Below are positions 1-64,000 of a DNA stretch of 64,000 bases, one piece after another (position 1 is the first letter of the stretch; every line of letters begins with the position of its first letter). The translations under genes and the position numbers were made by a program. Below the pieces are notes generated by a model. The model was not told the origin of the DNA. It saw only the letters and a program-made list of their open reading frames with translations, and searched no databases. The DNA is from Cenococcum geophilum 1.58 (Eukaryota; Ascomycota; Dothideomycetes; Gloniales; Gloniaceae): contig KV748194.1 in NCBI GenBank assembly GCA_001692895.1, positions 434,001 through 498,000 on the forward strand, written 5' to 3'.

Positions 1-470
1 GGATGCTAGCCGTCGTATTCGAGGTCCGTAGGCAAATCGGCACGGAGCTTATCAACAGGTCGTAGTTCCATAGGCGTATCGGCGTGGTGCTTGTCGGTTC
101 GTGTAGTATATCGGCTTAGTCTTAGCCGTCGTATTCGGTATCCGTATGCGAATCAGCACGAGTTCTTGTCAATTCGTATAGCAGTAGGGTGCTAGCCATC
201 GTTCGGTCGTAGGCTTATCGGCGCGACGTCTTATCAATCGTATGGGCAGTACGGTACCAGCGTCATTGGCTTATAGCCGTCGTTCGTGTGGTAGTAGGGT
301 ACCAGCCGTCGTGTCGTAGGCGTATCGGCGCGGCGCTTGTCGTTGAGTTTGGCTTGTAGCCGTCGTATCGAATCAAATTCGAGTTCAAGTTTGAGTTCAC
401 CGTCGTTCGAGTTCAAGTTCGAGTTCGTATTATTTTGATGGTAATACGGTCCGAAGATAATATAAGGGGG
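1..470. repeat. Degenerate tandem repeat at window edge
   Basis: The nonamer agccgtcgt or a one-base variant recurs at about 8, 124, 194, 275, 304 and 358. It alternates with variants of cgtatcggcgcggcgctt and gtagtagggt. The end (370-430) is a short iteration of gagttcaagttc. CpA and TpG are less depleted than in the following transposons. Unit length is irregular (about 30-110 bp). The array probably continues to the left of the window. The short open frame on the minus strand (234-473) is a by-product of the repeat. Confidence 0.6.
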
Positions 471-711
471 CAAGGTGCTTTAAGGCAGCTTTAAAGGAAA
501 TAAGATTCTATTAAGAGCTAAGTTATATAGACCTTATAAGTAATAAGACGTTCGGACAAGGAACAGAACAGGTTTAGGTCGACGTGGTTAAGATATAGAG
601 GTAGCCGTGGTACGTGCACGTGCTTTGAGAGGCTTTGATAGAATTCTACTATCGTCAAGTGTTTTACCGAGACGTCCTTACTGTAACGGGACAGTCCCAT
701 TACAATATTCT
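471..711. other. Non-coding stretch, nothing recognised
   Basis: This is a mixed-composition spacer between the tandem repeat and a gypsy pol remnant. A 60-codon minus-strand frame exists (518-700) but has no recognisable motif. The palindrome gggacagtccc lies near 689-699. Confidence 0.4.
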
Positions 712-1596
712 ACCCTTAAACTAATAGCCAAACTAAGATTATAAACTAGTACCTTAACTAGCAACTACGTCCTTTTATAGACTACTATTAGGATAACTAG
801 TTAGAACTACTACCTATAATAGACTACGCACAGCTTATACTCCCCTATAATAGTATAGGGATATCGCTATTTAAACTGCTCTATGGATATGCACCATAAA
901 TGTCCTTTAATTGGGATAGGCCTACTAAACCCGCTACGGCCCGCGAACGCCTTAGCTATAAAGAGGCCTAGGTATTTACTAAGAGAATATACGGAGTCTA
1001 GGAGACTGCTTAAATAATTATAAAAAAGGTATAAGAGAAGAAGGAGTCTAATATAAACCGATATTATTATAAAGTAGACTTTTAAGTAGGAGATAAAGTA
1101 TAAGTATTAATAAAGAACTAAAAAACCTAGAGGCCGAGCCGTAAGCTAGATTACTAAATAGCTAGCCTATATAAGATTCTTTAAAGGGTAGGACACTCTT
1201 TTAAGGTTAAGCTATTAAAGTCAATAAGGATCTACCCCGTTTTCTCCCTAGACTAACTATAAAAGACTATAGATAATCCACTACCTAGGTAGTATAACGA
1301 CCCCCTACCACTAATCTAGATTATAGAGGACGAGAAATAGGAAGTTAAAGAAATCCTAGTAGTTAAAAAGGACTATAATGTTTTAAAATACTATATAAGC
1401 TAGGTAGGCCATAATAAAGACCTAGAATAGTACCCCACATCTAATTTTAAGTACTCTCCCTATAAGCTATAGGACTTTTATATAGCCTACCCTAACCTCC
1501 CCAAACTACTACGTAAATTAAACAACTAGATTAAATGCTAGAAAGAAGGGTTAGATAACTATAATAATTTAAACAATAATAGGGAGCTTAGACAAC
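712..1596 (+). pseudogene. Ty3/gypsy pol 3' fragment (integrase C-terminus plus chromodomain), RIP-mutated
   Basis: Reading the plus strand through TAG/TAA stops gives one continuous gypsy integrase C-terminal region. It runs from the end of the catalytic core (IIDYAQLILPYNSIG-like, 815-870), through the KPATARERLS-type linker (about 935) and the VGDKV motif (about 1090-1105). It ends in a chromodomain (about 1335-1500) with the pattern EVKEIL...YYISxVGHNKDLExYP, where x are stops at presumed CAG or TGG codons. The gag, protease and RT regions are missing from this copy, so it is a truncated element joined to the LTR that follows. A family close to gypsy A further right is likely, because both share the downstream aagcctaagggcaggct tract (starting near 1597 and 44219). 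Confidence 0.85.
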
Positions 1597-1631
1597 GCCT
1601 AAGGGCAGGCTTTTTTAAGAGGGGGGAGTGA

Positions 1632-1906
1632 TGTGACGGCGCTAGAGCGCGTTACCTACTAAATTCTGCCTAAGTTCTGCCATATTCTGCCACCTATTAT
1701 ACTATATTATACTATCGCGTACTACCTAGTACTATTTAGTAATGTTTTCTACTATTAGCTCACCTACTACTAGCGCCTTAGCGGCTCGCGCTACTTATTT
1801 ATTTACATCAGCCCTAACGACCCCCTTTTCTTCTCCTTAGCTTAGTATCTTTATAAGATAGCATTCTACAAGCTTTGGTTTAGAGGTATTTATATAAGCC
1901 ATTACA
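1632..1906 (+). repeat. Gypsy LTR (3' LTR of the preceding pol fragment)
   Basis: It starts tgtgacggcgct after a purine tract (1613-1629) and ends gccattaca. It is homologous to the two 210-bp LTRs of gypsy A at 10294 and 44256 but is 275 bp long because of extra sequence in its middle. It contains tactactagcgccttagcgg, a version of a motif also found in the other LTRs of the window. Confidence 0.85.
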
Positions 1907-1960
1907 TTAATAATTAAGGGTTAGACGAATTGGATATAGATAAGAATATTAATTAGTTAT

Positions 1961-2156
1961 TGTTGGGAATATAGGTAAGTTGCCGTCACGTAAGGCAAGT
2001 TGCCATTACGTGCGGTAAGTTGCCGTTACGTGTCGCCGCGGCACTAGCGTGGCGAGGAGCCTTAAGCTCCTCGCCCTCCTTTATAAATAGAACAAGTAAT
2101 TATTATTATACTATCTACGAACTATAGCTACGTAATATTACCTTGTGTAATTAATA
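1961..2156 (+). repeat. Copia 5' LTR
   Basis: 196 bp, the same length as the 3' LTR. The first 75 bases hold three direct copies of a gcaagttgccgtcacgtg-like motif. They are followed by a strong hairpin (stem ggcgaggagc / gctcctcgcc, loop cttaa, 2054-2078). Both copies of the LTR retain the hairpin, the 3' copy with one changed stem base. Confidence 0.95.
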
Positions 2157-2523
2157 CTAATTAGTAATTAACTTTACTGTTATACTACAGAGCAGCTAGG
2201 TATTCCACTAAGAAGAGATAAGCTACTATATTAGTACTACTTATGCTAAAGGGAGCTATCTTTTAAGGTTAGAACTAGTCCTAAACCTTAAATAGAACTC
2301 TTCTACAAATCTAAGGATTTAAAGGCTAGAATTGGTCCTAAGCCTTTCTAAGATTATAGATTTTTACGTCCATTATATAGAACAACACGCTTTACGAGTC
2401 TTTGCGATTTAAGGCTAGAACTGGTCCTAAGCCCTATAATCGCAAATATACGTTATAAACGCGTACTAAACGATAAACGCGTACCAAATAATAATCCCTA
2501 CGCCAATAACGCTTCCCTCCCTC

Positions 2524-5500
2524 CAAAAATATAGCTACGCCTACTTTAAACGACTGGGAAGACTCCTTACTACTAGGGGTAGCTTTATACGCGAAACTTA
2601 TTAATAAAAATTAGAATAAATTTACCGTTAATATAACAACTTATACTGCAAAATAAGTTAATAACTTTCTCCTATACCATATTATATTTTACTAAAGTAG
2701 ACACTATATCAATATATAGCTATAGGAATATTTTAAGGAGGATTTTATAGGATAGACCGCTAACACCTAGGCACTTAGCAATGTTAATATTATTTAGGAT
2801 TTTTAAGACTTCCTCTATAGGAATAGGGTATATATTACTAAGAACGGTAACCCAATTACTAGTAATATTTAGGCCGTTATTACTAGTATAAAAGAACCAG
2901 TATAGACAGAAGCTAAGATTATATATTAACTACGGAAACCCAGAACCAACCTATATTCTTTAAAAGGCAACTTTAATTCGGAACGAAACCCCTAAAACGC
3001 TACTCTCCTACCTAAAGGTACTCTCCCACTCTCCTACCTAGAGGTACTTTTTCTCTACCTCTACTACCTCTAGCTCCTCTACTCTAGCTAACTAATAAGC
3101 CTTTACTATAAGAAGTTACGAATCTAATAAAGGTATATTTAGACGAAGAGAAGAAGTTTAAAAAAGAATTATATAATATACTCGGAGCAAAACTATAGGT
3201 CTTCTATAACTATTGCAATAAGGTTAGAATTTAATATTACTAGTACTACCACACTTTCTCTATTATATTAAAAGGATAGGTAGTAACATTCTATTACGAC
3301 TATATTACGGGTAAAAACTATAGCTTTAATATAATACTTTAGCTTACTAGAGCTTACTTTAAGACTAAGAAGAATTACTAACTTTATATATCTAAATAGC
3401 GGGAAACTATATTCTAGAGAGTTATTACTTCTAACCTAATAAAGACTTATTTAGAGTGCCTTTAACTACTCTTTAATAAACTCTAGAAAATCTAATATAG
3501 CCTTACCAAAACTTACTAAAATAAGAACAGCCTAAGGGACTAGGTTATCTTAGCATGCTATAGCATTCCTAAGTATAACTTAGCGCTATATAAACCTATG
3601 GATACGTTTAAAGGAGTATATATTAAGCTATACTTTGCTATAGGTACTATAATACAAATATAAGAATCTTAATAGTTCTATACCAAAACCCTTACCTAAC
3701 TGAGTATTCCTAACTAATATAATTATAACTAGACTAATTAAATATATAGTAGCCGTAGTAGGGAATATAAAAGAAGGTATAATTAATATTAACTATAAGG
3801 TAATTATAGAGGTCCTTATAGAGGTTTATTTTAAAGTAATTACTAAAAAAAGTGCTATATTTATAAGAAGCCAAATTACTAGTTAACTAGACACTCCCTT
3901 AATAAGCGAAAAGAGGTATATAATAAGTTCCATTAAAGTATAAAAAAACATTAGAAATTATAAGGTTACTATAGCCTACTTCTAAAGCTTCCTAGTTTAA
4001 TATAAAGGCGTAAAAGATCTTAAGGGTAAGGTTAATAAGGTCGAATAGCTCCTTATAGATATAGAAATTAAAAACTACTCCCCTAACCAATACTTTACTA
4101 AGTATAGTAAGGTAGATAGTACACAAACCATTACTATTCTTAATAATTAATCTACGCTCTATTCTATTACGAAATTAAATATCTTTAATAAGCTAAAGAA
4201 GAGTTCTACATTTTCCTTTAACAACAAATACTTGGCGTACGTCTTTTATAGTATTATACTAGATATAGGAGCCGCAGGAGTATCTATAGTAGGAGAACCT
4301 TAAGTTTAAGCTCTTTAGTAGCTTAATAGCTCTATTTAGATTAACTAATTAACGGCAGGCTAATATACAATTCGCTTTAGTAAAGGTACTATAATCTCTC
4401 TCGGCATAATTAGGGTCCAAACCCCCTTAGGATACATTACTTTCTATATTATTCCTATAAATACTCCGTTTCTATTTTATATTAAAAATATAGATAAACT
4501 AGGCATTAGGCTTAATAATCTTAAGAATATACTTATTTAGGGAGATAATTAGGTACCCGTTATGCGCAAGTAGGGCCACCTATAGTTACTCCTTTACTAA
4601 CTAGAAAAGAGTATTACTTAAAGCCACTTAACTAAGTTAAAATTACGCCAACTACACCGTTATTTTGGCCACCTATCCATTTATTAATTACTTAGGGTTC
4701 TTTAGCAAATAAGCCATAAAGTTAAGGTTAAGGTAATTAAATATTTTATAAAGTACTACTATTACTACTAAATAAACTAGAAGTCCCCTGGCCAATTTAA
4801 GTTTACCCTTAAAAATAACTATAACTTTAACTTCTATATTATTATTAACGTTATATATCTTAGCGGTAAGCCAGTGCTCTAAGTTATTAACTTCTTAACC
4901 TCCTTTTAAGCCGCGCGTTTCTTAAAAGATATATTAGCCAGAAATATATAGGATACCCTTTAGTTATACTAGATTAATATCTATTTAGGACCCCCTAATT
5001 AAATTATCTATAATATAAAAAAGAACTTTTTATCTATAGAGTTCCAATAATAGATAAAGGCAATAGCAATTAAGGTTAAGGAAGTCCCCGTTAAGGCATA
5101 TAATAGTATTAAAAAAGTAGAGTAATATTACGCGCCATTACGCCGCGTATATAAGATTATCTCTTTAAAACTAAAGGACGCTAGTAAAAAACTTACCTTA
5201 TAAATAGCTATTAAAGCTATTAACGATTCCGCTAGCCTAAATAGACTTATACCTATATTACTAGTCTTTAGCGCCTACCCTTAAATAACTAATAATTCTT
5301 TACTATCTCCCTCTATTATATAATAAGCTAAGGCTATTTATAAGGCAATAAAGGAGGTATAATATCTTTACGCTATACGCTAGGTCAATAACGCACTAAG
5401 AATAAGAAATGGCCTAAACACCTTAACTATACTTAACCTACCACTTTAGTCTAAGGTATACATATAGCGTAAAAAGGGAGGATAATTAGGCCCACATTAA

Positions 5501-7293
5501 CTTATTATAATTAATAGTTAAACTTATACTATTTAGATGCCTTACAGACCCACTTAATCCCGTTTAACTGTTATTAAGCCTTATTATAAAGATAACAGTT
5601 CTAAACCTTTATAGGATACTATAGAAGATGCCTTAAAGAAGAGCCATAATTAATAAGCTCTAGAAGGCAACTATAATTCTAATACAATTATAGTAGATAC
5701 GCTATAACTATAACGCGGTAGAGGTCGCCTAAAAGAATTATAAAATTACTAACATCTTATTAATTTTAAAGAACAATTTATTGCCGCTATTAAGAATAAA
5801 GTTAAGTTATTAATAGCCTTTATAATAGCTAAAGAGAAGCTAACTTTAAGCTCGCAAAACAGCTTTAAAAGAAAGGTTATATTATAACCCTAGGAGCTCC
5901 TTTCTAGGTATCTAATAAGTAGGAGATTAACGGTCTTATTATAAGAGGAGTCTTTAAATTTAAGAAGTATAACCCTACCAAATTTAATAGAGTTCGTATC
6001 TTTAAATTAAGAATAGTTAATAAGATTAAGGGCAAAGCTACTAACGCCCTATTTAAGAAATTAAGGCTTATTATTTAAGGCTATAACGATAATAGTAAGG
6101 AGGTAATTCTTACGTAGTCTTCTATAATTTAACGAGCTAATTAACGAGTTATTATTATACTAGCTCCCTCCTTAATAAAGAGTGGAATAGCGGTTTATTT
6201 ATAAGATATTACTTAGGCCTATACCTAATTAGAGACGCACCTTTAGCGCTTAATATTAGCATACCTTTTAGAGTAAATTCGCTACTAGTATCCTAAAGAT
6301 ATAATTATGGTTATACTTAAGCCATTATATAGAATTGCAGAGGTAGGAACTTACTAGTAGGTTACCTATAGTAAGCACTATAAAGAGAAGCTTTTAATAA
6401 CTACTTTTATATTTAATTTATACTTCCTTATTACAACTATAGGAACCCTATTTAGAATTATTGGTATATAAACTAATAATATAATTATTTTAGGAAACGA
6501 CCAATTTTTAGCTCTTAAAGAGGATAAGCTAGTAAAGGCAAATCTTATAGCAAAGCTAAAGGAAAAGCTTAATTTAATAACACTATTACTTTTTAATAGA
6601 TATATCCTCTCCCTAAATAAGGATTCTATTACTTTACGCCAGAAGGGTTAAGGTAAGAAGATTAATATTATTAACATTAATTCCCTAAAGTAAGGATATA
6701 TGGAGTAACGCGCTTACGGAGCTTATATTGCTTCTATCTATTAACCTAAGGCTTTATTTAATCTCTCTATTTCTACCTAACACTAGAAACCAACTAAGGA
6801 TAACGTTCTTGCCCTAAATAAACATTTTTCCTAACAAATAAACCATTTTAATTAGGGACTACTCTACGTGCCTATTAATCTTCCTACTACTAAGCTCTTT
6901 ATATTTATTAATAGATTATTTATAAATAACAAAGATTTTAGCTCCTAGTTAGGATATAAGATTATTATTGCAAATAAATTTACTAGAAAGAATAACTTTA
7001 TAATTTATAGCAATCTTATCTATTAGAGCTTAACTAAGAGTAAGCGCGTTACCTAAAGTGTTTTAGTGTTAAAGATATATAAAATGGTTAGCGGAGTTAA
7101 TATAGCAATTATAATTAGAACTACCCTAAAGATAATTATAGATTAACTCGAACTTCCCGTTATTCCTATAATTATATACACTAACTTATATTCCCTCTAT
7201 AAGTATTTAGTTAAGCTTAGTACTATAAAGGAGAAGCGCCTTATAATTAATATTATGGCACTTTAGCAATCCTATAAGCGTTAAGAACTCTTT
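2524..7293 (+). pseudogene. Copia gag-pol polyprotein remnant (gag, protease, integrase, RT, start of RNase H)
   Basis: Gag begins near 2524 with PTLNDWEDSLLLGVALYAKL. A zinc knuckle follows (about 3850-3895; pattern CYIxKKPN..LTRHS, two Cys changed to Tyr). Protease shows DIGAAGVSI near 4259. Integrase shows the RQLHRYFGH zinc-finger start (about 4645) and a core whose first Asp has become Asn. RT begins around 5990; its catalytic pair (QTDDT in intact relatives, from family knowledge) reads T-N-N-I at 6472-6483. RNase H ends abruptly at 7293, where the minisatellite element inserted, and resumes at 9054. Dozens of in-frame TAG/TAA stops sit at presumed Gln codons, and there are few real frameshifts. 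Nothing functional can be made. Confidence 0.9.
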
Positions 7294-7351
7294 ACATCGG
7301 GAAAATATTCGCAGGATAAGATTTAAGTAGACTTTGGTTTTCGCGTTTCGT

Positions 7352-7665
7352 GTAATTAACATGCAATTTAACCAACTTGACACGCAATTGACTAACTTAA
7401 CACGCAGTTGACCTACTTAACATATAATTTAATTAACTTGACACGCAGTTGACCTACTTAACATATAATTTAACTAACTCAACACGTAGTTAACCTACTT
7501 GACATGCAATTTAACTAACTTAACACGCAGTTGACCTACTTGATATATAATTTAACTAACTTAATATGTAGTTAACCTACTTAACAACTTTAAAAGCTAA
7601 CTGTATATCCTTTGACACGCAGTTAACCTACTTAATAACTTTAAAAGCTAACTATATATTTCTTG
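7352..7665. repeat. Minisatellite 1, alternating 20/21-bp units
   Basis: Two related units alternate: ttgacacgcagttgacctac and ttaacatataatttaactaac. Several copies carry C-to-T changes before A. It lies at the left of the TA-flanked element. Confidence 0.85.
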
Positions 7666-7763
7666 ACGTGCGATTAAGGTAAAGTTATATGCTATATATT
7701 TAACTATTATATATAATCTTATATAATCTTATACAATCTCATATAATCTTATAGTCTTATTAC

Positions 7764-8060
7764 TTGGAGGCTCTGCATGAGGCTCTATACGAAGCTCTGC
7801 GTACAGAGGCTCTGCACGAAGCTCTGCGCATAGAGGCTCTACACGAAGCTCTACACGAAGCTCTGCGTACAGAGGCTCTGCACGAAGCTCTGCGCATAGA
7901 GGCTCTGCACAAAGCTCTGCACGAAGCTTCGCATAAGGCTCTACACGAGGCTCTACACGAAGCTCTGCGTACAGAGGCTCTGCACGAAGCTCTGCACGAA
8001 GCTCTGCACGAGGGTCTGCGCGAGGGTACAGAGGCTCTACACGAAGCTCTGCATCGGGTC
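7764..8060. repeat. Minisatellite 2, 12-bp unit with 15-bp variants
   Basis: The core unit is gaagctctgcac, with the variant gaagctctgcgtaca. Because 12 and 15 are multiples of three, one frame stays open and reads EALHEALR repeats for 114 codons. I regard this as an accident of unit length. The array is largely free of RIP. Confidence 0.9.
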
Positions 8061-8161
8061 CCCCGCTATATTCCCGATAGCCTCTACACGTGCCTCTACC
8101 CTATGTAGCCACCTTATTTTTACCCTTCCTTCCTTCTTTATATCCTCCCTACCTAGGAGGC

Positions 8162-8325
8162 ACCAGAACGGCAGCCAGCAGAGGACCGTTGCTAGAACTA
8201 GACGACCGTCGCCAGAACCAGATGACCGTTACCAGAACCAGACGACCATCGCCAGCCAGACGACCGTCGCCAGAACCAGACGACCGTCGCCAGAGCCAGA
8301 CGACAACGACTAGCCAGCCAACACT
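8162..8325. repeat. Minisatellite 3, 20-bp unit
   Basis: The unit is cagaaccagacgaccgtcgc, with 18-20-bp variants, about eight copies. It is GC-rich and retains many CpA dinucleotides, so it escaped RIP. Confidence 0.85.
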
Positions 8326-8369
8326 ATAAACGATTCGATCGATCGATCGAATTAAGGTAGCACAGACAG

Positions 8370-8745
8370 GTAGGCACAAACAGGTAGATGCTGACGGGTA
8401 GGTAGATGTAGATAGGTAGGTAGATGCAGATAGGTAAGCAGATATAGATAGGCAGGCAGATGCAGATAGGTAAGTAAATGCAGATAGGCAAGCAGATGCA
8501 GATAGGTAGGTAGATACTAACGGGTAGGTAGATATAGATAGGTAGGCAGATACAGATAGGTAGGTAGATATAGACAGGTAAGCAAATGCAGATAGGTAAA
8601 TAGATGCTAACGGGTAGGTAAATATAGATAGGTAGGCAGATGTAAATAGGTAGGCAAATGTAAACAGGTAGATGTAGATAGGTAGGCAATGCAAACAGGT
8701 AGGCGATACAGGCAGGTAGGTAAGTTAATAGGTAGATAGGTAGAA
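8370..8745. repeat. Minisatellite 4, 18-bp unit
   Basis: The unit is gcagataggtaagtaaat and relatives, about 20 degenerate copies. The 18-bp period leaves two overlapping minus-strand frames open (8149-8694, 8324-8689) that encode YLPICI-type repeats. These frames are explained by the repeat alone. Confidence 0.9.
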
Positions 8746-9053
8746 GAGAACCATCGCTGTATTATATTAAATTATCTAAAATAATAATATTTATTTTACT
8801 AGCCTTATAAATAGCTTTAAAATAGCTTTTATTTATTTAAAATATATTATTAGTATAAAAGAGGTAAATATAATTATGGTTGCCAAATACGCAGATTGCT
8901 GGCAGGTTGCGCGCAGGCTGCGCGCAGGCTGCGTGTTAAAAAAACACGACATAGGCTAGTCGGTCGAGTTGCCAAATGCCCTCAACTGCGCGCCAATTGC
9001 GTCAACCACCAACCATTGAGGCCATTGAAAGGGTACCATATTTTACCGATGTA

Positions 9054-9210
9054 AGATTTAATAAATTAATGGCTAAGATAACCTAGTAGATATAATGATA
9101 AAGGCGAACCTAAATAAGGCACTAGAGACGTTTATTAATATAAATACTCTACGTATATAAGTTAAAGGTTAGGTTAAAAGGGAGTCCCTAGAAATTTCTT
9201 AGTTATATAA
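9054..9210 (+). pseudogene. Copia RNase H C-terminus (continuation after the insertion)
   Basis: The frame resumes with a mutated RWINGxDNPADAMTK-type sequence (about 9065-9105) and NLNKALETF, the usual C-terminus of fungal copia polyproteins. It ends near 9210. Together with 2524-7293 it makes up one broken polyprotein. Confidence 0.8.
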
Positions 9211-9568
9211 GGTCTTAAGATATCTAGGAACTTTAACCGGTGGTTAAAGTTATCTAATTAGTTAGATTCTCTTACCAAGACTTTTTTAGAGGGGGGAGCC
9301 TAACTTAACCTAGCTAATTAGGATTTTCCATCCCCGGGATAGAAAATCGCTATTAGCTCGCTTACTACTAGCGCCTTGGCGGCCCTCCGAATAAGATATC
9401 TACCTATAACTCCTAAGTAAGAAAGCACTACGTGCTAAGAGGCAAATTTTGGGACAGTAAGACTTATATTATAATAGCAATAATAAGTAAGGAGGATTAA
9501 TATTTGTTACGCTAGTTAAGCGGTATATATATATATATAGATAGTAACCGTAAAAGAAGAGTTGCTAG
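9211..9568. other. Copia 3' untranslated region
   Basis: No coding signal. It contains the tract ttttttagaggggggag (9282-9298), a candidate polypurine-like sequence. It also has a segment (about 9230-9370, aactttaaccggtggttaaa ... ggattttccatccccgg) closely matching the 3' region of gypsy B (28018-28185) and partly that of gypsy A (44019-44085). A run of ta dinucleotides lies at 9524-9539. Confidence 0.6.
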
Positions 9569-9764
9569 TATTGGGAATATAGGCAAGTTGCCGTCACGTG
9601 AGGCAAGTTGCCGTTATATGCGGCAAGTTGCTATTATATATCGCCGCGGCACTAGCGTGGCAAGGAGCCTTAAGCTCCTCGCCCTCCCTTATAAATAGAA
9701 CAAGTAATTATTATTATACTACCTACGAACTGTAGCTATGTAATATTACCTTGTATAACCAACA
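9569..9764 (+). repeat. Copia 3' LTR
   Basis: 196 bp, homologous along its full length to 1961-2156. It starts tattggg (TG changed to TA) and ends ccaaca, directly followed by the target duplication gttat. Confidence 0.95.
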
Positions 9765-9769
9765 GTTAT

Positions 9770-10293
9770 AAAGAGGTAAATTTTAATCTATTTTAACTAT
9801 ATAAGAGGTAAATAATAAAGCCTAAGGGTAGGCTTTTTTAAAAAGGGAGGGTAATATTATAGTACTGTAACGGATCTAGTTAGGGGCTCGCTTAAGACTT
9901 AGTATATGTATATAGACGTCATTTCTATTACCTTTTACTCCTTAGCTTAATATCCTCGTTAATAGACAATTTAATTATATAGGCTTATATACGTTCTTTA
10001 CAGCGCTCGGGCCTTAATTAAATAAGTCCTATAATAGTAACTATATAGAAGATTTCTTTAACCTAATACTAAATTAGCATTATAATCTTTTAGTATTTCT
10101 ATAGCAGCCTAAAAGGCTCTATATAACTTAGGGGTATATTAACTTAAATTAAACTTCCTTACCACTATCTAACTATTATTTTACTACTGTCTTTAATACC
10201 TAGTACCCTATATATCTTGTTACCTATTTCTATTACCTATTTATCTTAGTTGTATATAATATTTAACTTAGTTGCCTAGACTTACCTTACATA
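9770..10293. other. AT-rich remnant, gypsy 3' end and possible solo LTR
   Basis: 9823-9850 repeats the aagcctaagggtaggct plus purine-tract sequence that precedes the gypsy LTRs, so a gypsy 3' end lies here. It is followed by attatagtactgtaacgg and AT-rich sequence without coding signal, running to the target duplication of gypsy A (acata, 10289-10293). This could be a diverged solo LTR of another gypsy family. Its right boundary is unclear. Confidence 0.4.
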
Positions 10294-10503
10294 TATAACG
10301 GCGCTATTATACGTTACCTGCCAAATTCTACTATATTCTGCTGACCTATAATTAGCCCGCCTAAAGCTAGCGCCTTAGCGGCTTACCCTATATATTTGTT
10401 TACATCGGTCCTAGCAACCCCTTTTCCTTTTCTTTAGCTTAGTATCTTTATAAGATAGTATTCTATAAGCTTTAGTTTAAAAGCATTTATATAAGCCGTT
10501 ACA
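10294..10503 (+). repeat. Gypsy A 5' LTR
   Basis: Starts tataacggcgct (TGTGACGG-type end after RIP) and ends gccgttaca. It is the same length and homologous throughout to 44256-44465. Confidence 0.93.
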
Positions 10504-12412
10504 TTATACTAAGCTCACCCTATCTTGCCTGGGAAGGCCTTAATAATATCCCACCCTAAAGAAACTTCGTCTGCAACAACGTATTAATATACTATACTTA
10601 GACACTAAAACAACTCTACATTACCTAGGAAGGCCTAGATAATATTCCACTTTATAAGCTAGATAGGACTAGACCTATACCCCTAGAATTAAAACTAAAG
10701 CGTATAATACTAATAAACCTTAGGAAGCTAACGATGGTACCTAAAGCAAGCTTATTTAAGAGAGCTACCTTTACCTAAGAGGAACCTAAGATCTAATTAG
10801 GATTAGAAATTAAAGATAATAATATTATTATAGACGTACGCGAGTAGATTCGCGCCCTTATAGCTAGCTAGGAAGCTAATTATCTTAAAGTAAGAAATAT
10901 ATAAGCAACCCTATAAGAGATTCTAAAGAGCCTCGCGGCCTTGCAAAATAGCCTAGCTTTCCCTTCTTAAAGCCCTAGCCAACCTATTTACTCCACTAAA
11001 TGCGATATACTAGGGAGTATGGATATAATAACAAAGCAATTAAAGTCTATTAAGCTCCTTAACCCCCTACCACTATCTAATAGGATAGACCCTACCTTTA
11101 AGAATTAGAGGATTTAAGTATAAGGAAAGCTCTATATTAACTATAACTATTTCCTTTTTAAAGAAGCTAAAATACTCTACCTCTTTAGTCGAACTACTAG
11201 GGACGCCTAATAGTACCTTTAAGCCAAGTTTAAGGACGACTCCCCTATCTAATTTATATCTATTAATAAAATAATACGGCACCTAGCGGCTATTTATATT
11301 AACCCAAATAAAGTATAGAATGCCCGTTATAACTATAATCGCCTAATAATAAAACTAAACTAACCCTTTGCTAAATTCTAGACTTAATTCCTATACCTTA
11401 TAGGAGAAGGCTAGGTTCCCCTTAAGAACTACTAATTAGACCTATATAATAAGCTAATAATCCGGCTATAAGAAAAGATCGCTATAACCTTAAATAACCT
11501 ACTAACCTATAAAAGACTTGCAGCTTATTACCTATTATTAGACTTAAAACTAAAGCGGATTAACGCCTACCCTAATTAGTAGAAGCGACTCTGTAATAAT
11601 TAAAACTTACTAGCTATACTTATAGGAGCTAGAGTAGAAAGATAAGTTATAACTACTTTTACACTAAAGGCGGTTATAACTATATACTAGCGAGCCTTGC
11701 CTAACTAGTTACGTACTACACTATTAACTAATATTCGCTATAATACTCTAATTAACCCTACCTCGGCTATATGCTATAACTGCAATAAGTAGGGTTACTT
11801 TACTTTATTTTGCCTGGAGCTAAAGAATATAGGCAATATTAAGGAAATAGAGGAAGGAGAAACGTCTAATAAGTTAGGAAAAGAAGAACCCTAGGGAAAG
11901 ACTCCCCCCTAGGGTACTCTATTGATCTTAAAGAGATTAATCTTAGTTAGTTAATAGGTAAAAAGCATTTTACGGTTCTATATATAGTATCTTAAAATAA
12001 ATATAGAGTTAATATAACCGCCCTTATTAATACTAGAGCAAATAGCTTTGCCTTTATAAATACTACCTATATAAATAATATTGCTAAGTTTCTAAATACA
12101 GAAGCTATCTAACTAGAGAAGCCTATTTAGGTAAAAGGCTATAACGGCTAAGCTGGTTAGCCTATTACTCACGTCTTAAAGTTATATATTACTCTTAATA
12201 GATAATGCTAATATAGTATCCCCTTTTACATCCTAGACCTAGGGTTCTATAATATAATCCTTAGACGAAAATAAATATCTTATTTTAATATTTGGTTAAA
12301 TATATAATAAAGACGGTTTGTTTAGCCGGAGGATAAACTAAAGTTACCCTCTTTTATTAGGGAAATATAAACTAACTATAAGATACTAGCTATAAGGGCT
12401 AACCCTATTTAC
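10504..12412 (+). pseudogene. Gypsy A gag and aspartic protease remnant
   Basis: Gag covers about 10530-11860 and ends in a zinc knuckle at 11772-11815 (CYNCNKxGYFTLFC, the His changed to Tyr and x a stop at Gln). A protease-like region follows: ALINTRANSFAFINTTYINN near 12030, where the DTGA active site has become N-T-R-A. The frame then breaks at 12412, where the 28-kb element inserted; it continues at 40405. Stops are almost all TAG/TAA at former Gln codons. Confidence 0.85.
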
Positions 12413-12416
12413 TATA

Positions 12417-12911
12417 TTAGGAAATTTTTTTTAGGCTGGTTGTTGCGGTTTGCGGCAAATTGCCGCAAACTGTACGGTTGCGGCAGGTGGATATAGTCGT
12501 TAGCGAATTGTATAAACCGTGCGTTTTGCAATAAGTTTGCAGCACCCTAATAGCAAACCGTGCGTTTTGTAACAAGTTTGCAGCATCTAATAGTAAACCG
12601 CGCGTTTTGTAATAAGTTTGTAGTATCTAATAGCAAATTGCAGTAAAACGCTTAACTACTAAACTAATGCTAGCTTTTTGCTACCCTATAAATAAATAGC
12701 GCGTAAACTGTATAAACTGTACAAACTGTACGAACTGTATAAACTGTACGAACTGTACGAACTGTATAAATTGTACGAACTGTATAAACTATACGAACTG
12801 TATAAATTATAATATACTGCTATAGATTGCCATAGATTGCCATAGATTGCTATAGATTGCTATAATATGCCTTTAAAAATATATTTATATTATAACTACT
12901 ATATAAAATAG
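12417..12911. repeat. Left end of giant element: TIR and three subterminal tandem arrays
   Basis: After the TIR come gcggcaaattgccgc and related G/C-rich motifs. Next are three copies of a roughly 42-bp unit (starting aaaccgtgcgttttgcaat, 12515-12645). Then comes a 10-bp array of gaactgtata/aactgtacga (12695-12810) and a 10-bp array catagattgc (12820-12865). There is no coding signal. Much of the first 250 bp keeps CpA and TpG, unlike the genes beside it. Confidence 0.8.
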
Positions 12912-15320
12912 CTACTCCTCTAAACCTATTATAGACCACGAAGCATTTGCCTTGTCTAGCCCCTTTTCTACCCTCATTCTAAAGATATCTAGATCCTTAT
13001 TATTAAATAGTATAGACTTAACCCCTTTTCTAATAGTATACTAAAGACTTATATTGGGTTTAGCCCCAAGCGTCTTTCTAAATAGCTTAACTACAGCTAT
13101 TAACTGTTTATAATTCTAGTAATATAGTATATTAATGGTACGTTTTTAATTCCGCGATTTTATACCTTTAAAGATAAGCTTATAGGTATTATTTCTAAAA
13201 TTATTACTAGCGCCACCATCCTTGTCTATATCTTCTCCACTATTTACGCTAGCATTGTTGCCTATATCCACTCTATTATATTTATTACCCCCCTTTTTTA
13301 TACTATTCTAATTATCTATATTTCTACCTAGAGCTATATCCGTTCTATTATCCGCATCGCTATCTTTATCTATATTAACTCTACTATATCCGTTACAACA
13401 CTTGTTTATATTAGTCCCGCTATCTATGTCGCTGTTAGGGTTGCTAATATTATTAGGCCTACCGCCTTAGTAATTGGTACTATAGTCGGTTTAATTAGGC
13501 GACATGTTATGGGGTATATTAGGCTAAGTAATAGTACTAGAAGGGCAGGAGGTGTCTAGGTTTAAGGAAAGGGACGCGTTAAGTACCTAGATATAAGTAT
13601 TAGTCCAGAACTGTTATTATAAGTAGTTGTATACTAGTGGAAGTATATTAAAGCGCTGCTTATTAAATCCTGCGTTATAGTCGGAATCTAGGTTAGAAAG
13701 ATTATTAAGACTATGTTTAAATGGATTTGGAATTACTTATGCAGTAGGGTCATTGCTATGTATAGTTACTTAATGTCTTTTTAAGACGCCCTGTTGTAGA
13801 AGCCCTAAAATCCAGTTCTAGCGCTCTGTTAACTAATCCGCCTACATAGCCTTTATCCGTTCCTATATGGCTAATATTAGAGTTAGTTACGGCGTAGCCT
13901 AGGTAGTTAGAATAAGGGTAGAGAAAGAATAAATTACTATTAAGATTGGCACCTGCTTTAAACTTTTGTTGGGTAAAACTACTACTTTTCTATTTATTAA
14001 TAACGTGGCGGATTATTATATAAATTAGTATAACAGCCCCGGGGCTAATTGGGCGTAGAAAGTACTGCGTATCTATACTAAACCTAAATTGCCACTTTCC
14101 TTTAAAGAATGACTTGGAGAGACTAACTATAATAACCGGTGCTATAAAGCGGGATTGCTCGCCCTATAAATAGTTAGGAGAGTGCTAAGGTAGTATAGCT
14201 ATGCGTACTATCTTAGAGTATTAAAAGTTATCCATATAGAGTAGCTTTTCTACTTTAGTAATTATTTCCTACTTAAAGAGCTTTCTAAATAAGTACTTAG
14301 CCTTTACGCAATCTTATATACGTCTTAATAGGTAAAACCGGAACTAGCTAATGCTATTATATATCTATTTTATGTTAGTATATATAAAAGCAATAAGAGG
14401 TAGCTTACTATGCGACATATTAATGGCGACGGTTTTTATATAGCCTCGCTAGAACCGTCGCCTTTGGAAACCCTATTATACTTTACTACTTTATCCTATA
14501 CTAAGTCTATTATCTTTTCTAGAGTCTTTACATTCCCTTCCGGCTATGGCGTAAGAGAAAGACCTTTAGGAGCCTTGCCCGATATTATAAACATTAAAAA
14601 GAAGCGCACAGCAGCTTTTAATATTAGTTTATCCGTAAGTTTTAATTTGGGTTTACTACTACGTTTTATTCCTTGCTATCTTCTAACTATATATATACCG
14701 TATTAAGACTTCTGCGGTTTATTACTGCGTATAGGCGCTATATAAAATAACTTAGCTATAGAGTTATCTTCGGCACTAGAGATAAGCTCTTTAGTAAAGG
14801 GATGGTAGTATTAGAGCCGCTTATTAGGGCGATTTAGGACTTATAACCGCTGTTAAAGCATAAGTAGGTATAAAGGAATAGAGTCTATATAATAGATACT
14901 ATGGTTAAATTCTATATATATAGATCTAGAGATTCTTTATCTAAACTCTACTAGAGTTGTTAATAATACGCTCTTCCCTAGGGTATTAAGCCTCCATCTT
15001 TTTTAGAATCGCTATTTATATCTAACTAACGTTTTAGGATACTATCCCTAGATACTCTATCGCCATATATAGCCGTCTGCTAAAGTTAGCTGCATGCTAC
15101 CGTGTATATACTATTTATAGTACTTTAGCCTAACTGCTGTTCGCGTATACGTTTCTAGATTCTTCTTATACTAGTAGTACTATTTCTTTTACCTTTACCT
15201 TAGTGGTAGGTATATATTAGTATTTTAAGCAGTTATATAGAGGGTAGTTTATACCTTATTCTTTTTAGAAGCTATAGTTATATTCTTTTAGAATAGTGGA
15301 GGTTAGTAAACCTTTAGCAT
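12912..15320 (-). pseudogene. Unknown protein of the giant element, about 800 codons, RIP-mutated
   Basis: A minus-strand frame from ATG at 15320 (MLKVY) to a stop at 12912 has a length divisible by three and reads through many TAG/TAA stops with few or no TGA. The middle (about 14050-14160) reads RFIAPVIIVSLSKSFFKGKW. The stretch at 13200-13650 is rich in Asn, Asp and Gly. The C-terminal part (12912-13150) is basic and ends ASWSIIGLEE. I recognise no family. It is transcribed in the same direction as the transposase and separated from it by 1.2 kb. A second transposition protein or a cargo protein would both fit. Confidence 0.6.
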
Positions 15321-16559
15321 AACTAACGTAGAAGAAGTTAAAGAAGTTAACAAAGATATAAAGATAAAGTATAACACTTTTAAATTATATATTTGCTAGT
15401 GTGGATACAGTTAATAAAATAGAGGAGTAAAGGGGGAGATTTTAATGTTCTGCTGGGGAGCTTAGACCTATTACCAGCCCACTTAAGGCAAATTATGGCA
15501 GATTGCCGCATATCTTGCCGTTAGCTATATAATATTAAGAATTCCTACTAATAAGTAAGCACTAGAGCTAATCTTTACGGGTAAAAGCGTTATAACCGCC
15601 TGTAAAAATGTAAGAATTTAACTAATTTATATGGATATGGCTAACCTTTCTAGCGGTTTAGTAGGTTAACACTACCTAAATAGTAAGTGCTTAACGGTTG
15701 TCCTTATTCTTCTCCCTTATTAAGACGTACTCTAGAGCTCCCCTTTATACCTAGTTAGCCTATAGATACACCCAAGACATAGAGTTAGTTTAATCGCGCT
15801 GTTTCCGCCTTTTTTTACCTAGAATCTCCCTTAAAGCGTATTAGCTTAGGCAATAAGCTAATAAAGTTATTTTATATTTAAAACTTAAGAAAAGCCTTTA
15901 TAGAGGAGCAATATAAGGCTATTCTATATGTTAAGAAGTGGCGGTCGTAAAGATTAGCTATTAATTTAGCCCTAAGTGTTAATAGAGTTAATATACTTAA
16001 TTGCGAACAGTTAGAAGAAGCTTAGACTATAAAGGTAGAGATTATTACAAAAATAAAGCCTATTAAAGAAAAACGTACGGCAAATCGGAAGAGAAAGGTA
16101 AAAGAGGGGGGGTTATTATACTACTCTGCTAATACAAAATCTGCAAAAATACGTATAGCTAGCCAGCCTCTTACTCTAACGAGCCCCTCTACTACTTAAT
16201 TTACCTATATATTGGACACGCTGCCTCTACCTTTAAGCTAACCAACGGCTTTTTTTAACTTCTTTCTATTTTGTCTTATTTTATAGCTAATTTACCTAGA
16301 TTCCTAGGGATTAAATATGCTAGATTCCCCATTACGTTAGCCGTTTTTATTTTCGTTCTAAGGCCTCCTATAATTTAATTAGAAGCTTAGTTTTAGATTT
16401 TTGTTTCTTTATAAACTTATCTATACATATACTATTAATCTAAAGAAAATTATTATTATAGAATTGATTATATATATTCTAATCTATATATAAGTTTATC
16501 TAGAACGTTCTTCTTTTATTTAGTAAAGTTGGTATTAGTTATATAGGTCTCTTAATATA
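15321..16559. other. Spacer and possible 3' part of the transposase gene
   Basis: 15480-15540 contains the recurring ggcaaattatggcagattgccgc-like spacer motif. From about 16000 to 16559 a minus-strand frame with only TAG/TAA stops continues toward the transposase, so its C-terminus may extend into this stretch. No motif was recognised that would fix the end. Confidence 0.4.
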
Positions 16560-19500
16560 GGAAATGTTGTATATTCGGTAGCCATCTAGGTTTTATCTAT
16601 TTTGCGCTATATTTATAGGAAATTGTTTCACTTTAATTATCCTATTAAAAGGATCTACCTTGCCTCTATTATATGGACGGAATAGCTTAAGAAGTGCTCT
16701 ATAGTATACTTGGTATCTGCTATTCTTACCTATATAATTTAAGTCCTATACTGATACCAGCAATTCTAAACGGGCAGCCCGCGTTTCCTTTATTCTATTT
16801 ATTATGTTCTTATATTCTTATATAAGAACTTAGTCCCTTTATAGGGCAGTGGTCCGCATTTAGACTAGATTATAGCGTGCCCATACTTTATATAGTCGAT
16901 TGAGATTACGGGAGTCTTTACCGCGTCAAATGTAGTATATTATAGAGTGATGAATATTAATAGGTAAATCTTGTGCCTAGGCTGCATCCCTTTTAAGGCG
17001 CTTAACGTCTAAATCCGTTGCTTGTATACTATTAACTCGCTTATAATATTCCCGTATAAATAAAGCTAGTTTTATAACAAATTTATTAATACTTAGCCTA
17101 GTCTAAATTTCGCAGGCTTTACGCTATAAATTTAGGTTTATTCCGCATATTGAAAATATTTAATTAGTTAACTAGCAGTAATCCCATCTATATGGCTTAT
17201 CTATTAGGTTAACTATGCCTAATAATAATGTAATGTATAAATCTTCTATAGTATTAGCTGCTAGTATTAGCCTTGTGTTTTCCTATAGCTCTATCTCTTA
17301 TATTACTATAGTGTTTGTTAATTCCGTATTAAGATAAATTATTTACTCTTTATACCCTTTACGCTTATTTAATCTTTAATAGAAATTCTTCTAAGGAATA
17401 TATGCCCTTTCGCCGTACTTTATTATAGTTCCTATTAGGGCGCTAAATATATAAATTATCTCCGGATAGTAGGAAATTGCATAAAGTTTAGGTATGTTAA
17501 AATTAGGTAGGTTTTTGTCGTTAGGTTAGTACGGTAAGAACGCCTCCTTAGTCTTATCTATTTAATATAATATAGCTTTAAGATATTTAATTATATCTTT
17601 ATTATGTGATTTATATTTAGCTAATAATGCAAAGTTAACTGTAGCATAAATAAATAGTATTGCCCCCTTGTGCCTATATAGTAACGGTGCTATAACTGGT
17701 ATAATCTAACGAAGAAGGGACTTATATATCTTTCTAGTCCATTAGCTTAACTCTGTAAAGTTATCCCATCTAATTATACCCTAAAAGGGTTTAACCTTGG
17801 CGAATTATGTAGTTAGAAGATGTTTTACCCTATCCTTAGTAGATAATAGGGTTTTTATACCACTTTGATTAGTTATCAGAACCTTCCCTTTCCCTTTTTT
17901 AATATTAAGTAGTAGTACCTAAAGCCAGCTTATTAAATGCTCTGTAACGCCTTTATATAGCTAGTGTAGTAAATTAGGGGCCATTATAGTGTATATATCC
18001 GCTATATAATAGGACTAGGTAAAATTTTAAATTGGCCTAATATACTTAGGGTCGCTGCGATCTAGCTACAAGTTTTACTATTATTTAAGTTGCTTAATAG
18101 TCGATTTGTGTGTCTGTCGCGGCTATTTGCTAGATATAATGCTTAGTAGGTTACCTCGTTTATAAGGCGGTATATAACACATTATATAGTATTACCCTAA
18201 TTTTACTCCTGTTAATATAACCTACTTTTTATAGTCTGCTATAAACCTAGTAAGTATAGGGTAGTATTACCGGATAAACCCATCCGCGTATTGCATTGGT
18301 ATGCTACGCCTAGCAGCGCGTTTAAGGGCTAGTTTTTATATTAACTTAAGTACCTACACACTGCTAAGGTAAATACTTATGTTTAAATATAATGCTTATT
18401 ACTTGATGGTATATATCTAGCTTATTTATCCGGTTACTTAGTAAGTCTATAGGTATATAACCTAAAAGAAGTATTACTAGCCTGCTAGCTGTATGTTAAG
18501 TCTTTAATAGGATATTAAGTATCGTAATATAAACTAGATGCGCCTTTTTGTTTCCGGATAGTGTAGTTAGCTTAGTTTGGTCGCTACTAGGTATTACCAT
18601 AATAGCTATCGCACCATTAGGTAATTAATCTTGGATCTCCTACTAACGGTTAGCCGTATATGCCTTATTATATACTCTATTACCTTTTATATTAAACTAA
18701 CAAATAGGAGAATAAACTATATTATCTTTAAATGGGAAATAACCGATTAGGAAGGCTATTACGCTAAGTATATTACGGTGGTATATCTTTAGGTTTTTAC
18801 CGTATATATTAAGTTCTATAATTTACTAGCTCTTATCGCTTACACCTTTAAAAATAGAATATAGTTTTATCTTAACTTCTTTTGCATTTCGGTATAATAT
18901 ATATCTGTCCCTTATATTTTTAATACGGGGGTCTTATAGCCACGCGTTTATTTCTTTTACTAACGTACTATTACGTACCTACTAGGCAACTTACGCCTAT
19001 TTTGCAAAGCTTATAAAAGGGTAGAATATATTATTACCTTTGTTTATTCTATCTACTGGCTGGCTAGGCCTTAGCGGGTAGTCGTGATCCGTGGCAGATT
19101 ACTAATTAGAGTTCCCCTCTAGGTGGCTAAGTAGGGTTCCTATATAGCGGCCAGTCACTTTATAATAAGTTTGGGTATAATAAATATTTAAGGTAGAGAG
19201 GCTTATTGCCGCGTGACTATACGTTTTAGTGCTAGTTGGTTATTCTGCTGATGCTGTATTACTTAGCTCCTCTGCTAATATTAAGCCGGTATTTCCTGTA
19301 ATGGTTGGTAAAGTATTATTAATAGCGGTGTTAGTTGCTATAAGGTCGTGTACCTATTATTTTATAGTAAATTTGTCGTCTTTATATGTATCCGCTTAAG
19401 CCTAAATTATAGGATGGATATTATCCTGTTAGTTAAGATAGTCTATGCCCGCAGCTTTATAGTATAGCCTATATCGCGCCAATCTACCTACGGTAGAAAT

Positions 19501-19668
19501 CGTGCGCTTATATTTAGGGCACTGGCGATTTATTAAGCCTATTATAATAGCGATAAATGCGGCTCCTTACGTTGTTATTAAGATTAGACAGGTAGGTTTG
19601 TACCTAAAAAGGGTAGAGTATTATATAACTAATCTAATGGCCGTAATCTGCGGCGATCTACTAGCCAT
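16560..19668 (-). pseudogene. Plavaka-type transposase remnant
   Basis: A minus-strand frame from ATG at 19668 reads through RIP stops. An N-terminal Cys/His-poor finger-like region comes first (RQCPKYKRT near 19520). Then comes a PF-F-S-A block (about 19000), followed by QLPNGAIAIMVIPSSDQTKL and SGNKKAHLVYITIGNI-like sequence (about 18510-18660). This is the hallmark order of Plavaka transposases: LPxGA, ASDKT, SG-K-A-P-YxTIGNI. Further on, MAPNLLHQLYKGVTEHLISW (about 17920-17980) matches the conserved PxLLHQLYKGV block. The C-terminal part near 16900 reads RGKDSRNLNRLYKVW. The frame slips around 18000-18300. Assignment is from remembered family motifs, not a search. Plavaka belongs to the CACTA-related DNA transposons of fungi. 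Many stops make it inactive. Confidence 0.75.
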
Positions 19669-19857
19669 CCTAATAACTATAACAACTTACTCCTTTTAAA
19701 TTATAAGTTAAATATACTAAGTAGTATATTATCCTAAGCGCTAATAATATATAAAGCAGTATTGTATCCTATAGTACCTATTATAATTAATTTATAACCG
19801 CTAAATATTTATAAACCTTTAATCCCGCGTCCCTTGCTAATACTATATACACCTAGC

Positions 19858-20868
19858 ATGGTAATAATACAATTAAATAGTATGTATACTATAGAGGAGG
19901 CATGGTATAAGTTTACTGGTAAAACTCCTAGAAAGAATAAGCAGATTATATCCGGGTTTAGTATTAGTAGCGCTCGTTTATATAAGATTAAAGGGGCAGT
20001 TAAGGACATTATAAATAAAAGTAATATAATATCTATACGCTTCTAAGACCGAATAAATTACGCTATTCGAAGTAAGATTATAGCTAAAATCGTTAATTAA
20101 ATCCTAGAGTCTAGTAATGCTCTAGTTAGGTAGACTAAGGAAGTGGCCTAATATCTCCTTACTTGTACGCAGTTAAATATACATAAGAAAGCTGGCCGGG
20201 CTAGTGCTAAATTAGGACTTCGGTATAGAGCTATAAATTCTGCTATAGAGTACCCTTATACAGAGCCTTAGGACGTATATTAATCTCTTTTACCTAAATA
20301 TGTTAATAAATATGACGTTTGGGGTCTTGTAATCTATATATACCGAGATTTAGAGAATATACTACGGTCTATAATTTATATAGACTTAGGTGCTAGTCTA
20401 CTTCAAACTAACTTAGTAAAAGGGTGGATAAGTCTTTTAGATTTCCCTAAATTTCTTAATATTACCTAGGACGCTGGAGTTAACCTAGAGACGGAGGAGT
20501 TATAGGCAGATATATTAATAATTATACTAGTTCGGAATATGGGACTTTTAAAGTATGCAATATGACAAACGCTTAAAGCCTTTAAGGATATAATTGTTTT
20601 CGTAGTTGCGAATATACGCGGTATATAGTATTAGTCCTTATAGCTTTAAATCTAATACTGTTTAGAGTCTTAATTATTCACTAGGAGCCCTACTTAAAAG
20701 GGTATATTAAAGCGGTCTTAATTAAGCTAAAATATTAATTCTAGATAGGCAAAACGTCCTAGGCGCATTAACCCTTATTCTTAGGTTGCATATTCTAATA
20801 TACTTTTAGCTCCGCCTATTATGCTAGTTTTATAAAGAATATTTTCTATAACTAGAGGAAGCGTATTT
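19858..20868 (+). pseudogene. Unknown basic protein of the giant element, about 335 codons
   Basis: The plus-strand frame starts at ATG 19858 (MVIIQLNSMYTIEEAWYKF), divergent from the transposase with a gap of about 190 bp. It reads through TAG/TAA stops to about 20868. The N-terminus (TPRKNKQIISGFSISSARL) looks like a possible helix-turn-helix. The middle has DLGASLLQTNLVKGWISLL, and the C-terminal part is basic (RxAKRPRRINPYS, a nuclear-signal-like stretch). A DNA-binding or regulatory protein of the element is possible, but no family was recognised. The divergent arrangement suggests a shared promoter region with the transposase. Confidence 0.5.
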
Positions 20869-21238
20869 AGCGGCAATCTGCTATAGTAAATTGCCCTTTA
20901 ACTTACGCGCATTATATTCCGTTAGCGAGAGTATTTACCTTAAGCTTATCTACTTTACTTTACTTTTTACCTTTACTACCTTAACTAACTCTTATACGGC
21001 GCCTCTACGCGATATTAATTAATTAATTAATTAGTTTAACCGCCAATTGCTGCTTTAAGCTGCGACTTACTTTTTAAAACTACGGCAATCTGCCTAGCAG
21101 ATTAACTCTTATAATTAGTTTATCTTACTTACCTACTTTAGACTTGCACCTTTACTAATTACTAATTAGATTCTTCTACTTTTATATAGCAACGCTCTAC
21201 TCCTTTTTTATTCCGTCTTAGTATCTTTACATATTATA
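20869..21238. other. Spacer upstream of SNF2 copy 1
   Basis: Contains gcggcaatctgc and cggcaatctgcc motifs (20875, 21085). From about 20950 it is homologous to the region upstream of SNF2 copy 2 (35255-35537), including taactcttatacgg and a ttaattaa run. Both helicase copies were therefore duplicated with their promoters. Confidence 0.6.
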
Positions 21239-21570
21239 ATAAAGGACTTAAATATTATAAAGGGATAGGATATTAATGCTCGTCGCCTTAAGAAAATTAA
21301 GAGATATAATTTTAGATAATATATAAGAGGCCGGGCTTAAAAAACCCATGTTTTATACTGCTAAAGATAAAGTACCATATAATTAGTTTATTTAGAAGAT
21401 TCTTAGCAACTTAACTAAGAAGGAACGTGCTTTAAATAGCTAGTCTAAATAGGCTATTATTCCTTTTATGTTATCCTAGAGGACTAATACTACTAAATGG
21501 TAAAATAATATAAAGTCGGAAGTTAAACCTAATTTAAACCTATAATAACGCTAGTATATATATTTGCTTC

Positions 21571-21757
21571 TGTCACGGCACTGACCTAACATATACTGTT
21601 TTATACTGTCTTATACTGTTCCCTACTGTTAGCTAGCCCACCACTAGCGACTTGGCGGCCGGCCCTACTATTTATATATAATACCCCCTTTCTACCTTTT
21701 TCCCCTCTTTATACCATAACGTAGTTATTTAGTCTACTTTATTGCAGCACTGTAACA
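21571..21757 (+). repeat. Gypsy B 5' LTR
   Basis: 187 bp, tgtcacggcactg ... gcactgtaaca. It includes ccaccactagcgacttggcg, the version of the motif shared by other LTRs of the window. Confidence 0.96.
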
Positions 21758-21922
21758 GTTTATGGTATCTTTAATTTGCGCCCCATCGCGATCACTAATT
21801 CCCTGTACCCTAGCTAATTGACCTCCACCCTAGAGTAATCGCGACCTATACGCACCTTTGCTGAAACCAATATATCCCCAGTATAGTCCTAGAATAATCC
21901 TTAGTTTTTACCTAGCGCCTAG

Positions 21923-24900
21923 ATGGGCGACACTAATAACGCCGAAATGGCCAAAACCTAGAACCCCCATAACGTTTTTGTAGACCTATTTATAGAGATA
22001 TACCCTAATATTGCGTGGACAATCCGCCGCTCCCTACTATACCCTAAGACCTTTAAGCCTAGTAAAGCTTACCTTACCCTTGTTAACTATACTAATAAGT
22101 TCCTTAATAATATTGAAGTAGGACTATAGTGTATGTATAATATAAATACCGCCAATAAGAAAGCCAACGAAAACCTTAGTGCCCTTATTGCTTCCTAGAT
22201 AGGAACTATTAACTTTTAGGCAGAGACTATTACCGTTCTAAAATAATTAACCCCTATAATAACAGTAGTAACCTAGTAGAAAAAACGGAGATCTAAAGAC
22301 CTGCTAATATTTAGCGGAAAAGGCACCCTACTAGAATAATAAGCTAATTTTGAGACCTGGCATATTAAGATTAAGGGAGTCTTTAACCGGGACTGGGACT
22401 ACTTTGATATAGTTTAGTCCTAGATCCTTTATATCTCGGATATGCTAAAGGACAAGGCCTATAAGTTTATTAAGTAGGGCCTAGAGCTTATATATAAGAA
22501 CCCAAATAATATATCTATATGGAAATGGCCTACTAAGGAAGATATGCTTAAAGACCTTACTGCCTACTATAAGGTCCTTAATATAACCTAGGTTGTAAAG
22601 AATAAGCTTAACCATTTCCCCTAAGGTGAGCGTAATTACTGGTCCTAGAAGGGAGAGCTTGATGAGCTAATGGTTTGCGCTAAGAAGATAGATAAATAGA
22701 AGGTGGACCTACTCTAAAAGTTTATCTCTCCGAAGATAGAAGAGCTGGTACTTGGACTGGCCTATAAAATTAATAACAGTAACTATATAGGTTGGAGTAA
22801 GTAGATGGATGTGTTTGCTAAGAACCTTGCGAACTATATATACTAAGCCAACCTTAAGAAGAACGCTAACCACCGCCTACCTACCTAAGCCCCTACCCCT
22901 ATATTAACCCCAACCCTAGTAGTGACTGGAGAACCTATAGACCTTAATGGAATCTTAGATACAGAGCGTAAGCGCCGCGTTAATAATAGACTGTACCTTG
23001 CCTATGGCCTACCTGGCCACTAGAAGGATGCCTATGACCCTACTAAGACAGCAAACCTAGTCTTAATGCTACTTTGTTAAATGACGTAAATAAATAACCG
23101 CGGACGCGGCGCCTATAGAGTCTATTATAGACGCGGCGACCGCGGAGCCTATTATGGCCGCGGCGGACAACCCCCCCCCTTTAACCCTACGGCTTAGTTA
23201 CTCCAAACTATGCCCTATATAGGAGCCTAACCCGTTAACAACGCCTAGTATTGGCGACTTTGCGCTAGCGAATATAAACACGGCCACGTCGTCAATAAGG
23301 TATTGTCTTCCTATACCCTAACTAAAATAGAGATAGACACCGCTAGCTAGACGAACACTAGACCGCCCCACTAAGACAGCCCCGTACCCTAGTTGTTAAA
23401 AGGTAGACCCTTAAACTAAGTTACGCTTAAGGGTCTAAACTATATAAGGAGGAAGACGAGAAGATTAGGTCCCTGTTACTAGATTAATTAGTCCTTTCTA
23501 TTAGTAAACTGCCACTTGATTTTAGATTAGTAAATAGTAATAAGAAATTAATCCTTATTTAAACTTAACTCTCCTTATTGCGTAACCTATACCCCTAAGT
23601 TTATATTAATATAGTAAGCCTAGTGGACTCCGGTAGTACTATAATGGCATTTGCTAACGTAAAGTCTATTATAAGAAAGTATAACGTTATAACTAAGAAG
23701 CTGCTGGCACTTAGGCTACTGCGCCTTATAGATAGTATCCTAACTTTACTTGTTATAGACTACTTTACCGCCCAAATGTTAATCGGCCTCTATACTAAAG
23801 CCATACTCTTTTTTATTACTAAACTTTTACCTACTACCCCAATTATCCTAGGTATGCCCTAGCTTTAGAAGTATAAGCCCTGTCCTAGCTTTAGGAAACT
23901 TAAGATCCGCTTTGACTTAGACTACTACTCTAGGTACTGCCTCCTATAGGGGATAGCCAACGTTAGTAGGGACGCCTTATATAGATACTTAGCACTACTA
24001 AGCCTAGTGCCTAGGACTATATATAAAGCCCTAATAGTAGAAGACATTCCTAATAAAGGAGAGCCTGTATAGCTATAAAGAAATGAGATAGTAAAAGACT
24101 GGACTAACCTAGCACTTAAGACCAAAATGATGGGCTAGCTAGCCCTGCCGAGACTAAGGAAGAAGGTCCGCTTTGTGCCGCTACTACTAAGAAACCAACC
24201 CTAACCTAGGCACTATTTAAACCCTAGCCGCCTAGCCCAATACCTAGAACTAAGCTATATGCTATATACGCACACTATAGCTCGCGTTATAGCAAGGACT
24301 GGCTATAGAACTACTAAGACCCGGATAATAGAAACCGTGCTACTATAACGCCTAACCTTATACCTATCTCCCGCGCGTACTATGTAGGGCCGCCGCCTTG
24401 TTTCCGCCCCCTTAGGCCGACTAAGCCATGCTAGCCTAGCCGTAGCACTAGAGAGCTAGATACGCCCCAACCTGGACGATATTAAATGCACCTATATTAT
24501 TAATTTTACTTAGTTCTGTAAATAAAAAGACGTAAAGGTAATAAGGATCTATATAGCGGAGCTAGTAGAACTAGTTAAATAAGATAAGTACTAATAGCTG
24601 CTTAAAGAGCTGCCTATAGGCCTAATAGAAGTACCGAACCTATTAGAAAGGTCTTTCCGTTGGCTAGTGGAAGGCAACTATATAATAAAGGAAGCCTATA
24701 AAGCGCTCCCCCCCTATTTCTACGACTTCCTTAAGATAAATCTAAAAACTAAACCCAAGCTTTTATGTTGGAAGATAGTTGATACTAATGTTGAAAAATT
24801 CCTAAAAGGTAAACTAGGATTGACCCGCGAAGATATTCTATAATGCCTACTAAAGGAGTTTAGTAAATATATTAAGCACTTCCTCCTTAAGAATGTAGAT

Positions 24901-27900
24901 AAGCTGCCCCCTTACCGACTATAGGACTATAAAATTGAGATCACCCCTAGAAACTAGGCCCCATACTATAAAAATAGACCACTCTTACCTGCTAAACTTA
25001 GGTGTGTAAAGAAGTGGATTAATAAGATGCTGGATAAGGGTTTTATCCGCGAATTAACCTTACTAGCTACTATACCACTCCTCCTTACTACTAAGCCTAG
25101 CGGCGGTGTACAAATCTGCTATAACTACTAAGGCCTAAATATAGTCACTATTAAGAATTAATACCCACTACTACTAATCCGTAAGATACTTAACGTACTT
25201 TATAGCGCTAAGTACTTTACTAAACTTAATGTGATTGCTGTGTTTAACCGGATCCGGATTATGGAGGGCTATAAGTAGCTTATAGCATTTATTACCCGGT
25301 TTGGACTCTATAAGATGCTAGTTATACTATTTAGCCTCTATAACGCACCCGCTATATTTTAGAACTATATTAACTATATTCTATATAACGCCCTTGACGA
25401 CTATTATACTGCCTACCTTAACGACATCCTTGTCTTTTCTAAAACACGCACTAAGTATACTAAGTATATAAATAAAGTCATCTAAAGACTCGGCAATGCT
25501 GGACTTTAGATTGATATTAATAAGTCTAAGTTCTACTCTACTAAAATAAAATACTTTGGCTTAATTATCTTGACTAATGGTATAACTATGGACCCTAAGA
25601 AGATATAGGCCTTATAGAAATGGAAGGACCCGATATTAATTAAAGAACTATAATAATTTCTCGGCTTCGCGAACTTCTACTAATAATTTATCCAAGGCTA
25701 CTCTGTTATTGCTATACCTATAATAAAACTTCTAAAGAAGGATATTGGATGGCTATGGGGACTAGAATAAGCTAAATTGTTTAAGGCCCTTAAGGGAGCC
25801 TTTACTTCAGCACTAGTACTAGTATACTATGACTACACGAAGAAAACAGTGGTAGAGATAGACGCATTGAATTGGGCTTCTAGTGGAGTCCTTTCCTAGT
25901 ATAATAATGATGGAAAATTAAGACCGGTTGTATTCTTCTCCGTAAAGCACTCCGCGCCGGAATGTAACTATAAGATCTACGATAAAGAACTCCTAGCTAT
26001 TGTTAAGGCTTTAGAGGAATGGCGTCCTAAGCTGTAAGGGACTAAGGAGCTGTTTGAAATTATTACCGACTATAAAAACCTATAGATGTTTATAACTATT
26101 AAGTAGCTAAACTAGTGCTAAGTCTAGTAGGCAGAGTTCCTTTTATAGTTTAACTTTGTAATTATATATAGACCTAGTAGCAAAGCCACGCTCCCTAATA
26201 CCCTAAGCCAGCTACTAGGAATAAGGCCTAAGGACGCTAATAATAAACGCCTTCGCTACTAAGCCTAAGTCGTTATACCGCCCTAGAAAGTTAACCCTAT
26301 AATTTTAGAAGAATTACTACACGAGTCCTGTAACTCTAATGACGCGGAGTTTATAGCCGCTCTAGACCCTAAAATAGCCGAAAAGTCACTAGACGAGTTA
26401 ATCTGGCTAGGATACCAGGAGAATGAACTTATAAGAGATATAGTGGCAGCCCTGTGTGATTGGAAAGCTCGCCGTTAGCTAAAGAAAATTAGGAAATTAC
26501 TTCGTTGCGATAAGTTAGAATATAGTATTGTTGATGGACAGATCTACTTCTGCTAATATCTCTTTATCCCTAACGCCCTAGACCTCCGCCTAAAAGTTAC
26601 CTATTGCTCTTATAGTAGCGGCCCCGCTAGTTACCCTGGCTGAGTTAAAACTCTTAACCTCTTAAACTAAACATACTAGTGGCTAGGAATCTCCTAGTTT
26701 ATAGCTACCTTTGTTAAAGACTATGCCCTATACTTTTATACTAAGACCCCCTATTCTGCCCTGCCTGGTTTCCTAAAGCTACTAGAATTACTTGCCCGCC
26801 CGTGGACTAATATCTCAATTAACTATATTATAACGCTGCTAGTATGCTAATGCTATAGTAAGGTATACGAATATATTCTTGTTATTGTGGACCGCCTAAC
26901 TAAAATGTAATACCTTATTCTAGTAACAGGACTCTTAATAGAGGAGTTAGTTAATAGCTTTGTTAATAATGTATATAAGCTCTATGGTGTACCAAGTACG
27001 ATTATCTCCAATTATGGTATATAATTTATTAGCGACTTCTAGCGACGACTAAGTGAACGCCTTAAGATAACCTTGTAACTAAGCTTAGCCTAGTACCTAG
27101 AAACAGACGGCTAAACTAAAATTATTAATGCCGCCGTAAATAAATACCTTTATGCTTTTGTTAGCTTTATATAGGATAACTAGGTTAACTACCTGCTGCT
27201 TACCGAGTTTGCTATAAATAACTAAGTTAATAAGAGCATAGGCATCTCCCTGTTTTTTGTAAACTATGGCTTTAACCCTTACCTTAGAATTGAGCCTACT
27301 GGCCCCTGCCTACTAATACTATTAGTATAAGTAAAGAAGGAGTTTTTCTGTGTAGACTCTGTGGCTAACTGCTTTAAGCGGATATTAATATAGCTTAAGG
27401 CCCTAGCCCGGATTTTATAGTAACGCTATAAAAATAATGCTAATACCCATAGGGATAAGAGCGTGTTATTCTACGAAGGTAATATGGTTATAGTTAGCTT
27501 AGAAAATATAAAGATAAATAGACCTAAGAAGAAATGGGACGATAAATGGGACGGCCTGTACCCCGTACTCGCAGTATACTAAGGGGTAGTAGTAGTAGAC
27601 CTTCTAGACTATATCTAAGTAAATAAATCCTTTTATATATCTAAGGTCCGCCTCTAGGCTGCTAAAGAGATTCCTGGCTAAGTAAATATTAATACCGTAG
27701 AGCGCCGTAATATATAAGGACGAGTGGTAGAGAAAGACAATGACGGCAACATAGAAGACAAATGGGAGTTTAAGAAAATCCTTAATGTACACGACGAAGA
27801 CCCCTAGGGCTTAACTTATAAGATTAAATGGAAATATTATAAGGATATAACCTGGTAGCTAGAGGAAGACCTAAAGGGTTATAAATAAGCTGTATAGCGC

Positions 27901-27969
27901 TTCTATAAGCAATACCTTAAGAAGCTAGGACCCCCAGACTGGGTATAAGATAAGGAAAAGTCACGCTGA
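21923..27969 (+). pseudogene. Gypsy B gag-pol remnant with C-terminal chromodomain
   Basis: Gag starts at ATG 21923 (MGDTNNAEMA). A nucleocapsid-like region lies at about 23230-23290, protease near 23625 (LVDSGSTIMAFA). RT covers about 24990-25650, with the active site YLND instead of YLDD at 25414-25425. RNase H (TVVEIDALNWASSGVL) starts near 25850. Integrase covers 26560-27300: zinc finger, then VIVDRLTKM, and SNYGxQF where the second catalytic Asp has become Asn. The chromodomain lies at about 27760-27900 (KWEFKKILNVHDEDP), and the frame ends with TGA at 27969. Gln codons are replaced by TAG/TAA throughout. Chromodomains direct such integrases to methylated-histone chromatin, which fits insertion into repeats. 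Confidence 0.92.
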
Positions 27970-28298
27970 GGTCGCGGCCGACCACCGCATTAAAATTTGT
28001 GGTAGTTGAGATATTATAGAACTTTGACCGGCGGTTAAAGTTGTTTAATTGGCCAAATTCTCGCTAAGAAACGCCATATGGACCAATTTGGGTGGCGGTA
28101 TGGAGTTCTGCTGACCTTACTTACTAAACTAACTAATTAGGATTTTCCATGCCCGGTATAGAAAATCGCCATTAGCTTGGTTAAGGGCGGTGAGCGGAAC
28201 TAATATCTTTGTGGTAGAAAATAGGCAACCCCGTACACTGCCTATTTTTAAGTTATTTATTCGGTTTGGGGACTAAACCGTCTGGGGGAGAGGAGTAC
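27970..28298. other. Gypsy B 3' region and polypurine tract
   Basis: There is no gene. 28018-28185 resembles the copia 3' region at 9230-9370. The polypurine tract gggggagaggag (28284-28295) directly precedes the 3' LTR. This stretch retains many CpA/TpG sites. Confidence 0.7.
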
Positions 28299-28485
28299 TA
28301 TCACGGCACTAACCTAACGCATACTGTTTTATACTGTCTCGTACTGTTCCCTACTGTTAGCTGGCCTACCACTAGCGACTTAGCGGCTAGCCCTACTATT
28401 TGTATACAATACCCCCTTTCTACCTTCTTCCCCTCTTTATACCACAACGTAGTTATTTAGTCTACTTCATTGTAGCACTGTGACA
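28299..28485 (+). repeat. Gypsy B 3' LTR
   Basis: 187 bp, tatcacggcact ... gcactgtgaca, identical in length to the 5' LTR and followed by gcttc. Confidence 0.96.
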
Positions 28486-28981
28486 GCTTCTAAGCCAATC
28501 TCCAAATTATACGGTTTTATATTACTAAATAAGCCATTCTTACTTAAAAATATAACCTTTTAGTTTTAAAGAATAAACCTAATTACCTAAAGCACTATAG
28601 AGCTTTATATAGTTTATAAATTTTAGAAGGTAATATAGAAACTCTAATAGTTAAAGAAATTAGTTTCTTGCTATTTTAAGAGATCTTAATATTAGTAGGT
28701 TTTATCTTAGATAAGAATGAAATTACCTAGCTTAATATGGTCACTAATAAGGAGGTTTATATTACCTGGCAAGGGCTATTATAAGCCTTATTTTAGTAGT
28801 ATATGCTATATAACAGGAGTAGAGTGAAATTTCTACTTAAGAGTACGGATTATAAGTACCTTTAATAATATCTAGCTATCTATATGCTAATAATTGCAGC
28901 TAAGCATTTAATTGTAAAAGTACCGTACTAATTACTAAATAAGTGGGGCATAAACCCTCCTAGAATTGCTGATACTCTAAC

Positions 28982-29117
28982 CTATCCCTTAACCCGTTAA
29001 AATTCGTCCAACGGTTATCAGCCAATTAAAGTATCTAGATTAGCGAAAGACACCCAATGAAATCTTGTCGCGAACTTAAGCGACCTTAGTGTAGGACTCT
29101 AACGGGTTAAGGGATAG
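28982..29117. mobile_element. 136-bp MITE in SNF2 copy 1
   Basis: The inverted ends are ctatcccttaacccgtta and taacgggttaagggatag (18 bp, perfect). The homologous place in SNF2 copy 2 (near 36363) lacks it, so it inserted after the duplication. The interior keeps CpA and TpG (ccaacggttatcagccaatt), so it arrived after most RIP. The flanks are compatible with a TA target but do not prove it. Confidence 0.85.
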
Positions 29118-31795
29118 TATTCGCGCGCTAAGGCCGCACTTAAAAAACGGCAGAAGATTACGCCTAAGCCGATCCGCAAGCACTTAGATATTAAGTTTAT
29201 TAATAAAGATAGCGAGAATAAAAGCGATGCTTTATCTATTTTATTAACACGTAGCGGTATTCTAAGTTTATTAAGTCTAAAGAAATATAATTATAAAAGG
29301 GAGTAACCTACTAGAGGCATCTATGGGCAAACTACAGCAAACTACGGCAAGCTGCTAGGAATAGCCGCAATAATCTAGTTATCTAGCCTATGGACAATCC
29401 CGACAATATAGAGCACGGTAAGGATAATCGCGATACTCCCTAGAGTAAAACTGCTTTATATCCCTAATCAGCTTAGACTTTATATAATAATTTAATACTA
29501 TACCCACAAAAGCTTTTCTTAGTAAAATTATAGAAACTAATATAATCTAAGATACCTTAGGTGAAAATGCGCTTAAGGATAATATAACCTAAGCTAAGGA
29601 GACATAGGCTATAATGCCTATTGCGTAAAGGTATGAGTATATAGTTATATAGAGTACATCTTAAATTAGACTAATATTAGCTCTTTTTAGATTTTAAGAG
29701 GCCGCCATAGCTAAAGTAGGAGGTAAGGTTTAATAAATGGAGCAGTAGATGTATAAACGTTCGGCTAAGCTATATAGAGTTCCTAAAAAGGCCGTCTTAG
29801 TAAAAAACCCGGTCCCCGTTTCTAGTAAATAGGGTCTAAATCTAAAGTTTAAATTATTCCTATACTAGCTATATAGCGCATCTAAGATGTTCTACTAAGA
29901 GCGTATATAACTAAACGGTAGGGTTTTTGCTGATAGTGTAGGAACCGAAAAAATCGTAACTACATACTTAACTATTGTCCTTAGTTACCACTATGCTATA
30001 AACCTAAATAAAGTGGCTGCTAATTAAGCGGCTGGGAATACGAATTAGTATCTATAGAAGGATAACTAGGCTAAAGACGCCGAGTGTCCTAGCCAGGATA
30101 AGATGCCTTTTCTATACTTATATGTAAATTAAAACGCTATATCTATAATGCGAAGATAGCATGGTGCAAATCTAGTTATTGTAATTCTAAGTATAATTAC
30201 TAGCTAGAGAGACAATTATATCTTATTGTTTAAGGACTCTACGCTTATAATAAAAGAGTAGACGCTACTATGGTTTGTAATATACTACGAGACAAAAGGT
30301 GTATCTAAAGGAATGGCGCGACTAAACCCTTAGGAATGGCTTTAAATGGGGACTTTAGGGGACTAGTTAGATTACGATGCGATAAATAATAGTCGGACTC
30401 TTATAGGTAAAAAGAAAACGCCCTACTTATAGTTCTTTAATAGCCCTCTATAGAAGTATATAGACTATTATAACTACGCTCTTTGTTAGAATCTTATAGG
30501 ATGAGTTTTATAATAAAAAAAATTAAAAAACTTATATTAACTAATTCCTTTATTTTTAAAAAAAAATGTAGTACCGCTATACCTAAGATTCTTTACCTAG
30601 GCTATTTCCAGTATAGTAATAGAGAATAGTGTTATGGATATGTGCTGGTTTATTATAAGCGCCCTTAAAGATATAGATTGGGCAACCACTTAAGCTAACC
30701 TAGTATTTTTAGAAAATATATATCCGCGGAAGTTAATAAAATAGCTAAACTATAGACCCAATTTTTAAAGCAGGGAAGGAGTAACCCTAAAAGTGCCTTG
30801 CAGTCTACAATATATAAAGAATTAGTTAAGGTCAGCGGCCTAATTCTTATAAATTTTCTTATTCGCCGTAACCGGGATACTATTAACTTTAATAACCGAA
30901 AACTGAAAGCTGTCCTAGGCTAGCTCTAAATTTAATACGTAAAGTGTAATTATAAAACTAAAGAACTTAAATTCCTATATAGTATAGAAGGTGCAATAGT
31001 ATTAGAAATAGAAGAGGTATTTTAGCAGAAAATAGTTAAATAGAGAGAAGATAGTTCTCCTACTGGGAAAAAACTAGTATAAATGGCTAGCAGCTCCTTA
31101 AGCAGCTACTTTATATGCTGTGATATAGTAATAACGCCCGGGTTACTTTTATAGAAGGATAGATTTAATAAGGATCTTCCGGATAATAGAAGGGATAAAC
31201 ATCTAGTCTAATACTATACTAACGTAGTTAAAAATCCTATTAAAAGTATCTTAGATTAGAATAAGGAGGAAATTCTTTACAATAACGCGAAGTTTAAGAC
31301 GCTTTTAGCTATCTATAAAGAAATTACAGCAGCATTATATATTAAAGGCTATTATAGTAAATTTTTTATTAGTACTAATTTTTTATTTATTAGGGCGGTA
31401 TATATACTAGTAAGTAGTAAAATACTCTATCTTTTTACCTCTTAATAGCAGCACGCTTAACTAGAACTCTAAGCTAATACTTATTTTAGGCCTTGGTTGC
31501 TAAATATAGTAAGGATACCGTTATATGCCTCCCTAGAGGAACACTACTAAAGTAAAAAGACTATATAATCTATAACTTATGGAAGCAGCTAAACAGACTG
31601 TAAATTCTCTTATTATTTCTAAAGGCTATTACAGAGGGTGTTACTATTAACGGCTTCCCGTATTAAAAGTGGAATTCTAGATAAGCTTAAGTTTAAGAAG
31701 AATATAGATATAAATAAGCCCGGAAATTTAAAGAAGCAGCTAATATAAATGTTATAGATTATAGTAGCGATATATTTTTAATCCTTTTAGCGCGG

Positions 31796-32830
31796 AATTG
31801 GGTAATATACTAGGTAGTTTACCGTAAATTCTTCTCTAGTAGAAGAAGTATAACAGACTATTATTTTTAGAATTAGGTAATATAGTGGGCAGTATTCCGC
31901 AGTCTTACGGTTAGTAAAAGGCAAATACTAAATTGTTTTTATTATAGAATTAAGCAATATACTTAGCGATGTGTAGCAGTCTTACGGCTAATAGAAGGCA
32001 TATACTAAGTTATTTTTTATAAAACTAGGCAATATATCGGTAATATACTATAATTCTTTTATTAATAAGAGAAGGTATTATTTTGCTATTTAAGGAACCG
32101 GGTAATACGCGGGTGATATATCGCAGTGCTCTATTAATAAAAGAAGCTACTAGTTTACAATATGGGAACTAGGCAATATGCGAGCCAATATTTGGAATAC
32201 TCTGCTCGTAAGAGGAGCCTACTAGCTTGCGATATAGGAACTAGATAACGCACAATTAGGTATATCGTAGTGCTCTGTTAATAAGTAGCGCCTACTAGTT
32301 TGTTATTTAAGGACCTAAGTAATACGCTAGGCTATATATCGTGGTGCTCTATTAATATAGTAAGTCTACTAGCTTGTGGCGTAGGAGCTAGGTAATATAT
32401 AAGCTAATATATCAGAATACTTTGCTAATAGGCGACACCTGCTAGCTTGTAATTTAAAGAATTGGGCAATATACTTAGCAATATGCGGTAACTTCGTGCT
32501 TAGTAATGGAAGTTTACTAGCTTGCTGCTTAAGGAACTGGGCGGTATGCTAGATAATATACGGTAATTTCGCGCTTAGTAATAGAAGTTTACTGGCTTGC
32601 CGCTTAAGGAACTAGGCGGTGTGCTAGGTAATATACGGCAATTTCGCGCTTAGTGATAGAAGTCTGTTAGCTTGCCGCTTAAGGAACTGGGCAATATACC
32701 AGGTAATATGCGACAATTTCTTGCTTAGTGATGGAAGTCTACTGGCTTGCCGCTTAAGAAACTGGGCGTATACTAGGCAATATACGGCAATTTTGCGCTT
32801 AGTGATTGAAGTCTACTGGTTTGCTCTTTA
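31796..32830. repeat. Satellite 1, units of about 70-76 bp, behind SNF2 copy 1
   Basis: About 14 diverged units. Each begins ggaactaggcaatatgc and contains a cggcaatttcgcgcttagt core and a ctactagcttgccgcttaa end. The last five units are the most alike. Unit lengths vary, so no reading frame is kept. Confidence 0.9.
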
Positions 32831-33899
32831 AGGTAGTGATTTTATTAAATTGGAGCTCCTAGCTAGAGTTATAATTAATATAGACTTTAGATCTAATCAT
32901 TTAATTAGTAAAGCGGAGTAAATGTAAAGTTAATATAGCTCTTAGAGCTCTAGGTCTATACCTAATTTAAAATACAGTTAAGAAAGAATAGATTACTAGT
33001 AACTCCGTACTTAATATAAGGCTAATTAGTAACTCCTAGAGCTCTACTACTAACTTAGTGTCTATTAAGGGGCGTATTAGCTATAAAATCTAGAATACCC
33101 GCTTATTCTGCTACTATTCTCTTTATACTAGTATATAGCTTATTTTAGATATATGCCCCGATTACAATACTATAGTCGCGTTTGCATGCCTTATATAATG
33201 TTATTATCTTAACCTTTTTAATCGCGATGAGCTTGTTTCTGGGGGGTTTATATAGGAGGTAGGTAAAGATATAGGAAACGCCGATTATAGAGAGGATGTT
33301 GGTTAAGGAGGAGGCTCTATTGCTATACTAAAGTAGGGAGTCGCAATAGAGGCCTGGTGGTAGAGAGGGGCTCTTTTAAATTGTTTACTAACGTTAATTA
33401 CGTATTAATATGCGAAGTTAAATCTGGAGCCTTATTCTGGAGCTTTACTAAATAATTAACTTAATTACAGATTTAAATAAGCTATAGTAGTAGCCGCCAT
33501 TAATTATAAAATGGGTAATACTAAAAGGCGTATAGATTAAATAGTTATAATATAGAGGTGATTTGTAACCGAATAGTGAGGAGCTTTAAGCTCTATATCC
33601 CTTTATCTAGTAAAAAAGACTTTTTATATTGGGCGCTTTAGGTACTTCTGCCTGGGTTAGCATACTATAGGCACCCTAGCTAGCGTAATTTTATTAGTAA
33701 GCCTTACTAAAACGCGTTAACTTATAATGCCGATAAAATGCTATAGAAGGCCACCACCTATATATATATTTAAGGAAGTTAGGCAAAATGTCGTAATATA
33801 TAATATTATAACTGTAGGTTTTTACCCTTCCTTTATTAACTAGCTGCCGATTATATAGGATAATCCTCTATTAAAGTCTTCCCCTAAATTACTACTACC
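32831..33899. other. Stretch with weak coding signal in the giant element
   Basis: The first 450 bp show no coding signal. From about 33300 a plus-strand frame runs with almost no TGA (GLVVERGSFKLFTNVNYVLI, then NIEVICNRIVRSFKLYIPL near 33560). This may be an upstream exon or a separate small gene ahead of 33900-35118. No family was recognised. The hairpin-like gaggagctttaagctc lies at 33578. Confidence 0.35.
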
Positions 33900-35118
33900 T
33901 ATCCACTTTATACGCATTCTTAATGTTAATAAGGATAAGCTTCCCTCTTAGATCTTACTATTAAACACTATCTATCTATCTATTACCTACTCTTTATATT
34001 AGAACTAATTTCCCCTTAACTTAACTATATACTAGCCCTTAACCTATTTTTAAAGTAAATGTTGTAATAGTATATATGTTAATAAGGAGTTATAGATATT
34101 TTACGCTGATTGGTTATTATAGATGAATGAAAACCCTAGGTATGCAACTACCCTAGTTAAGCGCACTAAGCGTCCCTATATTAAAAAGGCGTTACTAAAG
34201 AACAGAGATAGGATTACTAAGCTAGCTCTAAAGCCGCGAAAGAAGAAAGCGGCGGATAGTTATTAAAAGGAGATTGGAGGGTTTCTAATTAAGTAGGAGA
34301 AGAATAGTAAGGTAGCTAAAGCTATAAAGACAGCTTAGCTACCTGTTAAGAAGCCTCTACTAACCTATTCTATCCTACTGGCCGCTGGAAATGCCGCTAT
34401 ACGTAGTCTAGAGAAAACCGAGTTAAATAAAAACAGCGCCGTGGAGATAGCTGTTATAGAAACTAGAAAACCATAAAGAGGGACCTCTTTAATGTTATAA
34501 GTTAGACGATTAGTTATATAAAGGAGGGATAGGATGCTTTACAGACTACGTTACCCGCTAATTACTAGAATAGAGAGTTTAAAGACGGAAATTAAGGAAC
34601 TTTAAAAAGCTAAGAAGGCTTAAAATATATCTATTATTAATCTAATCTAGGACGCCTAAGTAATAAAGTAGGATTATCTCTAAGGTTATAAAACTATATT
34701 CGTAACTAACTGAAGCGCATAATGTAAATTAAAGAAAGGTAATGTTTTAAGAGCTTTTGGTAAAGAACCAGCTTAAGGTTATAAGGGAGAACGTACTATA
34801 TACGCTAAATGAGGTATATTAAGTGCTATAAGTGGTTAAACAGTTTAACTAGCGGCTGTTTAATATAGAGGATTAATTAAGGGCGGTATAGGAGGGCTTA
34901 AAGGAGGCTATAGTAAAGGCTTAATTAGCTTTACCTAGTCTCCTATTAAAAAAAATAATTAAAAATAATACGTAAATTCTATACTTAGCTAAGTTATTAC
35001 CTTTTTATATTAGTAGTCGAGGTAGGATTTATAAGGTTTAATAAACTAATAAGTTAGTTTAGTTCTTAAATTCTAAAAATTATAACTATATAAGACTTAT
35101 ACTACCTAAGGCAATCTA
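33900..35118 (+). pseudogene. Unknown Lys-rich, probably coiled-coil protein of the giant element
   Basis: The plus frame includes ADWLLxMNENPRYATTLVKR (34100-34160) and a very basic stretch (KRPYIKKALLKNRDR, KPRKKKAADSY; 34165-34260). A one-base frame change near 34710 leads into a region with heptad-like Leu/Ile/Val spacing (QELLVKNQLKVIRENVLYTL, 34740-34800), up to about 35118. In-frame stops are TAG/TAA. No family was recognised. A basic N-terminus plus coiled coil suggests a DNA-bound oligomer. It lies between the two helicase copies and has no second copy in the window. Confidence 0.5.
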
Positions 35119-35537
35119 CCGCAAAATGCCGCTAGACTTGGCATTCTGCGTATTTACTAGAACTTCTTAATTTACCTTACCATTAATAAGCATTAGATAA
35201 TAGTAATTTGCCTACTAGCGTTACTGCGGGAGTACTTAACTTTAATATCTACTTCGCCTAACTCTTTACCTCTACTACCTTAACTAACTCTTATACGGCA
35301 CCTTTACGCGATATTAATTAGTTAATTAATTAGTTTAACCGCTAATTGCTGCTTTAAGCCGTAACTTATACCCTAGAACTGCGGTAATCTGCCTAGTTAA
35401 TTAATTCTTATAATTGGTTTATTTTACCCACCTACTTTGGACTTATACCTTTACTAAATACTAACTAGATTCTTCCGCTTTTATATAGCAACGCTCTACT
35501 TCTCCTTTATCCTATTTTAGTATCTTTACGCATTACT

Positions 35538-38500
35538 ATAAAGGACTTAGATATTATAAATAGATAGGAAATTGATGCTTATCGCCTTAAGGAAATTAAG
35601 AAGACAATATTAGATAATATGGTAGAGGCCAGGCTTAATAAAGTTGCGTTTTGTACTGCTAAAGATAAAGTACTACGCGACAACTTTATCTAGAAAGTCC
35701 TTAGTAACTTACCTAAGAGGGAAGGTGTTTTAGAGAGCTAGTCTAAAGATACCATTGTTGCTTTAATAATATCTTAGAGAACTAATGCTATAAAACGGCA
35801 AAACAAGTTAGAACCTAGAAGTTAGACTTAACCTAAATTCGAACCTATAATAACGCTAGCGCCTATATTTACTCCTAAGTAAATCTCGGAATTACTAGGC
35901 CCTATATTATTAGGCAAGCCGCTTTTGCTTAAAAATATAACCTTTTAATTTTAAAGAATAAACTTAACCACCTAAAACACTATAGAGCTTTGCACAATCT
36001 ATGACATTATAAAAGCCAACACAGAAACTCTAATAATTAAAGAAATTAGTTTTTCGCTATTTTAAGAGGTTGTAGTATTAGTAGGGTTTAACTTGGATAA
36101 GGATTAAATTATATAGGTCGATATTAAATCCTATAAGGAGGCTTACATTGCCTAGCAAGGGGTATTATAAGCCGTATTCTAGCGATGCATGCTATACTAT
36201 AGAAGTAAAGTGGAATTTATACTTAAGAGTACTAATTATAAGTTCTTTTAATAATATCTAGCTATCTATATACTAACAATTGCAGCTAAGTATTTAATTA
36301 TAGAAATACCGTACTAAATACCGCGCAAGTAGAGTATAAACCCTCCTAGTATCGCCAATACCCTAATTCGCCAGTCTTTGCGCGGTAAGCCTATATATAA
36401 GAAACGGCGGAAGACTGCGTTTAAGCAGACCCATAAGCACTTAGAGTACTTAGATAATAAGTTCATTAATAAAGATATTAAAAGTAAGAGCGATGCTTTA
36501 TTAACCTTATTAGCGTATAGCAGCATTCTAAGTTTATTAGGTTGGAAGAAACATAGTTATAAAAGGGAGTAACCTACTAGAGTATCTAAAGGCAAATTGC
36601 GGCAAGCTGCCGAGGACGGCCGCGGCGGTCTAGCTATTTAGCCTATAGGGGGTCCTGATAGTATAGAGGAGAATAAAGATAATTATAATACTCTCTAAAG
36701 CGTAACTGCTCCGGATCCTAAACTAGCTTAACTATAGGTTATAACCGTAGATAATCTAGCTGGTAATACTATATAGGTTTCTGCAGAAGACAACAACCCA
36801 GAAGAAAAGGCCCTTAAAGATATAATAAATAAAGCCAATAGGGAGGCAGAGGCTGCTAATTATATTAAGTAAAGGTATAGGTATATAAGTATATAGAGTA
36901 CATCTTAAATTAGACTAACGTTAGCTTTTTTTAGATTTTAAAAAGCTGCTATGGTAAAAGTAGGCGGTAAGGTTAAGAGAATAGAGTAGTAAATATATAA
37001 ACGCTTAGCTAAGCTATAGGGGGTTTTTAAAGGGGCCCTCCTAGGGAATAATATAGTCCCTATTCCCCGTAGATAGGGTTTAAATCCAGAGTTTAGAGCG
37101 TTCCTATACTAGCTATATAGTATATCTAAGATATTCTACTAGGAACGCATAGAGCTAAATAATAGGGTTTTTATAAACGGTATAGGGACCGGCAAAATAG
37201 TAACCGTATACTTAACTATTATCCTTAACTACTACTATGCTATAAACTTAGATAAAGTAGCTACTAATTAAGCGGCTGGAAATGCTATTTAATATCTACT
37301 AAAGGGCCACTAGGCTAATAGCGTTAAGTATCCTAGCTAGGATAGAGTGCCTCTACTATACTTATGCGTAAATTATAACGCTATATCTACGATGCGTAAA
37401 TAGTATAGTGCTAGCCTAGTTATTGCAGTTCTATATATTATTACTGCCTAAAGAGATAATTATATCTTATTATTTAAAGACTTATTACTTATAACGCAAG
37501 TGTAGGCACCACTAAGAGTTACAATATGCTATTTAACGGCGGATGTTTCTCTAGGTATAGAGTAGCTGACTTTAGATAAGTGGCTAAAAATAGGAACGTT
37601 GGGAAACTAGACCGCCTATAATGCTTTAAATACTTATTAGGCTCTTATAGATAAAGTAAAAACCCCTTACCTATGGTTCTCCGATAGTATCCTACCACTT
37701 AGAAAGGGTAATCCTTTAGTTAGTACCCCGGCTGCCTTAGTAATAAGATTTATTATAATTATAATATCTAAATGCCTAAAATAGCGTATTATTAACAACT
37801 TTATAATTACTAGAAGAGTCTACTGCTTCTTATCTAACGGTAAGTAAGAGGATAAAGGTTAGCAGTTGGTTAAGACTATGTTTTTTAGTAGGGTTTTATA
37901 GAATGAGTTTTATAATAAGAAGAATAAAGAGACTATAGTTAACCAATTTCTTTATTTCTATAAAAGTACTGTACTAAAACGCCTTAGATTCTTTATCTGG
38001 GCTATATTAGGGACTCTAATAAAGAATAGTGTTGTAGATATATATTGGTTTATTATAAGTGGCCTTTTAGATCTAAATTGGGCAAGCGCCTAAGATAATA
38101 GCATTCTTAAAAAATGCACGTCCGTTAAAGTTAAAAAAATGGCGAAGCTATAGAGTTATTTTTTAAAATAAGGAAAGAGTAACCCTAAAGGGGTCTTATA
38201 GTCTACGGTATATAAAGAATTAGTTTAGGTTAGCGGAGAAATACTTATAAACTTTAAAATTCGCCGTACCTTAAATACCATCGGCTTTAATAGAAGAAAA
38301 TTAAAAGTTATTTTAGGCGAGCTCTAAATTTACTACCTAAACTATAAGTATAGAACTATAGAAATTGAATTACTATAGGGTATAGAAAGTGCAATAGCGT
38401 TAGAAATAGAAGAGGCATTTTAGTAGAAAATGGTTAAATAGAAAGAAGATAGTTCTTCTAAGGGGAACCAACTAGTATAAATGGCCGGTACCTCCTTAAG

Positions 38501-39304
38501 CACCTACTTTACGTGCTGTGTTGTAGTAATAACGCCCGGGTTACTTTTATGGAAGGATAGATATAATAAGGATCTACTAGACAACGACAAAATTAATATA
38601 TAAGCAAAATTTTATATAAAATTAATTAAATCTCCTATTAGAAGCATCTTAGATAAAAATAAGGAGGAAATTTTTCGCAGTAATGTAAAGTTTAAGGCGC
38701 TTTTAGCTATCTGTGAAGAAGTTATATAATTAAAAAATGTCGGGGGGTATTATAGCAAGGTTGTTATTGGCACTAATTTCCTAACTATTGGGGCGGTATA
38801 TATAGCAGTAAGTAATAAAATACTCTATCTTTTTACCTCTTAATAGCAGCTTGCTTAACCGGAACTTTAAGTTAATACTTATTTTAGGCCTTAGTTGCTA
38901 AATATGGCGAGAACGCTGTTATATATCTCCCTAGAGGAATATTACTAAAGCAAAAGAACTATATTATCTATAACTTATAGAAGTAGCTAAGCGGACTATA
39001 GATTCTTTTATTATCTCTAAAGGCTATTATAGAGGGTATTACCCTTAATAAGGTATACTTTATTATACTTATAGAGCTTAATCCGTCCTTTAGCAAATAG
39101 GAACAGTTTATATACCGCATCTACTAAATTGGCTAAGAAAACCCTCTTATAATAGTATATATTTTGTATAATACGGCTTCCCATATTAAGGTTAGAATTC
39201 TAAATAAGTATAAGTTTAAAAAGACCGCTATAGATAAGATATTAGATGTAAATACGAATAAGCTAGGGAGTTTAAAGGAGCAGCTAGTAGAAGTGTTTTA
39301 GTAA
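35538..39304 (+). pseudogene. SNF2-family helicase gene, copy 2 (full length, RIP-mutated)
   Basis: The start is inferred as ATG changed to ATA at 35538 (x-KDLDIINR). About 380 codons of unknown N-terminal region precede the helicase. Motif I is intact except for its last Thr: GIGTGKIVT, with GTGK at 37185-37196. A motif III-like AILGTLIKNSVVDIY lies near 38003-38050, equivalent to the xGTPxxNxxxDxxxF pattern of SNF2 proteins. The C-terminal lobe has LNPSFSKxEQF and motif VI RIYxIGxEN (39116-39142; family pattern RxHRIGQ), then ILYNTASHIKVRILNKYKF. One frame change occurs near 38940 (frameshift or intron). A DEAH box was not found with confidence. The protein would be about 1,250 residues. 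SNF2 proteins are ATP-driven DNA translocases; inside a transposon a role in opening chromatin at donor or target is conceivable but unproven. Confidence 0.8.
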
Positions 39305-39335
39305 GGTGTTTTTAATATTTTAGCGCAGAATTAAG

Positions 39336-40205
39336 TAATATACTAGGTAATTTGCCGCAAAGTCTTATCTAGTAAAAGAAGTATACTAGGCTGTTATTTT
39401 AAGAATTAGGTAATATAGTGGGCAATATGCCACAGTCTTATGGCTAATGGAAGGTATATACTAGGGGTTTTTTTTAATAGAGTAAGTAATATTTCTTAGT
39501 AATATACCGCATTCTTACGGTTAATAGAAGGTATATTAGGTTGTTTTTTGTGGAATAGGGCGATATATCGGCAATATACCGCAATTCTTGTATTAATAAG
39601 AGAAGTTTACTATCTTGCTATTTAAGGAACTAGGCAATAAGCGACCGGATATATCGTAGTGCTCTAGTAATAAGCGACAACTGCTAGCTTATTATTTAAG
39701 GACCCAAGTAATGCGCTAGGCAATGTGTTATGGTGCTCTATTAATATAATAAGTCTGCTAGCTTGCGATATAGGAACTAGGTAATATACGAGCTAATATA
39801 TTGGAATACTCTACTAATGGGCGACGCCTACTAGCTTGCAATTTAAAGAATTAGGCAATGTGCCTAGTAATATGCGGCAACTTTATGCTTAGTAGTGGAA
39901 GTTTACTGGCTTACCGCTTAAAGAACTAGGTAATGTGCTAGGTAATATATAGTAGTTTCGCGCTTAGTAATAGAAGTCTACTAGCTTACAGCTTAAGGAA
40001 CTAGGCGATGTGCCAGGCGATATACGGTAGTTTTGTGCCCAATAACTAAAGTATATTAACTTGCCGCTTAAGGAACTAGGCAATATGCTAGGCAATATAC
40101 GGCAATTTTATGCTTAATAATAGAAGTCTACTAACTTGCCGCTTAAAGAACTAGGAGTATGCCTATTAATATGCGGCAATTTTATATTTAATAAGAGAGG
40201 TCTAC
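39336..40205. repeat. Satellite 2, units of about 70-76 bp, behind SNF2 copy 2
   Basis: About 12 units of the same family as 31796-32830 (ggaactaggcaat ... cggcaatttt ... cttgccgcttaa). The duplication that produced two helicase genes therefore included the satellite, or each copy gained it independently. Confidence 0.9.
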
Positions 40206-40240
40206 CAGCCTACCCCTACGGTTACACTTCCTATGCATTA

Positions 40241-40400
40241 GAAAAAAAATTTTAGCCACGTTGTTGCGGCCGAAAATTAGGGTTGTGTGTTTGTAGCAAA
40301 TTGCTGCAAATTGCCCGCAAATTGCTAAAATTGCGACTTACGCAGGTTTTGCAGACCCCGATTTTCGCTTGCAACAACGTGCCTAAAAAAAATTTCCTAA
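40241..40400. repeat. Inverted-repeat block at the right end of the giant element
   Basis: A 160-bp block begins ttagaaaaaaaattttagcc and ends with the complement of ttaggaaattttttttaggc. Both ends continue into acgttgttgc (about 35 bp of imperfect inverted repeat). The centre holds caaattgctgcaaattgccc. It could be a MITE of the same family inserted at, or forming, the right end. Left neighbour tgca, right neighbour tgta. CpA and TpG are retained. Confidence 0.75.
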
Positions 40401-40404
40401 TGTA

Positions 40405-43400
40405 GTAGGATATCTAGGCCTATAACCTAGCCTTTATTTAAAAAGACGCCCGCTATAAAGCTAGAAAGAACTCTATACTAATAAAAATACTCTCCTAAAG
40501 CGCTATATTTAAAAAGGACTTTATATATAGAAGCGGGATAGATAGTAATATAGACGATATTTAGATTATATAGATTTAACCAGTATAGAAAAGAACGTAT
40601 TAATAAAATATAAGGGATAACTTCTAAAAGATATAATAGGAGCTAAAAGGAGTAATAATAACGCTAGTACCCTAGAAGTCCCTAAAGTTATATACGCCCC
40701 TATTATTAGGCAACCCCCCTATTATAGATATTGCCGTAATTAGCGCTATAGTATTCCACTTTAATATATACTAAAAGGATAATAAGGTCTTTATAACGAG
40801 CCTATATAAAATTAACTAAATTATTAATAATAGAGAGAAAAGGCTAGCTAAGGGAACTAATAAGGAACTAGTTAAACGCCTCCTTTTTATTATTTATATA
40901 AACTATAAAAATGCATTCTTAAAGGCGGCCTTAGATAAGTTACCCCCCTACTAGACATATAATTATAAGATTTAATTAGAAGCCAATAACTTGCTAGGCT
41001 ATAGCCCCCTCTACTATTAATTAATAGATAAGCTAAAAGCAATAAAGTAGTACTTAATTAATAACCTAGATAAAGGGTTTATTAAGCCAAGTTAAGCCCC
41101 CTTTACTTCCCCTATTTTATTTATAAAAAAGCCTAATAAAGGCCTTTATTTTTATATTAACTATTAAAAGCTAAATGCTATTACTTAAAAGGACTAGTAT
41201 CCTATTCCTTTAATTAATAAAACCCTTACACGTTTAAGCTAGGTAAAGATCTTTACTAAACTTAATATCCGCTAAGCTTTCTACTAAATTAAAATAGACC
41301 CTATATTTAAAGATTTAATAACGTTCCGTACCTATTATAGTTCCTATAAATATAAAGTTCTTCCTTTTAGACTAATAAATGGACCGGCTATATACTAAAG
41401 GTATATAAATAACGTTCTTTTTAATTACCTTAATAAATTCTGTACGGTATACTTAGATAATATTCTTATATACTTAGACAATAAACTTAAGCATTAAGTT
41501 TATATTAAGAAGGTTTTAGAGAGACTATAGAACGTAGGCTTATAAGTTAATATTAAGAAATGCGAGTTTAGGGTAAAACGTATAAAATACCTTAGGTTTA
41601 TTATAACTATAAAAGGAATTAAAGTTAACCCTAAGAAGGTAAAAGTAATTTATAACTAAAAGCCCCCTTATATAGTAAAAGAAATCTAATCCTTCCTTAG
41701 CTTTTATAACTTCTACCGCTAGTTTATCCGTAACTACAGAATTATAGTAAAACCTCTTATACGACTAACCAGGAAGGATACGCCTTTTATCTTTAATAAT
41801 AGCTATATAGAAGCCTTTAAAGAGATAAAAGATCGGCTTATTTCTTCTTTAGTCTTTTATTACTATAACCTAAACCTTAAATTAATATTAGAAATGGATG
41901 CCTCTAATAGGGTTATAGCGGGAATCCTATTATAGTTATATCTAGACGGCGAATAGTACCCTATAGCTTTCTTNTTAAAGATAATANACCTGGCTAAGTA
42001 TAACTATAAAGTATANAANAAANAAATNCTAGNTATTATTTAATTACTCTCCTAATAGCGCGCAGAGCTTAAAGGTATAAACTCTTAAATTAAGATATAT
42101 ATAAACCATAAAGCCCTAAAGTACTTTATAACTATAAAGCAGCTTACTAAATAATAAGCCTAGTAGGCCAAAATACTCTTTTAATTTTTCTTTATAATTA
42201 TATATTATTCTAGTAAGTAAAACTCTAAGGCTAATACCCTAACCTAATGAGAATAAGATATAGGACCCTAGGATAAGCTAAAGACCCAATATTAGACACG
42301 CGCCCTCCTTTATCTAGAATAGCTTAACCTATAGATTTTTAAGGAGCTAGACTCCTAGTAGAACAAGCTAGTACTAATAGAGGAGTTCTTAAATAAGCTA
42401 ATAGGGCTAATTAACCGCCTCTTAACTGTAAACCGCATGGCTAATACCCTAAGGGCCCTCTATAAATAAGCCGCGAAAGAAAACCCTAATTTTAAGAGGG
42501 AAAAAGGATTACTCCTATATTAGGAGCGGCTTATAGTCCCTAATATTAATAACTTATAGACTAAACTAATCCGTAAAGCTTATTATTAAGTCTTTACGGT
42601 ATACCTAGGTAAGAATAAGACCCGTAAAATTATTAACTACTGCTACTACTAGCTAAGAATAGTTATAGATATTAACTAATATATACGGAACTATAAAAAC
42701 TACTAGAGAGCTATAATCCCATAGGATAAGACCTTAGGACTACTTAAGCTACTCCTAATACTAGAGCGCCCTTAGTAGTATATCTTTATAGACTTTTATA
42801 AACTACTTAGGGACCGTAACGGATATAATATAGTTATAGTTATAGTTAACCGCTTTAGTAAACACCTGTTCTTAATTCCCTATTATAAGAATATTAATAC
42901 TAAAGAGGTAGCCTGGCTATATGTCTATTACGTCTACCAAATCTATAGACTATTAAATACTATTATATCTAATTATAGGCTATAGTTTATATTAGCCTTC
43001 TAGAATAAGTTTACCTAAATTCTAAGTATTAAGCTAAAGCTTTCTACGGCTTATTACCCCTAGATAGACGGTTAGATAGAAATTATAAATTAGTACCTAG
43101 ACTAGAGGCTTAGGCCCTTTATTAACTATTTTTAGAATAACTAGTCTAAACTACTACCCTTAATAGACTACGCGCAAGTAACCTTACCCCATAACTCTAT
43201 AGGGTTTGCCCTAATTTAGCTAGAAATAGGATACTTACCCTATATAAGCTTTAACTGGAAAAGGCTAAAAGAACCCTAGACTATATAAGAGAAGCTATCC
43301 TATACTAAGGCCTAATAGTACGCTAAATAATTGGAGGAAGCCTAAATGGTAGCCCGTAAGAACCTAAAAAAAGCTTAGAGGTTAATAGAGCAGTAGGCGA

Positions 43401-43960
43401 ATAAATACTGTTAAGAGCCTAATTTTGCCCCTAGCGATATAATCTAGGTTATAATAAGGAATTAGAAAACTAAATAACCTAGCTGTAAGCTAGACTACTA
43501 GATAGTAGGACTGTAAAAGGTTCTTAAGAAGATAGGCAACTTATATAAAATAAAGCTTCTAGATTTAATTAGGGTTTACCTTATCTTCTTGTTAAATAAG
43601 TTACGGAAAGCTATAAACAACCTATTACCTAGATAAAAGAACGAGCCTCCCCTACTAGTTTAAGTAAATGGTGATAATAAATAGGAGGTTAATAAAATAC
43701 TAGCCTATAAAATAGTATAGGGAACGCTAAAATACCGTGTCTAATAAAAGGGCTATAATCCTAACTTAACCTAGTACCCTGCATGGAACTTTATAGGCTA
43801 CCCCTAGAAGCTTAAAGAATTCTATAATTAATACCCTAATACGCCTAGACCCCTAAAGTACCTAGACGAATAGATAAAATGCTAGTATAATAAAGATAAT
43901 AAGTTACTAAAAGAATATAGGGATAAAAACGCCCTAAAGCCCTAATACAGCTGCCTACCA
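40405..43960 (+). pseudogene. Gypsy A RT, RNase H, integrase and chromodomain remnant
   Basis: Continues the frame broken at 12412. The stretch before RT reads VFITSLYKI (about 40790). RT covers about 41030-41640 with SPILFIKKPNKGL, YPIPLINKTL and the active site YLDN (YLDD after RIP) at 41450-41461. RNase H begins near 41890 (LILEMDASNRVIAGIL). Ambiguous bases (N) fall at 41974-42033. Integrase covers 42540-43300: HHCC region, IVNRFSKHLF, SNYRLQFI with Asp-to-Asn, and AYYPxIDGQ-type sequence. The C-terminal chromodomain is at 43670-43830 (VNKILAYKIVxGTLKYRVxxKGY). Stops are TAG/TAA at Gln positions. The chromodomain resembles that of the fragment at 712-1596. Confidence 0.9.
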
Positions 43961-44255
43961 AATTCTGCCATATTTTGCCGTTTTCTACTAGTACCGTAAA
44001 ATTTTAGATATTAAGGAACTTTGACCGCCAGTCGAAGTTGTCTAATTAGTTAAATCTATGCCAAGACTTTTAGCGGCTACTATTTCTGGCCTAGTGCTTC
44101 TACTTAGCCCATAATTGCCTTTATACTTAGTTTGGACGTACTTATACCCCCTTTATCTCCTTATCTTATATTTTATAATCCTACGTTTATAAGCTTAGTG
44201 CTACCCTATTTCTAACTAAGCCTAAGGGCAGGCTTTCTTTTAAAAAGGGGGGTAA
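43961..44255. other. Gypsy A 3' region with polypurine tract
   Basis: Non-coding. Includes a diverged copy of the shared 3' segment (44019-44085) and the purine tract aaaaaggggggtaat (44242-44255) that would prime plus-strand synthesis immediately before the 3' LTR. Confidence 0.7.
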
Positions 44256-44465
44256 TATAACAGCGCTATTGCACATTACCTACTAAATTCTGCTATATTC
44301 TGCCGACCTATAATTAGCCCGCCCAAAGCTAGCGCCTTAGCGGCTTACCCTATATATTTATTTACATCGGTCCTAGCGACCCCTTTTCCTTTTCTTTAGC
44401 TTAGTATCTTTGTAAGATAGCATTCTATAAGCTTTGGTTTAGAAGCATTTATACGAGCCGTTATG
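44256..44465 (+). repeat. Gypsy A 3' LTR
   Basis: 210 bp, homologous to 10294-10503. Starts tataacagcgct and ends gccgttatg. Followed by atata, the RIP-altered partner of acata. Confidence 0.92.
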
Positions 44466-44677
44466 ATATATAGAGAGAGTTTCTAAAGCCCTCTTTAATA
44501 AATAGAGTTCTTATTCCTAATCGTCTGTTTAATATTACTTTTAGATCCCTTTATAGTCTTAAGATCCTCTATCTAAAATAGTTTTAAAAATAGTAAAATA
44601 TTATTTAGATATCTAGGTGTCCAGTTTAAAAACTATTTATTTGGACTAGATAGGACGCCTATTTATTAATACTGTAG
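44466..44677. other. Older host sequence between gypsy A and the LINE
   Basis: AT-rich, no coding signal. Ends with the 14-bp LINE target duplication tattaatactgtag (44664-44677). It is presumably continuous with 50268-50342. Confidence 0.6.
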
Positions 44678-44789
44678 TAAGAACTAACCTATAAGATTTG
44701 GAGCTCTTGCTGCACCTAGCCCAAAAAGACTAAAACTAACTAAAAGAACCCTAAAAAACACCTAAAGAATCCCCCTAAGATGTATACAT

Positions 44790-46480
44790 TATAGGGGAGG
44801 CATATATTAAACGACGGTGGTTTACACTTACGCGTAACCGCCAGAACTACGCCTAGTAATAGCCCTTTATAATAAAGATAGGCGAACACTATACTATAAA
44901 GCGGAAATACCTTTATTAAGAAGGCATCTAATAAAATATAAAGCCTATTGGATGCGTTTAGTATCCAAAATTGTAGGGGAGTAACCGTTAGCTATAATGA
45001 TCTAATATAGCTAGTAGAATAGCTCCGCTAGTTTAGCGAACCTTAGGCGCCCCTCTAGTAAACCCTTAATTAAATCCTCTAATGGCTAAGTAAAATTAAA
45101 AATAAATAAAATCCCCCTTTACCGGCGAACCGCACCTAGGCCGCTATAGCTGCGCTTCTACAGTATAGGGAACTTAACCCCCTTAAGATAATAACTGGGT
45201 ATATAATTATAATATAACTAAATATAGAAAAAGTAAAGGGACTAAGGGGATAATTAGAAATAGAAGTCCTTATAGAGATTTATAAAGAGGTTTATAACGC
45301 TATTATAGTCCAATACCTTAGAAGTGGAGATATTAGAGTTACCCTAAAGGACTAATAGGCAAAGAAATAAGCCGTAAGGGTAGGGGATAGGCTAGGAGAA
45401 TATATTAGTATAAAAGTACTCTATAAGGACTACCTAGTTAAAGTCCTAGTGGTTCTTATAAGCCTTAGGGTAGAAAAGGAACACTAGGTATACAATACAG
45501 CAATTATATAAGAGATAGTAAGATAAACGGAACGCCTTATACTAGGACTTAAAATCACCTAAATTTAATGGCTTTAATAGGAAAATGCAAACTAAGTAAA
45601 TAATAAAAATAATAAGAGGATATAAGGGTTATTAGAGACTTGCTAGGAAGACGCCGGACGAATATATAACTCCCTTATTGTTAGTATATATATACTAGAA
45701 ATATAAAAACTCCTTATCTAAAAGGAATAATTATAAACGGCCTTATATATAATATAAGGCTCTATAACTATAGACTACGCCTAGAATAATACTACCACTA
45801 CGTATAATAGGGATATATTTAATCCATATACGCAGTATAGGTGTGCTGCGGCCACTATATAGGCCCCTATAATATAAGACACTACTTAAATTAAGACTAA
45901 ATAAAATGTATAAACTGCTACTAAAGCATATATAAGGCGTAGGAGAGAGAAGACTATATTAAATACAGGAGACCGAAGGTAAGGGCTTAACAGCTACGGG
46001 AATAACTATACGCTAGGTTATATAAATAGAAATAATAGGCAATAAGCTAGGGAGGCGTAGGTGCCTTTTTAGCGTTTCCTACCTTTAATACTAGGGGGCT
46101 AGGCTAGCTATCCCAAGCCTTAATAGGCTAGAAGTAATGCCGCGTAATATTACTAGACTATATAGGGATATAAGGGTTATAGGGGATATAAGGGAGAGAA
46201 CGCCCTATAGAAAGACCCTTATAGACAGCTATAGTAAGCTTAAGACTATGATAATTAAGAATTAGACTTAACGCGGTAAATATAACATTTATAGCCAACT
46301 CTTAAAGGGTATATAGCTAACTAGTAAGAATAGGGGAAAAACTGGTAATAATAATAAATTTAGATATAGAAGTGCTAGTAGAAATACAAAATACGGGAAT
46401 AGAAAGCTCTATATAAAATAAGTAGTAACTAGGGTATAGATATAAGAGATAGAAGTTCTAAATATCCTAAAGAAAGTAGA
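44790..46480 (+). pseudogene. LINE ORF1 (gag-like) remnant
   Basis: The plus strand shows long TGA-poor frames interrupted by TAG/TAA, starting near 44790 (YIKRRWFTLTRNRQNYA). No individual domain could be pinned with confidence. Position upstream of the endonuclease and family knowledge of Tad elements suggest an ORF1 nucleic-acid-binding protein. Frame changes make exact limits uncertain. Confidence 0.55.
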
Positions 46481-46559
46481 AATAGAAGATGTGAGGAATA
46501 AAGGAGAGGCGAAGGACCCTTACTAGGGGTCCGCTACCTATCTATTATATAGTATAACT

Positions 46560-49500
46560 ACAGCAATACAAACCACCATCTTATAAGGCCTTTACTAGAT
46601 AGCCTAGACCTAGAGAAATACTATATCCTTACTATACAAGAGCCGTATTATAATGTCTATATATAATTAATATACTGCCCCTAAGGGTTCTAGCTTCTAT
46701 ATAAACTAAAAGTAGCTATATATATATGCTTTATAATTAGCAAGGCTATTAGCCTATCCTTATAGTTATAGTAGGTAGTTAACCTAGATATTATAGTTAT
46801 AATAATTTAGATATATAGGGGACCGGTATAGATTATTAATATATATAACCCTAGGGTTAAAGGGGTCCTATAAATAGAGAATATTATATTAGTAATAAGC
46901 TTACTAGAAACTAAAGGTATAGAGTTTATCCTATTAAGAGATATAAACCTCTACTACCCGCGATAGAGGGGTATCTATATTACTACTAAATAATAAGTAG
47001 AGTGCCTACTAAGAGCTATAGACACTAGGGGCCTTAAGCTAGCCACCCCCCTAGGAGCAATTATATAGTAATAAGGTACTTCTAAAAGTATAATTGACCT
47101 TATATTTATAGATAAAGGCCTATACTAGAGACTTAAAGGTATAACCCTAAAGAAGAATAGGCACTTACCTTAGACTATATCCTTATCCAGATATAGCTAG
47201 ATCTAGATACTAAGGCGCAACTAAATAGTAAAAGATACGCAATAAGAAAGCTTAAGATAGATAGCTTCCTTAATATAGTTAAATAACAACTTTAAGACCT
47301 AGAAGAAATTCACCCAATACTAAATAAGCGAGGCTTATTAACTACCCCTAAGGAAATCGATTAAAGACTAGAAAGGATTTAGGCAGTAATTAAAAATAGG
47401 CTAAAAGAGTACTGCCTAGTCTTAAAACCGGGCCCCTACGCGTAATACGTATAGTCCGTATAATGCTCGATTCTTATCGCCAGCTAATAATAAGTAAGAA
47501 GAAAATATATAAACAGCTATAATTCTAAAGACGAGAGATAATATAAAGACATAAAAAACTAACTAAAGAATACCTTAAAAGAAGAAGTAAGGAATAGCTA
47601 AAGACGATTTATAAATAAGCATACTACTAACCGGAGCCTCCCCTATAATAAAGGTCTCTAGAAAATAGTAAAATAGGTAAAGAGAAAGGCGGGACGTCTA
47701 GTAGAAGACCTATACCTTCCGCCCCTATAAAGAATAGGTAAATTACTGGCTATAAGCGATAATAATAAGAAGGCAAAGATCCTTATAGAAAGATTTTTCT
47801 CTTAACTAGCTTTAGTAGACCTTAGTAATATTACGGGCGAAGCACTAGTGACTTGCCTAAGGGTTAACAGCGATATAATAACTAAAGAAATGGCTAGAAC
47901 TATTAGCTGCCTTTTAAATAATATAGTACTAGGACTAGATATGATCCTAAATAAAGCCCTAAAGACCTACGGACTATTAATAGCACCTTAGCTTATAAAT
48001 ATAGCTAGAATATACTTTATAATAGGCTACTAACTAAGACTTAGAAGAGCTATAATAACGTTTATTCTATGCAAAAAAGGTAAAGTAGACTACTTATTCC
48101 TAGGGAGCTACCGCCCTATTACCTTAGAGAATACCCTAAGTAAAATCTTAAAAAGGGTAATAGCGGACTGTATAGTAGATACGGCTAAGGAATACACCCT
48201 ACTACTATAAAGCTAAATAAGGGCAAGAAAGAACCGCTTAATACTATTAGCACTTACGCTACTCGCTACTACTATTAAATCTACATAGGCGATGTAAAGG
48301 GACTTTATAGTATTAATGCTTAGCCTAAATATTAGTAGCGCCTATAACAATATACCCTATAAGCGTCTCCTATATATCCTTAGGGCTAAAGGCTTCTTAG
48401 AATGGATTATATAATTTATTTAAGGGTTTATAGGTTAAAAAGAAACATTATTAGTCTTTAGTAAATACTAAAGCCCCCCTATTATAGTTGCAACAGAAAT
48501 ACTATAAAGATTACCCCTCTTACCTATACTCTTCCTTTTCTTTATAAGCAACCTACTTAACTCCTTTAAGGAAGGGGCAACCTAGGGGATAGGCTTTATT
48601 AATAACATAAACCTAATTATATATAGGCTAATAGCTGCAGAGAATTATAGAATACTAAAGAAAGCCTATAATACCTATATAGAATAGGCAAGATAATATA
48701 GAGTCTAATTCTCACTAGAGAAATACTAGCTAATCTATTTTATATAAAAATATAACTAATCTATAGATCTCTAGTACATAATTTATATTTAAGGCTTTAG
48801 GGGTTAACCAGTTTAGGGCCTAAGGGTATTAGGAGTATAGGTAGATAGTAAGCTCTGGTGGAGTGTATATACGGCGTAAGCGGCCTATAAGGGCTAAGTA
48901 TAGTATATCGCATTATCTAGGATCGTTAATTCTATATAGGGTCCATACTTCTAGAGGTTACGCCTACTATATATAGCAGTTATCTGGCTAACCATAATAT
49001 ATAGGTCTAGTATCTAGGCCATTAGAGAATCTAAAAAAGGCCCCCTAAATTGCTTCTTAAACCACTTTAAAAGGTCTAAACAGCCTACCTTTAGAGTATA
49101 ATAGGCGGATATAAGCGAACGGCTACAGCACTACTTAAGAAGGAAGCTAATATTCCCCCCCTATAACTATATATTAAAGCCGCTATAATATAAAGGGCGT
49201 AAAAGGAACGTAACTCTAATATTATAAAGTATACTAAAATACGCCTAAATAAACTATAGAGGGACCCTAGGGCGCCTTATAGGAGAATAAACTAATAACC
49301 CTAAAGTAGGGAAGATATATTAGAGAAATAGGTAAAGAAAGCAGAAGAAGAATAGTGCTGCTTTAGGGCCTAGGCCTATATAGAGGAGAAAAGGAGACGC
49401 GTAAGAGGCTAGTAAGGACAATAGTAAGAGAGAGAAAGAAGCTAAAGTAGAGTATAAAAGAACGCCGGGAAACCATCTACTATAATATAATATTGGCTAG

Positions 49501-50130
49501 ACTAACGCTAGAGAGGTGTATAGGAGTTAAAGGTATAGAGGCTAACTAAGGTAAGAGGAACCTAAGCTGTAGCATGGTTAACGCTATAGGGGGTAAATAT
49601 TTTAGGGCTCTAAGAAGGCCTAATAAAGGCAGAAAATATAATAGTAATACTCTTAAGAATAGAAATAATAGGACTAAAAAACTGGCTCTACTAGGTAAGT
49701 GTCCTAGTAGGTAGCCTAAAATGTAAATATAGCTAGCTAAAACAGACACCAAAACACGTAATACTATTATACCCCTTATATACTAACTAAGAAGTAATAC
49801 TCTTAGTAGCTAGCATAGAGAACTATAAGGCACTGCTCTTAATATAAAAAGGCCTTAAGGCGGTTACCTAGTAGCTTATTAGCTAAAATATACTAAACTA
49901 GTTCTAGGTTATAAAGGAAATAATAATAAAGGGCGGGGAGGTGAGTAACGGGCGCCCCCTAATAACTCTATAGTAGTAGAGTAAAGTATATAATACTAGC
50001 GCGTCCGTAGGCTTATTACGGCAGCAGTAGTTCCTAAAAAGGTTAAAAAGTAAGGTAGTAAAAGCACTATAGGTAACTTGTAGGCGCCTTATAGGCGCCT
50101 TATAGGCGAGTCCTAAAAGGCAGGGAGATA
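46560..50130 (+). pseudogene. LINE ORF2 remnant: AP-like endonuclease and reverse transcriptase
   Basis: Endonuclease at about 46650-47200: LLRDINLYYPR (family GDFNLHHP) near 46940 and LLRAIDTRGLKLATPLGAI near 47010. RT at about 48100-49000: SYRPITLENTLSKILKRVIA, then SLNISSAYNNIPYKRLLYIL, then GIGFINNINLI, where the catalytic F-x-D-D has become F-I-N-N (48595-48606). The region from 49200 on is Lys/Arg-rich and may include an RNase H-like or zinc-finger part that I could not identify. Stops are TAG/TAA. Confidence 0.85.
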
Positions 50131-50518
50131 GATTATAGGGTTTTCTTAAGTTAAGTCTTTTTTAAGTTAAGTTTTCTCCCTATATATAAATAAAGAGTAG
50201 TTTATATAGGCCTAATAGGGATCTAAATCGGACGTTAAGCAATAAATTATTATTATTAATACTGTAGTCTAAGGTAGAAACTAATAAAATTTAGGATTAC
50301 CTACTATTACTAGCTACTCTATTAGGCACTAGTATAACTATTTATAGTTAAATCTCCTTAATACGATATGGGGTATATAATAATAACCTCTATATTACAA
50401 TCTACACCTCTTAATTAAGCCTTTTTTAGTATAATATTACAATAATCTAACCTTTAACAATATTGTTAAGCACCTATTACTAATATCGGTATAAGCAGAT
50501 TTTAATTCGCCGGATTTA

Positions 50519-50941
50519 TATTACGGACGCTTTAAGTACAATGTTACGACTACTAGAAGAGGAGTCGAAAGAAGCTAGTTGGTTAATTTAGGCACGGTCC
50601 AGAATAGAGCCGGTAGAACTATATGACAAGGAATAGTAACCAAGGTCACGTAGGGTAATCTATATAATCTATAGGATCTGTATAATCCGTAATAGAGTAG
50701 ATAGAGCATACGTATATTACGTACAAGAAGGATTTTATAGGAGTACGGTTGTGTATTTAAGGACCCTTAGTCCCTACCTAAATAGTTCCTTCCTTATAGT
50801 AATTCTTAAAATATAATTAAAGTTAATCTATTAGGCAACCACTCTACCAGTTATTATTCGTTATTAACTTTAACTTACTTTACCTATATACCTAGCCCAT
50901 TAATAAGCCTATCGTAATTCTTGCTATAAGGTTCCGTTATA
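50519..50941 (+). repeat. Gypsy C 5' LTR
   Basis: 423 bp, tattacggacgc ... ttccgttata (TGTTACGG...CCGTTACA before RIP). It is the same length as the 3' LTR. Confidence 0.95.
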
Positions 50942-50986
50942 TAATTACTACCTAGTTATAGTAATAAGTATAGAAAGTCAAATAAT

Positions 50987-52100
50987 ATGCCACCAAAAGC
51001 ACTAGCTATAACGCCATTAACGGCGGCAACTACTTCGAGATTAGGTAACGACACCAGTATAGTAAATACTAACTTATAGCAACCAGTAACGGTTAGACAA
51101 CTATAAGAGATAGTTAACTAGTTAACAGAAAATAATACAACGTTGGAAAATAGGATTAATGGGATAGGCGTAGTAAAGGTTAAGTTACCATTGATCGAAA
51201 GGTACTTAGGAGAAAGATTAAAGCTTAAAGGATTCCTTATATAAATGTACTTTAAGGTAGCATAGAAAGGAGTAAAGCTAGCAACACCTATAGATTAAAT
51301 AGCCTATGCAGGACTATTCTTAACAGAAAGAGCACTTAAATAGTTCAAGCCTTACCTTATAGAGATATAAGTAAATAGTATAATAACCACCAACTAAGAG
51401 GTACGGTTTATATTCTTAAGCTAAAATAGATTTATAGAGCGACTTACGCAAATATTTGGAGACCTAGAGGCAGTAACTACGGTAAAAAGAAAACTCTAAG
51501 ATATTACGTAACAAACCTTAGCAATTAAGTATATAACGCAATTCCAGACATTAGTGACGCAAGTAGAGTGGAATAACAGGGCGCTTATAGCACAGTATAA
51601 ATAAGGACTTAAGGCTAAAGTCTAGGATATAATTATCCTAATAAAAAATACGGACACCCTAAAGGAACTAATAGATTAGGCGATTAAGATTAATAATTAG
51701 ATCTACTAAAGGGAGCAGGCTAAGAAAGGTTAGGATAGAGTTCTATAGTTATATAAGGCGCAGAGCACGCAATAATAAAAGCTAAGTTAAAAACTATAGT
51801 ATGGCGCAGAGCTAATAGACCTAAGTGGTATTAAAGAAGCCTATAAGAGATAAAGTAAGAAACTATAGAAACCTAGAGGATAAGGATTAAGTAATTAAAG
51901 GTCTAAAGAGTAAAGGCTAAATTAGGGATCTTAATAGCAGAAGATGTTTAGGCGGACTCCATAGTAAGAAAAATAGTTTAAAGAGGGAGCTTATATAAAT
52001 TGCGGAAAATAGGGTTATTACGTTAAAGACTATAGAAGTGGGCAGAGTTACTATATAGTAAAAGGGATAAGACTAGCAGACGATATATATATATAAAGGG
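50987..52100 (+). pseudogene. Gypsy C gag remnant
   Basis: Starts at ATG 50987 (MPPKALAITPLTAATTSRL), 45 bp after the LTR. A capsid-like region follows (LPLIERYLGERLKLKGFL near 51190, ALKxFKPYL near 51340). A zinc knuckle lies at about 51992-52033 (xxNCGKxGYYVKDY; one Cys and the His altered). Gln-to-stop changes throughout. The stretch 52100-53320 continues with TAG/TAA-only stops but without a domain I can name. Confidence 0.8.
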
Positions 52101-52529
52101 ATAACAATATACTACGAGGAACAAAAGAATATTCAATTAAAAGTTTTGCGTTTTGTTATAACAACGTATGCCGAATTTATAAGGACGCTAAATATGGCGT
52201 AAGCTATTAGCTATAAAAGCTAGCACCTATAGGATATAGAAAAACTAACAAACTAGCTCGCAGAACGGACATTAAGGACGATAATTTCGACATAGGCAAA
52301 GCATTTCGTGACGACGAGGTAACAGAGGCCGTTTACTAGGAACGAGCAGATCTCGGAGATATTATACCAAAAGTAAAGGATAATTCCACTATAAAACGGG
52401 GAACATTAGTAGGGATCAAGACCCCACTAGACACAATATCTATCGCTTTACAAGACGCAAAAGAAGTAGGGCAGCGAACTACTTCGGCACTCAATAAAGG
52501 CAAAAGGCTAAAGGCTTAAGATTCTTACA

Positions 52530-52730
52530 ATAAGATGCGAGATAACTAAGATTCTTAAAATAAGATAAGGCAAGCTTAAGGACCTATAACGGACGATAAC
52601 TAATAGAGTAAAGTAATAGCTTAGTTTAGTAATATATAAATAAGCTTAGGACGAAGTTTCCTAAAGGTATAAGACTCTTAAGATAAGATAAGTGAGATTT
52701 AAGACTCTTAAGATAAGATAAAAACACTAA
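52530..52730. repeat. Short direct repeats in the gypsy C gag-pol linker
   Basis: The motif actcttaagataagataa occurs twice (about 52674 and 52705). Looser versions (gattcttaaaataagataag) lie near 52550. If translated, they give a repeated short Lys/Leu-rich segment. Confidence 0.6.
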
Positions 52731-53325
52731 GTAAGCCTAATTAGACTAAGGCTAGAGCGAAGCTTAAGACAGAAGCAAGCTCAAAATTAAAAATCTAAAA
52801 GGGTTAAGAATTTAAAGAATAAATCAAGACACTCACAAATAAGAGGTAAGGAGCTTCTTTATAGATTAGAGAATCTGCGGCATAAATAATAATTAAACTA
52901 GGAGACAAATACATAGACCTAAAAGATTTATTAGTAGAATATAGTATTCGGACTAAAGATTGAAAAGTTAATACCAAGATTAAGAAGTGAGAAGACTTTA
53001 AGGATTTAAGCGTAAGACGCAAACTAAAAGAAACCATAGAAGAGTTTAGGCAAAGAATTATCGCATAGCAAGAATAAAAACTAGATAAGAGATCTAGCAT
53101 ATTAGGACGTATAAAGGACAGAGTACTAGTATAAAGAATTACTAATAGGCCTAGGGTAGGCATACTAAGAGCTAAGTAGCTTATTAAACTAGAAGATGAA
53201 GAGAATCTAGGAATCCTAACTAGGTTCAAAAAACAATATATAAAAGGCTATTACGACGTAGTAATAAAAAGATACTTCCTTATAGATAAGCCGTATACAC
53301 TCTAGTAGCTGTACTAAAGGTGGTA

Positions 53326-53664
53326 CAGTAAACCCCCCTTATTACGATATGGGGTATATAACGATATATATCTATATTACGATCTACACCCCTTAATCAA
53401 GCCTTTTTTGCTGTAATATTACGATAATCTGACTTTTGACAATATCGTTAAGGTGGCTCCACCAAAATCGTTGTAACCAGATAAGATTGTGTATGGGAGA
53501 AGCCCTATTTAGCCCGTACGGTGGGTGTATTATGCCCTTTTAGGGTGGTTGGCCTCCTTTTTCCTGCTTATTAACGCATCACGTGACAATTTAGTATAAC
53601 AATACCATTGGTATTACGATATGCTCGGCCGCAAAAACGGTATCGTACTAAAGAGGTTTTACTG
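53326..53664. mobile_element. 339-bp MITE derived from the pogo element, inside gypsy C
   Basis: Ends cagtaaac and complement of cagtaaaacctc, flanked by TA (53324-53325 and 53665-53666). The first roughly 135 bp match the left end of the pogo element (50345-50470). The last roughly 70 bp match its right end (60878-60949). It is therefore an internal-deletion derivative of the same family. CpA/TpG are well preserved, for example ggtggctccaccaaaatcg. Confidence 0.9.
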
Positions 53665-53699
53665 TATAGGCAAAGGCATAATAATAAGTAGGAAGATTT

Positions 53700-56600
53700 C
53701 TATATATAGTTAGATAAAAGAGTTATCTAGGACCACCCGATTATAAAAAAGGCTATAACGCATATTAAAGGAGCCTTAATAATGATGTTAAAGGATCTAG
53801 AGGAACGATTAAAGAACTAGAGAAGTAAGAGATATATCTTAGTACCTGCGAATAAAGTTATAATATTTAGATTAGTATAATAAAGGTTTAAACTTAAAGA
53901 TAAAGATAAGTTAAGAGTTAACCTAAAGCACCTAGCGCACTATACGTTATCATAGATTGCGTACGTAGACGATATATACGAGATGCATAAGAATCTAAAG
54001 GAAAAAAATCGGAAATACCCTATAAGGATATACTAGATAATAGACAAGCAATAGTACAAAAATACTAAATATATATATAGATGGCATCTAGTAGAAGTTT
54101 AAAAGGAAGGAAGTTTAGTACTTTAACTAGGAAGATTCCTTATAGAAGAATACTTAGACGGATAATAGTAGTGGGAATGCCTAGAGAATATATGTCTATA
54201 GTATATTAAAGACAAGAAGCGAACTAGGCATTAGCTAAAAAGTAAGCTAAGTATGACAGGATTAAGTAGCTAATAATTAGGAAAAGTAGAGGCCTACGGA
54301 ACCAAAGGAAGCCAGTAGTAGAGCCTTAGACCCTTAAAGGAATTTAAGGACAATACCTAAATTTATAAGTTAATTAGCAAGATTAGCAGTTTAAAGCGCT
54401 AATAGATAGTGGAGTAATAAGAAACTATATCTTACTAATAGTAGTTAAGAGAATGGGACTACCTTATAAACAAAAGGAGTAACCTTACCTATTAGTTACA
54501 ATTTTAGGAGATCCAATAACCTATAGAGGAGGGATTATTAACCTTAAAATAGGACCTATTTAAATAACCATTAAAGGAAGACGAATTAAGATGTCTTTTA
54601 ATATCCTACTATTAGGACGGGATAAGGCAGTATTAAGTATACCTTAGTTACAGAAATACAATCTAAGGATTAATTAGATTATAGGTTAGGTTAATATTAG
54701 AGATACTTAACGCCGCAAGAAGTAATAATAAGCTAAGTTAGTATGGTACTAAGTTAGAGTAATATATAAAGAGACTAAGCAAGGCTTAAGTTATATACTA
54801 AAGAGATACTATAAGTATGGTAAGAAACTATAGTTACCAGAAAGTAAAAAGCTATTAGAGTATGTAGTATAGGACTATAAGATAGAATTAGAACTAGAAA
54901 TAAGTCTAAGGTTCTTTCCAATCTATAAGCTTACTAAAGAAGAAGGTAGAGTACTAAAAGAGTTTATCTAGGAAAATCTATAAAAGGGATATATTAGACC
55001 ATCGCAGTTATTAGCGGGATATCTAGTACTATTTATACTAAAGAAAAATGGCAAACTAAGGCTGTATATCGACTATAGATAGTTAAACAACATTACTAGA
55101 AAGGATAGGTATCCTTTACCCTTAATTAGCGAAATCTAAGATAGGATAGNTAANGNNNAAATCTTTANNAAGATAGATCTAAGATAGGNGTACCATNAGA
55201 TTAGAATTAAGGAAGGCAATAAATAGAAGGCAGCCTTTAGGTTAAAGGAAGGACTATATAAACTATTAGTTATGCAATTCAGGCTTATAAACGCACTAGC
55301 AACGTTCTAGAAGCGTATTAATAATATATTAGGAGAACACTTAGATGAATTTATTATAGTATATCTTAACAATATTATTATCTACTTAATAACTAAGGAA
55401 GAACACGGGGAACACGTTAAATAGGTCTTAAAGAGACTATAGGAAGAATAGATGCTAGTAGCAATCGAGAAATACAAGTTCTTTATAAGGAAGACCGATT
55501 TCGTTAGATTTATTATTAAACTAGGCCAACTTAGTATAACGTAGTTGATCACCGAACCGTGAAGATCACCGAACCGTGAACGCCTAGTAGGCATTGGGAA
55601 TTTGGCCCTTTTGTAACGTATTAATGGTAAAAAGGAGCCTCCTTTCCCTTTATTGAGCAGTATTAAAGTGTTTTAAAAGCATGGCGTTGATGCAGAGAGA
55701 GTGTGTTGAATATTTGGTGATGATTTAGTATGCGTTTACGGTTCGGTGATCTTCACGGTTCGGTGATTAGCTACGTTAGATCTAAAAAAGATTAAGGCTA
55801 TAGTAAATTAGCAAGAACTAGAGAACGTTATGTAGTTAAAATCGTTCCTAGGGTTTTACAATTATTACAGAAGGTTTATAGCGCAGTAGTTAAAGAATAT
55901 TAAGCTATTTACGCGACTAACGAAGAAAGAAGAACTATAGGCATAGGGGAAAGAGTAAAAGGAACTCTTTAGGAAAGTTAAAGAGTTATTTACCTAGGAG
56001 CTAGTTCTTAAGATCTATTAACTAGGACTAAAGACGGTTATAGAAATAGATACATTAGACTATATACTAAGGGCATGCTTTATATAAAGATATTAAGATA
56101 GATGGCACCTAGTAGCATATTATAGTTAAAAGATAATACTACTAGAGTTAAACTATAACATTTATAACAAGGAGTTATTAGGTATAGTTATAGTATTAAA
56201 GAAATAGAGAGCATTCTTATAAGGCATAGAAAAACTATTTATAGTTAAGATAGATTATAAGAACCTAATAGGATTCCTAACGATAAAGGAACTTAACTAA
56301 AGATAGGTTAGATAGGCAGAGATGCTTACGGAATACCATTTCGAGATTTAGTATACTAAGGGTACAGATAATATATAAGCAGATGCCCTAAGTTATAAGA
56401 CTAAATTACAGAACGACGAAAAGCTATTAGGGGCTTTACTGCAAAAAGATACAGACGGATTAATTAGGTATAATTATCCAAAAATTATAGTAACTTAAGA
56501 GGAACTAGACAAGGTTTATAAGATACTAGAAAGCTTTTAGGTATAAAGAATTCTAGAAGCATAGCTAGAAGATCTATAAATAGATATATATAAAAACCAA

Positions 56601-58000
56601 GAAGTAAAGTACATCCTAAGAAGCATAGCGGAGCAATTTATAAAAGAATTCTATAGGGGATTAACTTAAGGACATAATAGAGCTATAGGCTTAGTGTTAA
56701 GACTCTAAGAGGAGTATATTATTAACGGAATCTAGGGCTTAGCGCGAAAAGTTATAAAAGAATATTTAGATTATTAAAGGAATAAACTAATAAGGTATAA
56801 GCTATACGGAGGGCTACAACCTGTTAAAATACCAGAGAGACTATAGGAGGTTATATTATAGGACTTTATTATTAAGTTACTAAAATTAAGAGATCCTATT
56901 ACCGGATAAGATTATAACATAATCTTAGTAATAGTGGATAAGCTTATAAAGTAGGGATAGTTTATAGCATACATAGAAGAAATATTAGCAGAAGATATCG
57001 CTAGAATCTATATTAAAGAAGTGTTTATAAGATATAGAGTACTAAGTAAAATTATATTAGATAGAGATCTAAGATTTATAGTAGTATTTTAGGAGGTATT
57101 CTTAGCGGAGCAAGGAGTTTAAGCAGCAACTTCTACCGTATATTATCCGTAGACAGACGGTTAAATAGAAAGATTAAATTAGACACTAAAACAGTATCTA
57201 AAGCACTATATTAATTATACACAGAATAATTGGGTATCGCTATTACTAATTATATAGTTTATATACAATATAACACCTTAAGAGGGAATAGGCACATCAC
57301 TATTTAAGGCAAATTACGGGTATAAGCTAAGAATATCGTTATTACTATAATAAGTAAAGAAAATGAGTAGCATAGCCAAAGAAAGGATAAAGACGTTAAT
57401 AAATCTTTATATAGACCTTATAGAATTAGTAAAGAAGGTATAAGAAAGAATAAAAAGGTACTATAACGCTAAGAGATCTAAGGGACCAGATCTTAAGGAG
57501 GGAGATAAAGTATAGCTACTATATAAAAATTTTAAAAGTTAACAACTAAGTAAGAAGTTAGACTACGTTAGACTAGGACCTTTTAAAATTATATAGAGGA
57601 TTTTACTGGTTATATTTAAATTGAACCTACCAGCTAAAATAAAGATTTACCCTATACAGCATATTGTAATACTAGAGCCAGTATATAGGAATATTAAGCT
57701 ACTAGTCTATAAGGCAGACACGTATAGAGGGTAGAAAGAAGATAAATAGCAAGTTTTAAAGATCGTTAGTTATAAGGACGTTAACGATAAAATATAGTAT
57801 AAGGTTAAGTAGATAGGCTACACTAAGACTACCTAAGAGCTACTAAAAAATTTAAAAAATGCTATAGAAAAGGTATAGGAGTATTAGAAGAGATTAGGTT
57901 AGGTAGTATTAAAAAAAAGGATTACTAAAAAATAAGTCACCTAAGAGGGACCTAGGAAGAGCAGTTGCCGAACTACTTAGATCTATTTCCTTCTCTATTA
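53700..58000 (+). pseudogene. Gypsy C pol remnant (protease, RT, RNase H, integrase, chromodomain-like end)
   Basis: Protease ALIDSGVIRNYI at about 54398-54433. RT about 54900-55530 with LKKNGKLRLYIDYR, YPLPLISEI and the active site YLNN (both Asp lost) at 55362-55373. Ambiguous bases at 55150-55197. A MITE interrupts RT/RNase H linker codons at 55539-55776, and removing it with one TA restores the frame. RNase H about 56030-56400 (YNKELLGIVIVLKK). Integrase about 56690-57330 with the VIVDKLIK, DRDLRF and YYPxTDG blocks. A chromodomain-like end lies at 57770-57890 (YKVKxIGYTKTTxELLKNLKN). Stops are TAG/TAA. Confidence 0.9.
55539..55776. mobile_element. 238-bp MITE with 45-bp inverted repeats, inside gypsy C pol
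   Basis: Each inverted end contains a tandem pair of gatcaccgaaccgtgaa-like units. Flanked by TA (55537-55538 and 55777-55778). Its removal rejoins the pol frame (GQLSI then DLKKIKAIV). The interior is unmutated (gcatggcgttgatgcagaga), so the insertion is younger than most RIP in gypsy C. It differs in sequence from the pogo-derived MITE. Confidence 0.92.
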
Positions 58001-58067
58001 AAAAAGAATCCGTTCTTTTATTACTAAGTTCCTATAAACCTTATTCTATAAGTTTTTACTTCTTAAA

Positions 58068-58641
58068 ATGAACCTTTTTATAACCCTTCTTAAGACGGAT
58101 TAACTAAGTGGACGCCGTAAGATAAGACTTAAAAGCCCATTACTAAGCATTGGCAGCCTCCCGTTCCGCATTATAAGAACGGCATAGTTCCGCCAGAGTA
58201 ATAGACAGTTTATTATCTAGCTGCGTAGTAGTAGATTAAATATAAAACCCTAAAATAAATTAATTAGGGAACCAGACAACTATTAAAAGTAATAGGTCGC
58301 GTATATTTAGTATTAGAGACAGAGTAAATATTACAGGATAAACAAATATTTACTTTAGTATACTTTAAGCAAAAGGACGGTTATTATAAAGATAGGTTCG
58401 CTAGCGTAATATAGACTAACCCCTCTTTCAAACAGTAAGAATACGGAGACGGTATAATCTCACTAAGAGATAATATTATAGTAACAGTGCGAATACAACG
58501 AGCGGTTAAAGAAGAAGAAATTGCTTTAGGTATAATAAGCAATAATATTAACCAAATTAATTAGATGGATATTACACCTTTAATAAATAACTTAGAGATG
58601 TTTTAAATCTTTAAGAATAAAGATAAAGAGGAGGGAGATAG
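58068..58641 (+). pseudogene. Extra reading frame between pol and 3' LTR of gypsy C
   Basis: The ATG at 58068 starts a frame (MNEPFYNPS) that reads with only TAG/TAA stops through 58641. Its middle is well conserved in appearance (VIGRVYLVLETE, FTLVYFKxKDGYYKDRFASV, IISLRDNIIVTVRIQRAVKE). It runs straight into the 3' LTR without a clear terminator (DALSTML, then LLGEELEEAS). About 190 codons before the LTR. No membrane segment or signal peptide is visible, so an envelope-like protein is unlikely. Function unknown. Confidence 0.55.
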
Positions 58642-59064
58642 TATTACGGACGCTTTAAGTACAATGTTATAACTACTAGGAGAGGAGTTAGAAGAAGCTA
58701 GTTAGTTAATTTAGGCACGGTCTAGAATAGAGCCAGTAGAACTATATAACAAGGAATAGTAACTAAGGTCACGTAGGGTAATCTATATAATCTATAGGAT
58801 CTGTATAATCCGTAATAGAGTAGATAGAGCATACGTATATTACGTATAAGAAGGATTTTATAGGAGTACAGTTGTGTATTTAAGGACCCTCAGTCCCTAC
58901 CTAGATAGTTCCTTCCTTATAGTAATTCTTAGAATATAATTAGAGTTAATCTGTTAGGCAACCACTCCACCAGTTATTATTCGTTATTAACTTTAACTTA
59001 CTTTACCTACACACCTAGCCTATTAATAAGCCTATCGTAGTTCTTACTATAAGGTTCCGTTATA
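58642..59064 (+). repeat. Gypsy C 3' LTR
   Basis: 423 bp, tattacggacgc ... ttccgttata, homologous to the 5' LTR throughout and followed by attta. Confidence 0.95.
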
Positions 59065-59159
59065 ATTTAACCTCTACTTACCACAAGTTTAGCTATTAAA
59101 TCTATTATATAATAATTAAAATCCATTAAAATTACCCTTAAATCTTACTCTCTATACTT

Positions 59160-60749
59160 AATTCTATCTTATTTATTATAGTAAGACATTAAAATTCTAT
59201 AAGGTAACGCTATTACGGCTTTACTAATTACAAGCGTTAGAAAATACGCGCCTACTACTAAAAACACCCCAGTTTACTATAATTAGAGATTGCTCGCTAG
59301 GCAAGCAACTTCCTTTATTATAATATTAATTAATCCTTAATATTAGAAATACTAAGCAATAAAATTTAATAGCTTAATTAAGCTAAATTATAATGTGGGT
59401 AAAGTACATAAGAGCGAAAGAGAGCTATTAAACATCCTCTTTTAAAGGAGGCTTTCTTTAAGTGGCACTAACGCCTATAGAACTCTTATATTCCTATTAC
59501 TAGCGACCTTATATATACTACCGCCACTTAATTATGGTAACAAATACCCGTATTAGCGATAATAATTAAGCCGAAGTAGTTACTTAGCTAGTTAAAAGGC
59601 TTTAAATCTTGTAATAGTATTCGCAAGAGAAAGCAGTACGGTAAGGCTGCCTTAGCTAATATAAAAGGAGCAGAAAATCGCATAGTAGAGCTTTAAGTAA
59701 TCGTTAAGCCTTATCCGCTAAGGGATATCTATAATATAGATAAGACAGGGCTATTTTAGAAGGCTATACTAGATACTATATTGGCTATTAAGGCTCTATT
59801 AGGAATAAAGAAGTAGAAGGCATAAATCTCTCTAGGCAATTGCTCTAATATAGATAGCTTAGATAAGCTTCCTCTTCTTATAATTGGCTTATTACTAAAG
59901 CCACATTACTTCTCGCGTAATTATATTAATATAGCCTTAATAAATATTATATAGAGGCATAATAAGAAGGCCTAGATGACAACGGTAATTATGCTTAAGT
60001 AGCTTACCTAGTTTAATAAAAGCATATACGGTAGAAAGATACTACTCTTAATTAATGGCTTTAGCGCCCATAAAGCAGCTATTTAAATACTTATTAAGAA
60101 TGGCTCTCTTAAGAATACGCGCGTGGAGTTCCTTCCTCCTAATTACACCTTAGTATATCAGCCTCTTAATTAAGGGATAATCGCAAACTTTAAGCTGCTC
60201 TATCGGCGATACTGGCTGCGATTTATAGTGGAGTTTTTACTTTAAGATAAGAATCTAATTAAGCAGATATATGTCTTATGGGTAATTTAATGGTTAGTTA
60301 AAGCTTAAAAGGAAGTTATACTATAAACAATTAAAAATTGCTTTATTAAATCTACCTTATTTGGCTCTCGTATAGGCCCACGGCCTTACCCTTAAGATTA
60401 TTTAGATCCTCCTATAATTACTAAGATACAGTAAATGGCGGAACAGCTACTTGCAGCAGGAAGGATTTACGCTATAATAAATATTTGGGAATTTATTGAA
60501 CTACCAGGCGAGGAAGTAGAAGATTCCTTAGAGGATCTTATTGAGCATATAGTAGAGCTCTACGCGGGGCCCGATCGCGATGCGGAAACGGATGAGGAAG
60601 CTATTAAGCAACCTTAAATTAAGCTTAATGAGGCGCTTATAGCCTTACAAAAGCTTCGTCTTTATAAGGAGCAGCAAAGCGATTCTGATAGAGACGTAAT
60701 TACGACTCTATTAAGGCACGAGCGTCGAATTCAAGGCCGACGACCTTAA
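59160..60749 (+). pseudogene. pogo/Fot-type (DDE, CENP-B-like) transposase remnant
   Basis: A CENP-B-type helix-turn-helix block (FKWHxRLxNSYIPITSDLIY, about 59455-59515) precedes the DDE domain. The first catalytic Asp is kept in YNIDKTGLF (about 59732). The second is Asn in LLLINGFSAH (about 60045) and the third Asn in VYxPLNxGIIANFK (about 60150), both by TpG-to-TpA change. The C-terminal 105 codons (60435-60749) are acidic and mostly free of RIP stops. They read EELPGEE-like acidic clusters and end at TAA 60747-60749. The N-terminal part has several frame problems. Transposition activity must be lost. Confidence 0.88.
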
Positions 60750-60951
60750 AACACCAAGCAGCAATCGATCGCGATGTATTTTAGTGTAGCCGATCGCTCA
60801 ATTATGAGTTTACGTGCATAGATATATAATATCATTACCTAATTTTGATTTTGGGTGCATTTTATATACAAGTATGTAATACAACGATACCCTTGGTATT
60901 ACGATACGCTCCGCCGAATAAACCATATCGTATTAAAGAGATTTGACTGTA

Positions 60952-61368
60952 GTAATTTTTACTTTCTATGGGTTTACCTAACAAACTTAAAATGCGCACG
61001 TATTATAAGGAGGCCCAAGAGTCATTTACCAATACATTGACCTTATTTTCACCACCTCAACTCTAAAGATCTTCAATATTCAATATCTTTCAGTACCGAA
61101 CATATCGTATTGATATTGATAAGACCACTGAGATAAGTATGTGTTAATATAGCCATTGCCTAAATAGTGAGTCAGATCGTGAATTCGAGATATCTGGAGC
61201 TAAGTAGGTAATAGTTGGATAAGAGATCTATAAGTAGAGAGATAGATAGCTAGAATGAACAACTAGATCCACACCTACCCTCGAAAGCCCCTTCTTGTCT
61301 TACACCTATCGTCTTAAGCGATATGCGATAAGTAGACGATAAGCTTATTTAACAGCTCTGCTAACAAG
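60952..61368. other. Unique AT-rich flank downstream of the secreted-protein gene
   Basis: No coding or repeat signal was found. Base composition returns to normal CpA/TpG content here, marking the edge of the RIP-affected block. It would contain the 3' UTR of the minus-strand gene. Confidence 0.5.
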
Positions 61369-63092
61369 TTATTCACATGGCCAATACTTTCCGCCCTTGG
61401 ACTGCCCTTTCCTGATTGCCATGAGTGTATTATACAGACTGGTGCAAATCGGCAGAGTAAAGAATCCAGGTATTGTGATCCCGTTTTCGAAGATCAGGTC
61501 ACCCTGCGTTTGTTGACCATCGATGTTCTGAGGCATTTGGTAGCCGTTTTGGTTATTGTTTAGCTGGTAAGCCTGATAGGAGCTGCTAACTATATCCTCA
61601 AGCGTTATGCCACCGAATACCTTTCCATCAAGGACATCATTTGTACCACCAGGTAAGGATACAAACGGCACTGGTGAACCCAGTCCTACGCCTGGAGCGT
61701 TCATATCAATTATAAGGTCAGGGTTCGAGTTGATGCTCAGGACGTAAAAAGTGTTTCCCTGCCAACAAACTCTAGCTTTAGTGGCTGTGTCCGAATCAAC
61801 CCAAGGCGCAATATCACCCGGAGCAGCTGACGAGCAGGAGTCGCCCGTTTTCCTATATACGGGTTGCATATAAGCATTGCAAAAACCATAGCACATGGAG
61901 AGTTACTTACAAGATGAATGGGAAAAATATTCCTGGAGCCTTGGCCCAAGCGGACGGAATCATTTGGCCATACATAATTGTCTGAGTCGATGATGTCATG
62001 CTTGACAAATCGATACCAACCGGAACGGTGCTTATCATGCCGTCCTGCATCAAAGACCAGAGATCGCCGATTACAGTGCTATTAGCACCCGAGAATATCT
62101 GCTGAAGATAGCTAGACTCCGTGCCTTGCCACGACTCAAAGAGCGAGCCTAGAGCAGTAGACATTGTGTTTTGCATGCCAAGAGCGGCTTCTGCACTACA
62201 ATCGATCATCAGCAACGCTCAACGCCGGCTTCTTGCCTTGAAGACTCACGCTGGGAGATTATCTTTCGCAATGGCTACTGCAAAAGATACCTGGCCATTG
62301 AAGGCATCCTTTGCAAAGCCGCGGTAATTATCATCGGCGAAGATACGAGCCTCCTTAATGGCTACTTCATGTCAGATTAAAAGTATGCGCCCATTGGGAA
62401 GGACTACACTAACCAACATTCCAGGCAAGGGCTGAGCCAACTCCGACAATCGTGGAAAATACGTCTAGGATATCCCTAGTAATACTATCGTCGCTCTGGG
62501 GTAGCTGAGGCGCAAACGTGTTGGTGAATGTTCCTAGGTTGGCCAACATCGACGTGGCCGCCCCCTGGAGAGCCTGGTAGTAGTGTTGATGGATCTGCGC
62601 TGAGAATTAGCCGTAACCGGAAGGAGACACCAGAGGCACTATCCGAGAGATTACCTGATGAATCGACGAAAAGGAGTTCAGAATCAGGAAACTGTTTTTA
62701 CTCTTGTCAGCCTGGAATCGAGCACTGTAAATGCACTATACTAACCCAGCAGGATACTTGGTTTCATCACATTGAACAGTGCCAGAGCAGGGTATATTGC
62801 CTTCATCCTGGCAGTTCCACCCTTCGGGACCATTGAAATAATTACTGATGAACTCAGGCAAATTAAGCCTTGAAGCTCCTGAGGCCGCCGTGTAGTTTTG
62901 CCATGCCGCTACTGCCGCGTTCCAAGCATTGTCAACGTCGGCAGCAACCCAACGGCTCGCAGCAGGAGCTGCCGCATCGGTGATTGGAGACTGACTACAC
63001 TGCACAGTCTGCCAAGTTGGCGACGTGTCCCCGGCCGCGGGACACACGTAGACTAGGGGTAGAAAAAGGAGCGACAATTCCAGAAGATGCAT
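61369..63092 (-). CDS. Secreted protein of unknown function, six exons, 482 residues
   Basis: Exons on the minus strand: 63092-62746, 62691-62655, 62594-62414, 62364-62250, 62195-61911 and 61852-61369. The introns are 49-60 bp, all GT...AG (donors gttagt, gtaatc, gttagt, gtgagt, gtaagt). The joined length is 1449 bp, a multiple of three with no internal stop. The start at 63092 gives a typical signal peptide (MHLLELSLLFLPLVYVCPAAG). The mature part has many Cys, N-glycosylation sites such as NYTA and NSTV, and no membrane segment. The layout (YFNGPEGWNC, ETKYPAG, GxTLEDIVSSSYQAY) recalls the module found alone or at the C-terminus of some secreted fungal family-18 chitinases. That is memory, not a search, and no chitinase catalytic motif is present. 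The gene is untouched by RIP and sits at the edge of the transposon nest. An extracellular role is likely; the precise job is unknown. Confidence 0.85.
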
Positions 63093-63171
63093 ATTTTTCT
63101 GCTGAAGAGAACAAACGTTTGCAAATATGAAGTCTTAGTGATTAACCGATGTTAAGGAGTGGCGCGTGGAC

Positions 63172-63438
63172 TTAATGCGAAGTGGATGAACGCAGAATAT
63201 CACCCCAGTAATATACATATTCGTTCGAGGTAATTACTGGAGAATCCGAAGCTCTATCTTGATAAAACTGTCCATCAGGGATGGTTTCCACCTTACTAGA
63301 AACAGTGATCTTTTTGGACTGGGTTAATTCTGGAGCTCCGTGGTGGAGCCATAGTTTGATTGGAGTGGATCTTATCAATTTAATTGATTGGATGGAGTTT
63401 ATCTCACGAATCAGACCCTCGGTGAACCGTTGGTACAT
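63172..63438 (-). CDS. Possible small or partial gene, 88 codons, doubtful
   Basis: An uninterrupted minus-strand frame (MYQRFTEGLI ... YYWGDILRSS) lies just upstream of the secreted-protein gene. Codon composition is ordinary and the sequence is not repeat-derived. No family was recognised. It could be the end of a gene whose other exons lie to the right, or chance. An overlapping plus-strand frame (63281-63592) is equally long, so coding status is open. Confidence 0.25.
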   Translation of the reverse strand: MYQRFTEGLIREINSIQSIKLIRSTPIKLWLHHGAPELTQSKKITVSSKVETIPDGQFYQDRASDSPVITSNEYVYYWGDILRSSTSH

Positions 63439-63589
63439 ACGTACACTACGCGCACGGGCGGGTATACTGCTCCTTATCCAACGAATTTTCCACCCAGGGT
63501 CTGAGGCCTACAGGAGCAGCTTTGGTGGGAATAGAGCATTAAAATACACGAAAAATTACCCTTTTCACGGGTGCATCTTGACCCTTTTA

Positions 63590-64000
63590 TAACGTCCAGT
63601 CGTTATAAAAATACTATAAGGTAGGAGCTCTTTAGCTTCTCTATCTATTGCATTAAATAACAACATTATAGCTATATTATATAAAATATTAGATATAGGC
63701 AGTTGGTTATAACTTATTAGTTAGTTGTGAGGCATAATGCCCAGGTGTACGGTAGGGAACAGGTAAGCCGAGCATAAGTCACGGGAGAGTCGATGGAAGA
63801 GAGGATATGGTAAAGAGTAGGCATAAGCCTCGTACAGAGACGAACCGATGAGGAGGACAGAAGGGCTGCAAGCCCGAGGATATAAGGTGTTGGTTAGTTT
63901 TAACCAAATTCTATAAAGATTCTATTAAAAATCTAACTTATATTTAATAATAATATATCTTGCCTCTTAATACTCTAGGTATAGGGCTATAATATATATA
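63590..64000. other. AT-rich right edge with an unmutated GC-richer block
   Basis: No gene. 63600-63725 and 63900-64000 are AT-rich and TpA-rich like the RIP regions. Between them 63730-63895 is purine-rich and retains CpA/TpG (gtgaggcataatgcccaggt onward), ending in a ggtgttggttag motif. This could be part of an LTR or another repeat that continues beyond the window. Confidence 0.35.

Follow-up and report, generated by a model that had tools for sequence, protein, structure and literature searches.

PlavakaB transposons encode a Plavaka transposase, end in 5'-CATCA..TGATG-3' termini and are flanked by target site duplications (TSDs) of 2-3 bp (Kojima 2025, PMC12730594). According to the same account, a TET/JBP gene is an accessory gene of some PlavakaB families in Agaricomycotina (PMC12730594). 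SNF2 helicases have already been reported in DNA transposons: Inton and Enton encode one that is potentially involved in transposition (Kapitonov et al., cited in PMC3627910), and the description of them given there mentions neither a tandem SNF2 pair nor Plavaka. Within the open-licence PMC literature, we found no paper that links Plavaka with SNF2 and none that links Kyakuja with SNF2.

Here we describe a 64,000-nucleotide stretch of DNA (the window) from Cenococcum geophilum 1.58, a large-genome fungus. A block within the window is very probably a RIP-killed PlavakaB-type cut-and-paste transposon of ~21 kb, whose SNF2 proteins would have been accessory factors that aided transposition or resisted silencing. 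The features of the locus are collected in Table 1. The element shares with PlavakaB the transposase, CATCA-type ends, a 2-bp TA TSD and the carriage of an accessory gene, and its termini and TA duplication fit an assignment to the PlavakaB type. Unlike PlavakaB as set out in the cited description, it combines an SNF2 pair with a DUF6532 gene, is ~21 kb long, and gives no TET/JBP Pfam match in the searched frames. Compared by description alone, Inton and Enton resemble it as DNA transposons with an SNF2 helicase.

Table 1. Positions of the transposon, its genes and the surrounding elements in the window.
Feature	Position	Strand	Remarks
Gypsy left LTR	10293..10508	+	
Target site duplication TA, left	12413..12414		
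Transposon, whole block	12415-40402		Ends set by comparing copies (CATYAGG)
Left terminal inverted repeat	12415..12436	+	CATYAGGAAATTTTTTTTAGGC type, first bases RIP-changed
DUF6532 (PF20149) gene fragment	13948..14373	-	6 TAG and 2 TAA inside
Plavaka transposase, profile 194-325	17922..18329	-	6 TAG and 5 TAA inside
Plavaka transposase, profile 42-192	18385..18798	-	3 TAG and 2 TAA inside
Copy 1 of ~5-kb duplicated unit	20920..32833	+	Split by nested LTR retrotransposon
TSD GCTTC (5 bp) of nested LTR retrotransposon	21566-21570 / 28486-28490		
Nested LTR retrotransposon	21571..28485	+	6.9 kb, LTRs ~190 bp, TSD GCTTC
SNF2-1	29749..31442	+	Paralogue in unit copy 1
75-bp tandem repeats, 3' end of unit copy 1	32454..32824		
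0.8-kb segment between SNF2 copies	33969..34758		Common to family B, inverted orientation
Copy 2 of duplicated unit	35219..40217	+	
SNF2-2	36993..38840	+	P0001 residues 1-616 at 65%; 21 TAG and 10 TAA inside
SNF2-2 C-terminal (Helicase_C) exon	38909..39298	+	Placed by offset from C42, no separate window alignment
75-bp tandem repeats, 3' end of unit copy 2	39843..40155		
Palindromic right end	40236..40402		TIR-like inner arm at 40236-40283, paired with 40355-40402
Right terminal inverted repeat	40381..40402	-	
Target site duplication TA, right	40403..40404		
Gypsy right LTR	44255..44470	+	

The ends of the element are defined by a terminal inverted repeat (TIR). The original prediction of a perfect 20-bp inverted repeat holds, with an exact 20-mer at 12417-12436 (+) and 40381-40400 (-), and the full inverted match is longer (37 nt at 92%, 12410-12446 with 40371-40407). 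Allowing up to 3 mismatches, the 20-mer has 2 matches in the window versus 0.08 expected. CATCAGG forms the ends of copies C42 and C80 and CATTAGG those of C24; the window ends, TATTAGG and CCTAATG, are RIP variants, and the related elements C2 and C44 show CCTGATG. The TA duplication is clean in four of seven elements (the window copy, C13, C42 and the related C5). In the other three, the C24 duplication is not clean, that of C80 is possibly AA, and C26 is without a left end. Across the genome, 548 sites lie within 3 mismatches of the TIR versus 43 for a reversed control, so the TIR alone is the mark of a large element group.

The transposon is inserted into a gypsy element, and all three of the uninterrupted gypsy copies fetched represent the empty site. 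In each of them the two flanks are joined with a 2-bp TA overlap, which shows one single insertion. The predicted interruption of a gypsy element is thus borne out by copies that read straight across, and its placement between protease and RT is half shown: the gypsy RT starts ~0.7 kb to the right of the insertion, and the three plus-strand frames of the left side gave no Pfam match at E ≤ 0.1. The predicted size of 28 kb must be reduced. The transposon itself measures ~21.07 kb, since a 6.9-kb LTR retrotransposon, with RT/RNase H at ~25.1-26.15 kb, sits within the 28-kb block; the retrotransposon is absent from copies C13 and C42.

The genes are arranged in the order DUF6532 (-), Plavaka transposase (-), SNF2-1 (+) and SNF2-2 (+). 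The transposase is as predicted, matching PF18759 in two window frames at E 1.9e-23 (83.7 bits) and 2.3e-21 (76.8 bits), where the cut-off is 26.3 bits; the corresponding values for C42 are E 1.3e-25 and 2.5e-22. A six-frame Pfam scan of the window block gave no Tet_JBP match and missed SNF2 too, so RIP may hide a TET/JBP gene in the window. Nor was Tet_JBP matched in six frames of the left half of C42 or in the plus-strand frames of its SNF2 units. An Rfam search returned no match.

The two predicted SNF2-family genes are supported through copies elsewhere and through P0001, an uninterrupted 616-aa metagenome protein, and not by the window's own frames, where a six-frame Pfam search of the block gave no SNF2 match at E ≤ 0.01 and a strict scan of the window for SNF2 motifs gave nothing convincing. 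The SNF2 identity therefore rests on the less mutated copy C42 and on intact P0001. P0001 has 79% identity to C42 (E 1e-225), reaches 36.9 bits with PF00176, for which the cut-off is 24.9, and carries the motifs ADGMGTGKT, WDEFH and SGTPMEN. The longest of the metagenome contigs encoding it measures 8,983 bp. Both window SNF2 copies align to P0001, SNF2-1 over residues 1-234, 324-371 and 370-616 at 52-54%. C42 itself falls below the Pfam cut-offs for SNF2-rel_dom (E 0.068) and for Helicase_C (E 1.8e-4, 22.2 bits versus 23.5), and P0001 ends before Helicase_C. Searched against PDB sequences, the C42 piece had no match, and P0001 had only matches with E values of at least 0.53; the best of these, to Rad5 and ISWI-type SNF2 ATPases around motif I and motifs II-III (E 0.53-0.73), are not significant. 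Of the 7999 candidates scored, none but P0001 itself matched P0001 at E ≤ 0.001, and the SNF2 C-terminal piece found no homologue among 352 candidates. P0001 represents a diverged, orphan-like lineage.

SNF2-1, a diverged paralogue, may no longer have full ATPase coupling. We considered a pseudogene with a shared frameshift and dropped the idea: the SNF2-1 parts start 953 bases apart in the window and C42, and the distances of 954 in C13 and 951 in C26 are in frame. Transversions between SNF2-1 and SNF2-2 are near-even across codon positions (52/43/59 in C42), so constraint between the two looks weak.

Copies across the genome indicate that these genes travelled together. A probe from the transposase region has 36 genomic matches at 88-92%, itself excluded, and 34 of them are followed within 45 kb downstream by a P0001-type SNF2 match in the same orientation. 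DUF6532 lies upstream in 17 of the 36. The count took all 36 transposase matches, all 78 P0001 matches and 19 of 76 DUF6532 matches, the last chosen as being on or near contigs of the window's family (family A); contigs C48 and C53 each contribute two of the 36 matches from one broken locus, and 13 of the 78 P0001 matches lack a family-A transposase match. C13 and C42 are full-length copies, collinear with the window from end to end at 89-92%, and their ends enclose the whole gene set, not the transposase alone. C80 aligns with C13 over 21,095 columns at 90.6%, and C24 has the same order and both ends, with insertions. The original suggestion that all genes moved as one unit is upheld by the single insertion at the empty site and by the association of transposase with SNF2. 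The SNF2 duplication predates the spread of the transposon family and is not peculiar to the window copy.

The examined copies are RIP-mutated and broken. TpA/ApT is 1.4-2.0 across 1-60 kb of the window, both TpG and CpA show depletion throughout, and where C13 differs from six other copies, 93-99% of the changes are transitions. An alternative genetic code was rejected and RIP accepted on the basis of the dinucleotide ratios, the TpG/CpA depletion and the few frames opened, four long ones being the most that result when any one stop codon is taken as sense. The RIP damage, the nested LTR retrotransposon and the 548 TIR-like sites had been overlooked in the original prediction.

The transposase, the DUF6532 gene and the two tandem SNF2 genes formed one mobile unit, with relatives at about three dozen places. 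The Plavaka transposase would have cut and joined the element ends, and the SNF2 proteins may have acted by remodelling chromatin or by removing host proteins from the element, which could have helped transposition or resisted silencing. This would parallel the role proposed for TET/JBP in other Plavaka elements; the chromatin role of the SNF2 proteins we infer from their family membership. Insertion of the LTR retrotransposon stretched the window copy to 28 kb, and host RIP broke the examined copies. A works-like model is offered by VANDAL elements, in which an element-encoded protein, the VANC anti-silencing protein, counters host silencing (PMC10398659); the likeness is a resemblance only, and VANDAL is a plant element, unlike the fungal Plavaka. 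VANC is not known to be an SNF2 ATPase. A multi-copy Plavaka with an SNF2-type gene pair, echoed in a second family, suggests that the DNA transposons of fungi took up chromatin remodellers besides DNA demethylases, and it defines a gene pair with which a role in transposition or silencing escape can be tested in a strong-RIP fungus.

The second Plavaka family, family B, is barely alignable with the first as DNA and also has two SNF2 genes in tandem. Copy 1 lies 5.4-12.1 kb upstream of the copy-2 SNF2 gene in 16 of 16 cases, and one of the Plavaka matches counted lies on the opposite strand within 25 kb of 9 of the 16 copy-2 loci, versus ~3% by chance. The count took 110 of 123 Plavaka matches (second-exon matches omitted), 4 of 76 DUF6532 matches, and 16 copy-2 and 16 copy-1 matches of 85, each locus being represented once; omitted from the SNF2 set were the fragment C56:315-464 and second pieces. 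Besides P0001, only some family-B copies clear the Pfam cut-off for SNF2, and weakly: SNF2 at C4:5283598 scores 24.7 bits (26.3 with its neighbours), and that at C46 scores 22.7 bits, below the cut-off. A search for the ends of family B did not find them. Eighteen hand-picked RIPed SNF2 matches elsewhere had no Plavaka within 25 kb (the nearest at 25.9 kb) and were set aside.

Family B bears on the history of the SNF2 pair. Gene order and orientation are the same in the two families, the spacing is similar, and the 0.8-kb segment between the copies is common to both, as would be expected if the duplication were older than the two Plavaka families, with later homogenisation of the copies within each. 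We regard this history as possible and lean against it: a tree of nine sequences parts A1 and A2 from B1 and B2 with 100% bootstrap, and SNF2 identity within the families (50-61% for A1-A2, 41% for B1-B2) exceeds the 17-24% found between them. Somewhat less likely still, the SNF2 genes could be passive host cargo, captured once and contributing to neither transposition nor silencing. Capture of host sequence is frequent among large DNA transposons, and the weak-looking constraint between the SNF2 copies and the orphan-like standing of P0001 are compatible with such cargo, which does not predict that in family B, too, two copies of a related SNF2 gene should lie on that side of the transposase; SNF2 matches are also retained in 34 of the 36 family-A cases. 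A more specific proposal, that the pair consists of an ATPase and a diverged partner, forms a chromatin-opening or anti-silencing module, arose by independent duplication in the two families and is the counterpart of TET/JBP, is speculative and we hold it to be unlikely in this full form.

The reading of the block as nested independent elements, with a small Plavaka and side-by-side SNF2 elements and the right TIR supplied by a 167-bp MITE, is largely refuted and highly improbable: the right TIR is indeed one arm of a MITE-like palindrome, one retrotransposon does lie nested inside, and the similarity of the fetched elements C2, C44 and C88 to the window block hardly extends beyond its right ~118 bp, but C13, C42 and (with insertions) C24 keep the gene order and both ends, the gypsy empty site records one insertion, and transposase and SNF2 are associated in 34 of 36 matches. 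As the main explanation of the right TIR, a MITE was likewise rejected on the ends of C13, C42 and C24, all three of which also have the inner arm of the palindrome.

The Plavaka-type transposon of the window is one mobile unit, with its ends, target-site duplication (TSD), gene set and damage from repeat-induced point mutation (RIP). Its 20-mer terminal inverted repeat (TIR) is exact at both the left and the right end, as originally noted. There are 16 exact copies of this TIR in the 177-Mb genome, and up to three mismatches give 548 sites against 43 for the reversed pattern used as a control, so the TIR is common to a large group of elements. With ends lined up across copies, the terminus in most aligned elements is CAT[CT]AGGAAATTTT; RIP changes the terminal CA to TA in the ends of some copies. 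Termini and TSD are also those of PlavakaB, given as 5'-CATCA..TGATG-3' with 2-3 bp TSDs in Kojima 2025 (PMC12730594), which also describes TET/JBP in some families. Frames of the window gave no TET/JBP match, in a scan that also missed SNF2 there.

The block was noted to interrupt a gypsy element, and the empty site confirms this as a single insertion. Three gypsy copies (contigs C76, C118 and C36 of the same genome, taken from 40 matches listed) were compared; the left flank aligns to base 152 and the right flank from base 151, and each of the three is an empty site that implies TA as the 2-bp duplication. The more precise placement between protease and RT stands for the right side, where RT and RNase H follow the block (Pfam RVT_1, E 1.8e-23); the left side gave no Pfam match at E<=0.1 in its three + frames. 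Another gypsy copy (L023, C5:5184251-5194250) is interrupted, with a TA duplication, by a 7.5-kb element (about 498-8039) that has these ends around a different interior, and stretches of C2, C27, C44 and C88 have mainly end sequences in common with the block.

The window transposon (family A) was compared with copies on six further contigs. C13 and C42 match the window in unbroken order from one end to the other (89-92% identity). The alignment of C80 to C13 spans 21,095 columns. C24 has insertions in its alignment; in C26 the first 66 bases are missing and there is one split, and C69 is interrupted and incomplete within the stretch compared. A 4.5-kb transposase-region probe has at least 36 genomic matches, itself counted, among which C48 and C53 each supply two rows of one broken locus. 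An SNF2 match of the P0001 type (P0001 is an uninterrupted 616-aa metagenome homologue, from JGI) lies downstream, equally oriented and at most 45 kb away, in 34 of the 36, often near +13.5 kb. DUF6532 (PF20149) lies upstream in 17, at -2.4 to -2.5 kb in 15 of these. Thirteen of 78 P0001 rows lack a transposase match of this kind; they are on C81, C37, C4, C7 and C88. Together, the empty site, the collinear copies and the 34 SNF2 associations bear out the proposal that the genes moved as one unit. At many loci a third, single-exon Plavaka type is accompanied, at about 15-16 kb, by a DUF6532 match in divergent orientation, as read off match lists rather than counted (for example C111:184664-201095 and C28:2005162-2021630).

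The transposon is 21 kb long and not 28 kb as first described, the remainder being a nested LTR retrotransposon. GCTTC stands on each side of this insert; C13 is uninterrupted, with a single GCTTC. By arithmetic the transposon without it measures 27,988 - (6,915 + 5) = 21,068, and matched bases number 21,027 in C13 and 21,083 in C42. Across 187 sites the two LTRs of the insert show 18 transitions and no transversions.

Features of the window and their positions
Feature	Position	Remarks
Transposon, end to end	12415-40402	ends aligned across copies
Nested LTR retrotransposon	21571-28485	LTRs of ~190 bp at both edges, RT/RNase H between
Duplicated unit (~5 kb), copy 1	20920-21571 + 28487-32833	71-79% identity to copy 2
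Duplicated unit, copy 2	35219-40217	
SNF2-1	29749-31442	three pieces, 52-54% to P0001
SNF2-2	36993-38840	65% to P0001, 31 stops
Shared segment (0.8 kb)	33969-34758	between the SNF2 copies
Tandem repeats	7391-8722	minisatellite-like, one block
DDE_1 (PF03184) transposase fragment	60012-60818 (+)	E 1.2e-18
Open frame	61372-61902 (-)	177 aa
Open frame	62739-63134 (-)	132 aa

The elements and the RIP mutation of the window (C19:434001-498000) mark it as fungal. RIP mutation is heavy across bases 1-60,000 (TpA/ApT 1.44-1.99; (CpA+TpG)/(ApC+GpT) 0.25-0.70); the corresponding ratios in the last 4 kb are 0.98-1.10 and 1.05-1.16. Since a frame scan of 12.4-40.4 kb also found no stop-free frame of at least 120 aa, the transposon genes of the window are dead copies. 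When C13 is compared with six other copies, 93-99% of the differences are transitions. The Cenococcum geophilum genome is given as 178 Mb with 81% repeats in PMC5023957. The two open frames of the un-RIPed last 4 kb had no Pfam match in the frames searched.

Two SNF2 genes were predicted in the block and both are recovered, each matching P0001, which itself bears PF00176 (36.9 bits). The window's own frames held no SNF2 by Pfam at E<=0.01, nor did a strict search for the motifs yield a convincing one. Among seven copies compared, C42 has suffered least from RIP (GC 0.386); it gave Helicase_C at E 1.8e-4, just under the cut-off, and SNF2-rel_dom at 0.068. In a protein search P0001 matched the C42 frame at 79% (E 1e-225), the sole match at E<=0.01 among 4794 candidates. 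As query, P0001 matched itself alone among 7999 candidates scored, and its best PDB sequence matches, Rad5 and ISW1, were non-significant. P0001 holds ADGMGTGKT, WDEFH and SGTPMEN, which we take to be motifs I, II and III. SNF2-1 of C42 and the window has SST/SSI at motif III, to which RIP could contribute, and, judged by match offsets, is some 51 codons short from motif Ia to motif II. Further RIPed SNF2-related matches occur on C75, C71, C36, C100, C128 and others, many as ~202-aa frames and some near contig ends; at 18 rows checked there was no listed Plavaka within 25 kb.

The duplication is older than the family's spread, because C13, C42 and C24 have the same cross-matches as the window. 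Transversions between the C13 unit copies amount to 1-14% per 250-bp block, above the 0.3-0.9% per site between insertions (C13 against six others). Between SNF2-1 and SNF2-2 they number 44/36/52 by codon position in the window, 52/43/59 in C42 and 46/41/55 in C13, three non-independent loci. This third-position excess is weak, so that selective constraint across both SNF2 copies is not demonstrated.

A second Plavaka family, B, is represented on C46 (L035-L037) by Plavaka plus a PF00176 match (E 0.0026, below cut-off), with its own internal duplication of 4.7 kb at 66%. Its SNF2 shares 20.6% identity with P0001 (E 4.6e-13) and, as query, finds 16 copy-2 places, all with copy 1 upstream. Nine of the 16 have a listed Plavaka on the other strand no more than 25 kb away (six at 11.3-11.5 kb), and four have DUF6532 within 15 kb. 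In a nine-sequence tree the two SNF2 copies of family A separate from the two of family B with 100% support. From these sequences, there may have been two SNF2 duplications, or a single one with homogenisation. As DNA, C46 and C13 align in just two places, a 0.8-kb segment at 84.5% and a stretch of the transposase at 57%.

That segment also lies between the SNF2 copies at C46 (L036), in families otherwise barely alignable as DNA. Between A and B it is much more alike than are the SNF2 proteins and the transposase stretch: over 825 sites C42 and C46 differ by 110 transitions plus 20 transversions. Six of the 40 matches listed, with 40 of 57 candidates scored, lie between family B SNF2 copies, all inverted relative to the window; the other 34 were assigned by contig only, to contigs bearing family A loci or fragments. 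Sequence exchange between A and B would be the simplest account.

The Plavaka transposase would excise and insert the whole unit. SNF2-2, perhaps with SNF2-1, may spend ATP remodelling chromatin on the element, which would help transposition or counter silencing. Open-licence PMC literature yielded no paper on Plavaka and SNF2 together. SNF2 in a DNA transposon is not new as such, because Inton and Enton are reported to carry an SNF2 helicase (Kapitonov et al., as cited in PMC3627910).
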